64,000 bases of DNA, taken from the NCBI GenBank assembly GCA_034620365.1, contig JAQGEQ010000326.1, positions 124,001-188,000 of the forward strand, written 5' to 3'. Shown here piece after piece: positions 1 to 64,000 of this stretch; within the stretch, counting starts at the first letter, position 1, and each line of letters begins with the position of its first letter. Origin of the DNA: Pegea sp. RAD2-039. Taxonomy: Eukaryota; Chordata; Thaliacea; Salpida; Salpidae. Below the pieces are notes generated by a model that did no database searches, had not been told where the DNA came from, and saw nothing but the letters and a program-made list of their open reading frames with translations. The translations under genes were made by a program, and so were the position numbers.

Positions 1-300
1 CAAATACTTCCCAAAAATCAATACTAACAATTGTCCTATAAAATTAAGCAAGCTACATAAGTTTACAAAACATCGAAAATCATTCATGATCATCTAACAA
101 CAATCATTTTTCTCTATTGACATTAAGTTTACAAGTAACTAAAAGAGACAAAAGAGAGCAACAAAACCTTATAATTTAAAAAAAAATTATGATAATATAT
201 ATAACACAATGACGTTACCAAACATAATAACTTTTGGTCAAAGTCTTCTTAAGAATATATATATATATGTTTGAATTATAAAAGTGATCTTCTAATGTTC
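1..300 (-). promoter_or_regulatory. upstream module (P), copy 1, of an off-window zinc-finger gene
   Basis: This is the reverse complement of the module found about 0.9 kb upstream of the family genes (3440-3731 and others). It carries TGACGTTACCA at 210-220 next to an ATATATAT stretch, and the conserved purine/pyrimidine blocks around 120-175. The window starts just inside the expected donor-like end, so the corresponding coding exon should lie to the left on the minus strand. The regulatory role is inferred from conservation and position, not shown. Confidence 0.55.
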
Positions 301-660
301 AAAACAGTTTGGTGAAATAATAATTTTGAAAGCAGTGTTAGAAACAAAACATTCTTTGCACGCAAATTCTGATGAGGTTATCAAAGTTATAGAAGCTTTT
401 GCTATTATGATTTTGTTGTTTGCTGATTAACATTTTGATGCTTTTACTGCTTTGTTCTCAATATTATAGTACAATACATCTTTTGATTATTATCAAGTAA
501 CTGCAAAATCCAAACTTTGTAAGAGTATTTGTTCATTCAGTTTACATTATTTTGTGTATTTTATATTTTTCAAAGTTACAAACAAAGAATAAATTTCAAG
601 AAGTACTTATAGATATTAATCATTTAAAGTTTTTTTTTATAAAACCTCTAAAAAACTATT
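300..660. other. AT-rich spacer of shared upstream flank
   Basis: No gene is seen. The sequence matches the flank beyond the P module in other copies (about 34050-34400 and, inverted, about 38760-39095 and 55500-55830), so it is part of the duplicated unit rather than single-copy DNA. Confidence 0.5.
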
Positions 661-1080
661 CTAAAAGGTATTATTATTTACGGATGATTTCGAGGGTGTG
701 TTTGACTGAATACAGTAATTAATTGCTAGAATAACTTGATTTCACAAAAAAGAATATTAAAGTGATATAACAACTATGTACCACCTTCAAAGCAATGATT
801 AAGTAAAGTGTTAAGATAGAATTTCAAGAATAGCAGTAAGAAGTACATTTTAATTCACAAAGCTACAAACAATAAGGTTGAAAAGTAGTGTTGTTATTGT
901 TAGTAGTGATAGTAGAATATTTTACCATCTACGTAATTGTTTCATCCCCTATTACTCTATATACCTAGTTCATTTTGTAGTCGACAGTGTTAGTAGTTAG
1001 TAGTGTTTTGTTAGTTATCTTCGTAATTAGTTTCCTTTTACCAATTCAATAAAGCTAAATATGAAAGTTTTCAGATATGG
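660..1080 (+). repeat. repeat module T, copy 1 (TATA plus AATAAA, LTR-like)
   Basis: This block recurs at about 34430-34820 (+), 38400-38760 (-) and 55100-55430 (-). It holds a CTATATA element followed about 100 bases later by AATAAAG. That is the order of promoter and polyadenylation signal in the LTR of a retrotransposon. No flanking gag or pol reading frame is visible, and terminal TG/CA ends cannot be fixed because neighbouring DNA is duplicated too. It could instead be an old promoter of an unrelated transcript. Confidence 0.4.
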
Positions 1081-1239
1081 AGTTTTAATATCAGATTTTC
1101 AATACTATTCAAAATAAAATTTTTAGCTAAAAACTCTTGGCAAATTATTAGATTTGAATTAAATTTTGTTGTTTTTATTGACTTATCTGTTATACAATTC
1201 TTATAAACTACAAGGGTATTAAATTATTGATTTTCTTTA

Positions 1240-1990
1240 ATTGAGCTTTTCATATTTAACTTTATATTAGGTTGCTATTGTATTTAAAAACATGAAGAAG
1301 TGACTGGGTTAAGATCTAAAGTTTTAAAAATTAGATGAATTATTTATTTGCTTTTTAAAAACTATTTAGTTTTTATTCTTAAATTGATAAATTTGATAAA
1401 AAATTATAATAAATATATTTACAAGATAAATAATTACATAATCGTTAATAAGTAATAAATAGTGAGAATATAGCAGCCATAGTAACTGGAATACAACATC
1501 TCAATAAACAGATATATAAATTAATTTTGCTTTATCAATGTCTAGTGTCTAAAAAATAACTTTAGTCAATTTTCTAAACACAGATTAGAGTTTCTGATAC
1601 AATTCATTTCAGTGGATTGATTCAATCAGAGAAAGACTTCATTCAACTCTTTCTAAGCGTTGAGCAAGGCTAGCAGACAAAGATCTTTTTTAAATGTTTA
1701 AATTGATGTTGCAAATGGGGCCACATGAAGATACTGTGACTTTCTCCCTGGTTGCAGTAACCGCTTTACACAGTATCTTCACGTTATTTGGGGGTTAAAA
1801 TGGGTTATTCTAAGTTTTGAGTTTGTGGTTTACAGAAAGGTTGTATCGAAATAAATAAATTTATTTTGGTGAGATAAGTTTTATTGATAGTTTTTTTTTA
1901 CATCATTTCAGGTAAATTTATTTTTAGGTTTTGCTTTCTAAGGTTCTTAATTTCTAAACAAAATGTTTAATTAAATTTTTAAAACAGCTC
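1240..1990 (+). repeat. degraded coding-like fragment, copy 1
   Basis: The block is shared with 35630-36370 and, from about 1485 on, with 52380-52790. Its GC-richer core (about 1710-1800) aligns in one reading frame with the other copies, giving VTFSLVAVTALHS here and VTFSLAAVTALHS at 36 kb. I do not recognise the protein. In this copy the frame is broken by a short insertion near 1725-1735 and a stop soon after. It may be a dead exon or a transposon fragment. Confidence 0.4.
1726..1781. repeat. 13-bp perfect inverted repeat with nested stem
   Basis: TGAAGATACTGTG at 1726-1738 pairs perfectly with CACAGTATCTTCA at 1769-1781. The loop contains GGTT-GCAGT-AACC, a second small stem. The left arm is an insertion absent from the paralogous copies near 36085 and 52585, so the hairpin is better explained as a mutation product than as a conserved RNA. 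Confidence 0.75.
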
Positions 1991-3440
1991 TACGTTTTGA
2001 TCAGTTTTTTGGTAATTTGATTTTTAAGCAAACCCGAAAAATAACAAGGTAAGTATTTAAAAACGACCAATTAATTAGTAACAGCATTACTTAATAAATT
2101 GAATAATATGAAAAACAAACACATTTCAAAAATAATCGTTTAACAACTAACAGCTGGTAATCATTTATCTTTTTTAGTTTATCAGAAAATTCGACAGCTC
2201 TTAACAGCAAAAAGAACAAAACTCCATAACAATTTTGAAATGGACTCAAGTAATGAAAAGTTTTTATTATCTAATGATACTAAATAACAGATGCTTTAAT
2301 CATAAGTTTTCTTTATTTATTGCAATAAACGAAAAGGAGGGTGCCTGAAAAGAGCACCTCTTGCTAAACCACATTCTCACAAACAACACATTTTATACTT
2401 AATTAAGTTGGAAATTAAGAAAGAAAAAGATGTAACATTTGGCATATCAGTAGACTTAAAAATGATTGTTATAATTCCAATTTCATCTATTCTTGTTAGC
2501 TTATTTGATCTGTTTATTTGCATTCTTGCTTAACCAAATCGTAAATACAATATATTAATCATACTTAAGCATATGACAACGTATAATAGTAAACTAAAAA
2601 TTCTAGGTTTTTAGGATTGAATTATGTTAAATAATATATAGCCGTGTGTTGATAACAAGTATACGCAAACTATCTGCCTTATACCAAAATTAATAAATAA
2701 TTATTTTTTAAATTAAATCACGATGAGTAATCTCAAAATTATAGATTATGATTTATTTTGTAATGCAAATCATTTTATCTTTTGGTTTATTTATAGGTTA
2801 TTTATTAGTTAAAGTTTAATAAATAAATAAATCAAATAAAATCTGAAAAATAAAAGAAATAAAAATAAGTCATTAGGAAATACAAGAAAATAATTTTTTT
2901 ATTACAATGTTAAATGTTTTTCTACAATATTTTTAAGAGCTTTCTAATAACAATTATCGACCTCAAACAAAAATCGAACTGTAAAAGTATCAATTTTAAG
3001 AAAGTTTTTATTTCTTTTGGAACTTAATCTGGATTAAGTTTTTGTAGGATAAAAAATTTCAGCTTGATTTTATGTTTTCCTTTAGTTTATACAAAAACAG
3101 TTTAAATGATTAATGTTTAAAAGATACTTCTAGAAAATTAATACTTTTATGTAGCTTTATAATAAACAAAAAAAGAATGCAAGCTGCACTAACATAGCCT
3201 CTTAAGAAGTTTATATTTGCAGTTACTCAATATTGCTAAAAAATTTTATGGCACAACAAATATTAATAGCAAAGCAGTAAAAGCCTCAAAATAATAATCA
3301 ACAAGCTACAAAACCCATACAGCAGAAGCTTCTAGAACTTTATTTCTGTCATCAAAATTTACGTGCAAACAAATTTCTATTTCTAACATGGCTTTCAAAA
3401 TTATAATTTCTCTCAACTGTTTTGAAGATTAATAAATCAC
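1990..3440. other. intergenic, no gene seen
   Basis: AT-rich DNA without a supportable reading frame. A small imperfect hairpin lies near 2337-2362 (GAGGGTGC with GCACCTC) beside GCAATAAACG, and this stretch has an inverted counterpart near 37465-37490. The part from about 2920 on matches the flank upstream of the gene at 23440 (about 22370-22860). Confidence 0.5.
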
Positions 3441-3731
3441 TTTTATAAATCAAACATATATATATATTCTTAAGAAGACTTTGACCAAACGTTTATATGT
3501 TTGGTAACGTCATTTGTGTTATATATATTACCATAATTTGTTTTAAATTATAAGGTTTTGTTGCTCTCTTTTGTCTCTTATAGTTACTAGTAAACTTAAT
3601 GTTAAAAGAGAAAAATGATTGGTGTTAAATGATCATGAATGATATTTGATATTTGATATTTTGTAAACTTATGTAGCTTGCATAATTTTATAAGACAATT
3701 GCTAGTATTGATTTTTGTGAAGTTTTTGCAG
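3440..3731 (+). promoter_or_regulatory. upstream module (P), copy 2: candidate promoter and 5'-UTR exon
   Basis: The conserved order is: ATATATAT stretch, AAGAAGACTTTGACCAAA, TGGTAACGTCA (3502-3512, CRE-like half site), TTATATATATTA, a CT-rich block, then GCAG/GTATTG with the intron expected to begin at 3732. The same order recurs upstream of six other family genes, on both strands. I infer a TATA-driven start near 3550 and a short untranslated first exon. In the reading frame that would join the coding exon I found no in-frame ATG, so the exon should be untranslated. Confidence 0.5.
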
Positions 3732-4635
3732 GTATTGCGTTTAGATCTTAAATTTTCAAACCTTTTTAAAATAAAAATTTGTAGTAAATGTTTATAACTG
3801 TCAAAATATTAGACTTTAAGTCAATTTTTGTTCATTTATATTGGCTTGTAGGCTATAAATTCTTTATACACTTCCATGATATTTAAATATGTATTTTTTA
3901 AAGTTGAGCTTATCGTTTTTAAATTAATTCAATAAGTCAATATCAACTCTTGAATTTTCATTAAAATATTCTCTATATATAACTAAAATATTATATATAT
4001 ATATAAATATAACTAATTATTGTTGTAATTAAAAATAACTAGAAATATTTTGATATATTTTTTGATTAATCGTTGCTCACTATTAATGTAACATCATACA
4101 AGTGAATTCTATTGAGGAATTTACACTTGAATATGAGATAAATAACTGCAGAATAAAATCTGTAAAATTAAGGTTTAACTTCTTTTTGATCTATTTTAAA
4201 TACTGTTAAATTTTACATTTATTAAATACTTAAAAAATTTTATTTTCTGAACTCATGTTATCATTATCACAAGCAAACGTGTTTTGGCCTCGTAACTGCT
4301 ACATGTAAAGCAATATTACCTTTTCTATAGAAGAATTTTTTTTCTATTTATATATTATAGAATTGGATATTATGTTGTCTAAATATTGAACTATAACCAA
4401 CAATTTGTGAAAATACTTGCTAAAGTTTACAAAAAATTCTTGTTCAAATTCGTTTTAATGAAAATATGTATATAGAACATCATAAGTTTCTGGTGAACAC
4501 TTTTAAAAAACTTGATCTAAATTTGATTGTTATCATTAGTAAACTAACTTTGTTAATATAAAAATAATATATCACTTAAGACTAAAATTATTTTGTATGG
4601 ACATTTGAAAACTAAAAAAGTTTTTTTTTCGTCAG
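3732..4635 (+). other. candidate 5'-UTR intron of the gene at 4651
   Basis: A GTATTG donor-like site at 3732 and a polypyrimidine tract ending in GTCAG at 4635 frame a 904-nt interval. Five other loci have the same pair of sites 891-917 nt apart. A conserved block near 4278-4320 (CTCGTAACTGCTACATGTAAA) and TATAAAAA at 4557-4564 lie inside it. The latter could instead drive a shorter transcript starting within the interval. Confidence 0.45.
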
Positions 4636-4650
4636 CCTATTAACTTGAAA

Positions 4651-5529
4651 ATGAACTTGATACAAGACAGCAACTTTGCACGAAAAAGAAAACTGTCATC
4701 AGATGATGATAAGAAAAGTTTTAATAATGAAACTGCAGAAAAGAAAATTTTGGTAAACACTTCTGGTGGAGTATATAGCTTTTATAAAAGTCATGCTGAT
4801 GAAAATAGTTTAAATAATACTAAAGAAATTCCAACAACTACAAGTTTCCCTTATAAAGAGACTAACAGCGATATAAAAGCATTCAAAGGGAAAGAAAATA
4901 ATGAAAAAAACAAACAATCATCTAATTTCAAAATCAAATATGAATGCTTAGACTGTAACAAGAAATTTAAATGCAAATCTCAGCTTGTTTATCATGAAAG
5001 AACTCATACTGGTGAGAAGCCATATGAATGTATTGTTTGTGAAAGACAATTTAGTGATAGATCTAGTCTTTTAAGTCATGAAAGAACTTATACTGGTGAG
5101 AAACCATATGAATGTATTGCTTGTGAAAGAAAATTTCGTCGAAAACACCATTTGTTATGTCATGAAAGAACTCATACTAGTGAGAAACCATATGAATGTA
5201 TAGTTTGTGAAAGAAAATTTCGTCGAAAACACCATTTGTTATGTCATGAAAGAACTCATACTGGTGAGAAGCCTTATGAATGTATTGTTTGTGAAAGAAA
5301 GTTTAGTCAAAACGCCCATTTGTTATGCCATGAAAGAACTCATACTGGTGAGAAGCCATATGAATGTATAGTTTGTGGAAGAAAATTTGCACGTAATTCT
5401 AATCTTTTAATTCATGAAAGAACTCATACTGGTGAGAAGCCATATGAATGTATTGCTTGTGGAAGAAAATTTAGTGATAGATCTAGTCTTTTAAGTCATG
5501 AAAGAACTCATAATATTCATAAAAGTTAA
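4651..5529 (+). CDS. C2H2 zinc-finger protein, 7 fingers (N1/B type)
   Basis: Probable sequence-specific nuclear DNA-binding protein of 292 residues. The start is the ATG 15 nt after a TTTTCGTCAG splice acceptor; the upstream in-frame TTG at 4645 is not a eukaryotic start. Residues 1-98 are polar and hold [10 protein letters not shown], a likely nuclear localisation signal with an acidic serine patch. Fingers run from residue 99 at 28-residue spacing with TGEKP linkers. Helix cores in order: [63 protein letters not shown]. Oddities: finger 2 ends HERTY, so its last zinc-binding His is Tyr; fingers 3 and 4 are a near-perfect 84-bp tandem duplication; fingers 2 and 7 share a helix. The tail is NIHKS rather than the KRTH ending of other B genes. 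It is convergent with 11259-12388. No known effector domain is visible, so repressor or activator function is unknown. Confidence 0.88.
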
Positions 5530-8500
5530 AATCATCTTGCTGGTAAACGTTTACTCACAATTCAAGTATGGAAAGATGAAAACATTTTTAAACTTAAAAG
5601 TAACTTAATTATAAAGAGATCTTTGAGTTTAAAGGAAACAAAATAATAATGTTCTGTTTGGCAGGTTGTTGCAATTTATGCTTTAATTTACTGTTTTAAT
5701 GATTGCTCTATTATTGAAATTGTGTGTAAGTCTACTATAAATAATAATGGTTTTATATTTTATTTTTTACTTTAAACTAAAGTTGGTATTCTTATGTTGT
5801 TATTTTCGTACAGCTTTTTTGTAAACTATTGAAAAATTTTGTATTCCTTAATTTTCGAAGTTTGTATATTAAGTATTTGTTAACATCTTCTTTTATTTTT
5901 CAACAAGTTTTTGAAAGTAATTGTAATTTTTTAGTTGATAAAGGCAGTCGAAATTGTGGTTACTTTTTAGTTACTCTCTAAAGATTCGTTAAATCCTTAT
6001 ATGTTTGTAAAACTGATTATTTTTGTGTTTTGTATTTATTATGAAAGTAAAACTACAGTTTTTAGTAATTATTGCAATTTTTATGAGAAAACTTATGTTT
6101 GAAATTTTTAAAATTATATCCTTTCTTAAAATGCTTGTTGGAGATAAAAACAATAATCGTTATTATCCTCTTCATACTATAAATTTAGAAAAAGAAGTTT
6201 TTTAACATTTCATAATATCGACAATTACATCATCATAAATAAATCATCTTCTATAGCACTTGATTGTTTCTTACCCAAATAGTTAGATCAAAATTAACAG
6301 ATTGAGTTTTTTAAATAGTTTAAATTACTTTATAATTTTGTAACCTCAGAGGAACGGCAGAAAAACTAATATTTTCTTATCGGTTACTACTCCATCATTT
6401 TTAAAACTTTACGATTAATATTCTTGTAAGCAAGTTGCTAGAGTGTTTTAAACTGTTCTGTTTAATACTTTTACATCAGATATATAACTGTATCTATTTC
6501 AGCCCTTGGTAATTCTAATCTTCGAACCAAATATTAAGTTGCTATTTTAAATGGAACTCTTATTATCCAAACAAATCGCAACAAACCAAAACACCTGACC
6601 AAAACATCGATGCAGTAACTGATTATAACTATAAAGAGATTATTCCTTATAAGAAATAATCTTATGAAAAAGTCTTATGAAATAACATCTGTTTGGAATG
6701 AGGAATTTACTTTAAAATTTACCACTTTGTAAACTAAAATTAATAAAAATAATTATTTAAAGTTGCTAATACCAACAAGACAGCCAAAATGTCTTAAGGA
6801 TGATACCTTCCAAAAAGTGAATTTTAAACTATTTTTATTCTTGGTATAAGACTTTACAATATGAGTTAGTATTTTTAAGTTAAAAAAATTAAATAAAAGT
6901 ATTTGCCTCAAATTTGCAATACTCTTATAAGTTATAATATTTTATAGATTTTTGAGATACACATCGCACATTTTGTAACGTTGTTTTTTGAATTTTTTTT
7001 TGTGAAGATTTATCAATTCTTAATTATTACTTTGAAATCATTCATAAAACCATCAATGTAACAAATCAACATTTATCAGTACGTCTGATATATTGAAATT
7101 AGATTAAGAAAACTATAATATGAAAAAGAATTTAAAAAAGAAATTCATTCTATTTTATTTAGCAACTTATTCTGTTGTTCGAGATTTAAAGATGGAAAAC
7201 CATCAAAAGTCACAGGCGCTCAAAAGGATCTACAGAAAAATAAAAGAAATCTGACATTAAAATGTACAAATCCTGTATTATTTTGTGAAGAAATATATGT
7301 GTCAAGAAATAAGAACAAAAATACAAACAAATCTGACGTATAAGTAATGAAACAAAACGGTTCAAAAACGTTCTAGCAATTTAAAGCAATTTTATCTATT
7401 AGATTAAAATTGACTGGTAACAAATTAGCATTTGTTAGTTCTCCTGTCTTACGTATAAAGTTATAAAATAAGGAAAGCAATTCAAACTGTTTTAGCAACT
7501 CAATATGTTAATTCTGAAGATGTTAATTTCAAAAGATCAATCGGGTAAGTTATGGATTAGTATTAATGGAGATTATTTTATTTCATATAATATATTATAT
7601 ATAATAATTTTATAATATCAACCAATTGTTTATATGGTTTTTGATATAAAATCTACATTAAATAAAACCAGAAATCTACAACCAATTTCTAAAATCAAAG
7701 AAGTAATGTCAATAAAGAAAAGTCCAGATTACTGAGAAACGAAAGTTGTAAAATCTAACTGTGACTAAAACAAGGTTCGGAAAAACTGCATAAGTGGTAA
7801 GGTAAAAAACTAGCACAAAATGATTAGGCAAAGATCATATTATCTTAATTGATTTTTAGATAAATTTGTATATAAGCTTCCTTCAAGTTGGAAAGAATTA
7901 CTTCAAAGTTCTCTTTATCACGTGCATTTTAAGTTATTTTGTTTTTAAATAAACTACAGAGTACAATAATTTGCTCTTACGACAATTATAGGCTACAAAA
8001 TTATGTTATGAAATATTTTGATGTTCTTAAAAAGAAATATATTATTTTGTCAATTTTAGTTTGTTTTATCTAATAACTTAAACTGTATACATCAGTTTTA
8101 GTTTCATTAATAGGTAAAGTTACAGCAGAGCAACTTTTTTTATAAATTTTTGCTGTTTGATACACTTAGCTAATAGCCTTCATTTTTGAGCTATATTTCA
8201 TTTAAGTAAAATTATTTTTGCTATTTGATAGAAAAACAAGTTCTACTTTATTTGTATTTGTACAAATAAAACGTGTTTAAAATATAACTAAATAATAAAC
8301 ATTTCAAAAAGAAGTTAGATGAGTCGCCTTTATCTTGCCGTTTAAAGTTTCTGACAAAAGTTAAATCAGAAACTGTGATCTGAGATTCACGGGTTGCTGA
8401 AAGTTTTCATAATTGAAAGAGAATATTTGAGTAACAAACTCGTAGTAGAAAGTTAAAAAGAGATGAAAAACAATTGATAATAAAACTCAGAAACAACTTT

Positions 8501-8850
8501 TTCATTGATTTGTTTACTACGGATATTTAAACCTTTTATCAACAAGTGAATGAAAGTAATATAAAAAATGTTTCTAAGAAAAGAGCTGAATATCATCTTC
8601 GAAATTTCCATCAATAAAATTTAATTTAAATAATAAATTAAAAATTAGCTTTCGTTCAAAATCAGCAGTGGTTCTTACAATCCTCTTAAGACGTAAAAAA
8701 TATCGTTAATTATTATCAAAAACATGAAATAAAAAAGGCTTATTAGAATTACTAACCATTATTAGCCAGATTCAAAGGATATTTGTAATAAAGCTTAAAG
8801 CAGTTTTTGAATTAGTAAAGTAATATCATTGTTAGCAGATACATTTTTAA
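5530..8850 (+). repeat. B-type 3' flank, copy 1
   Basis: Homologous to 58238-60974 (same strand) and to the reverse complements of 28440-31759 and 45120-48454. The first ~300 bp are also shared with 52082-52375. It contains only short reading frames (for example an ATG-started frame at 6041-6205) that are stopped in some paralogous copies, so I call no gene here. Confidence 0.7.
5543..5554. promoter_or_regulatory. 12-bp palindrome GTAAACGTTTAC, 13 nt after the stop
   Basis: Perfect palindrome present at the same place after every B-type gene in the window. Each arm is a forkhead-like GTAAAC core. Function is unknown; it may act in DNA or in the 3' UTR. Confidence 0.6.
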
Positions 8851-9780
8851 GTGAATAAATGTTGTTAGGGAGGATAACATAAATTTGTTTCAACATGACC
8901 TAGTTAAAGTACTTAAAACCCAAATCAAGCAAATTCTTGGCATTAATTTATATAAGAATAGCAGAGCAAGATAATCCAAAAAACAAATCACACCAGAATC
9001 AATATTTCACTTTTCATTTATTTTGATTTAGTTAAAAATTTATGTTAAGAGATCTTTCCAAATGGTATTAGAAGAATACAAACCTTCAATTGGTTTAAAG
9101 TAGATGATTATTTAAAAACTTTTACTTTTTGGTATGTCAAGAATGTTTAAAATATCTTTTTAAGATATGTCATGTAATACAATTATTAGTTAAAAGATTA
9201 AGTAGAGGTCAAAAATACCTATCTTGCTTGATAACAGTAACCAACTTGTGATGGAACCAGAGAATAAAGTTATCCTTGATTGATTATCAATGAGGTAAAC
9301 TGAAATTGATTTTTCTCAAATGATACAAAATTAAATTGTTTAAGCAAAGCATTGATTTAGTAACCATAAGGAATATGTTCCAAAGGTAGAATAATCTTAT
9401 GAAATAACATTTGTTTTTAAATAAAGAATTTGAAGTACGAAAAACCAGTAAAACTATTTCAATGACCGTACTAAGCACAAAAAATATTGTTAAATAGAAC
9501 TGATTGCAAATAATAAAAATATAATAAAATATGTAAAATTGGTATTACCAACAAAAAAAACAAAATAACTCCAGGATGACACCATTCGAAAACATAATTT
9601 TTAAACAATTTTAAAAATTTTTTAAACAGGTTTAAATCATTTAAACCAAAGTATTTACTTCAAATTTGAATTACTAATTTAAGTTTTTAAATTTCAAGAT
9701 TTTTTTCGAAATGCACCTCCAGTATTTCCAAAGATTTTTTTAAATTTAAACTTTACTTATAATTTTATTTATTTTATTTT
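8850..9780. repeat. central spacer between convergent genes
   Basis: Matches the inverse of about 25850-26790. No gene is seen: the 63-codon minus-strand frame at 9287-9478 is isolated, AT-biased and lacks any recognisable domain. Confidence 0.55.
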
Positions 9781-9789
9781 TTTACTTGA

Positions 9790-10010
9790 AAAAACTTGCG
9801 CTTATCAAACCACTTGTATGAATGGCCAAATATTCATCACATTCAATTGCAAGTATTGCATCTGCTGTCAGTTTGATTCTCTAAAAGCCTGATGACCAGC
9901 AATCATGTGACAACAAAGCAAGTATGTGATACCGATTGTGTTGTCAGTTTCTTATGTGGCTAACTCACATTATGAATTTCTTGGCAAAGTTAATATAAAG
10001 GGGTTGTTTA
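9790..10010 (-). repeat. GC-richer dispersed repeat R, inverted copy
   Basis: About 200 bp with markedly more G+C than its surroundings. Related copies lie at about 14280-14470, 43730-43920 and 53225-53410 on the plus strand. Shared words include GAGTTAGCCACA and GCTTCGTTGTCA. It may be a short interspersed element. I see no RNA polymerase III box that I would defend. Confidence 0.55.
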
Positions 10011-11124
10011 ATTAACAAAACAGTTTTCTAATATTTTCTAATATTGTAAACAATAAACTGAAGTACTTTTGCAAATTTTTTTTTATGAATTAAATTCTAA
10101 ATAATGTTTTTTTTACTTCATCCACAAACTTGTGCTGATTATTAAAAAAAATATTTTAAAGATAAACTAAGAGATTTTTTCAAGAAATTTGGTGAATTTG
10201 TAGATTGCATAATTTAAAGACATCGGCAAACTAAAGTTAGATGTTTTGGTCTTATCTTGTTTGCTGAAAGTAATTCAGTTGAAAAAGTAACTGTGTTTAG
10301 ATATACTGAAAGTAATTTACGAAAAATGAAATATTATTAAATCTAAATTGACAACTTAAAATAATACTATTATAAAATAGTTTAAACTGAAATTACTGGC
10401 AAACATTAAGCAAATTTTTCTTCTTCTGACGTAATAACTGGCTTGCTAAGAAAGTTTAAGAAAATTAGATATTTATTTCAATTTTTCATCAACTCAATCT
10501 TTTAAGTTAGTTTTAACTATTCGGGTAAAAAACAGCTTAGTGCTATAGCAGAAGGGATTAATTATGATGCAATATGAATTATTAAAAAGTATTTATTTTT
10601 AAAATGAAATGATAAACAAAATAGCATTAGGTTTGAACAAAGAGATTTTATGAATTAAAACTTTATTTTCTTGAAATTATTTTGAGTATCTACTAAAAAC
10701 TGAAGTTTCAATTAAAAAAATAAAAATAAATTGTGAAGAGTAATAAGTTGCAGAAATTTAAGAAGTTTTAAACGGATTTCTCAACAAAAACTAAAATCTA
10801 TGTGCAGTTTGAACAGCATTGATTAACTAAGAATTTAAAATCTAAATACAGAAGCTTTTTGATAATAAATAAAGGACAATAAAATACTTGTTGGTTTGAA
10901 AAAACTTAGAATAAAAACGAAATAAGATATAGTTCGTTTACAAAAAAAAAATACAAACCGCCAATCACAAACAATAAAAAAAAATAACTTTCAAATGATT
11001 ATCATTAACTGTAACATACACCATTTGATTAATAAAACAAATATTGATAAAATAAAAACAGCTCAAACTGAAAAAAACAATTTTAAAAATTATATTTTTA
11101 AACCCTCTGATCTTCACAAAGCTA

Positions 11125-11130
11125 TTTATT
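11125..11130 (-). terminator. candidate polyadenylation signal AATAAA
   Basis: AATAAA on the minus strand about 130 nt past the stop of 11259-12388. It occupies the same place in all four A-type genes. Confidence 0.45.
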
Positions 11131-11173
11131 TCTTCTTATAAATTGTGAGTAAACTTTGACCAGCAAAATGATC

Positions 11174-11258
11174 TCACTTTTTCTGAGAAACATGCATCAT
11201 TTCATGGCGTAATCAACTTGAATTTCAACTAAATTTTTTTTTCACAAAAAATATATTC
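11174..11258 (-). pseudogene. dead terminal zinc finger after the stop (A type)
   Basis: Directly after the stop the sequence still aligns to a finger: a damaged first Cys region, then codons readable as FS-stop-NSS-stop-LRHEMMHVSQKK. Two TGA codons sit where the 35.5-kb remnant has CGA (Arg). The finger was once translated and is now cut off by a stop in the linker. Confidence 0.7.
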
Positions 11259-12388
11259 CTATGGTTTATGGACGGTATGAGTCCTTTCATGAGTTACAAG
11301 ATTGGAATTTCGGGCGAATCGTCTTCCGCAAACACCACATTCATATGGCTTCTCACCAGTATGGGTTCTTTCATGACATTGAAGACTAAACCTATGCCCA
11401 AATTTTTTTTCACAAACAATGCATTCATATGGCTTCTCACCAGTATGAGTTCTTTCATGACATAGAAGACTGGAATTATGTGCAAATTTTTTTCCACAAG
11501 CAATACATTCATATGGTTTCTCACCAGTATGAGTTCTTTCATGAATTGAAAGATTGGAATTATGTTCAAATTTTCTTTCACAAACAATACATTCATATGG
11601 CTTCTCAACAGTATGGCTTCGTTCATGACTTAACAAATAGGTGTTTCGACTAAACTTTCTTTCACAAACAATACATTCATATGGCTTCTCATCAGTATGA
11701 GTTCTTTCATGACGTAACAAATTGGTTTTTTGACTGAATTTTCTTTCACAAACAATACATTCATATGGTTTCTCACCAGTATGAGTTCTTTCATGGCATA
11801 ACAAATTGGTTTTTTGACTGAATTTTCTTTCACAAACAATACATTCATATGGTTTCTCACCAGTATGAGTTCTTTCATGATTTAAAAGACTAGATTTATG
11901 ACTAAATTTTCTTTCACAAACAACACATTCATATGGCTTCTCGCCATTATGAGTTCTCTCATGACCTAACAAATGGTGTTTTCGACTAAACTTTCTTTCA
12001 CAAACTATACATTCATATGGTTTCTTGCCAGTATGAGTTCTTTCATGATAAACAAGCTGAGATTTGTATTTAAATTTCTTGTTACAGTCTAAGCATTCAT
12101 ATTTGATTTTGAAATTAGATGACTGTATATTTTCTTCATCATTTTCTTTCCCTTTGAATGCTTTTTTATTGCTGTTAGTCTCTTTATAAGGAAGACTTGT
12201 AGTTGTTGGAATTTCTTTAGTAATATTTAAACTAGTTTGATCAACATGACTTTTATACAAGCTATATACTCCACCAGAAGTATTTACCAAATTTTCTTTT
12301 CTGCAATTTCATTATTAAAAGTTTTCTCATCATTATCTGATGACAGTTTTCTTTTTCGTGCAAATTTGCTGCCTTGTATCAAGTTCAT
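11259..12388 (-). pseudogene. C2H2 zinc-finger gene, 10 fingers, broken by a 1-nt deletion (N1/A type)
   Basis: The conserved ATG is at 12388-12386, 15 nt after a TTCTTCAG acceptor. Compared with the gene at 48455-49417, one base is missing from an A/T run near 12289-12293, so the N-terminal frame hits TAA at 12284-12286 after about 36 codons. The rest stays open for ten fingers but contains no ATG, so reinitiation could not easily rescue it. Total length 1130 nt is one less than the 1131 nt of the ten-finger paralogues. Helices in order: [90 protein letters not shown]. The tail is TVHKP then stop. The intact finger frame suggests recent loss, or a sequencing error in the homopolymer. The 5' half resembles the B gene at 48455 while the 3' end is A type. 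Confidence 0.82.
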
Positions 12389-12403
12389 TTTCAATTTAAT
12401 AGG

Positions 12404-13320
12404 CTGAAGAAAAAAAAATTGTTAATTTTAAAATGTGCATATAAAATAATTTTAGTTTTAAGTGATATATAATTTTTATATGATATATAAAGTTTGTTTA
12501 CTAATGATAACAATCAAGTTTTTATCATGTTTTGTAAAAGTCTTAGCCAGAAACTTATGATGTTCTATATACATACTTTTATTAAAAACGAATTTGAAGA
12601 ACAATTTTTTGTAAACTTTAGCAGGTATTTTCACAAATTGTTGGTTATAGTTCAATATTTAGGCAACAAAACATCCAATTCTATAATAAATAAATAGAAA
12701 TAAATTCTTCTATAGAAAAGGCATTATTATTTTACATGTAGCAGTTACGAGGGCAAAACACGTTTGCTTGTGATAATGATAACATGAGTTCAGAAACTAA
12801 AAATTAAAAAGTACTTTAAAAATATAAGATTTAACAGTGTTTAAAATAGATCAACAAGATGTTAAACCTTTATTTTACAGATTTTAATCTTCAGTTATTT
12901 ATCTCATATTCAAGTGTAAGGTCCTCAATAGAATTCACTTGTATGATGTTACATTAATAATGAGCAACGATTAATCAAAAAATATATCAAACTATTTCTA
13001 GTTATTTTTAATTACATATATACTTAGTTATGTTTATATATATATTTTATATTTTAATTATAGTTAAAGAATATTTTAATGAAAATTCGAGAGTTGATAT
13101 TGACTTATTGAATTTACATTATAATTAATTTTAAAATGATAAGTTCAACTTAAAAAAATACATATTTAAATATCATGGAAATGTATACTGAATTTATAAC
13201 TTACAAGCCAATATAAACGAACAAAAATTGACTTAAACTCTAATATTTTGACATTTAGAAACATTTACTACAAATTTTTATTTTAAAAAAGTTTGAAAGA
13301 TTAATGTTTAAACGCAATAC
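12404..13320 (-). other. candidate 5'-UTR intron of 11259-12388
   Basis: Donor-like ACAG/GTATTG (GT at 13320-13319) and acceptor TTCTTCAG ending at 12404 bound 917 nt. TATAAAAA on the minus strand lies at 12480-12473. The small plus-strand frame at 12494-12697 is a chance frame on the non-coding strand. Confidence 0.42.
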
Positions 13321-13620
13321 CTGTAAATACTTCACAAAAATCAATACTAGCAATTGTCTTATAAAATTAAGCAAGCTACATAAGTTTACAAAATATCAAA
13401 AATCATTCAGGATTTTCTAACACCAATCGATTTTCTATATTGGTATTAAGTTTACAAGTAACTAAAGGAGGCAAACGAGAGAAACCAAAGCTTATAACTT
13501 ATAATAAGTTATGATAATATATATAACACAAATGACGTTACCAAACATATAAACTTTTGGTCAAAGTCTTCTTAGGAATATAGATATATGTTTGAATTAT
13601 AAAAGTGATTTATTAATCTT
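13321..13620 (-). promoter_or_regulatory. upstream module (P), copy 3
   Basis: Inverted copy with TGACGTTACCA at 13533-13543 beside ATATATAT, and the CT-rich block (as its purine complement) near 13455-13490. It serves, by position, the broken gene at 11259-12388. Confidence 0.5.
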
Positions 13621-13869
13621 CAAAACAGTTGAGAGAAATTATAATTTTGAAAGCAATGTTGGAAATAATAAATTGTTTGTATGTAAATTATGATGACAGA
13701 ATCAAAGTTCTAGAAGCTTCTGCTGTTTGTGTTTTGTAGCTTGTTGATTATTATTTTGATGCTTTTACTGCTTTGCTATTAATATTTGTTGTGCATTAAA
13801 ATTTTTCAGCAATATTGAGTAACTGCAAATCTAAACTTCTTAACAGGCTATGTTAATTCTAGGGCAGAA

Positions 13870-14900
13870 TTTAATTCAGTGATATTCTACATTTTTAAGA
13901 GCTTTGAAAATGAAATTATATTAGTGGACTTGAAATCGAGGTGTCTTAGGAGAAATTTTAAAGTAAATTTTTAAATAGTCAAGATGTTTTTTCTAATAAA
14001 ATAGACCTTTACTAATGAATTAGAAAAGTTTTATTAGAAAAATAATCACTGAAACCAGTTAACAATTTAGTGGATATCATTTAACTTTTTCTTTATTTTA
14101 ATTTAGTTTATTATTTTTAAATAGTTTTAAATATTTATAATAGTCCTTAAATAACCCTTCATTTTTACAATCATTCAACATTTAAACAACTCCTAACTTA
14201 CTGATTATGTCATCAGTATTTTTTGAAACAATCTCATTTGATAATGGTTGAAATAGAATACTGATGTTTTGTTAATTAAACATCCCCTTTACAACAAGTT
14301 TGCCATGAAATTCATAATATGAGTTAGCCACACAAATAGCTGATGGTATCACATACTTGCTTCGTTGTCATATGATTGCTGGTCATTTGGCCGTTAAAGA
14401 ACCGACAGCAGATGCAATGCTTGTAATTGAATGTTATGAATATTTGGCCACTCATACAAGAGATTTGATAAGCGCAATTTTTTTCAAAGTTTTTCAATGC
14501 ATTTTTTAAATAATTTTACAAAAATGACAAAAAATAAATTTAATAAAAATGATAGGAAATTTTGGATGTGTATTTCGAAAAAAAAACTTTGAAATTTAAA
14601 AACTTAAATTAGTAATTCAAATTTGAAATAATCATTTTTGTTTTAATTGATTAAATCTAAATATACAAATTCAAATTGAAAACTTGATACTACGATGAAA
14701 GACTGTTTAAAAATTATTTTTCCGAATGGTGTCATCCTGGAGTTATTTTGGTTTTTTTATTGGTATTAGTAACTATACATATTTGTTTTTATTATTTATT
14801 CTTTACAATCGGTACTAGTTAGTAGATCAATGAAACAATTTAACTATTTAATCATTGGTTCGAGAGTTAGGATATTCGAAAGTTTATTTAAAATTTATTG
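13870..14900 (+). repeat. dispersed block containing repeat R
   Basis: About 13870-14460 is closely matched at 43330-43920 and more loosely at 52990-53460. The GC-richer R core lies at about 14280-14470. The stretch 14500-14800 resembles the central spacer at 25870-26110. No gene is seen. Confidence 0.55.
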
Positions 14901-15640
14901 ACAATCTTATTTCTTTTACAAAAGGTGATAAATAAACGAAACTGTAAAGTTTTATGTTTTGAGTTTTGATTTGAATTTTTTTTAATTAACTATAAATTCA
15001 TTTTTATGGAATCCATAGATTCTCTAACAGCCAGATAACCACAAATATTAAACTGAATTCAAGATGAAAAAAAAGAAACCTTTATTGATATAATTACTTA
15101 TGTCTTACAAAACGGTCACTATAGATTAGAAGAAGGTTTTATTGCTAAACAATAAAAAAAATTATTAGATTTAAAGAAAATATATTCATAATAGGAATAA
15201 TTTCAATTTATTGATTTTTGACAGATAGCATATAATGATAAGAATTTTGATAATTAACAATCTAAAAGCTGCTAATTTAATATTCGAGAGTTTAAATAAA
15301 TTCTTCTCATTGTTGAAAAATTTGCCTAATTTATTAAATATTGAAATTACTTTGTCTAATAAAGAATGTTTCTTTAAAGTAATTACATTCATTTAATTGC
15401 ATTCAAGTAATATTGAAAAAAACTTGTATTGTATATTTTACTCATAAATTGCAGCTCCATTGATTGAAAAAATTCTTATCAATATGAAAATATTGCAAAA
15501 ATAAATAAGAAAAATTTTACATTCCAAAATATTTTCTGCATGTTCTCATAATGAATACATTAAAGTGATTTTAAACTGAATTCTTTTATTTCAACTTATA
15601 GCTTATAAAATAAAAATATTTTGATTACTTTATTTATACT
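14900..15640. other. intergenic, no gene seen
   Basis: AT-rich. The 68-codon minus-strand frame at 15186-15392 is dominated by Leu, Ile, Lys and Asn, as expected of chance frames at this composition, and has no paralogue that I see in the window. Confidence 0.4.
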
Positions 15641-17000
15641 TAAAGACAATTCTCTGTTAATAAAATTTGAAGCTTGAGCTAGTTTCATAAAATCATCACA
15701 AAAAAATTGTGTTTGAAAACGTTATGTGTGACGTAATCAAAAAAACATTATTTTCCAATATATTCAAATAATGCGAAGTATAATTCACTACTAATATATA
15801 ATTATATAAATAATAAGTAAGTATATAATATTATATAATAACTATAAAACTAAATTTAATCAACTGTTTTCATAAAATACTTAAATAAGTTTAAAATAAC
15901 ATTAGTAAGATTAAAGAAAAATATTATCTAACAAATTCTACCATGTCAATTAATTAAGAGTCAGAGAAAAACTGACCTTAACAATTTATTTGCAGTTTGT
16001 CTCACTTTTATTGGAATTTCTTTTATTAGACTGTAAATCAAAAAATATTGTCAAATAATATTAGATTTTAATATTTATTTTTCAGCCACAACATGTCGCT
16101 GTAATAATTTTATTTTCATATTTTGTAAAATTGTAAATTTCTCCTTAGATCTGTTTGATAAATAGTCTAAGACTTTGAACTTGAAAGACTTTATTTTTTA
16201 ATATTTGTAAAAATTTTATTCAAACTAATATAAATATCTTTATATAAAAAATATGTTTAGTTTTAACGAATTAATTGAAAAATTTAAACTCAAAAGTATT
16301 TTGCACCTAGAAAAAAGATACAGTCTTCTATAAGATTGATGTCAGAGAAATAAAGTTTGTCTAACAATTTTCAATAAATCAAACTTATAGAGAAAAAGAA
16401 AAGTTTGAAAAAGTACTTTCCTCCTGACAAATACTAGATCGAAAGAAATTAATAAAAGAAAGAACTATTTTTTCATTCAACAAATTGCTCAGCTAATTTA
16501 CCTCCACACTAGCATTATTTTGAAATCGACAATCTGTCGATAAACTTTATAAGAAATTGAATTTCTGAAAATATATTATTTTCAACTCTTGTTGTTAATA
16601 AAACCTTTAAATTTGAATATAATAATCGTAATATTGGTAGACTACCATTAGTATATTTGTAATAAATTTATTATTTCACTTAGTTGTTTTATAAAAGTTT
16701 TTTTCTTTCTAGTCTTTGATAAACTTTTTGTAGAAAATTAATTTAATTAAGTAAAAAAAGTAATTTAAAATTGTTGTCAAAGGAAAACATTTTGTAAGAG
16801 TTCTAAATAAATCAAAGTTATAAAAGAGAAAGTAATTATTAAAATTAACTTTTGTTTTGACAATTAATAGATGGAAAGAGATGATAGTCAAAGAATTATT
16901 ATGGAACAGTAGACGTATTAGGTCTTGAAAACGAGCAGGATTTTGAAATAGACAACTTGTAGACATGTATAAATTTATTAACCAGCCAATAAATTTCATA
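15640..17000. repeat. dispersed block with degenerate ~430-bp tandem halves
   Basis: About 15640-16700 is the inverse of 27430-28440, and part matches 44770-45120 inverted. Within it, about 16330-16560 and 16780-17000 look like diverged tandem copies of one unit. The first carries the perfect palindrome TCGACAATCTGTCGA at 16526-16540. An ATG-started minus-strand frame of 96 codons at 16709-16999 resembles the one at 18611-18877, but the sister half at 16330-16560 is full of stops, so I do not call a gene. Confidence 0.5.
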
Positions 17001-17440
17001 TTCTTTTAATTTCGATTAATACTCTTGAAGAAAGTATCATTTTAGTTTGTTAATATTTAATATTGGTTATTAATGATAATTTTATTTGAATTATCTTATC
17101 TCTTTATTTAGCTGTTAGATCAAAATATTAATCTTTCTTTTCAGTATTTTTACTTTATCAAACAAATCGTCGCCACAGACTGCAAAGGTTCTGGTTCACT
17201 GATTTCTATTTATAAAATTATTTGAGAATTTAGTCAATATATTCGATGTTATGATTTTGCTAAAATTATTTTAAATGTTTTATTAAGCTTATTAATTTTA
17301 ATGCTAGGTTTGATAAAAACTTACAAATACCTACAATGTATAAAAAGAGAAGGATAATTTTGATTTATATTTTTTAGTCTTTAATATTAATAAGTATTTG
17401 ATTTGATTTTCCTACAAATCTTATCATAATTTAAATTTTT
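17000..17440. other. intergenic, no gene seen
   Basis: AT-rich sequence with no supportable reading frame or structured element. The part just beyond 17000 resembles 18880-18920. Confidence 0.4.
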
Positions 17441-18300
17441 TAAATTGTTTGTATATCTTATCATAAGTAAATGTTCTTCTTGTTTCTATCCTTATTTTTC
17501 TTCTAAATATTATTCTTATTATTATTCTTCTTGTATTTATTCTTTCTTCTTGTATGTTCTATCATTATTATATATGTTATAAGAACTTAGTTTAATTTTT
17601 AAAAACTAATTCAAATCTAAAATTTTTTATTTTGTGTAACTAAAACCACTTTTCTATATAATTAGAACAATTTATTTAACGATTTTTTAATATTAATTGT
17701 TTTAGTCGTAAAAGTTGACGCTAGACGTCGCTGATGATAAATAACTTTAAAAACTTTGCATTGCTTCAGGCTATGTTCTTGTATAGTTTTTTCAACTCAG
17801 TAATTCATTAAGTTAAAAAAGAAAGTATTAAGTTGAATTCTGTATCTAAGATTTTTGCAGAAGTAAAAGTTCTATATTAGATATTACTTCATCAGTATCT
17901 TTGATATTTGCACTGCTTAGTTATTTTAATTCTGATACACAATTTAAGTTGATCAAAATTAGCTAATAGAGTGTTTCACTGAATTAAAAAAACCTAAAAA
18001 AACCTATAAATTAATATCACATAAGTTTTTTAACTAAGTGTAAGGTTTAAAAAGAAGTAAAAAAGCTGACCCTATAATAGTTTTATTTCATATTTTGTAA
18101 AATTATAATTTTTGTATTCTTAGATCTGTTAGATTAATATTCTAGCTCACACACTTTGAATTTACAACAAAAGTATTATGCAACTATCAGTAAGTTATAA
18201 TCTTCTATAAGACTAATGTCAAAGAAATAAAGTTTGTCTCAAAAATTTTAATAAATGAAACATTTAGAGAAAAATAAAAGTTTACAAAAATAATTTCCTC
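17440..18300 (+). repeat. dispersed repeat, copy 1 (inverse of 43930-44760)
   Basis: Includes a pyrimidine-rich stretch with TTCTTCTTG-like words (17470-17560) and the GC-richer GACGCTAGACGTCGCTGATG near 17718. The same order appears inverted at 44430-44760. No reading frame is conserved. Confidence 0.6.
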
Positions 18301-18960
18301 CGGAGAAATACTAGATTGAATGAAATTCGTAAAGCAGAGAAATAGTTATCAAGTTATTGCACAGCTATGAAAGCTTTTTTCCTTCAACATTTTGGAATCG
18401 ACAATCTGTCGATGAGCATTAAAAGGATTTGACATTCTGCAAAATATTATTTTCAACTCATGCCATTAATACCAACATTTGAAAATACATTCAATCACAC
18501 AACGTATTTAATATATAAGATTTATCAATTTTTCTTGTTCTTAAACGGTGGTTTAATTTCCAAAATAAACTGAAGAGAAGAGAAAATAGCTTCAAAAAAA
18601 GTCAGAAACTTTAACAGCTTTTTATTTTTGAAACTAAATTCAAGGAGTAGAAATATTTAGAAATTCTTCTCAAAAGAAAACATTTTGTAACAGTTCTAAA
18701 TAAACTAACATTATAAAGGAGAAAGTAATTAATAAAATTGACTTTTGTTTTGACAAATATTAGATCGAAAGAGATGATAGTAAAAGAAGTATTATGAAAC
18801 ATTATTACTTCTTTGAAACGCGGTAGATTTTGAAATAAACAATTTATAGAATATATAAATTTATTATTGGGTATCATTTTACTTCGTTAATTTTTGATAT
18901 TAGTTAATAATGATAATTTTATTTGAATTATCTTATTTTCCTTTGTACTTTCTTTGTTAT
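18180..18960. repeat. second degenerate tandem pair, related to 16300-17000
   Basis: Contains another perfect TCGACAATCTGTCGA palindrome at 18398-18412. An 88-codon minus-strand frame with an ATG at 18611-18877 shares VKTKVNF and LFRTxTKCF with 16709-16999. These are probably fragments of one old mobile element. Confidence 0.45.
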
Positions 18961-19339
18961 TTAAACTGTTTTCTATCAAATAATTTTTGAAATCTAGTAA
19001 TGATGAGTAATTAATAATGACATCAACAAAACCTAATGTGACGTTATAAAGCTAAAATAAAATGAGGAAGAAAATAAAGCAAAGATGTAGGAATAATCAC
19101 AATGATGATGCTGATCACAAAAGATACTTTAGAGCTAATGATCAGTTTTTTAATTGTAGAAAGAATAAGGAACAATTGATTGGAGACATAATCTGCTCTT
19201 CATCAATCCTTAACTTGCACAAATAAATGATGAGAGCATTTTGATGAGATGACATCACACTCTTACTTGTTGGATGTTGCTATGAGAAAAGCAAATAAAA
19301 AAATAATAATCCAAACTATGAGAATACACTTTGACGTGT

Positions 19340-19990
19340 AATGATGACGTCACTAGATGATGATGACGACTTCATTTTAATATTTTGTCAAAATATTTGA
19401 GTATGAAGTTGTTTGTGATTTGATGACGTCACAAAACCACTTGTGACGTCATCATCATTATCGGATTCAATAACAAACTCACAAACGGATCATGACGTTA
19501 TCAGCATCATGCACTCCAACAAGTCTGAAATCAATGATGATGTCGCCAGTTCAAGAGTTGATGACGTCACTACAATCGGTTTTACCATGACTACACATGA
19601 TTGTTGTTTTCTGAGAAAGTCATATATGGTGATGAAGTCCTTTGATCTCGTAGTATGGTTACCTGTAATGACGTCACCAAGTAAAAGTTTAGGAAAGCTA
19701 CAGAAGGCGAAAGATCTTATAATTATATTGTGGTATGGTTGCTTGTAGTGACGTCATTAAGAAGAAGCATAGACAAGCTACAGAAGGCGAAAGAATTAAA
19801 CAGAACGTAAAATTATGTTGTGAACAAGTTTGACGTCATCAACTTGGATAGAAAAGAAGTAAAGTTAAATTTTGAACCAACAATTGATACATTGATAAAC
19901 GGATAGGATTGAGTGACGTCATCATCATCATCGATGTGATGAAAAATTGACTACGACATTATGATATTAATAATGACGTCATCAGTTTAT
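19340..19990. repeat. cluster of nine perfect CRE palindromes (TGACGTCA)
   Basis: Perfect TGACGTCA occurs at 19345, 19424, 19444, 19562, 19669, 19749, 19831, 19914 and 19974, with near matches at 19493 and around 20026-20110. Several intervals are close to 80 bp, and the segment from about 19650 to 19800 contains a clear ~80-bp direct repeat (CTACAGAAGGCGAAAGA twice). TGACGTCA is the CREB/ATF binding palindrome. The island is GC-richer than its surroundings and has no second copy in the window. The 101-codon frame at 19443-19748 starts at GTG and is not a gene. Confidence 0.85.
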
Positions 19991-22370
19991 TTTCATAAAA
20001 AAATTGAAATGGTGATAGCACCACGGGCGTCATTAATAATTTATAAATTTGTGCATTTACTTTAAAAACTAATCGAATTAGTCTACGTCATCATCATAAT
20101 CTAATCTGATGAGGTCATCAGTTTGAAAACTTTGATGTAACTGAAATTGATATATTATTTATATTATTTGATAACATCAAATTAGAAAATCTGTCTAAAG
20201 AACTTAACTGAACAAAGTTCTTAAAAAACTTTAAGTTATTTTAAAAAATTATATAAAAAGTAAAATAAAATAATTGGGAAAAAATGAAATTGAGTTAAGT
20301 ATAATAATATTCTTCGTAAGAAAAATTTTTTCTCTTAAAATTGAACCAACAAACACTAAATTGAAGCAAGTTTATAAAAACCATAAAAGTTATTAAAAAA
20401 TGTTTCTGAAATGTATTTTTTCTGAAAATTGGAAATTGTTTTTATATTTTGAAGTTGAATTATTTTCAACGATTCTTAACTGTTCAATCTTTTAAAGGTT
20501 TTTCTAATCTGTTTCATGAGTTTCATCCATCAAAAAAGATTTAATGAAAAATTTTATAAGAAATTGTTAATAAAAAAAAATCGTTGTTTAAAACGATGAA
20601 GGCAAATTAATTGTTTAATAAAAATATTTAAAATTACTCATACTGAGTTCAATCGAAAAATTGTTCAATGACAAAATTAATTTTATTCAAATCCAAAGAA
20701 TAATCGTTAAGATTAAAATAATTTTTTACAAACTACGGAGTCAACAATATTGAACTGATAATGATTGTATATTATGTGAGCACAACAAAGTTCAACAATT
20801 TATTTAAAGTAATATTGCAAAAACTATCAAAATTCTGATCACCAGTTGAAAAAGGTTATTTTGTTGAGAAAGTCTTAAAGGTTGTATCAGTTGATGGAAG
20901 CAAGCAGATGACGAAAAAGTTCTTTTGCTTTCATATAGCAACACGATGCAGTGACAAGAAATCAAATAATTTTAATTCATTAACCCAGTTTATTATTTTT
21001 GTTTCACTATCCTGAGTTTTTCCAATCAAAGAGATTTTCTTATATTTATTTATTATTAATTCATTAAATCAAGTTATATAGTAATAATTTATCAGCAATT
21101 TGGAGTCAAATTAAGTTGCAAATGTTACATTTCACTGACTTTGTTAATCTTAGTTAATTAATCTCCAGTTGATTTATTTTTTCATCAAGTTTAATTTATT
21201 ACACAAAAGTTCTGCTGAAAAACTCTTTTCTTTTAAAATATATTTAGAATATCTAGATATTCATATAACGATACCAAGAAGAATATCTTCTAGAGTATAT
21301 TCGTTTTTAATCGATCTTGTAACTGCTGATACTGAAACTATGTTTTAACTCTAAAATCAACAAAACTATTGAATTAGTAAGACTTCGGAAGCAATTTTCA
21401 TTGAAAAACTAAAAAGATAACTGTTAACTACGTATATTTTTGTAGTTGGACGAGGATATGAGAACTATATACTTTTATTGCTTTGAGAGTTGGCTTCGTT
21501 TATATTAGGAGAATCCATATAGCCATAAAAGGCATTTAAAGATGAATTCTTTTAAATATTATAGAAATAAGACAATGGGGGGAAGATTAACTACAGCGAA
21601 ACAAATTGTTAGAATATTGTGTTTTGTTGATTAGCAACAGATCTGACGTATAAATAATAAAACCAAATAGTTCGTAAAGATCTTATTTAATAAAAAAGTT
21701 TAAAATAAACTAACTGCTAAACAACCAGCAAAATATGGTTTATCTGATTTTTTTCCAAATTTAAAAAAGATTAAAAAGTCACTTAATTTTTTATCAACCT
21801 ATAATTGTAGGTTTGATGTAAACATTTGGGTAATAAATGACTCAGTGCTGTAGCAGATGAGAGTAGTTATGATGATTGAATTGTTGATAAAATGTATTAT
21901 TAAGATGAATTTATTTTTAATATGAAATGATAAAAAGAAACCCTTAAATTGAAAAATAGATAGTTTAACATCGAAACTTTAGTTTCTTGCAACTACACTC
22001 AAATGTAGTTGCATATCTCTACATTTATCTGCTAATGAAATCCTACTAAGAGATACTATTAACAACAAAAAATCTTAGATATCATAATAAAAATACTATA
22101 ATATAATTAATAATTATATATTAATATTATAATTAGTAATACTATAATTACTAATCTTTAAATTGTGATCCATTAGTAAGAAACATCTATTTATACATTA
22201 GTTTCTTTTGAATTATAAGCCTCGTTATAAATTATTAATATAGTTAATAAAGTCATGAATACCTAAAACATTCTCCTTTAAAATAGTTTGTATTTAAACA
22301 TATAAAAGAAATGTAAACAAATCATAAAGAAATATTAGAAAGTTTATCTTTTATCACAAAGTTAAATGGT
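19990..22370. other. intergenic, no gene seen
   Basis: AT-rich single-copy-looking DNA. A part near 21600-21950 resembles 54050-54300. I found no reading frame, RNA gene or mobile element that I can support. Confidence 0.45.
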
Positions 22371-22859
22371 TTTAAAAAACCTTATTAAGAGCTTTCTAGT
22401 AAAAATTATCGACCTCAGGCAAAAATTGAACTGTAATAATATCGTTTTTTTGGAAGTTTTTTCTCTTTTCAAACTAAATCTGAATTAAACTTTTTAGTAT
22501 AGAGTTTTCAGCTTAATATTATATGTGTTTTACATTATTAATATTTAAATTATTAATATTTAAAGGAAACTTCTAGAAAATTAATACTTTTATGTTGCTT
22601 TAAAAGAAACAAAAAAGGAATGCAAGCTGCATTAACAAACTCTCTTAATAAGTTTAGATTTGTAGTTATTCAATATTGATGAAAAATTTTAATGCACAAC
22701 AAATATTAATAGCAAAGCAGTAAAATCATCAAAATAATAATCGACAAGTTACAAAATCCAAACTGCAGAAACTTCTAGAACTTTGAATCTGTCATCATAA
22801 TTTACGTGCAAATATTTTTATGTTTCTAACATTGCTTTCAAAATTATGATTTCTACAAA

Positions 22860-23120
22860 CTTTTTTGAAGATCAATAAATCACTTTTATGAATTAAACAT
22901 ATATATATCTTGTTAAATATACTTAAACAGAATATGCTTGGTAACGTCAACTGTGTTGTATAAATTTCTCAAAGGGAGTGCTTTATTATCTTTTGCATCT
23001 TCTAGTTGATTGTAAGCTTAATGTGGATAAAATATTACAATTGGTGTTACATGATCCTGAATTGTTTTCGATGTCTTGTAATATTTTCTAGCTTGCTTAA
23101 TTTTATGAAAAATTGCTTTT
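22860..23120 (+). promoter_or_regulatory. upstream module (P), copy 4, diverged
   Basis: Retains ATATATAT, TGGTAACGTCA (22939-22949) and the following GTGTTGTATAAAT, but the donor-like GCAG/GTATTG seen in other copies is missing. It lies only about 320 bp from the gene at 23440. The upstream stretch 22370-22860 matches 2920-3440. Confidence 0.45.
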
Positions 23121-23439
23121 CTTTACTATTTTATAGTTTTAAAAGTTTAAAAGGCTACGATCATTTTGTTTTTATAGAGTTCATTTTAAATACTATTATG
23201 TATGTGAAACATGATAAACTTATGGTTTAGCCTTCTAGAAAACTTTTGTTTAAGTGTGAATGGTTTACTGTAACAATTTGTATACAAACTTTATCACATG
23301 AAATAAATTAATAAGGAATATAACTCTGTATGAAAATCTTTAAATTAACTATGTATTGTTTCATTAGTATTTTTTTAATTTGTAATAAACGTTTTAATTA
23401 TGAAAATTTAATTTTTTAATTCAGATTATTAAGTAAACA

Positions 23440-24402
23440 ATGAATTTGATGAACGACAAAAAACTAAATCGAAAAAGAAAACTTTCATTGGATGATAGTA
23501 AGAACAGTTTTACAAAGAAAACTGCAGAAGAGACTAATTTGCAAAATCCTTCTAGTAGAGCTTATAGCAAGCATAAAAATCACGTTGATCAAACTAGTTT
23601 AAACAGTTTAAAAGAAGGTACACCAAGTACAAGTTACTCTAATGAAGAAGTTGGTAAGAATGCAAAAGCAGACCAAGAAAAAATAACCAAACCTGTAAGT
23701 AACGATAAATCTTCTTTGGAAAACAAGAATAAATGCTTGGTTTGTAACAAACATTTTGCATCCAAATCTAAGCTTGTCATTCACAAAAGAACTCATACTG
23801 GTGAGAAGCCATATGAATGTATAGTTTGTGAAAGAAGATTTAGTCAAAAAACCCATTTGTTATGTCATGAAAGAACTCATACTGGTGAGAAACCATATGA
23901 ATGTATTGTTTGTGAAAAAAAATTTAGTCATAGATCTAGTCTTTTAAGTCATGAAAGAACTCATACTGGTGAGAAGCCATATGAATGCATTGTTTGTGAA
24001 AGAAAATTTAGTCATAGGTTTAGTCTTCTATGTCATGAAAGAACTCATACTGGTGAGAAACCATATGAATGCATTGTTTGCGGAAAAAAATTTAGTCATA
24101 ATTCCAATCTTTTAACTCATGAAAGAACTCATACTGGTGAAAAGCCATTTAAATGTATTGTTTGTGAAAAAAAATTTAGTCATAGATCTAGTCTTCTATG
24201 TCATGAAAGAACCCATACTGGTGAGAAACCATATGAATGTATTGTTTGCGGAAAAAAATTTAGTCATAATTCCAATCTTTTAACTCATGAAAGAACTCAT
24301 ACTGGCGAGAAGCCATATGAATGTGTTGTTTGTGGAAGACGATTTGCTCAAAATTCCACTCTTGTAACTCATGAAAGGACTCATACCGGCGAGAAACCAT
24401 AG
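23440..24402 (+). CDS. C2H2 zinc-finger protein, 8 fingers (N2/A type)
   Basis: Probable nuclear DNA-binding protein of 320 residues. The true ATG is 15 nt after the ATTCAG acceptor ending at 23424. The N-terminus is the second subtype ([10 protein letters not shown] then [10 protein letters not shown]), shared only with the broken gene at 51454. It keeps the basic motif and the position of the first finger (residue 99) but is otherwise diverged. Helices in order: [72 protein letters not shown]. Finger 1 ends KRTH. Fingers 4-5 and 6-7 are nearly identical pairs, suggesting a two-finger (168-bp) duplication. Translation ends at TAG inside a GEKP linker, where the paralogous codon is TAT (Tyr), followed by a dead finger. 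It is convergent with 31760-32806. All zinc ligands are present, so I consider it functional. Confidence 0.88.
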
Positions 24403-24489
24403 GAATATGTTTTTTTGTGAAAAAAAAAATTTAGTTGAAATTCAAGTTGATTACGCCATGAAATGATGCATGTTTCTCAGAAAAAGTGA
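24403..24489 (+). pseudogene. dead terminal zinc finger after the stop
   Basis: Aligned to the same fossil finger as 11174-11258. Both Arg codons are TGA here, and an extra base or two in the T and A runs shifts the frame. Confidence 0.7.
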
Positions 24490-24532
24490 GATCATTTTGC
24501 TGGTCAAAGTTTACTCACAATTTATAAGAATG

Positions 24533-24538
24533 AATAAA
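24533..24538 (+). terminator. candidate polyadenylation signal AATAAA
   Basis: About 130 nt after the stop; the equivalent AATAAA is kept in all four A-type 3' flanks. Confidence 0.45.
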
Positions 24539-25701
24539 TAGCTTTGTGAAGATCAGAGGGTTTAAAAATATAGTTTTTAAAATTGTTTTTTCAGTTTGAG
24601 TTGTTTTTATTTAATTAATATTTGTTTTATTGATCAAATGGTGTATGATACAGTAAATAATACTGATTTGAAAAGTTATTTTTTCTTTTATTGTTTGTGA
24701 TCGGCGGCTTTTATTTTTATTTGTAAACGAACCATATCTTATTTCGTTTTTATTCCAAGTTTTTTTAAACCCACAAGTTTTTTATTGCCCTTTATTTATT
24801 ATCAAAAAGCTTCTGTATTTAGATTTTAATTTCTTAGTTAATCAATGTTGTGCAAACTGCTGATAGTTATTAGGTTTTTGTTTAGAAATCCGTTTAAAAC
24901 TTTTTAAATTTCTGCAGCTTATTACTCTTTGCAATTTGTTTTTATTTCTTTAATTGAAACTTCAGTTTTTAGTAGATACTCAAAATAATTTCAAGAAAAT
25001 AAAGTTTTAATTCATAAATTCTCTTTTTTCAAACCTAATGCTATTTTGTTTATCATTTCATTTTAGAAATAAATACTTTTTAATAAATCACATTGCATCA
25101 TAATTAATCCCTTCTGCTATAGCACTAAGCAGTTTATTACCCGAATGGTTAAAACTAACTTGAAAGACTGAGTTAATGAAAAATTGAAATAATTATCTAA
25201 TTTTCTTAAACTTTGTTAGCAAGCCAGTTATTACTTCAGAAAAAGAAATACTTGTCTAACGTTTGTCAGTAGGTTCAGTTTAAACTTTTTTATAATAGTA
25301 TTATTTTAATTTGTCAATTTAGATTTAATAATATTCTTTTATTCTTAAATTACTTTCAGTATATCTAAACACAAATACATTTTCCACTGAATTACTTTCA
25401 GCAAAAAAGATAAAACCAAAACATCTAACTTTAGATTGCCGATGTCTTTAAATAATGCAATCTACAAATTCACCGAATTTGTTGACAAAGTCTCTTAGTT
25501 TATCTTTAAAATAAGTTTTTTAATAATCAGCACAAGTTTGTGGATGACGTAAAAAAACCATTATGTAGAATTTAATTCATAAAAAAATGTTTGAAATATA
25601 CTTCAGTTTATTATTTACAATATTAGAAAACTGGATATTTCATTAGATAAACGAAAAGATGATTTAACACATCTATCCACACGATATCTTAGCCAAAAAT
25701 C

Positions 25702-25724
25702 ATAATGTTTATAATAAACATTAT
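25702..25724. repeat. 23-bp perfect palindrome
   Basis: ATAATGTTTAT and its complement meet at a single central base (25713). A second perfect copy is at 61176-61198 and a decayed one near 42755-42780, all at the same place in the A-type flank. Confidence 0.7.
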
Positions 25725-25849
25725 AAATTATGTATATAATAATTAACATTTTGACTGGAAAGAATAATCATATATATTATTTAAATGTTATAGCAATTTT
25801 TTAACGTTTTTGAAACGTTTTTTCACAATATTTTTAAAAGCATTTTTCA

Positions 25850-26790
25850 AATATATTTAAGAAAATGTGTGGAAATTCTGGAGGTGTATTTAGAAAAAAC
25901 AACTTTGAAATTTAAAAACTTAAATTAGTAATTCAAATTTGAAGTAAAAATTTTTGTTTAATTGATTTAAACCTAAATATACAAACTCAAATTGAAAACT
26001 TGATACTACGATGAAAAATTGTTTAAAAATTACGTTTTCGAATGGTGTCATCCTGGAGTCGTTTTGTTTTTTTGTTGGTATTAGTAACTTTAAATATTTG
26101 TTTTTATTATTTATTATTTAGAATCAGTTATATTTAACATTATTTGTTGTGCTTAATATGATCATTGAAACAATTTAACTTATTTTGCTTGTTTCAAATT
26201 CTTTAATCTAAAACAAATGTTATTTCATAAGATTAATCTACCTTTGGAACATATTCCTTATGGTTACTAAATCAATGCTTTGCTTAAACAATTTAATTTT
26301 TTATCATTTGAGAAAAATTAATTTCAGTTTACCTCATTGATAATCAATCAAGGATAACTTTATTCTTTGGTTCCACCACAAGTTGGTTACTGTTATCAAG
26401 CAAGGTAGGTATTTTCGACCTCTCCTTAATCTTTTAACTAACAATTGTATTACATGACATGTTTTAAAAAATCATTTTAAACATTCTTGACATTCCAAAA
26501 AGTAAAAGTTTTTAAATAATCATCTACTTCAAACCAAGTGAAGGTTTGTATTCTTCTAATACCATTTGGAAAGATCTCTTAACATATAATTTTAACTAAA
26601 TGAAAATAAATGAAAAGTGAAATATTGATTTTGGTGTGATTTGATTTTTGGATTATCTTGCTCTGTTATTCTTCTATAAAATAATGCCATGAAGTTGCTT
26701 GATTGCAGTTTTAAGTACTTTAACAAGGTCATGTTGAAACAAATTTAAGTTAACCTCCCTAATAACAATTATTCACTCAAACATTTATCT
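25850..26790. repeat. central spacer between convergent genes
   Basis: Inverse of about 8850-9730. No gene is seen. Confidence 0.5.
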
Positions 26791-26799
26791 GCTAACAAT

Positions 26800-27425
26800 G
26801 ATATTACTTTACTAATTCGAAAACTTCCTCAATTATTATTACAAATATCCTTTGAAGCTGGTTAATAATGGCTAGTAACTCTAAAAAGCCTTTTCATTTT
26901 ATAATTCAAAATTTTATTTCACTTTTTTGAAAATAATTCACAAATTTTTTTATGTTTTAAGAGGATTGCAAAAACCGCTGCTGATTTTGAACAAAAGCTA
27001 ATTTTTAATTTTATTATCTAAAATAAATTTTATTGATAGACATTGTTACGATGATATTCAGCTTTTTTTTAGGAATGTTTTTTATATTACTTTCATTAAT
27101 TTGCTGATAAAACGTTTAAGTATCTGTAGTACACAAATCAATGAAAAAGTTGTTTTTAAATTTTAATATCAATTTTTTTCATCTCTACTTATAATTTTTT
27201 ACTACGATTATGTTAATCAATTTTCTCTCTTTCAATTTTGAAAAATTTCATTCAACCTGTGAATCTCAGATCACAGTTCCTGATATAACTTTTGTCAGAA
27301 ACTTCAGACGACGAGATAAAGGCGACTCAACTAACTTCTTTTTGAAATGTATATTATTTTGTTGTATTCTTAACACGTTTTATTTGTACAAATACAAATA
27401 CAAGTAAAGTAGAAATTGATTTATT
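26800..27425 (+). repeat. direct repeat, left copy (partner 28440-29040)
   Basis: Two copies of a ~610-bp piece of the B-type flank lie in direct orientation on either side of 27430-28435. Each contains an open frame (27210-27407 and 28776-29036) sharing SQITV, TFVRNF and RRDKGDS. The equivalent piece near 45550-45770 is open as well, but the copy near 8300-8480 is frameshifted. I do not recognise the frame and do not call it a gene. Confidence 0.55.
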
Positions 27426-27429
27426 TAGA

Positions 27430-28435
27430 ACTCTTATAAAATGTTTTCCTTTGAGAACAATTTTGAATTACATTTTTTACTTAATTAAATTAATTTTCTA
27501 CAAAAAGTTTATCGAAGACTAGAAAGAAAAAAACTTTTATAAAACAACTAAGTGAAATAATAAATTTATTACAAATATACTAATGATAGTCTACCAATAT
27601 TACGATTAATATCAAATTTAAAGGTTTTATTAACAACAAGAGTTGAAAATAATATATTTTCAGAAATTCAAATTTTTATAAAGTTAATCGACAGATTGTC
27701 GATTTCAAAATATTGCTAGTGTGGAGGTAAATTGGCTGAGCAATTTGTTGAACTAAAAAATAGTTCTTTGTTTTATTAATTTCTTTCGATCTAGTATTTG
27801 TCAGGAGGAAAGTACTTTTTCAAAATTTTCTTTTTCTCTATAAGTTTGATTTATTAAAAACTGTTAGACAAACTTTATTTCTTTGACATCAATCTTATAG
27901 AAGACTGTATCTTATTTCTAGGTGCAAAATACTTTTGAGTTTAAACTTTTTCAAGTAATTCGTTAAAACTAAACATATTTTTTATATAAAGATATTTGTA
28001 TTAGTTTGAATAACATTTTTACAAATATTAAAAAATAAAGTCTTTCAAGTTCAAAGTCTTAGACTATTTATCCAACAGATCTAAGGAGAAATTTACAATT
28101 TTACAAAATATGAAAATAAAATTATTACAGCGACATGTTGTAGCTGAAAAATAAATATTAAAATCTAATTTTATTTGACAATATTTTTTGATTTTATTCT
28201 AAAATTATTTAAGTATTTTAGGAAAACAGTTGATTAAATTTACTTTTATAGTTATTATATAATATTATATACTTAGATAATATTTAAATAATTATATACT
28301 AGTAGTGAATTATACTTTGCATTATTTGAATATTTTGTAAAATAATGTTTTTTTGATTACGTCACACATAACGTTTTCAAACACAATTTTTTTGTGATGA
28401 ATTTTTGAAACTAGTTCAAGCTAACTATTCTCTTA
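27430..28435 (-). repeat. dispersed block between direct repeats
   Basis: Inverse of 15640-16760. It contains TCGACAGATTGTCGA at 27688-27702. Its right part recurs at 44770-45120. Its place between two direct copies of the B flank suggests insertion with a large duplication, or unequal exchange. Confidence 0.55.
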
Positions 28436-31400
28436 AAAATGTATCTGCTAACAATGATATTACATTACTAATTCGAAAACTGCTTCCAGTTTTATTACAA
28501 ATATCCTTTGAAACTGGTTAATAATGGTTAGTAACTCTAAAAAGCCTTTTATTTCACTTTTTTGGAAACAATTCACAATATCATTTACGTCTTAAGAGGA
28601 TTGCATATACCGCTGCTGATTTTGAACAAAAGCTAATTTTTAATTTTATTATCTAAAATAAATTTTATTAATAGACATTGTTACGATGATATTCAGCTCT
28701 TTTTTAGAAACTTTTTTTATACTGCTTTTATTCATTTGATGATAAAAGGTTTAAATATCCGAGGTAAACAAATCAATGAAAAAGTTGCTTTTAAATTTTA
28801 ATATCAATTCTTTTTCATCTCTACTTTTAACTTTTTACTACGATTTTGTAATTCAATTTTTCTCTTTCAATTTTGAAAACTTTCAGTCAGCCCGTGAATC
28901 TCAGATCACAGTTTCTGATTTAACTTTTGTCAGAAACTTTAAACGACGAGATAAAGGCGACTCATCTAACTTCTTTTTGAAATGTTTATTATTTTGTTGT
29001 ATTTTTAACACGTTTTATTTGTACAAATACAAATAAAGTAGAGCTTGTTTTTCTATCAAATAGCAAAAGTAATTTTATTTAAATGAAATATAACTCAAAA
29101 ATGAAGGCTATTAGCTAAGTGTATCAAACAGCAAAAATTTATAAAAAAAGTTGCTCTGCTTTAACTTTACCTATTAATGAAACTAAAACTGATCTATACA
29201 GTTTAAGTTATTAGATAAAACAAACAAAAAATTGACAAAATTATATATTTCTTTTTAAGAACATCAAAATATTTGATAACATAATTTTGTAAACTTTAAT
29301 TGTCATAAGAGTAAATTATTATTCTTTTTAGTTTATTTAAAAAAATTAACTTAAAACGCCTGTGATAAACCTTGAAGTAATTCTTTCTAAGTTGAAGGAA
29401 GCTTATATACAATTTTATCTAAAAATCAATTAAGATAATATGATCTTTAGCTAATCATTTTTTGCTGGCTTGTAACTTTACTGCTTATGCAGTTTTTTCG
29501 AACATTCTTTTAGTCACGGTGGGATTTTGCAACTTTAGTTTCTTAGTAATCTTGATTTTTTTTTTATTGACATTACTTTTTTGAAATTAAATTTTAGAAA
29601 TTGGTTGTAGATTTCTGGTTTTATTAAATGTAGATTTTTTTTGAAAAACCATATAAAAAAATTGGTTGATATTCTAAAACTATTATATATAATATACTAT
29701 ATGAAATAAAATCATCTCCAAAAGTATTAGTCCATAAATTACCCGATTGATCTTTTGAAATTATCATCTTCAGAATTAACATATTGAGTTGCTAAGACAG
29801 TTTGAATTGCTTTCCTTATTTTATAACTTTATACGTGAAACCAGAGAACTAATAAATGCTAATTTGTTACCAGTCCATTTTAATCTAATCGATGAAATTG
29901 CTTTAAATTGCTAGAATATTTTTGAACCGTTTTTTTTCATTACTTAAACGTCAGATTTGTTTGTATTTTTAGTTCTTATTTCTTCACACATATATTTCTT
30001 CACAAAATAATACAGGATTTGTACATTTTAATGTCAGATATTTTTTATATTTCTGTAGATCTTTTTGAGCGCTTGTGACTTTTGATGGTTTTTCATCTTT
30101 AAATCTCGAACAACGGAATAAGTTGCTAAATGAGATAGAATGAATTTCTTTTTTAAATTCTTTCTTATATCTTAGTTTTCTTAATCTAATTTCAATACAT
30201 CAGACGTACTGATAAATATTGTTTTGTTACATTGATGGTTTTATGAATGATTTTAAACTAATAATTGAGAATTGATAAATCTTCACAAAAAAAAAATTAC
30301 AAAAAACAACCGTACAAAAAGTGCGATGTGTATCTCAAAAATCTATAAAATAATAAAATTTAAAAGAGTATATCAAATTTGAGGTAAAAATTTTTATTTA
30401 ATTTTTATAACTTAAAAATACTAACTCACATTGTAAGACTTTATACCAAGATTAACAATTGTTTAAAATTCACTCTTTGTGAAGGTATCTTTTCTTAAGA
30501 CATTTTGGCTGTTTTGTTGGTATTTAAGCAACTTTAACTATTAATAATTAAAATGTTTTTATAATTTATAGTAAATAAGATTTAGTGGTAAATTCTTCAT
30601 TCCAAACAAATGTTATTTCATAAGACTTTTTCATAAGATTATTTCAACTAAGGAATAATATCTTTATAGTTATAATCAGTTACTGCATCGATGGTTTGGT
30701 TAGGTGTTTTGGTTTGTTGTGATAATTAGAGTTCCATTTAAATTAGCAACTTAATGGTTGGTTCGATAATTAGAATTACCAAGAGCTGAAATGGATCTAC
30801 AGTTATGTATCTAACGCAGAAGTAGTAAACCGAACAGCTTAAAACACTCTAGCAACTTGCTTACAAAAATATTAATCGTAAAGTTTAAAAATGATACAGT
30901 AGTAACCGATAAGAAAATATTAGTTTTTCTGCCGTACTTCTGAAGTTATAAAATTATAAAATAATTTAAACTATTTAAAAAACTCAATCTGTTAATTTTG
31001 ATCTAACTATTTGGGTAAGAAATAGTCAAGTTTTATAAAAGATGATTTATTTATGATGATGTAATTGTCGATAATATGAAATGTTAAAAAACTTCTTTTT
31101 CTAAATTTATAGTATGAAGAGGATAATAACATTTATTGTTTTTATCTCCAACAAACATTTTAAGAATGGAAATAGATTTTAAGATTTCAAAAATTAGTTC
31201 TCATAAAAATTGCAATAATTACTAAAAACTGTCGTTTTACTTTCATAATAATAAAAAAACACAAAATTAATCAGTTTTACAAACATATAAGGATTTAACG
31301 AATCTTTAGAGGGTAACTAAAAAGTAACCACAATTTCGATTGCCTTTATCAACTAAAAAAATATAATTACTTTCAAAAACTTGTTGAAAAATACTAGAAG

Positions 31401-31600
31401 ATGTTAACAAATACTTAAAATACAAACTTTGAAAATTAAGGATAACAGAGAAATTTTTTAATAGTTTACAAAAAAGATTTACGAAAATAACAACATGAGA
31501 ATACCAACTTTAATTTAAAGTAAAATATTAAATTTAAAACCATTATTATTTATTGTAGACCTACACACTATTTCAATAATAGAGCAATCATTAAAATAGC

Positions 31601-31606
31601 TTTATT
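31601..31606 (-). terminator. candidate polyadenylation signal AATAAA
   Basis: About 155 nt past the stop of 31760-32806. The same signal is found at 48299-48304 and 58393-58398 in other B-type flanks. Confidence 0.35.
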
Positions 31607-31734
31607 AAAGCATAAATTGCAACAACTAGCCAAACAAAAAATTATTATTTTGTTTTCTTTAAACTCAAATCTCTTTATATAGTTAAGTTACTCATCAGTT
31701 TAAACACATTTTCATTTATCCACTTGAATTGTGA

Positions 31735-31746
31735 GTAAACGTTTAC
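31735..31746. promoter_or_regulatory. 12-bp palindrome GTAAACGTTTAC
   Basis: Perfect copy of the post-stop palindrome of B-type genes, 13 nt beyond the stop. Confidence 0.6.
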
Positions 31747-31759
31747 CAGCAAAATGATT

Positions 31760-32806
31760 TTACTTCTTCCGATTAAAATGAGTTCTTTTATGGTATGAAA
31801 GACTGGAATTTTGACTAAATTTTCTTCCACAAACAGTACATTCATATGGTTTCTCACCAGTATGAGTTCTTTCATGATTTAAAAGACTGGAATTATGTGC
31901 AAAATTTCTTCCACATACTATACATACATATGGTTTCTCACCAGTATGAGTTCTTTCATGACTTAAAAGACTAGATTTTCGACTAAACTTTCTTTCACAA
32001 ACAAGACATTCATATGGTTTCTCACCAGTATGAGTTCTTTCATGGCATAACAAATGGGTTTTTTGACTAAATTTTCTTTCACAAACAATGCATTCATATG
32101 GCTTCTCACCAGTATGAGTTCTTTCATGAGTTAAAAGATTGGAATTATGACTAAACTTCTTTTCACAAACAACACATTCATATGGTTTCTCACCAGTATG
32201 AGTTCTTTCATGACCTAACAAATGATGTTTTTGACTAAATTTTCTTCCACAAACAAGACATTCATATGGCTTCTCACCAGTATGAGTTCTTTCATGGCAT
32301 AACAAATGGGTTTTTTGACTAAATTTTCTTTCACAAACAATGCATTCATATGGCTTCTCACCAGTATGAGTTCTTTCATGAGTTAAAAGATTGGAATTAT
32401 GACTAAACTTCTTTTCACAAACAACACATTCATATGGCTTCTCACCAGTATGAGTTCTTTCATGATAAACAAGGTGAGATTAGCATTTAAATTTCTTGTT
32501 ACAATCTAAGCATTCATATTTTATTTTGAAATTAGATGATTGTTTGTTTTCTTCATTATTTTCTTTCCCTTTGAATGCTTTCTTATCGCTGTTAGTGTCT
32601 TTAAAAGGGAAACTTGTAGTTGCCGGAATATCTATAGTATTATTTAAAATAGTTTGATCAGCATGACTCTTATACAAGCTATATACTCCACCAGAAGTGT
32701 TTAACAAAAATTTCTGTTCTGCAGTTTTATTATTAAAACTTTTCTCATCATCATCTGATGACAGTTTTCTTTTTCTTGCAAAGTTGCTCCCTTGTATCAA
32801 GTTCAT
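31760..32806 (-). pseudogene. C2H2 zinc-finger gene, 9 fingers, one nonsense codon (N1/B type)
   Basis: The ATG is at 32806-32804, 15 nt after the TTCTTCAG acceptor ending at 32822. The frame is perfect over 349 codons except for one TAA at 32482-32480 in finger 1, where paralogues have AAA (Lys) after KFKC. No in-frame ATG is available after the stop. Helices after the broken finger: [72 protein letters not shown]; the tail is KRTHFNRKK. The blocks at about 32280-32470 and 32030-32220 are almost identical, showing a three-finger (252-bp) internal duplication that must be recent. A single point change makes this either a very young pseudogene, a polymorphic allele or a sequencing error. It is convergent with 23440-24402. 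Confidence 0.85.
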
Positions 32807-32821
32807 TTTCAAGTTAATAGG

Positions 32822-33736
32822 CTGAAGAAAAAAAAACTTTTTTAATTTTAAAATGTGCATATAGAATAATTTTAGTTTTAAGTGATATATTATTTTTATA
32901 TGATATACAAAGTTTGTTTACTAATGATAACAATCAAGTTTAGATCAAGTTGTTTACAAGTCTTAACCAGAAATTTTTGATGTTCTATATACATAATTTT
33001 ATTTAAACCGAATTTGAAGAACAATTTTGTGTAAACTTTAGCAAGTATTTTCACAAATTGTTGGTTATAGTTCAATATTTAGACAACAAAATATATAATT
33101 CTATAATAAATAAAAAGAAAAAAATTCTTCTATAGAAAAGGCATTATTGTTTTACATATAGCAGTTACGAGGGCAAAACACGTTTGCTTGTGATAATGAT
33201 AACATGAGTTCAGAAAATAAAAATTAAAAAACATTTTAAATATATAACATTTAACAGTATTTAAAATAGATCAACAAGATGTTAAACCTTAATTTTACAG
33301 ATTTTAATCTGCAGTTATTTATCTCATATTCAAGTGTAAATTTCTCAATAGAATTCACTTGTATGATGTTACATTAATAGTGAGCAACAAGTAATCAAAA
33401 AGTATATCAAACTATTTGTAGTTATTTTCAATTACAAATATACCTAGTTATATTTATATATATATATTATATATCAGTTATATATAGAGAATATTTTAAT
33501 GAAAAGTCAAGACTTGTTATTGACTTATTGAATATACATTAGATTTAATTTAGAAACGATAAGCTCAACTTTAAAAAAGATATTTAAATATCATGGAAAT
33601 GTATAAAGAATTTATAGCTTACAAGCCAATATAAACGAACAAAAATTGATCTAAAGTCTAATATTCTGACAGTTATAAACATTTACTATAAATATTTTTT
33701 AAAAAGGTTTGAAAATTTAATGTCTAAACGCAATAC
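32822..33736 (-). other. candidate 5'-UTR intron of 31760-32806
   Basis: GCAG/GTATTG with GT at 33736-33735 and the acceptor ending at 32822 bound 915 nt. TATAAAAA on the minus strand lies at 32900-32893. Confidence 0.42.
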
Positions 33737-34020
33737 CTGCAAATACTTCAAAAAAATCAATACTAGCAACTGTCTTATAAAATTAGGCAACTACATAAGT
33801 TTACAAAACATCGAAAATCATTCATGATCATCTAACAACAATCATTTTTCTATATTTGCATTAAGTTTACAAGTAACTAAAAGAGACAAAAGAGAGCAAC
33901 AAAACCTTATAATTTAACATAAATTCTAAAATTATTTATAACACAAAGGACGTTACCAAACATTTAAACTTTTGGTCAAAGTCTCCTTAAGAATATATAT
34001 ATATATATTTGATACATAAA
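33737..34020 (-). promoter_or_regulatory. upstream module (P), copy 5
   Basis: Inverted copy near the divergent partner at 39098-39398. The CRE-like half site is altered to GGACGTTACCA near 33948. The other blocks (CT-rich block as purines, TTTGGTCAAAGTCT) are kept. Confidence 0.5.
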
Positions 34021-34049
34021 AAGGATTTATTAATTTTCAAAAGAGTTGA

Positions 34050-34880
34050 GAGAAATTATAATTTTGAAAGTAATGTTAGAAACAAAAAAATCTTTGCATG
34101 CAAATTCTGATGAGAATATCAAAGTTATAGAAGCTTTTGCCACTATGATTTTGTTGCTTGTTGATTGTTATTTGAATGCTTTTACTGCTTTGTGCTCAAT
34201 ATTTTAGCACATTACATTTTTTTATTATTATAAAGTAGCTACCTAAAATAAAGTAACTGCAAAATCCATACTTTGTAAGAGTATTTGTTCATTTACTTTT
34301 ACTACTTATAAATATTTTTTTAAAGTTACAAACAAAGAATAAATTTCAAGAAATACTTACAGATATTAATCATTTAAAGTTTTTTTTTATTTAAAACCTT
34401 TGAAAAACTATTCTAAAAGGTATTATTATTTTTGAATGAGTTTGTGGGTATGTTTAGCTGAATACAGTAATTAATTACTAGAAAAACTTGATTTCAGAAA
34501 AAAGAATATTAAAACGATATAACAATTATGTACCACCTATAAAGCAATGATTAGATGAAGTGTTAAGATAAAATATCAAGAAGAACAGTAAGAAGTACAT
34601 TTTAATTCACAAAGCTACAAACAATGAGGTTGAAAAGTAGTGTTGTTGTGGTTAGTAGTGACAGTAGAATATTTTACCATTTACGTAAATGTTTCATCCC
34701 CTATTACTCTATATATGTAGATCATTCTGTAGTCGACAGTGGTTTGTTAATAGTGTGTTGTTAGTTATCTTCGTTATTAGTTTCCTTTTACAAATTGAAT
34801 AAAGCTAAAGATGAAAGTTTTCAGATATGGAGTTTTAATATCAGATTTTCAAAACTGTTTAAAATAATAGTTTTAGCTTA
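34050..34880 (+). repeat. shared flank with repeat module T, copy 2
   Basis: Matches 320-1080 in order and strand, including the CTATATA and AATAAAG elements of the LTR-like module at about 34430-34820. No gene is seen. Confidence 0.5.
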
Positions 34881-35029
34881 ATGCTCTTGGCTGTCAAATT
34901 ATTAGAATTGAATTAATTTTTGTTAGTTTATATTGCCCTATCTGTATGTATCTACAATTTGTTTACATATTAATGGTAATTAAATTGTTAATTTTCTTTA
35001 GTTGAGTTTTTTTTAACTTCTTCTGTATT

Positions 35030-35411
35030 ATATTTTGTTTTTAAAGTTTCAATTTCATTTCCATTTATTTTCTGCATTATAAGTAAATCAAAATCAACAC
35101 TTAAATTTGAATTTATTGAGTATAGTGAAAATATTGAGTTTATTATATTTATCATTAAAACTTAAAAAAACTTTTAATACATTTTTTGAATTAATTGTTG
35201 CTCTCAATCTATGTTACATCATAAGTTTAAATTTTAGTGAAAAATTAACACTTAGATATTGGATAAAACTATTAAGTATTTCTTTTTTAAATCTTTAGAA
35301 GTAGGGTCTACATTGTTTTCATCGGTTTGAACCGTTTAAGCCTTTTTCTTTCTTCCATAAATTTTATAAACTAAATTTTAAAATTTAGTTTACAACTCTT
35401 TTTATAAGGGT
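35030..35411 (+). repeat. upstream remnant of an N2-type gene
   Basis: Aligned with about 50750-50960 upstream of the broken N2 gene at 51454 (shared CTATGTTACATCATAA-like stretch). The whole piece 35030-35630 is absent from the otherwise matching interval near 1265. The 63-codon frame at 35107-35298 lies in this non-coding remnant. Confidence 0.5.
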
Positions 35412-35604
35412 ATCACGCTGATCAAACTAGTTTAAACAATACAAACAGAGATAAAATAAGTGTATCTTGCTCTGATTAAGATATTAGTAAGACTGCAAAA
35501 GCAGTCAAAGAAAAATATACCAGACTTTTAGTCGAAATTCAAATCGTTTACACCATGAAAGAATTTTCAAGAGTAAAAAAGAATATGTTGATCTGTAAAT
35601 GTAA
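35412..35604 (+). pseudogene. internally deleted remnant of an N2-type zinc-finger gene
   Basis: The first part reads [21 protein letters not shown], a stop, then DISKTAKAVKEK, which aligns with the N-terminal segment of 23440-24402 ([11 protein letters not shown], then KNAKADQEK). The next part, in another frame, reads FSRNSNRLHHERIFKSKKEY, a single finger end. All intervening fingers are missing. The surviving finger matches the dead terminal finger of the A-type genes but keeps both CGA (Arg) codons, so it shows what that finger looked like before decay. Confidence 0.72.
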
Positions 35605-35629
35605 GATCCTTTAGAAAGCCCGTATATTA

Positions 35630-36370
35630 TGTTGCTATTGTATTTAAAATTATGAAGAAGTGACTAGGTTAAAATCTAAAGTTTGGAAAATTAAATAAAT
35701 ATTTGATTTACTTTTTAAAAACTATTTAGTTTTCATTCTCAAATTGATAAATTTGATCAAAAATTATAATAAAAATATTTACAAGATAAATAATTACATA
35801 ATCGTTAATAGGTAATAAATAGTGAGAATATAACAGCTAAAGTAACTGGAATACAAGATCTTAATAAACAGATTTATAAATCACTTGGTTCAACAATATC
35901 TACTTAAAAATACAAAATACATTGGTAAATTCTCTAAACACTGATTACAGTTTCTGATACAATTAATGTCAGTGGATTGATTCAGTCAGAGAAAGACTTC
36001 ATTTAATTCTTTCTAAGCGTTGAGCAAGGCTAACAGACAAAAGTTGTCCTAAATTCTTTAATTTGATGCTGCAAATGGTGCCACTGTCACCTTCTCACTG
36101 GCTGCAGTAACCGCTTTGCATAGCTCCTTCAGGTTATTTGGGGGTTATTCTAAGTTTTGAGTTTATGGTTTACAAAAAGGTTGTATAAAAATAAATAAAT
36201 TAATTTTTGTGAGATATGTTTTATTGATTGTTTTCTTTACATCATTTGATATCAATTTATTTCTAGATTTTTCATCCTAAGGTTCTTAATTTCTAAACAA
36301 ATTGTTTAATTGAAATTTTAAAATAGCTTTACGTTTTGATCAGTTTTTTGGTAATTTGATTTTAAGGCAA
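35630..36370 (+). repeat. degraded coding-like fragment, copy 2
   Basis: Matches 1265-2020. The GC-richer core (about 36065-36150) reads GATVTFSLAAVTALHSSF then RLFGGYSKF and a stop, the best-preserved frame of the three copies. I do not recognise the protein and see no start or neighbouring exon. Confidence 0.4.
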
Positions 36371-38400
36371 ATTTACATTTTGCTTTAGATTAAAGCAGTC
36401 GAAGCTCAATAGGAAAGTAATCTTAAAAAACTTTTGGAAAAATTATATATTTGAAACATTGTGGAAACAAAAAAACTCACTTGCACGTAAATTATGATGA
36501 CAGGATCAAAGTTCTAGAAGTTTCTGCTGTTTGGTTTTTGTAGCTTGTCAATTATTATTTTGATGCTTTTACTGCTTTGCTATTAATATATTCTTTATTA
36601 ATATTTTGTAATCGAGAAAACTAAACTTCTTAAGAAGCTAGCTTTTATTCTTTTCAGTATTTGGTATTTTAAAAGGCTAATAAAAAGCAATAATATGAAA
36701 GAAAGTACAGATTATTCATTTAAAAATATTCTGTAAAAACTTATGAAGAATTCTTTAAAATTAATATGAAATGTCTATCTTAATTATGTTTTAAACAAAA
36801 AAAAAACTACTATCGAAAAATGTTACTTACACAGCTCAGTTTTTGTTTGAGGTCGATTATTGTTAACAGAGAACTCTAACTAAGGTTTTGGAAAAATGTT
36901 TAACTTTGAGTTAAGACGTTAATTTTCGATTATATTGGTTTGATTTAATTAAAAATTTTCTTTTTTTGGACTCATTGAGAACAATTTATTTTTTAAATTT
37001 TAACTAAAAGCTTAACTAAAACCTAAAGATAAAATGATTTCAATGAAAAAATAAATATTATTCTACAACTATGAGATTACTCATATTAAAAACAAACTCT
37101 AAAAGCAATTATTTGATAATTTTATTATGAAGCAAAAACCTTACAAATAGCTAATGTCAACACAAACCTATTTACAAATTCACATAAACTAATCCTAAAA
37201 AAATAAAATGATTTGATTGCAATTAAAAGTTGTCGTTTGCTTATATCTGAAGAATCCTTAGAATTTATTATTTTAATAAGTAAGAATGCAAACAAATAAT
37301 TAAATTAAACTAACAAGAAAAAAAGGAAATTGTTATCATAACAATAACTTTGAGGTAAATGAAATATCAAGTCTTACAACATTTTCTTTTTACATTTCCA
37401 ACTCAAATATTTATAATAGTTATTATTTGTGAGAATTTGTGTTAGCGACAGGTAACATTAGGCACTCTCCTTCGCGTTTATTGCAATAAATAAAATAAAA
37501 TAAAATAAAATAAATTAAGATAAATAAATGCTTATAAAATTTAAAAAACAAATAAATAAATCAGTATTTACAAATACTGAATTTATTCTGTACTTGTAAT
37601 AACTTTCTTTTAGAGTTGTAGAGAAAAAAATTTATTCTACAAAAATTTACAAATTTCACTTAAGTGATAATTCATTGAAGACAATATTGATAAATATTCT
37701 TAATTTAAAAACTATTGAAAAAACCGCCAATTAAAGAAAAATATTTGGTCAATTTTTCTGGTCAATGTGTGGTCTTCATGAGGTTTTTAGCTTGTTAAAT
37801 GGTTAAAGTCTTAATGGTTTAACAAATATGTATTCATTAGTTTTTATTTAAAAAAAAGTTCAAAAAGTTATTATATCTCTGTTGTAAATTAAATGGTTAA
37901 ACTTATTTTGTAAATGTAGTAGATGTTTTGAGAAAAGTTTTTAATAATTCTCTGCTTCCTTAATTGTTTAATATAAATATACATTGTATTGATAAAAACC
38001 TAATCTGTTTCATATATAATTTTTCAAAAAAACAACTTTCTGAATTTTAGTTAGGTATCTTTTTCTTACGACTTTTAGTTTTTGAAATCGTAACGCTCGG
38101 AAGTAAATGACTGTTTTGCTTAGAAGTAAGTTTCTTCAAGAAAGTTTAAGATTGTGTATCTCTTAATTGTGTAACGTAACTTAATTCAATCTTATATTCG
38201 AAACCTTAGTATTCAACCATCAAAAAACAATCTACAAAAACATCAATAAATTAATTGATAAATTAAACGTGTGTGTGCATGTTGTTATATAAAATTTATT
38301 TATAGAAAGTTAATTTTCGGTTTCTTAAATCGAATAAATCACATTTTCCCAATTCTAATGATAAAAACTTGTTAAAGAAGCTTTATTCAATTTGTAAAAG
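36370..38400. other. intergenic, no gene seen
   Basis: AT-rich. About 37620-38400 is repeated in the same orientation at 54330-55060. The stretch near 37440-37490 (GGCACTCTCCTTCGCG) has a counterpart near 2320-2345. No supportable reading frame. Confidence 0.5.
37485..37517. repeat. (AAATA)n microsatellite
   Basis: About five to six near-perfect tandem copies of a five-base A/T unit, directly after GCAATAAATA. It could be a poly(A)-derived tail of an old retroposed piece. Confidence 0.75.
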
Positions 38401-39095
38401 GAAACTAATAACGAAGATAACTAATAAAACACTACTAACAAACCAGTGTCAACTACAGAGTGAACAACGTATATAGAGTAATAGGGGATGAAGCATTTAC
38501 GTAAATGGTAAAATATTCTACTGTCACTACTAACAATAACAACACTACTTTTCAACCTTATTGTTTGTAGCTTTGTGAACCAAAATGTACCTCTTACTGC
38601 TCTTTTGAAATTAAATCTTAGCACATCACTTAATCATTGCTTAGTAGGTGGTACATAGTTGTTATATCGCTTTAATATTCTTTTTTCTGAAATCAAGTTT
38701 TTCTATCGATTAATTACTGTATTCAGTCAACATACCCACGAATTCATCCCTAAATAATAATATCTTTTAGAATAGTTTTTCAGAGGTTTTACAAAATAAA
38801 AACTTTAAATGATTAATATCTGTAAGTATTTCTTGAAATTTATTGTTTATTTGTAACTTTAAAAAGATAAAATACACAAAATAATAAAAACTGAATGAAC
38901 AAATACTCTTACAAAGTTTGGATTTTGCAGTTACTTAATAATAATAAAACAGCAAAAGCATCAAAATGTTAATCAGCAACCAACAAAATTATAATAGCAA
39001 AAGCTTCTTTAACATTGATATTATCATCAGAATTTGCGTGCAAAGAATGTTTTGTTTCTAACATTACTTTCAAAATTATAATTTCTCCAAACTGT
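38400..39095 (-). repeat. repeat module T, copy 3, with shared flank
   Basis: Inverse of 320-1040 and 34050-34790. A 67-codon minus-strand frame at 38421-38624 runs through it but is not kept in the other copies. Confidence 0.45.
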
Positions 39096-39097
39096 TT

Positions 39098-39398
39098 TGA
39101 AGATTAATAAATCACTTTTATAAATCAAACATATATATATATTCTTAAGAAGACTTTGACCAAAAGTTTATATGTTTAGTAACGTTATTTGTGTTATATA
39201 TCTTATCATAATTTGTTTTAAATTATAAGGTTTTGTTGCTCTCTTCTATCTCTCTTAGTTACTTGTAAACTTAATGCAAATATAGAAAAACGATTAGTGT
39301 TAGATGATCCTGAGTGATTTTTGATGTTTTGTAAACTTATGTAGCTTGCTTAATTTTATAAGAAAATTGCTAGTATTGTTTTTGTGAAGTTTTTGCAG
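39098..39398 (+). promoter_or_regulatory. upstream module (P), copy 6
   Basis: Carries ATATATAT, AAGAAGACTTTGACCAAA, the CRE-like site altered to AGTAACGTTA, the CT-rich block and GCAG/GTATTG with GT at 39399. By position it serves the gene at 40320. Confidence 0.5.
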
Positions 39399-40304
39399 GT
39401 ATTGCGTTTAGACATTAAATTTGTAAACCTTTTTAAAAAGCATATTTGTAGTAAATGATTACAACTGTCAAAATATTAGACTTTAAGTCAATTTTTGTTC
39501 GTTTATGTTGGCTGGTAAGCTATAAATTCTTTATACAACTCCATGATATCTAAGTATCTATTTTTTTATGTTGAGCTTATTATTTTTTATCGTTTTTAAA
39601 TTAATTCAATATCAACTCTTGAATTTTCATTAAATATTCTCTAACTATAACTAAAATATAATTTATATATATTAATATAACTAAAAATATTTGTAATTAA
39701 AAATAACTAGAGATTGTTTGATATATTTTTTTATTTAATCGTTGTTCACTATTAATGTAACATCATACAAGTTAATTCTATTGAGGACTTTACACTTGAT
39801 TATGAGATAAATAACTGCAGATTAAAATCTGTAAAATAAAGGTTTAACTTCTTTTTGATCTATTTTAAATACTGTTAAATTTTACATTTATTAAATACTT
39901 AATAAATTTTATTTTCTGAACTCATGTTATCATTATCACAAGCAAACGTGTTTTGCCCTCGTAACTGCTACATGTAAAGCAATATTATCTTTTCTACAGA
40001 AGAATTTTTTTTTCTATTTATATATTATAGAATTGGATATTATGTTGTGTAAATATTGAACTATAATCAACAATTTGTGAAAATACTTGCTTAAGTTTAC
40101 AAAAAATTGTTCTTCAAATTCGTTTTAATGAAAATATGTATATAGAACATCATAAGTTTCTTGTTAAAACTTTTACAAAACTTGATCTAAGTTTGATTGT
40201 TATCATTAATAAACTAACTTTGTTCATATAAAAATAATAAATCACTTAAAACTAAAATTATTTCATATGCATATTTTAATATTAAAAGATATTTTTTTCT
40301 TCAG
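39399..40304 (+). other. candidate 5'-UTR intron of the gene at 40320
   Basis: Donor-like GTATTG at 39399 and the TTTCTTCAG acceptor ending at 40304 bound 906 nt. TATAAAAA at 40227-40234 could instead act as a near promoter. Confidence 0.45.
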
Positions 40305-40319
40305 CCTATTTACTTGAAA

Positions 40320-41450
40320 ATGAACTTGATACAAGGCAGCAACTTTGCACGGAAAAGAAAACTGTCATCAGATGATGATGACAAAAGTTTTAATAATAAA
40401 ACTGCAGAAAATAAAATTTTGGTAAACACTTCTTGTGGAATATATAACTTGTATAAAAGTCATGCTGATCAAAATAGTTTAAATAATACTAAAGAAATTC
40501 CAACAACTACAAGTTTCCCGTATAAAGAGACTAACAGCGATAAAAAAGCATTCAAAGGGAAAGAATATAATGAAGAAAACAAACAATCATCTAATTTCAA
40601 AATCAAATATGAATGCTTAGACTGTAACAAGAAATTTAAATTCAAATCTCAGCTTGTTTATCATGAAAGAACTCATACTGGTGAGAAGCCATATGAATGC
40701 ATTGTTTGTGAAAGAAAATTTAGTCATAGATCTAGTCTTCTAAGTCATGAAAGAACTCATACTGGTGAAAAGCCATATGAATGTACAGTTTGTGAAAGAA
40801 AATATTGTCATCGATCTAGACTTTTACGTCATGAAAGAACTCATACTGGTGAGAAGCCATATGAATGTATTGTTTGTGAAAGAAAATTTGCACAAAAATC
40901 TAATCTTTCAATTCATGAAAGAACTCATACTGGCGAGAAGCCGTATGAATGTATAGTTTGTGAAAAGAAGTTTAGTCAAAACACCAATTTGTTAAGTCAT
41001 GAAAGAACTCATACTGGTGAGAAACCATATGAATGTCTTGTTTGTGAAAGAAAATTTGCACAAAAATCTAGTCTTTCAAGTCATGAAAGAATTCATACTG
41101 GCGAGAAACCATATGAATGTATTCTTTGTGAAAAGAAGTTTAGTCAAAAGTCTAGTCTTCATTGTCATGAAAGAACCCATACAGGTGAGAAGCCATATGA
41201 ATGCATTGTTTGTGAAAGAAAATTTGGTCATAAATCTAGTTTTCTATGTCATGAAAGAACCCATACTGGTGAGAAGCCATATGAATGTATTGTTTGCGGA
41301 AGAAAATTTACTCATATTTCCAATCTTTTAACTCATGAAAGAACTCATACTGGTGAGAAGCCATATGAATGTGCTGTTTGTGGAAGACGTTTTGCTCGAA
41401 ATTCCACTCTTGTAACTCATGAAAGGACTCATACCGGCGAGAAACCATAG
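40320..41450 (+). CDS. C2H2 zinc-finger protein, 10 fingers (N1/A type)
   Basis: Probable nuclear DNA-binding protein of 376 residues. The start is the ATG 15 nt after the acceptor; the TTG at 40314 is not a start. The N-terminal segment has [11 protein letters not shown]. Helices in order: [90 protein letters not shown]. Finger 3 has Tyr for the usual core Phe, followed by an extra Cys. Finger 6 ends HERIH. It stops at TAG in the linker after finger 10, followed by a dead finger. It is nearly the same protein as 62493-63623 on the opposite strand (about 12 differences in 376 residues), within a larger inverted duplication. Three of those differences fall in the helices of fingers 3 and 9, so the two copies may differ in DNA preference. 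It is convergent with 48455-49417. Confidence 0.9.
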   Translation: MNLIQGSNFARKRKLSSDDDDKSFNNKTAENKILVNTSCGIYNLYKSHADQNSLNNTKEIPTTTSFPYKETNSDKKAFKGKEYNEENKQSSNFKIKYECLDCNKKFKFKSQLVYHERTHTGEKPYECIVCERKFSHRSSLLSHERTHTGEKPYECTVCERKYCHRSRLLRHERTHTGEKPYECIVCERKFAQKSNLSIHERTHTGEKPYECIVCEKKFSQNTNLLSHERTHTGEKPYECLVCERKFAQKSSLSSHERIHTGEKPYECILCEKKFSQKSSLHCHERTHTGEKPYECIVCERKFGHKSSFLCHERTHTGEKPYECIVCGRKFTHISNLLTHERTHTGEKPYECAVCGRRFARNSTLVTHERTHTGEKP

Positions 41451-41535
41451 GAATATGTTTTTTGTGAAAAAAAAATTTAGTTGAAATTCAAGTCAATTAC
41501 GCCATGAAATGATGCATGTTTCTTAGAAAAAGTGA
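41451..41535 (+). pseudogene. dead terminal zinc finger after the stop
   Basis: Aligns to the fossil finger. One ancestral CGA is TGA and the other is CAA, so both are transitions at the same CpG-type codon but on different strands. The later CAG is TAG. Confidence 0.7.
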
Positions 41536-41578
41536 GATGATTTTGCTGGTCAAAGTTTACTTGCAATTTATAAGAAGA

Positions 41579-41584
41579 AATAAA
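41579..41584 (+). terminator. candidate polyadenylation signal AATAAA
   Basis: About 130 nt after the stop, in the position conserved among the A-type flanks. Confidence 0.45.
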
Positions 41585-42929
41585 TAGCTTTGTGAAGATC
41601 AGAGGGTTTAAAGATATAATTTTTAAAATTGTTTTTTCAGTTTGAGTTGTTTTTTTTTCATCAATTTTTTTTTATTGATCAAATGGTGTATGTTACAGTA
41701 AATGATAATTATTTGAAACGTTTTCTATTTTTATTATTTGTGATTGGCGGTTTGTATTTTTATTTGTAAACGAACTATATCTTATTTCGTTCTTTGTCCA
41801 AGTTTAGTTGTTTAGTTTTCAAACCCTCAAGTTTTTTTTTGTCTGTTATTTATTACCAAAAAGCTTCTGTATTTAAATTTTAAGTTCTTAGTTAATCAAT
41901 GCTGTGCAAACTGCTGATAGATTTTAGTTTTAACAAATCCGTTTAAAACTTTTTAAATTTCTGCAACTTAATACTCTTCACAATTTTTTTTTTATTTATT
42001 TAATTGAAACTTCAGTTTTTAGTAGATACTCAAAATAATTTCAAGAAAATAAAGTTTCATTCTTAAAATCTTTTTTTTCAAACCTAATGCTATTTTGTTT
42101 ATCATTTCATTTTAGAAATAAATAGTTTTAATAAATCATATTGCATCATAATTAATCCCTTCTGCTATAGCACTAAGCAGTTTATTACCCGAATGGTTAA
42201 AACTAACTTGAAAGATTGAGTTGATGAAAAATTGAAATAATTATCTAATTTTCTTAAACTTTGTCAGCATGTCATTTATTACGTCAGAAAAAGAAATACT
42301 TGCTTAATGTTTGCCAGTAGGTTCAGTTTAAACTATTTTATAATAGTATTATTTTAAGTTGTCAATTTAGATTTAATAATATTCTTTTTTTCTTAAATTA
42401 CTTTCAGTATATCTAAACACAATTACTTTTTCAACTGAATTACTTTCAGCAAACAAGATAAAACCAAAACATCTAGAAACTTTACTTTGCCGTTGTCTTT
42501 TAATTATGCAATCTACAAATTCACCGAATTTCTTGAGAAAATCGTTTAGTTTATCTTTAAAATATTTTTTTTAATAATCAGCACAAGTTTGTGGATGACG
42601 TAAAAAAACTATTATGTAGAATTTAATTCATAAAAAATATTTTGTACAAATACTTTAGTTTATTGTTTACAATATTAGAAAACTGGAAATTTTATTAGAT
42701 GAACGAAAAGTTGATTTAACACATCTATCCACACGATATCTTAGCCAAAAATCATAATGTTTATAAAAATAAACATTTTAACTGCAAACAATAATCATAT
42801 ATATTATTACAAATGTAATAGCAATTTATTACACCAAATTTTGACTCACAATAACTTTCTTTAGCTACTGAGAGAAGTCAATTACTAGAAATTTTCTAGA
42901 CTAAATTTTCACATTAATACAATTATACA

Positions 42930-43330
42930 ATAAAGTTAAATTAATATAAACCTATAAGATGGTTTGAAATATTGTAGACAAAAAACTATTAGACTGATAG
43001 ATTTTTTGTAATTAAGAACACTTTAACACTTTAATCAGTTTTCTCAAACAAACATTTTACTCAAGAAGTATAAGTAATATAATACAACAAATTTAGGATT
43101 TCATTTTGAGTACTAAATCAAACCTTACAATTTGAAAAAAAGTATAGCATAGAATTTACATATAATTATGTTCTAGACAAAATCTATCGATTAAATTTAT
43201 TAAAAATTTTTTTGGCATTTTATAGCTTATATGACGGTTTATCATTTTCCGCAGTCAAATTGTTAAATAATAAAACTATAAATATTTAATTGTAGTCATT
43301 AACAGATTACATAAATGTAATTCAATGATA
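42930..43330. other. intergenic, no gene seen
   Basis: AT-rich stretch without a match that I can see elsewhere in the window and without a reading frame. It begins exactly where the inverted duplication with 60985-64000 ends. Confidence 0.4.
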
Positions 43331-43925
43331 ATCTACATTTTTAAAAGCTTTGAATAGGAAATTATATTAGTGGACTTGAAATCGAGGTGTCTTAGGAGAA
43401 ATTTTAAAGTAAATTTTTTAACAGTCAAGATGTTTTTTCTAATAAAATAGACCTTTACTAATGAATTAGAAAAGTATTATTAGAAAAATAATCACTGAAA
43501 CCAGTTAACAATTTAGTGGATACCATTTAACTTTTTTTTTTAAATCTTATATTAGTTTATTATTTTTAAATAGTTATAAAAATTTATAATAGTCCTTCAA
43601 TTACCCTGCATTTTTACAATCATTTAACATTTAAACAACTCTAAACTAACTGAATTATGTCATCAGTATTTTATGAAAAAATCTCATTTAATAATGGTTG
43701 AAAAAATACTGATGTTTTGTTAATTAAATATCCCCTGTATAGCAACTTTGCTATAAAATTTATAATGTGGGTTAGCCCAATAAAAAGCAGACAACAAAAT
43801 CTGTAACACAGACTTGCTTCGTTGTCAAATGATTGCTGGTCATCTGGTTGCTAGAAAAACAAACAGCCAGCAGATGCAATGCTTGCAATTAAATATTATG
43901 AATATTTGACCCGCTATAATCGCTA
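43330..43925 (+). repeat. dispersed block containing repeat R
   Basis: Direct copy of 13870-14460, including the GC-richer R core at about 43730-43920. Confidence 0.6.
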
Positions 43926-43929
43926 TAAT

Positions 43930-44760
43930 ATAAGGTGATTTTGAGACAAACTTTATTTCTTTGACATTAGTCTTATAGAAGATTATAACTTACTGATAGT
44001 TGCATAATACTTTTGTTGTAAGTTCAAAGTCTGTGAGCTAGATTATTTATCTAACAGATCTAAGAATACAAAAGTTATAATTTTACAAAATATGAAATAA
44101 AACTATTATAGGGTCACGTTTTTTATTTCTTTAAACCTTACACTTAGTTAAAAAACTAATCTGAAACTAATTTATAGGTTTTTTTAGGTTTTTTTAATTC
44201 AGTGAAAAACTCTATTAGCTAATTTTGATCAACTTAAATTGTTTATCAGAATTGAAATAACTAAGCAGTGCAAATATCAAAGATACTGATGATGTAATAT
44301 CTAATATAGAACTTTTACTTCTGCAAACATCTTAGATACAGAACTCAACTTAATACTTTCTTTTTGAATTTAGTTAATTACTGAGTTGGAAAAACTATAC
44401 AAGAACATAGCCTGAAGCAACACAAAGTTTTTAAAGTTATTTATCATCAGCGACGTCTAGCGTCAACTTTTACCACTAAAACAATTAAAAATAAAAAATC
44501 GTTAAATAAATTGTTCTAATTATATAGAAAAGTGGTTTTAGTTACACAAAATAAACAATTTTAGATTTGAATTAGTTTTTAAACATTAAACTAAGTTCTT
44601 ATAACATATATAATAATGATAGAACATACAAGAAGAAAGAATAAATACAAGAAGAATACTAATAAGAATAATATTTAGAAGAAAAATAAGGATAGAAACA
44701 AGAAGAACATCTACTTATGATAAGATATACAAACAATTTGAAAAAACTCAAATTATACTC
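43930..44760 (-). repeat. dispersed repeat, inverse of 17440-18300
   Basis: Includes the complement of the GACGCTAGACGTCG stretch at about 44450 and a purine-rich AAGAAGAA tract at 44630-44710. No reading frame is kept. Confidence 0.6.
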
Positions 44761-44769
44761 AAACTATTT

Positions 44770-45120
44770 ATCTAACAGATCTAAGGAGAAATTTACAATT
44801 TTACAAAATATGAAAATAAAATTATTACAGCGACATGTTGTGGCTGAAAAATAAATATTAAAATCTAATTTTATTTGACAATATTTTTTGATTTTATTCT
44901 AAAATTATTTAAGTATTTTAGGAAAACAGTTGATTAAATTTACTTTTATAGTTATTATATAATATTATACACTTAGATAATATTTATATAATTATATACT
45001 AGTAGTGAATTATACTTCGCATCATTTGAATATTTTGGAAAATAATGTTTTTTTGATTACGTCACACATAACGTTTTCAAACACAATTTTTTTGTGATGA
45101 ATTTTTGAAACTAGTTCAAG
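44770..45120 (-). repeat. partial copy of the 27430-28435 block
   Basis: Matches about 28060-28430 in the same orientation and 15700-16170 inverted. It directly abuts the B-type flank, as at 28435. Confidence 0.6.
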
Positions 45121-48100
45121 CTAACTATTCTCTTAAAAATGTATCTGCTAACAATGATATTACTTTACTAATTCAAAAACTGTTCCAAGTTTTATTAGAA
45201 TTATCCTTTGAAACTGGTTAATAATGGTTAGTAACTCTAAAAAGCCTTTTATTTCACTTTTTTGGAAACAATTCACAATATCATTTACGTCTTAAGAGGA
45301 TTGCATATACCGCTGCTGATTTTGAACAAAAGCTTATTTTTAATTTTATTATCTAAAATAAATTTTATTGATAGACATTGTTACGATGATATTCAGCTCT
45401 TTTTTAGAAACATTTTTTATACTGCTTTTATTCATTTGATGATAAAATGTTTAAATATCCGAGGTAAACAAATCAATGAAAAAGTTGCTTTTAAATTTTA
45501 ATATCAATTTTTTTCATCTCTACTTTTAACTTTTTACTACGATTATGTTAATCAATTTTTCTCTTTCAATTTTGAAAACTTTCAGTCAACCAATGATTCT
45601 CAGATCACAGTTTCTGATATAACTTTTGTCAGAAACTTCAAACGACGATATAAAGGCGACGCATCTAACTTCTTTTTGAAATGTATATTATTTTGTTGTA
45701 TTTTTAACACGTTTTATTTGTACATATACAAATATAGTAGAACTTGTTTTTCTATCAAATAGCAAAAGTAATTTTACGTAAATGAAATATAACTCAAAAA
45801 TGAAGGCTATTAGCTAAGTGTATCAAACAGCAAAAATTTATAAAAAAAGTTGCTCTGCTATAACTTTACCTATTAGTGAAACTAAAACTGATCTATACAG
45901 TTTTAGTTATTAGATAAAACAAACAAAAAATTGACAAAATTATATATTTCTTTTTAAGAACATCAAAATACTTCATAACATAATTTTGTAGACTATAGTT
46001 GTCGTAAGAGCAAATTATTGTACTTTGTAGTTTATTTAAAAACAAAATAACTTAAAACGACTGTGATAAAGAGAACTTTGAAGTAATTCTTTCTAACTTG
46101 TAGGAAGCTTATATACAAATTTATCTAAAAATCAATTAAGATAATATGATATTTGCCTAATCATTATTTGCTGGCTTGTAACCTTACCACTTATGCAGTT
46201 TTTCCGAAGCTTCTTTTAGTCACAGTTAGATTTTACAACTTTCGTTTCTTAGTAATCTGGACTTTTTTTATTGACATTACTTTTTTGATTTTAAAAATTG
46301 GTTGTAGATTTCTGGTTTTATTTAATGTAGATTTAATATAATAAACCATATGAAAAAATTGGTTGATATTCTAAAACTGTTATATATAATATGCTGTATG
46401 AAATAAAATCATCTCCAATAGTACTAGTCGATAACATACCCGATTGGTCTTTTGAAATTAACATCTTAAGAATTAACATATTGAGTTGCTTAAACAGTTT
46501 GAATTGCTTTCCTTATTTTGTAACTTTATACGTGAAACAGGAGAACTAATAAATGCTAATTTGTTACCGGTCCATTTTAATCTAATCGATGAAATTGCTT
46601 TAAATTGCTAGAATGTTTTTGAACCGTTTTGTTTCATTACTTAAACGTCAAATTTGTTTGTATTTTTAGTTCCTATTATTTCACACATATATTTCTTCAC
46701 AAATTAATACAGGATTTGTACATTTTAATGTCAGACTTTTTTTATTTTTCTGTAGATCTTTTTGAGCGTTTGTGACTTTTGATGGTTTTTCATCTTTAAA
46801 TCTCGAGCAACGGAATAAGTTGCTAAATGAGATAGAAAGATTTTCCTTTTTTATATTCATTCTTATATTCTAGTTTTCTTAATCTAATTTCAATACATCA
46901 TACGTACTGATAAATATTGATTTGTTACATTGATGGTTTTATGAATGATTTTAAACTAATAATTGAGAATTGATAAATCTTCACAAAAAAAAATTACAAA
47001 AAACAACCGTACAAAAAGTGCGATGTGTATCTCAAAAAACTATAAAATAATAAAATTTAAAAGAGTATATCAAATTTGAGGTAAAAATTTTTATTTAATT
47101 TTTATAACTTAAAAATACTAATTCACATTGTAAGACTTTATACCAAGATTAACAATTGTTTAAAATTCACTCTTTGTGAAGGTATCTGTCTTAAGACATT
47201 TTGGCTGTTTTGTTGGTATTTAAGCAACTTTAACTATTAATAAATAAAATGTTTTTATAATTTATAGTAAATAAGATTTAGTGGTAAATTATTCATTCCA
47301 AACAAATGTTATTTCATAAGACTTTTTAATAAGATTATTTCAACTAAGGAATAATATCTTTATAGTTATAATCAGTTACTGCATCGATGGTTTGGTTAGG
47401 TGTTTTGGTTTGTTGTGATAATTAGAGTTCCACTTAAATTAGCAACTTAATGGTTGGTTCGATAATTAGAATTACCAAGAGCTGAAATGGATCTACAGTT
47501 ATGTATCTAACGCAGAAGTAGTAAACCGAACAGCTTAAAACACTCTAGCAACTTGCTTACAAAAATATTAATCGTAAAGTTTAAAAATGATACAGTAGTA
47601 ACCGATAAGAAAATATTAGTTTTTCTGCCGTACTTCTGAAGTTATAAAATTATAAAGTAATTTAAACTATTTAAAAAACTCAATCTATTAATTTTGATCT
47701 AACTATTTGGGTAGGAAATAGTCAAGTTTTATAGAAGATGATTTATTTATGATGATGTAATTGTCGATAATATGGAATGTTAAAAAACTTCATTTTCTAA
47801 ATTTATAGTATGAAAAGGATAATAACGTTTATTGTTATTATCTCTAACAAGAATTTCAAGAATGGAAATAGATTTTTAGATTTCAAAAATTAGTTCTCAT
47901 AAAAATTGCAATAATTACTAAAAACTGTAGTTTTACTTTCAAAATAAAAACAAAACACAAAATTAATCAGTTTTACAAACATATAAGGATTTAACGAATC
48001 TTTAGAGAGTAACTATAAAGTAACCACAATTTCGACTGCCTTTATCAACTAAGAAAATATAATTACTTTCAAAAACTTGTTGAAAAATAATAGAAGATGT

Positions 48101-48298
48101 TAACAAATACTTAAAATACAAACTTTGAAAATTAATGAATACAAGCAAATTTTTTTTAATAGTTTACAAAAAAGATTTACGAAAATAACAACATAAGAAT
48201 ACTAACTTTAGTTTAAAGTAAAAAATTAAATGTAAAACCTTTATTATTTATTGTAGACTTACACACTATTTCAATAATAGAGCAATCATTAAAATAGC

Positions 48299-48304
48299 TT
48301 TATT
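48299..48304 (-). terminator. candidate polyadenylation signal AATAAA
   Basis: About 150 nt past the stop of 48455-49417, aligned with 31601-31606 and 58393-58398. Confidence 0.35.
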
Positions 48305-48429
48305 AAAGCATAAATTGCAACAACTAGCCAAACAAAAAATTATTATTTCATTTCCTTTAAACTCCAAGATCTTTAAAAAGTTACTTTTTAGTTTAAAAAT
48401 ATTTTTATTTATCAATACTTGAATTGTGA

Positions 48430-48441
48430 GTAAACGTTTAC
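48430..48441. promoter_or_regulatory. 12-bp palindrome GTAAACGTTTAC
   Basis: Perfect copy 13 nt beyond the stop, as after every B-type gene. Confidence 0.6.
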
Positions 48442-48454
48442 CAGCAAAATGATT

Positions 48455-49417
48455 TTACTTCTTATGATTAAAATGAGTTCTTTTGTGGTATGAAAGACTG
48501 GAATTTTGACTAAATTTTCTTCCACAAACAGCACATTCATATGGTTTCTCACCAGTATGAGTTCTTTCATGATTTAAAAGACTGGAATTTTGTGCAAATT
48601 TTCTTCCACATACTATACATTCATATGGCTTCTCACCAGTATGGGTTCTTTCATGACATAACAAATGGGTTTTTTGACTAAACTTTCTTTCACAAACAAT
48701 ACATTCATATGGCTTCTCGCCAGTATGAGTTCTTTCATGATTTAAAAGACTGAAATTATGTGCAAATTTTCTTTCACAAACAATACATTCATATGGCTTC
48801 TCACCAGTATGGGTTCTTTCATGACATAACAAATGGGTTTTTTGACTAAACTTTCTTTCACAAACTATACATTCATATGGTTTCTTGCTAGTATGAGTTC
48901 TTTCATGACATAGAAGACTAGATCTTTGTGCAAATTTTCTTTCACAAACAACACATTCATATGGCTTCTCGCCATTATGAGTTCTCTCATGACCTAACAA
49001 ATGGTGTTTTCGACTAAACTTTCTTTCACAAACTATACATTCATAAGGCTTCTCACCAGTATGAGTTCTTTCATGATAAACAAGCTGAGATTTGAATTTA
49101 AATTTCTTGTTACAGTCTAAGCACTCATATTTGATTTTTAAATTAGATGATTGTTTCTTTTCTTCATCATTTTCTTTCCCTTTGAATGCTTTTTTATTGC
49201 TGTTAGTCTTTTTATAAGGAAGACTTGTAGTTGTTGGAATTTCTTTAGTATTATTTAAACTAGTTTGATCAGCATGACTTTTATACAAGCTATATACTCC
49301 ACCAGAAATGTTTACCAAAATTTTCTTTTCTGCAATTTCATTATTAAAAGTTTTCTCATCATTATCTGATGACAGTTTTCTTTTTCGTGCAAATTTGCTG
49401 CCTTGTATCAAGTTCAT
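48455..49417 (-). CDS. C2H2 zinc-finger protein, 8 fingers (N1/B type)
   Basis: Probable nuclear DNA-binding protein of 320 residues. The ATG at 49417-49415 is 15 nt after the TTCTTCAG acceptor ending at 49433. The N-terminus carries [10 protein letters not shown] and closely resembles the broken gene at 11259-12388 (shared [10 protein letters not shown] and [13 protein letters not shown]). Helices in order: [72 protein letters not shown]; the tail is KRTHFNHKK. Linkers 2 and 3 are NGEKP and TSKKP; the rest are TGEKP. Fingers 4 and 6 are the same, suggesting an internal two-finger duplication. All zinc ligands are present. The likely promoter module is at 50331-50650. It is convergent with 40320-41450. 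Confidence 0.9.
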
Positions 49418-49432
49418 TTTCAATTTAATAGG

Positions 49433-50330
49433 CTGAAGAAAAAAAATTTGTTAATTTTAAAATGTGCATATAAAATAATTTTAGTTTTAAGTGATATATA
49501 ATTTATATATGATATATAAAGTTTGTTTACTAATGATAGCAATCAAGTTTAGATCAAGTTTTGTAAAAGTTTTAGCCAGAAACTTATGATGTTCTATATA
49601 CATACTTTTATTAAAAACGAATTTAGAGAACAATTTTTTGTAAACTTCAGCAAGTATTTTCACAAATTGTTGGTTATAGTTCAATATTTAGACAACAAAA
49701 TATCCAATTCTATAATATATAAATAGAAAAAAAATTCTTCTATAGAAAAGATAATATTGCTTTACATGTAGCAGTTACGAGTGCAAAACACGTTTGCTTG
49801 TGAAAATGATAACATGAGTTCAGAAATATAAAATTTAAAATTATGTAATAAATGTAAGATTTAACAGTGTTTAAAATAGATCAACAAGAAGTTAAACCTT
49901 AATTTTACAGATTTTAATCTGCAGTTATTTATCTCAAATTCAAGTGTAAAGTCCTCAATAGAATTCACTTGTATGATGTTACATTAATAGTGAGCAACGA
50001 TTAATCAAAAAATATATCAAACTATTTCTGGTCATTTTTAATTACAAATATACTTAGTTATGTTTATATATTTATATATTATATTTTAGTTATAGTTAAA
50101 GAATATTTTAATGAAAATTCGAGAGTTGATATTGACTTATTGAATTAATTTAAAAATGATAAGTTCTACTTAAAAAAATACATATTTAAGTATCATGGAA
50201 ATGTATACCGAATTTATAGCTTACAAGCCAACATAAACGAACAAAAATTGACTTAAAGTCTAATATTTTGACAGTTATAATCATTTACTACAAATTTTTA
50301 TTTTAAAAATTTAATGTCTAAACGCAATAC
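49433..50330 (-). other. candidate 5'-UTR intron of 48455-49417
   Basis: GCAG/GTATTG with GT at 50330-50329 and the acceptor ending at 49433 bound 898 nt. The near TATA stretch (49502-49508) is altered compared with other copies. The small frame at 49487-49684 is spurious. Confidence 0.42.
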
Positions 50331-50649
50331 CTGCAGTAACTTCAAAACAATCAATACTAGCAATTGTCTTCTAAAATTAAGCAAGCTACATAAGTTTACA
50401 AAACATCAAAAATCATTCATGATCATCTAACACTAATCGTTTTTCTATATTGACATTAAGTTTACAAGTAACTAAAGAGCCAAAAGCGAGCAACAAAACC
50501 TTATAATTTAAACAAAATTATGATAATATATATAACACAAATGATGTTACCAAACATAAAAGCTTTTGGTCAAAGTTTTCTTAAGAATATATATATATGG
50601 TTGATTTATAAAAGTGATTTATTAATCTTCAAAAAAGTTTGTAGAAATT

Positions 50650-50650
<1 letters not shown>
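50331..50650 (-). promoter_or_regulatory. upstream module (P), copy 7
   Basis: Inverted copy with the CRE-like half site changed to TGATGTTACCA (CpG lost) near 50541. It ends abruptly near 50650, where DNA of the N2-type upstream region begins, so the neighbouring broken gene at 51454 has no P module of its own. Confidence 0.5.
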
Positions 50651-52081
<1,431 letters not shown>

Positions 52082-52375
52082 AATCATTTTGCTGGTAAAC
52101 GTTTACTCAGAATTCAAGTATAGAAAGATGAAAATGTGTTTAAACTTAAAAGTAGCTTAACTATGTAAAGATCTTTGAGTTTAAAGGAAACAAAATAATA
52201 ATTTTTTGTTTGGCAGGTTGTTGCAATTTATGCTTTAAATAACTATTTTAATGATTGCTTTATTATTGAAATAGTGTGTAAGTCTACAATAAAGAAATGG
52301 TTTTACATTTAATTATTTATTTTAAATTAAAGTTGGTATTTTTGTTTTGTTATTCTCGTAAATCGTTTTATAATA
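52082..52375 (+). repeat. truncated B-type 3' flank
   Basis: Aligns with 5530-5820 and 58238-58530, including the post-stop palindrome, then switches near 52375 to DNA matching 1485 onward. This is a recombination or insertion junction. Confidence 0.65.
52095..52106. promoter_or_regulatory. 12-bp palindrome GTAAACGTTTAC
   Basis: Perfect even though the adjoining gene is dead; 13 nt past the stop. Confidence 0.6.
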
Positions 52376-52379
52376 TAGT

Positions 52380-52800
52380 CATATAACTGGAATACAACAT
52401 CTCAATAAACAGATTTATAAATCACTTTTGTTTCATCACCTCCTAAGTTCTTGAAACGACTTTAATTAATTCCTTAAATAGAGATAATAGTTTCTGATAC
52501 AATTCAAGATGCTGGATTGGATCAGAAACACTAAGCATGTTTTTTGTTTGTTTATTTTGATGGTACAAATGGAGCTAGGGTGACATTGGCACTGGCTGCT
52601 GTAGCCGCCTTGGGCAGTTTCCCTCAGTTATTTGCAGGGTTATATCGGTTAATTTAAATTTTGAGTTTGTGGCTTACTCAAAAAACTGTTTAAAAATAAA
52701 TTTATTTTAATAATATGAGTTTTATTCATTGTTTTCTACACATTATTTGTTATCAATTTATATCTAGATTTTACTTTCTTAGTAGTTGTCATTATTAGTA
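52380..52800 (+). repeat. degraded coding-like fragment, copy 3
   Basis: The GC-richer core (about 52560-52655) reads NGARVTLALAAVAALG then SFPQLFAGLYRLI and a stop, aligning residue for residue with the 36-kb copy. Unknown protein. Confidence 0.4.
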
Positions 52801-52841
52801 GTTGATAAAATGAAATATTAAAAAGCATTTATTTTTAAAGA

Positions 52842-52849
52842 TGACGTCA
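52842..52849. promoter_or_regulatory. isolated CRE palindrome TGACGTCA
   Basis: The only perfect CRE palindrome I found outside the 19.3-20.0-kb cluster, in the context GATGACGTCATC, which resembles the cluster units. Confidence 0.5.
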
Positions 52850-52989
52850 TCACTTCCTCTCAAAACAAAAACAGCCTCGGGGCAATGAGTCAGGTTTTAT
52901 CACAATTGAATATTAACTCAAAAATTATTTTTATTCCTTTTTCTACTAGAAAAATAAAGATGAAAAAACCTGTTATATTAGAAAAAATT

Positions 52990-53460
52990 AATCACTGAAA
53001 CCAATTAAATTTAGTGGACTTCATATAACTTTTTATCCTGAAATTTTGATGCAGTTTCTTATATTTTAAATATATATAAATTGAGTCCTTCAACAATCAT
53101 GCATTTTAACAATCAGTCAATATTTAAACAACTCCTAACTAATTGAATTATGTCATCAGTATTTGTTGAAACAATCTCATTTGATAATGGTTGAAATAGA
53201 ATATTGATGTTTTGTTATTTAAGCATCCCCTTTATAACAACTTTGCCAACGAATTCATAATGTGAGTTAGCCACATAAAAAGCTGACAACACAATCGATA
53301 TCACAGACTTGCTTCGTTGTCACATGATTGCTTGTCATTTGGCTGTTAGAGAAACAAACCGACAGCAGATGCAATGTTTGCAATTAAATGTTATGAATAG
53401 TTGACCCGCTATAATCTGCACTTTATAGCAAGAAACACAATATAGTACAGATTACATCGG
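52990..53460 (+). repeat. dispersed block containing repeat R
   Basis: Diverged copy of 13990-14470 and 43450-43920. The R core is at about 53225-53410. Confidence 0.5.
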
Positions 53461-55100
53461 GACGAATTGTGACAATTCTACTGAAAGAAAATTTGGATGT
53501 TATATGCAGTGTATTCAGTTTAATGTTTGATGTTATATGGCTATTAGAAAATCGATGGGTGGCATAAAAATGAATTTAAATTTCTAAACATTTTCTAAAA
53601 AAATAGAAATCTAGTTTTTTCATAACCAATGAAAAAATTAATTACCAATCATTAAATTGTGTTCTGGTTATCAAGAACTAATAATAAGATTAATTAAAAA
53701 AAATTAAATCAAAACTCAAGACCTAAAACTTTACTGTTTCGTTTATTTATCACTTTTTGTAAAAGAAATAACATTGTCAATAAATCTAAAACTAAAATTA
53801 AAACTAATTAAAAGTTATTCTTATTTTGTTGGAATACTAATTGATGAGGACATTCTAGAATGAAAATTATGGAAACAGCTTAAAGTTTGAATAATAAGAA
53901 AGAAAACTTTACAAAAATAGATTGGTCGATTACAATTAGGTAGAACCAAGAGTTTTGATGAGCGGCAAGTTTTATCACATTTTTTTTAATGTGTTTTCAA
54001 ATCATATATTTTGATAGAAAATTTTTTGATCGATCAAAAAGATCAATACAGGATTAGCAAGAAATCTGAGGTATAAGTAATAAAACCAAATAGTTCGAAA
54101 AGATCTTAACTGATAAAAAAGTTTAAAATAAACTGACTGTTAAACAACCAGCAAAATATTTTTCATCTGAAGTTCTTGCAGATTTATATAGATTTTGAAG
54201 TACTTTAATTTTTTTATCAATTCATTCTTGTTACTTTTTCATTTTAAACATTTAAGTAATAAATGGTCCAGTGCAGAGCAGATGAGATTAATTAGGATGA
54301 TGTAGTTGTTGAGAGATAGAAACTTATTGTACAATAATTTACAAATTTCACTTAATTGATTATCCATTGAAGACTATTTGGATAAATATTCTTAAGTTAT
54401 AAATTATTGAAGAAACTGCCAGTCAACGAAAAATGTTTTGTCAATTGTTCTGGTCAATGTGTGGTCTTCATGAGATTTTTAGCTTGGTTAAAGTCTTAAT
54501 GGTCTTACAACTATGTATTCATTAGTTTTCACTTAAAAAAAATGTTCAAAAAGTTATTATATCTCCGTTGTAAATTAAATAGTTAAAATTATTTTGTAAA
54601 TTTAGTAGTTATTTTGAGAAAAGTTTTTAATAATTCTATGCTTCCTTAATTGTTTAATATAAATATACATTTTATTGATAAAAAACCTAATCTGTTTCAT
54701 ATATAATTTTTCAAAAAAACAACTTTCTGAATTTTAGTTAGGTATCTTTTTCTTACGACTTTTAGTTTTTGAAATCGTAACGCTCGGAAGTAAATGACTG
54801 TTTTGCTTAGAAGTAAGTTTCTTCAAGAAAGTTTAAGATTGTTTATCTCTTAATTGTGTAACGCAACTTTATTCAATCTTATATTCGAAACCTTAAAAAC
54901 AGTATTCAACCATCTAATAACAATATGCAGAACCATCAGAAAATTAAATGATAAGTTAAACGAGTGTGTGCATGTTGTTATATAAAATTTATTTATAGAA
55001 AGTTAATTTTCGGTTTCCTAATTGGAATAAATCACATTTTCCCAACTCTAATGATAAAAACTCTTTAAAGAAGCTTTATTCAATTTGCAAAGGGAAACTA
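53460..55100. other. intergenic, no gene seen
   Basis: AT-rich. About 54330-55060 is a direct copy of 37620-38380. The stretch 54050-54300 resembles 21640-21870. No supportable reading frame. Confidence 0.5.
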
Positions 55101-55830
55101 ATAACGAAGATAAATAACAAAACACTACTAACTAACCAGTGTCGACTACAGAATGAAAACGTATATAGAGTAATAGGGGATGAAACATTTACGTAAATGG
55201 TAAAATATTCTAATATCACTACTAACAATAACAACACTACTTTTCCACTTATTGTTTGTAGCTTTGTGAACTAAAATGTACCTCTTACTGCTGTTCTTGA
55301 AATTCTTTCTTAAAACTTCACTTATTCATTGATTTGTTGGTGGTACATAGTTGTTATATCACTTTAGTACTCGTTTTTTTGAAAAAATGTTTTTCTAGCG
55401 ATTAATTAATGTATTCAGCCAAACGAACCTACGCACTCATCCAAAAACAAGAATACCTTATAGAATAGTTTTTCAGAGGTTGTACAAAAAAATTGAAATG
55501 AATAATATCTATTAGTATTTCTTGAAATTTAATGTTTATTTGCAACTTTTAAAAATATAAAATACAAAAATAATAAAAAGTGAATGAACAAATAATCTTA
55601 CGAAGTTTGGATTTTGCAGTTAATTTATAATAATAAAAAACATAATGTACCAAAATACTGAGAACAAAGCAGCAAAACCATTTAAATAAAAATCTACAAC
55701 AACCAAATCATAATAGTAAAAGCTTCTATAACTTTGATATTATCATCAGAATTTGCCTGCAAAGATTGTTTTGTTTCTAAAACTACTTTCAAAATTATAA
55801 TTTCTCCAAACTGTTTTGAAGATTAATAAA
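55100..55830 (-). repeat. repeat module T, copy 4, with shared flank
   Basis: Same orientation as 38400-39095, with the CTATATA and AATAAAGC elements on the minus strand. No gene is seen. Confidence 0.45.
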
Positions 55831-55839
55831 TCACTTTTC

Positions 55840-56119
55840 TAGATCAAACATATATATATATATTCTTAAGAAGACTTTGACGAAAATTTTATATATTTGG
55901 TAAAGTCATTTGTGTTATATATATTGTTATAATTTAGCTTAAATTATAAGGTTTTGTTAGTCGCTTTTGCCTCTTTAGTTACTTGCAAGCTTAATGTCAA
56001 TATAGAAAAACGATTGTTGTTAGATGATCATGAATGATTTTTGATGTTTTGTAAATTTATGTAGCTTGCTTAATTTTAGAAGACAATTGCTAGTATTGAT
56101 TTTTTTGAAGTTTTTGCAG
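55840..56119 (+). promoter_or_regulatory. upstream module (P), copy 8
   Basis: ATATATAT, AAGAAGACTTTGAC, the CRE-like site altered to TGGTAAAGTCA, TTATATATATTG, and GCAG/GTATTG with GT at 56120. By position it serves the gene at 57026. Confidence 0.5.
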
Positions 56120-57010
56120 GTATTGCGTTTAGACATTAAATTTTTAAACTAAACTTTTAGTAAATGTTTATAACTGTCAAAATATTAGACTTTAAGTGAA
56201 TTTTTGTTCGTTTATGTTGGCTTGTAAGCTATAAATTTTGTTTACATTTCCATGATACTTAAATATGTATTTTTTAAAGTTGAGTTATCATTTTTAAATT
56301 AATTCAATAAGTCAAAATCAACTCTTGAATTTTCATTAAAATATTCTCTAACTATAACTAGAAAATAATATATATATATAAATATAATTAAGTATATTTG
56401 TAATTAAAAATAACTAGAAATAGTTTGATATATTTTTTGATTAATTGTTGCTCACTATTAATGTGACATCATACAAGTTAATTTTATTGAGGGCTTTACA
56501 CTTGAATATGAGATAAATAACTTCAGATTAAAATCTGTACAATAAGGGTTTAACATCTTGTTGATCTATTTTAAACACTGTTAAATCTTACATTTATTAC
56601 ATAATTTTTAATTTATAGTTTCTGAACTCATGCTATCATTTTCACAAGCAAACGTGTTTTGCACTCGTAACTGCTATATGTAAAACAATAATGCTTTTTC
56701 TATAAAAAAACTTTTTTCTATTTATTTTTATAGAATTATAAATTTTGTTGTCTAAATATTGAACTATAACCATTATTTGCAAAATACTTGCTAAAGTTCA
56801 CAAAAAATTGTTTTTCAAATTCGTTTTATATAGAAATATTTATATAGAACATCATAAGTTTCTGGTTAAGACTTTTACTAAACTTGATCTAAACTGGAAT
56901 GTTATCATTAGTAAACAAACTTTGTTTATCATATAAAAATAATATATCACTTAAAATTAAAATTATTTTATATACATATTTTGAAATAAAAATCGTTTTT
57001 TTTTCTTTAG
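56120..57010 (+). other. candidate 5'-UTR intron of the gene at 57026
   Basis: Donor-like GTATTG at 56120 and the TTTCTTTAG acceptor ending at 57010 bound 891 nt. TATAAAAA at 56932-56939 could act as an alternative near promoter. Confidence 0.45.
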
Positions 57011-57025
57011 TCTGGTAACTTGAAA

Positions 57026-58237
57026 ATGAATTTTATACAAAGCAGCAACTTTGCACGAAAAAGAAAACTGTCATCAGATGATGATGAGAAAACTTTTAAT
57101 AATAAAACTGCAGAAAAGAAATTTTTGTTAAACACTTCTGGTGTACTATATGGCTTGTATAAAAGTAATGCTGATCAAACTAGTTTAAATAATACTAAGG
57201 AAATTCCAACAACTACAAGTTTCCCTTATAAAGATACTAACGGCGATAAAAAATCATTCAAAGGGAAAGAAAATAATGAAAAAAACAAACAATCATCTAA
57301 TTTCAAAATCAAATATGAATGCTTAGACTGTAACAAGAAATTTAAATGCAAATCTCAGCTTGTTTATCATGAAAGAACTCATACTGGTGAGAAGCCTTAT
57401 GAATGTATAGTTTGTGAAAGAAAGTTTAGTCGAAAACACCATTTGTTAGGTCATGAGAGAACTCATAATGGCGAGAAGCCATATGAATGTGTTGTTTGTG
57501 AAAGAAAATTTGCACTTAACTCCAGTCTTTTAAGTCATGAAAGAACTCATACTGGTGAGAAACCATATGAATGTGTTGTTTGTGGAAGAAAATTTGCACA
57601 AAATTCCAATCTTTTAACTCATGAAAGAACTCATACTGGTGAGAAGCCATATGAATGTATTGTTTGTGAAAAGAAGTTTAGTCAAAAGTCTAGTCTTCTA
57701 TGTCATGAAAGAACTCATACTGGTGAGAAGTCATATGAATGTATAGTATGTGGAAGAAATTTTGCACATAATTCCAGTCTTTTAAATCATGAAAGAACTC
57801 ATACTGGTGAGAAACCATATGAATGTATTGTTTGTGAAAGAAAATTTAGTCGAAAAACCACTTTGTTATGTCATGAAAGAACTCATACTGGTGAGAAGCC
57901 ATATGAATGTATAGTATGTGGAAGAAATTTTGCACAAAATTCCAATCGTTTAACTCATGAAAGAACTCATACTGGTGAGAAGCCATATGAATGTATTGTT
58001 TGTGAAAAGAAGTTTAGTCAAAAGTCTAGTCTTCTATGTCATGAAAGAACTCATACTGGTGAGAAGCCATATGAATGTATAGTATGTGGAAGAAAATTTG
58101 CACAAAATTCCAGTCTTTTAAATCATGAAAGAACTCATACTGGTGAGAAACCATATGAATGTACTGTTTGTGGAAGAAAATTTAGTCAAAATTCCGGTCT
58201 TTCATACCACAAAAGAACTCATTTTAATCAGAAGTAA
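57026..58237 (+). CDS. C2H2 zinc-finger protein, 11 fingers (N1/B type)
   Basis: The largest intact member, 403 residues; probable nuclear DNA-binding protein. The ATG is 15 nt after the acceptor; the TTG at 57020 is not a start. The N-terminal segment has [11 protein letters not shown] and the usual ~98-residue polar tail. Helices in order: [99 protein letters not shown]; the tail is KRTHFNQK. Fingers 4-6 and 8-10 correspond one to one, pointing to a four-finger (336-bp) internal duplication; finger 8 has Arg at a usually Leu helix position. The linker after finger 5 reads TGEKS. All zinc ligands are present. It is convergent with 62493-63623 and lies downstream of the dead gene at 51454 on the same strand. 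Confidence 0.9.
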
Positions 58238-58250
58238 AATAATTTTGCTG

Positions 58251-58262
58251 GTAAACGTTTAC
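58251..58262. promoter_or_regulatory. 12-bp palindrome GTAAACGTTTAC
   Basis: Perfect copy 13 nt past the stop. Confidence 0.6.
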
Positions 58263-58392
58263 TCACAATTCAAGTATGGATAAATGAAAATGTGTTTAAA
58301 CTTAAAAGTAGCTTAACTATATAAAGAGATTTGAGTTTAAAGGAAACATAATAATAATTTTTTGTTTGGCTGGTTGTTGCAATTTATGTTTT

Positions 58393-58398
58393 AATAAA
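58393..58398 (+). terminator. candidate polyadenylation signal AATAAA
   Basis: About 155 nt past the stop, aligned with the signals at 31601-31606 and 48299-48304. It is lost in the 4651 gene's flank. Confidence 0.35.
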
Positions 58399-61300
58399 GC
58401 TATTTTAATGATTGCTCTATTATTGAAATAGTGTGTAAGTCTACAATACATAATAATGGTTTTAAATTTAATATTTTACTTTAAACTAAAGTTGGTATTC
58501 TCATGTTGTTATTTTCGTACAGCTCTTTTGTAAACTATTAAAAAATTTGCTTGTTATCCTTAATTTTCGAAGTTTGTATATTAAGTATTTGTTAACATCT
58601 TCTATTATTTTTCAACAAGTTTTTGAAAGTAATTATATTTTTTTAGTTGATAAAGGCAATCGAAATTGTGGTTACTTTTTAGTTACCCTCTAAAGATTCG
58701 TTATATCGTTATATGTTTGTAAAACTGATTAATTTTGTGTTTTTTTATTATTTTGAAAGTAAAACTACAGTTTTTAGTAATTATTGCAATTTTTATGAGA
58801 AAACTAATGTTTGAAATCTTAAAATCTATTTCCATTCTTGAAATGCTTGTTGGAGATAATAACAATAAACGTTATTATCCTTTTCATACTATAAATTTAG
58901 GAAATGAAGTTTTTTAACATTTCATATTATCGACAATTACATCATCATAAATAAATCATCTTCTATAAAACTTGACTATTTCTTACCCAAATAGTTAGAT
59001 CAATATTTTATAATTTTGTAACACCAGAAATACGGCAGAAAAACTGATATTTTCTTATCGTTTACTACTGTATCAATTTTAAACTTCACGATTAATATTC
59101 TTGTAAGCAAGTTGCTAGAGTGTATTAAACTGTTCGGTTTACTATTTCTACATTAGATACATAACTGTAGATCCATTTCAGCTCTTGGTAATTCTAATTA
59201 TCGAACCAACCATTAAGTTGCTAATTTAAAAAACCATCGGTGCAGTAACTGATTATAACTATATACAGATTATTCCTTAGTTGAAATAATCTTATGAAAA
59301 AGTCTTATGAAATAAAATTTGTTTGGAATGAAGAATTTACTACTAAATGTGAACTAATAAATGATAAAAATAAGTATTTAAAGTTGCTAATACCAACAAG
59401 ACAGCCAAAATGTGTTAAGGATGATACCTTCCAAAAAGTGAATATTAAACAATTTTCATTCTTGGTATAAAGCTTTACAATATGAGTTAGTATTTTGAAG
59501 TTAAAAAAATTTAATCAAAAATATTTGCCTCAATATTTGAAATACTCTTTTAAATTTTATTATTTTATAGTTTTTTGAGATACACATCCCACATTTTGTA
59601 ACGTTGTTTTTTGAATTTTTATTTGTGAAGATTTATCAATTCTTAATTATTACTTTAAAATCATTCATAAAACCATCAATGTAACAAATCAACATTTATC
59701 AGTACGTCTGATGTATTGAAATTAGATTAAGAAAACTAGAATATAAGAAAGAATATAAAAAAGAAAATCATTCTATCTCATTTAGCAACTTATTCCGTTG
59801 TTTGAGATTTAAAGTTCCAAAACCATCAAGATACTAAAGCGCTCAAAAAGATGTACAGAAAAATAAAAAATATCTGTTATTAAAATGTAAAAATCCTGTA
59901 TTATTTTGTAAAGAAATATATTTGTAAAGAAATAAGAACTCAAATTACAAACAAGTTTGACATAAAAGTAATGAAAAAAAACGTTTCATCGATTAGATTA
60001 AAATGGACTGGTAACAAATTAGCATTTGTTAGTTCTCCTGTTTGACATATAAAGTTATAAAATAAGGAAAGTAATTCAAACTGTTTTTGCAACTCAATAT
60101 GTTAATTCTGAAGATGTTAATTTTAAAAAACCAATCTGGTATGTTATGGACTAGTTATATTGGAGATGATTTTATTTCATATAGCATAATATATATAAAC
60201 ATTTTAGAATATCAACCAATTTTTTTATATGGTTTTTGATATAAAATCTACATTAAATAAAACCGGAAATCTACAACTAATTTCTAAAATCAAATAAGTA
60301 ATGTCAATAAAAAAAGTCCAGATTACTAAAAAACGAAAGTTGTAAAATCTAACTGTGACTAAAAAAAGGTTCGGAAAAACTACATAAGTGGTAAGGTAAA
60401 AAACCAGCACAAAATGATTAGGCAAAGATCATATTATCTTAATTGATTTTTAGATAAATTTGTATATAAGCTTCCTTCATGTTGGAAAGAATTACCTCAA
60501 AGTTCTCTTTATCACAGTCGTTTTCAGTTATTTTGTTTTTAAATAAACTACAGAGTACAATAATTTGCTCTTACGACAACTATAGGCTACAAAATTATGT
60601 TAACATATATTTTGATGTTCTTAAAAAGAAATATATAATTTTGTCAATTTTTTGTTTGTTTTATCTAATAACTTAAACTGTATACATCAGTTTTAGTTTC
60701 ACTAATAGATAAAGTTAAAGCAGAGCAACTTTTTATATAAATTTTTGCTGCTTGATACACGTAGCTAATAGCCTTCATTTTTTAGTTATATTTCATTTAA
60801 GTAAAATTACTTTTGCTATTTGATAGAAAAACAAGTTCTACTTTATTTGTATTTGTACAAATAAAACGTGTTAAAAATATAGCTAAATAATATACATTTC
60901 AAAAAGAAGTTAGAAGAGTCGCCTTTATCTCGTTGCTTGAAGTTTCTGACAAAAGTTAAATCAGAAACTGTTATACGTTTCTCTACATAACACTTTTTGT
61001 ATAATTGTATAAATGTGAAAATTTATTCTGGAAAAGTTTTAGTAATTGACTTCTCTTAGTAGCTAGACAAAGTTATTGTGAGTTAAAACTTGTTGTAACA
61101 ACTTGCTATTACATTTGTAATAATATATATGATTATTCTTTGCAGTTAAAATTATTATTTTTATAAACATAATTTATAATGTTTATTATAAACATTATGA
61201 TTTTTGGCTAAGACATCGTGTAGATAGATGTGTTAAATCAACTTTTCGTTTATCTAATAATTTTTCCAGTTTTCTAATATTGTAAACAATAAACTGAAGT

Positions 61301-62358
61301 ATTTTTGAAACATTTTTTTATGAACTAAATTCTACATAATGGTTTTTTTACGTCATCCACAAACTTGTCCTGATTAATAAGAAAAATATTTTAAAGATAA
61401 ACTAAAAGATTTTCTCAAGAAATTCGGTGAATTTGTAGATTGTATAATTTAAAGACATCAGGAAACTAAAGTTTCTAGATGTTTTGGTTTTATCTTGTTT
61501 GCTGAAAGTAATTCAGTTGAAAAAGTAATTGTGTTTATATATACTGAAAGTAATTTAAGAAAAAAAGAATATTGTTAAATCTAATTTGACAACTTAAAAT
61601 ATTACTATTTTAAAATAGTTTAAACTGAACTTACTGGCAAACGTTAAGCAAGTATTTCTTCTTCTGACGTAATAAATGACATGCTGACAAAGTTTAAGAA
61701 AATTAGATAATTATTTCAATTTTTCATCAACTCAATCTTTCAAGTTAGTTTTAACCATTCGGGTAATAAACTGCTTAGTGCTATAGCAGAAGGGATTAAT
61801 TATGATGCAATATGATTTATTAAAACTATTTATTTCTAAAATGAAATGATAAACAAAATAGCATTAGGTTTGAAAAAAAAGATTTTGAGAATGAAACTTT
61901 ATTTTCTTGAAATTATTTTGAGTATCTACTAAAAACTGAAGTTTCAATTAAATAAATAAAAAAAAAATTGTGAAGAGTATTAAGTTGCAGAAATTTAAAA
62001 AGTTTTAAACGGATTTGTTAAAACTAAAATCTATCAGCAGTTTGCACAGCATTGATTAACTAAGAACTTAAAATTTAAATACAGAAGCTTTTTGGTAATA
62101 AATAAGAGACAAAAAAAAACTTGAGGGTTTGAAAAAACTTGGACAAAGAACGAAATAAGATATAATTCGTTTACAAATAAAAATACAAACCGCCGATCAC
62201 AAATAATAAAAATAGAAAACGTTTCAAATAATTATCATTTACTGTAACATACACCATTTGATCAATAAAAAAATTATTGATGAAAAAAAAAACAACTCAA
62301 ACTGAAAAAAACAATTTTAAAAATTATATTTTTAAACCCTCTGATCTTCACAAAGCTA

Positions 62359-62364
62359 TTTATT
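62359..62364 (-). terminator. candidate polyadenylation signal AATAAA
   Basis: About 130 nt past the stop of 62493-63623, in the conserved A-type position. Confidence 0.45.
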
Positions 62365-62407
62365 CATTCTTATAAATTGTGAGTAAACATTTACCAGCAA
62401 AATCATC

Positions 62408-62492
62408 TCACTTTTTCTAAGAAACATGCATCATTTCATGGCGTAATTGACTTGAATTTCAACTAAATTTTTTTTTCACAAAAAACATATTC
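62408..62492 (-). pseudogene. dead terminal zinc finger after the stop
   Basis: Same fossil finger as at 41451-41535, including the CAA at the second ancestral Arg codon. Confidence 0.7.
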
Positions 62493-63623
62493 CTATGGTT
62501 TCTCGCCGGTATGAGTCCTTTCATGAGTTACAAGAGTGGAATTTCGAGCAAAACGTCTTCCACAAACAGCACATTCATATGGCTTCTCACCAGTATGAGT
62601 TCTTTCATGAGTTAAAAGATTGCAAATATGAGTAAATTTTCTTCCGCAAACAATACATTCATATGGCTTCTCACCAGTATGGGTTCTTTCATGACATAGA
62701 AAACTAGATTTATGACCAAATTTTCTTTCACAAACAATGCATTCATATGGCTTCTCACCTGTATGGGTTCTTTCATGACAATGAAGACTAGACTTTTGAC
62801 TAAACTTCTTTTCACAAAGAATACATTCATATGGTTTCTCGCCAGTATGAATTCTTTCATGACTTGAAAGACTAGATTTTTGTGCAAATTTTCTTTCACA
62901 AACAAGACATTCATATGGTTTCTCACCAGTATGAGTTCTTTCATGACTTAACAAATTGGTGTTTTGACTAAACTTCTTTTCACAAACTATACATTCATAC
63001 GGCTTCTCGCCAGTATGAGTTCTTTCATGAATTGAAAGATTAGATTTTTGTGCAAATTTTCTTTCACAAACAATACATTCATATGGCTTCTCACCAGTAT
63101 GAGTTCTTTCATGACTTAAAAGACTAGATCGATGACAATATTTTCTTTCACAAACTGTACATTCATATGGCTTTTCACCAGTATGAGTTCTTTCATGACT
63201 TAGAAGACTAGATCTATGACTAAATTGTCTTTCACAAACAATGCATTCATATGGCTTCTCACCAGTATGAGTTCTTTCATGATAAACAAGCTGAGATTTG
63301 AATTTAAATTTCTTGTCACAGTCTAAGCATTCAAATTTGATTTTGAAATTAGATGATTGTTTGTTTTCTTCAATATATTCTTTCCCTTTGAATGCTTTTT
63401 TATCGCTGTTAGTCTCTTTATAAGGGAAACTTGTGGTTGTTGGAATTTCTTTAGTATTATTTAAACTATTTTGATCAGCATGACTTTTATACAAGTTATA
63501 TATTCCACAAGAATTGTTTACCAAAATTTTCTTTTCTGCAGTTTTCTTATTAAAACGTTTCTCATCATCATCTGATGACAGTTTTCTTTTCCGTGCAAAG
63601 TTGCTGCCTTGTATCAAGTTCAT
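62493..63623 (-). CDS. C2H2 zinc-finger protein, 10 fingers (N1/A type)
   Basis: Probable nuclear DNA-binding protein of 376 residues. The ATG at 63623-63621 is 15 nt after the TTCTTCAG acceptor ending at 63639. The N-terminal segment has [11 protein letters not shown]. Helices in order: [90 protein letters not shown]. Compared with its inverted twin at 40320, finger 3 has Ser for Arg at helix positions 3 and 6, and finger 9 has Cys for Ser at helix position 2. Finger 2 has ERQF for ERKF. The core Tyr in finger 3 is shared. It stops in the linker, followed by a dead finger. It is convergent with 57026-58237. Confidence 0.9.
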   Translation of the reverse strand: MNLIQGSNFARKRKLSSDDDEKRFNKKTAEKKILVNNSCGIYNLYKSHADQNSLNNTKEIPTTTSFPYKETNSDKKAFKGKEYIEENKQSSNFKIKFECLDCDKKFKFKSQLVYHERTHTGEKPYECIVCERQFSHRSSLLSHERTHTGEKPYECTVCERKYCHRSSLLSHERTHTGEKPYECIVCERKFAQKSNLSIHERTHTGEKPYECIVCEKKFSQNTNLLSHERTHTGEKPYECLVCERKFAQKSSLSSHERIHTGEKPYECILCEKKFSQKSSLHCHERTHTGEKPYECIVCERKFGHKSSFLCHERTHTGEKPYECIVCGRKFTHICNLLTHERTHTGEKPYECAVCGRRFARNSTLVTHERTHTGEKP

Positions 63624-63638
63624 TTTCAAGTAAATAGG

Positions 63639-64000
63639 CTGAAGAAAAAAATATCTTTTAATATTAAAATATGCATATGAAATAATTTTAGTTTTAAGTG
63701 ATATATTATTTTTATATGAACAAAGTTAGTTTACTAATGATAACAATCAAACTTAGATCAAGTTTTGTAAAAGTGTTCACCAGAAACTTATGATGTTCTA
63801 TATACATATTTTCATTAAAACGAATTTGAAGAACAATTTTTTGTAAACTTAAGCAAGTATTTTCACAAATTGTTGGTTATAGTTCAATATTTAGACAACC
63901 TAATATCCAATTCTATAATATATAAATAGAAAAAAAAATTCTTCTATAGAAAAGATAATATTGCTTTACATGTAGCAGTTACGAGGGCAAAACACGTTTG
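63639..64000 (-). other. start of the candidate 5'-UTR intron of 62493-63623
   Basis: From the acceptor to the window edge the sequence is the inverse of 39944-40304, including TATAAAAA on the minus strand at 63716-63709 and the conserved CTCGTAACTGCTACATGTAAA block. The P module should lie just beyond the right edge. Confidence 0.5.

Follow-up and report, generated by a model that had tools for sequence, protein, structure and literature searches.

Our data indicate that the window (the whole 64,000-nucleotide stretch analyzed here) is part of one large C2H2 zinc-finger gene cluster, in which two types of 3' end, A and B, face each other more often than expected by chance; this bias toward A/B convergence is strong, not strict. 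We propose, with a probability of roughly 0.6, that an old convergent pair multiplied through segmental copying and ectopic recombination, in direct as well as inverted orientation, generating a mosaic inverted array. Besides the bias, the array has common intergenic modules, pairs of both senses, inverted copies, hybrid genes, and 5' and 3' trees that conflict.

The initial annotation had described four convergent A/B pairs with characteristic ends and a strict alternation of strands. The pairs and their end types stand, as eight long open reading frames (ORFs) could be placed and paired in this way, and the strictness of alternation does not. In all four A genes of the window, the stop codon is followed by a decayed finger and AATAAA. 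The palindrome GTAAACGTTTAC, at positions 5543, 31735, 48430, 52095, and 58251, marks all four B ends as well as a gene fragment at about 51.5 to 52.1 kb. The two end types are paralogous to each other but have diverged, being approximately 66 to 72% alike over 140 to 260 bp. The coding part of the cluster genes is a single open frame, and two of the eight window genes, at 11259 and 31760, are broken. The features of the window are as follows.

4609..5529, + strand: g14, zinc-finger gene, B end, pair 1; intact ORF, 292 aa from ATG
5530..11258: spacer module S of pair 1 (P129), 3'-3', B to A
11259..12308, - strand: g15, zinc-finger gene, A end, pair 1; N-terminal frame shifted
12101..23719: D15_16, 5'-5' divergent interval, fingers to fingers, N-terminal coding parts included
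23437..24402, + strand: g16, hybrid gene with C-type (N3) upstream half, C-like first finger, and A end, pair 2
24403..31759: spacer module S of pair 2 (P148), A to B
31760..32479, - strand: g17, zinc-finger gene, B end, pair 2; stop codon in first finger
32584..40608: D17_18, 5'-5' divergent interval, fingers to fingers
40218..41450, + strand: g18, zinc-finger gene, A end, pair 3; intact
41451..48454: spacer module S of pair 3 (P165), A to B
48455..49450, - strand: g19, zinc-finger gene, B end, pair 3; intact
49129..57248: D19_20, 5'-5' divergent interval, fingers to fingers
51484..52114, + strand (as the next gene, g20): broken zinc-finger fragment, N3-type upstream part, B end
57011..58237, + strand: g20, zinc-finger gene, B end, pair 4; intact, 11 fingers
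58238..62492: spacer module S of pair 4 (P182), B to A; 4.2 kb, the shortest among eight read
62493..63725, - strand: g21, zinc-finger gene, A end, pair 4; intact

Pattern searches of the whole assembly recovered at least 56 A ends on four contigs and at least 74 B ends on five, both counts being lower bounds, with one 3-mismatch B match elsewhere. The 149 zinc-finger gene calls, which lie on five contigs, are many paralogues of one poly-finger gene. Among 42 convergent neighbouring ends in the assembly, 31 are A/B, 4 A/A, and 7 B/B, compared with 20.8 A/B expected by label shuffling (p = 0.0008), in a test that, like the strand tests below, takes pairs as independent even though they descend from common copies. 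Like-ended pairs are thus clearly not as common as A/B pairs (11 versus 31), and the claimed excess of A/B convergence was borne out. It is most pronounced for convergent ends within 6 kb of each other (23 A/B, 2 A/A, and 0 B/B, with 12.4 A/B expected), and it is absent among divergent and same-strand neighbours defined by 3' ends across the assembly. Both senses of pair occur, as had also been proposed: 18 are A+B- and 13 B+A-, and equality is not rejected (p = 0.47). A further 17 convergent neighbours lack a known end, and 15 of these start with N3.

Strict alternation of strands failed, as 39 of 144 neighbours in the combined gene calls are on the same strand, with 71.6 expected by chance. 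Scoring by 3' ends gave 40 of 125 (62.2 expected), and restricting the comparison to the 109 calls with both ends gave 39 of 104 (51.8 expected, p = 0.0085). Alternation is broken within the window too, since the B-ended fragment at 51.5 to 52.1 kb (+) shares its strand with the gene at 57011 (+). A head-to-tail tandem array, for which a majority of same-strand neighbours would be expected, was likewise rejected on the combined calls. That the layout arose from inverted repeats misjoined during assembly is very improbable: while the cluster is highly repetitive and the window's contig, C255, terminates within a 99.6% inverted repeat, the 258 kb examined contain no N, A/B pairs dominate convergent pairs alike on C254 (9/13), C255 (14/18), and C60 (7/9), and main-type genes differ by 12.5% on average in the 5' flank, so that moderate-length reads can resolve the copies.

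The eight A/B pairs read in C255:1-258000, four in each sense, have one A-to-B spacer, S, in common, with aligned pieces that are mostly 84 to 96% alike and interrupted by insertions. Two of these spacers, P92 and P110, reach about 12 kb, and P110 contains a further gene. Divergent neighbours have a common module of their own, D, whose intervals are homologous to each other. Of nine such intervals compared, D3_4, D8_9, D13_14, and D24_25 have their middle in one sense, with A, A, A, and B genes on the left and A, A, B, and A genes on the right, respectively. With flanking end types differing among these same-sense intervals, S turns, or 3' ends swap, relative to D.

Across the finger array, upstream gene halves have been shuffled relative to downstream ones, resulting in hybrid genes. 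Six gene calls combine the N3 (C-type) upstream half with an A end, and five combine it with a B end. Compared with the C-type gene g12b, the hybrids g16 and g23 (A) and g2 and g28 (B) score 0.89 to 0.91 in the N-terminal part, 0.88 to 0.90 in finger 1, and 0.71 to 0.74 in finger 2. In the 3' flank, the B hybrids score 0.88 against the B gene g14; the A end of g16 and g23 was set by separate comparisons, the A reference, g15, having given no ORF in this one. The tree of the 5' flanks and that of the 3' flanks are statistically incompatible, both for A genes (p = 0.0115 and 0.008; 11 of 15 genes used) and for B genes (p = 1.6e-8 and 0.002; 11 of 11). On the 5' tree of 26 genes, the 3' type needs only 4 changes, compared with 8.6 with shuffled labels, so that gene halves mostly travel together, a point against the proposed reading.

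Distances between pairs bear on the proposal in the initial annotation that a whole convergent pair duplicates as a block, sometimes inverted. Over 7 of the 8 pairs, A3 and B3 distances are uncorrelated (rho 0.21, p = 0.17); there is a correlation between A5 and A3 distances (rho 0.58, p = 0.023), and nearly one between those of the far B3 and B5 (rho 0.66, p = 0.057). On these figures, exchange within spacers looks at least as frequent as exchange at fingers. Spacer P129 matches P211 at 94% along some 4.1 kb, but the A-side upstream flanks of these pairs are 0.43 apart. The newest copy found, 2463..9000 (+), matches the far end of its own contig, C255, in inverted orientation from 453658 down to about 446.9 kb, some 320 kb off, with 6509 of 6536 aligned bases identical (99.6%). 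It contains one gene and parts of both intergenic modules, and no pair. One of its ends fades within the spacer, not within the finger array, and the other is the contig end; the proteins of the two copies, 4609+ and its counterpart near 451 kb of C255, differ by one whole finger. In favor of block duplication, all eight pairs read have a common spacer, and pairs 148/155 and 211/217, in the same sense, are 92 to 94% alike over a stretch that starts upstream of the A gene and reaches about 3 kb past it, and 89% alike farther along. Nevertheless, the uncoupled A and B sides, the single-gene newest copy, and the presence of A/A and B/B pairs make the whole pair an unlikely unit of recent duplication.

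The involvement of inversion, another part of that proposal, agrees with the self-matches, in which the direct and the inverted orientation occur about equally often. Excluding retrotransposon pairs, we counted 14 direct and 17 inverted matches at ≥93% over ≥2 kb and 6 direct and 9 inverted at 95%/1.5 kb; direct matches are commoner at 90%/3 kb (15 versus 10) and at 85%/3 kb (42 versus 33). Matched copies are separated by up to 247 kb, and similarity shows no relation to proximity along the contig (rho 0.06, p = 0.39). Palindrome formation found no such backing: no young palindrome is present in the 258 kb, where the best of 70 close inverted repeats (arms ≥250 bp, loops <6 kb) is 93.4% alike. 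Conversion between convergent partners was also rejected, as five main-type partners (of eight listed, three with an N3-type member having been dropped) are not significantly closer than random, with a mean divergence of 0.101 (mean over all 190 pairs, 0.125; P = 0.177). The possibility that C254 or C60 is an allelic (haplotype) copy of C255 is disfavored by the best other-contig matches, 93% for an A-end query and 96% for a B-end query (best of 40 candidates scored for each).

Insertion of a mobile, zinc-finger-bearing unit, in whichever orientation, would also give nearly equal orientations and copies up to hundreds of kilobases apart. We consider it quite improbable, however, because A ends are confined to four contigs and B ends to five, apart from the single 3-mismatch match, because copy ends vary, and because the only non-finger ORF of a confirmed known kind in the 258 kb is a non-LTR retrotransposon, which we take to be CR1-like from its appearance. 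Several other non-finger ORFs of 90 to 160 codons lie in the same 258 kb.

The cluster consists mostly of two recurring modules: S, which lies between 3' ends and has an A side and a B side, and D, which lies between 5' ends. Under the preferred reading, amplification of an old convergent pair, the starting point would have been an ancestral convergent pair of paralogues, and growth would have occurred by segmental duplication in both orientations, accompanied by ongoing ectopic homologous recombination, in the form of crossover and conversion, between copies of either orientation. Wherever it takes place, homologous exchange would preserve existing junctions, so that S would retain one A and one B end and strands would tend to alternate, with the sense of each module being randomized over time. 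A/A, B/B, and same-strand neighbours would represent illegitimate joins, insertions, or deletions; for the A/A junctions, non-homologous joins fit equally well. The near-identical fingers, 84 bp in length, would be one exchange site, at which upstream halves (promoter region, N-terminus, and first finger) would become linked to other downstream halves, yielding hybrids. We infer this recombination pathway; no recombination product was directly observed.

This opens the way for a more tentative hypothesis, namely, that the alternating inverted layout is a standing shuffling device, with flips joining a new promoter and N-terminus to finger arrays and 3' ends. Because fingers, D, and S occur in both orientations, inversions would keep swapping promoters and N-termini, and new DNA-binding genes would arise by flipping, besides unequal crossing over. 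To the idea that selection maintains the layout, for example, through mutual regulation of putative convergent A and B transcripts, we give very little weight: A/B pairing does peak where 3' ends lie within 6 kb (23 of 25), but the common spacer accounts for that closeness, and divergent pairs are without bias.

Ampliconic palindromes, known for example from sex chromosomes, carry inverted gene copies between which exchange takes place. The cluster likewise has inverted copies and apparent exchange, but its close inverted arms are at most 93.4% alike and not near-identical. According to the portion of the source available, mammalian KRAB clusters, among them mouse KZFP-related units, also contain few other genes and show signs of duplication and recombination and changes in finger arrays (PMC5363842); measured against that portion, the present cluster differs in the prevalence of opposite-strand neighbours, in the pairing of 3' end types, and in the absence of KRAB from the seven of eight window proteins and the one C-type protein scanned. 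The FZNF (FiNZ) genes of zebrafish and relatives resemble it in their lineage-specific expansion and in having base-contacting residues among the most variable (PMC10547256, in part); the available text of that paper makes no comparison of gene orientation, and, in contrast to FZNF, no accessory domain was recognized in the proteins scanned here. Vertebrate tandemly arrayed genes are arrays of paralogues as well, but 72 to 94% of their neighbours are parallel, against 27% here, and opposite-strand duplicates are discussed as long inverted repeats prone to recombination (PMC2547482, in the sections available). Our literature search found no report of a comparable array, although one may still exist. 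With about 150 zinc-finger genes, a prevalence of opposite strands, junctions that are kept, and halves that are reshuffled, the cluster offers a clean test place in which the contributions of inversion and ectopic exchange to new DNA-binding genes can be measured, and it contrasts with vertebrate duplicated-gene arrays, which lie mostly on one strand as far as the same partial source describes them (PMC2547482).

Pfam scans of seven of the eight window proteins and the C-type g12b returned zinc-finger models and weak side hits, with neither a KRAB domain nor the zinc-finger-associated domain (ZAD) of insects. The fingers are joined by TGEKPY linkers, presumably an animal-type trait. The N-terminal part is 98 codons long in 20 of 21 scored ORFs; constraint on its amino acids was rejected, as a pN/pS of 1.08 (91 pairs, 14 genes) carries no purifying signal. 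Variable DNA-contact positions in a conserved framework, a feature of lineage-specific C2H2 clusters, are present here, and the proteins are probably fast-changing DNA-binding regulators. Across 238 of 243 fingers, in which the search pattern itself dictated the Cys and His residues, variation is in excess at helix positions 3 (pN/pS 0.439/0.140) and 6 (0.475/0.136), with no excess at helix position -1 (0.425/0.517), and the non-contact finger position 5 shows an excess too (0.303/0.076).

The window covers bases 124001-188000 of its contig (C255; 453658 bases) and consists of 75% A+T by base counts. An ORF search recovered eight long zinc-finger ORFs where the initial annotation had placed them, and their layout as four convergent pairs, each joining an A end to a B end, agrees with its description. 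All four A genes carry the decayed finger and AATAAA after the stop codon, and six of the eight genes are intact, the exceptions being 11259 and 31760. A pattern search located five copies of the B palindrome, one of them in a fragment.

Window 51.5-52.1 kb, same strand as the right-hand neighbor: broken fragment with one of the five B palindromes

Sequence was read for C255:1-258000 (57% of the contig, window included) and two further short stretches, and our sequence tests rest on 8 pairs and 26 to 31 loci. Across the assembly (105.7 Mb, 387 contigs), 24-base patterns yielded 56 A ends and 74 B ends (75 matches, with one 3-mismatch match on contig C26 left out), counts that are lower bounds because shortened ends without the pattern, such as an A remnant near C255:68 kb, escape. 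In some B-end copies, similarity to the query begins only around base 130. The patterns further gave 104 main-type 5' sites (the 100 listed ones entered the analysis) and 39 N3-type sites, from which we kept the 28 with at most 2 mismatches and discarded the 11 with 3. All sites used lie on C255 and four other contigs, C254, C60, C89, and C93, and joining 5' sites and 3' ends by strand and distance produced 149 gene calls.

The same-contig 3' ends form 125 neighboring pairs, 42 of them convergent (31 A/B, 4 A/A, and 7 B/B), and label shuffling predicts only 20.8 A/B cases (p = 0.0008), although our tests treat duplicated units as if they were independent. Within 6 kb, the convergent ends comprise 23 A/B, 2 A/A, and no B/B cases, with 12.4 A/B expected. 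By contig, A/B accounts for 9/13 convergent cases on C254, 14/18 on C255, 7/9 on C60, and 1/2 on C89. No end-type bias was seen among the assembly's 3' ends for divergent (12 A/A, 18 A/B, 13 B/B) or same-strand neighbors (7 A/A, 17 A/B, 16 B/B), and the two senses of A/B pairs, 18 versus 13, are compatible with equality (p = 0.47). Same-strand neighbors are deficient both by 3' ends (40/125 versus 62.2 expected) and by gene calls (39/144 versus 71.6), whereas 72 to 94% of neighbors are parallel in vertebrate tandem arrays (PMC2547482). Dropping incomplete genes weakens the deficit: the 109 calls with both ends give 39/104 versus 51.8 expected (p = 0.0085).

The A and B 3' flanks are themselves paralogous, at about 66 to 72% in pieces of 140 to 260 bp. 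A spacer module, S, is common to the eight A/B pairs in the 258 kb, four in each sense, always in the order A to B, with insertions and with most aligned pieces 84 to 96% alike; these pairs include P92, whose A gene (g11) is truncated, and P110, which encloses the C gene g12b. The divergent intervals have a second module, D, in common, with finger remnants inside several, and the array therefore largely alternates S and D, with a gene at each junction. Remnants of 2 to 3 fingers occupy a similar place in D modules near C255 22.7, 81.0, 203.6, and 221.8 kb, and apparently represent a decayed zinc-finger gene that forms part of D. Spacers contain breaks or have halves turned around in two B/B pairs and one A/A pair of the 258 kb, as well as in an A/A pair on C254. 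At C255:239425-239428, mid-spacer is joined to an A end and the two matches overlap by about 4 bases, a junction of the kind that end joining or template switching would leave.

In the full call set, 53 convergent neighbors comprise 29 A/B, 4 A/A, and 3 B/B cases and 17 in which a B end meets a call without an A or B end; 15 of these 17 calls have N3 starts and 2 main-type starts. The two on the DNA read, g12b and g7b (both N3), have 3' flanks that lead into the spacer at its A side and resemble A ends only weakly. Judged by sequence, g12b and g7b are a third gene class, C.

C255:114853-115557, minus strand: class C gene at a spacer's A side, intact ORF of 234 aa with diverged fingers and an N3-type start

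The initial annotation had also suggested the whole pair as the duplicating unit. In a pair-history test of seven pairs (the eighth, P92, is without its 5' part), distances correlated along one side, between the A gene's 5' and 3' flanks (A5-A3; rho 0.58, p = 0.023) and, at p = 0.057, between far-B3 and B5 (rho 0.66). Across the pair, no correlation was found among the seven for the 3' flanks (A3-B3; rho 0.21, p = 0.17) or the 5' flanks (A5-B5; rho 0.10, p = 0.34). In these pairs, the two sides are without a common history, and adjoining stretches on one side tend to have one. In the A class and in the B class alike, the 5' and 3' flanks give conflicting trees, and 3' type tracks the 5' tree more closely than expected by chance (4 changes versus 8.6). 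Hybrid genes combine a C-type start with an A or B finish and place exchange in the finger array or close to it. The uncorrelated sides, conflicting trees, and hybrids therefore lead us to prefer mosaic exchange as the account of the array, with a probability of roughly 60%. Duplication of whole pairs would keep A/B junctions just as mosaic exchange would, and we consider it unlikely.

Inversion or palindrome formation had been proposed as well. Counted without matches between retrotransposon copies, direct versus inverted self-matches number 14 versus 17 at 93%/2 kb, 6 versus 9 at 95%/1.5 kb, 15 versus 10 at 90%/3 kb, and 42 versus 33 at 85%/3 kb. The segment from window 2463 to about 9000 recurs, inverted, at the far end of C255, and the two copies are identical at 6509 of 6536 aligned bases and, in the coding part (4651-5529), at 878 of 879; nearly all of the 86 gap columns are due to one 84-base finger. 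On one side, identity drops within the spacer, between about 9.0 and 9.5 kb; on the other, the match runs to where the contig stops.

Of the 31 loci inspected across the 258 kb, 21 contain an ORF that is open from ATG to stop and encodes four or more fingers. With pairs of the 238 fingers drawn at random and kinship ignored, amino-acid change exceeds silent change at helix positions 3 and 6 and also at non-contact position 5, with no such excess at helix position -1; the linker is nearly invariant. Seven of the eight window proteins and g12b were scanned, and none has a convincing domain besides zinc fingers. By analogy with PMC10547256, the products are likely fast-changing DNA-binding regulators that perhaps act against mobile DNA. 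Two B genes are unusually rich in fingers, C255:59675-61249 (18) and C255:217327-218733 (15).

C255 also carries copies of a non-LTR retrotransposon, which we take to be CR1-like.

C255:5463-7464: non-LTR retrotransposon copy
C255:24555-27170: non-LTR retrotransposon copy
C255:36056-40053: non-LTR retrotransposon copy

One copy has Pfam reverse transcriptase and endonuclease matches, and a 1024-codon open frame occurs in one of the three. Similar, shorter ORF pieces occur near C255 66.6, 101.7, 119.6, and 255.9 kb, and a long tetranucleotide repeat (C255:27238-27819) lies directly beyond the end of a retrotransposon copy. A repeated ORF of 98 to 109 codons is found in duplicated intergenic segments near C255 14.7, 34.0, 73.0, and 140.7 kb.
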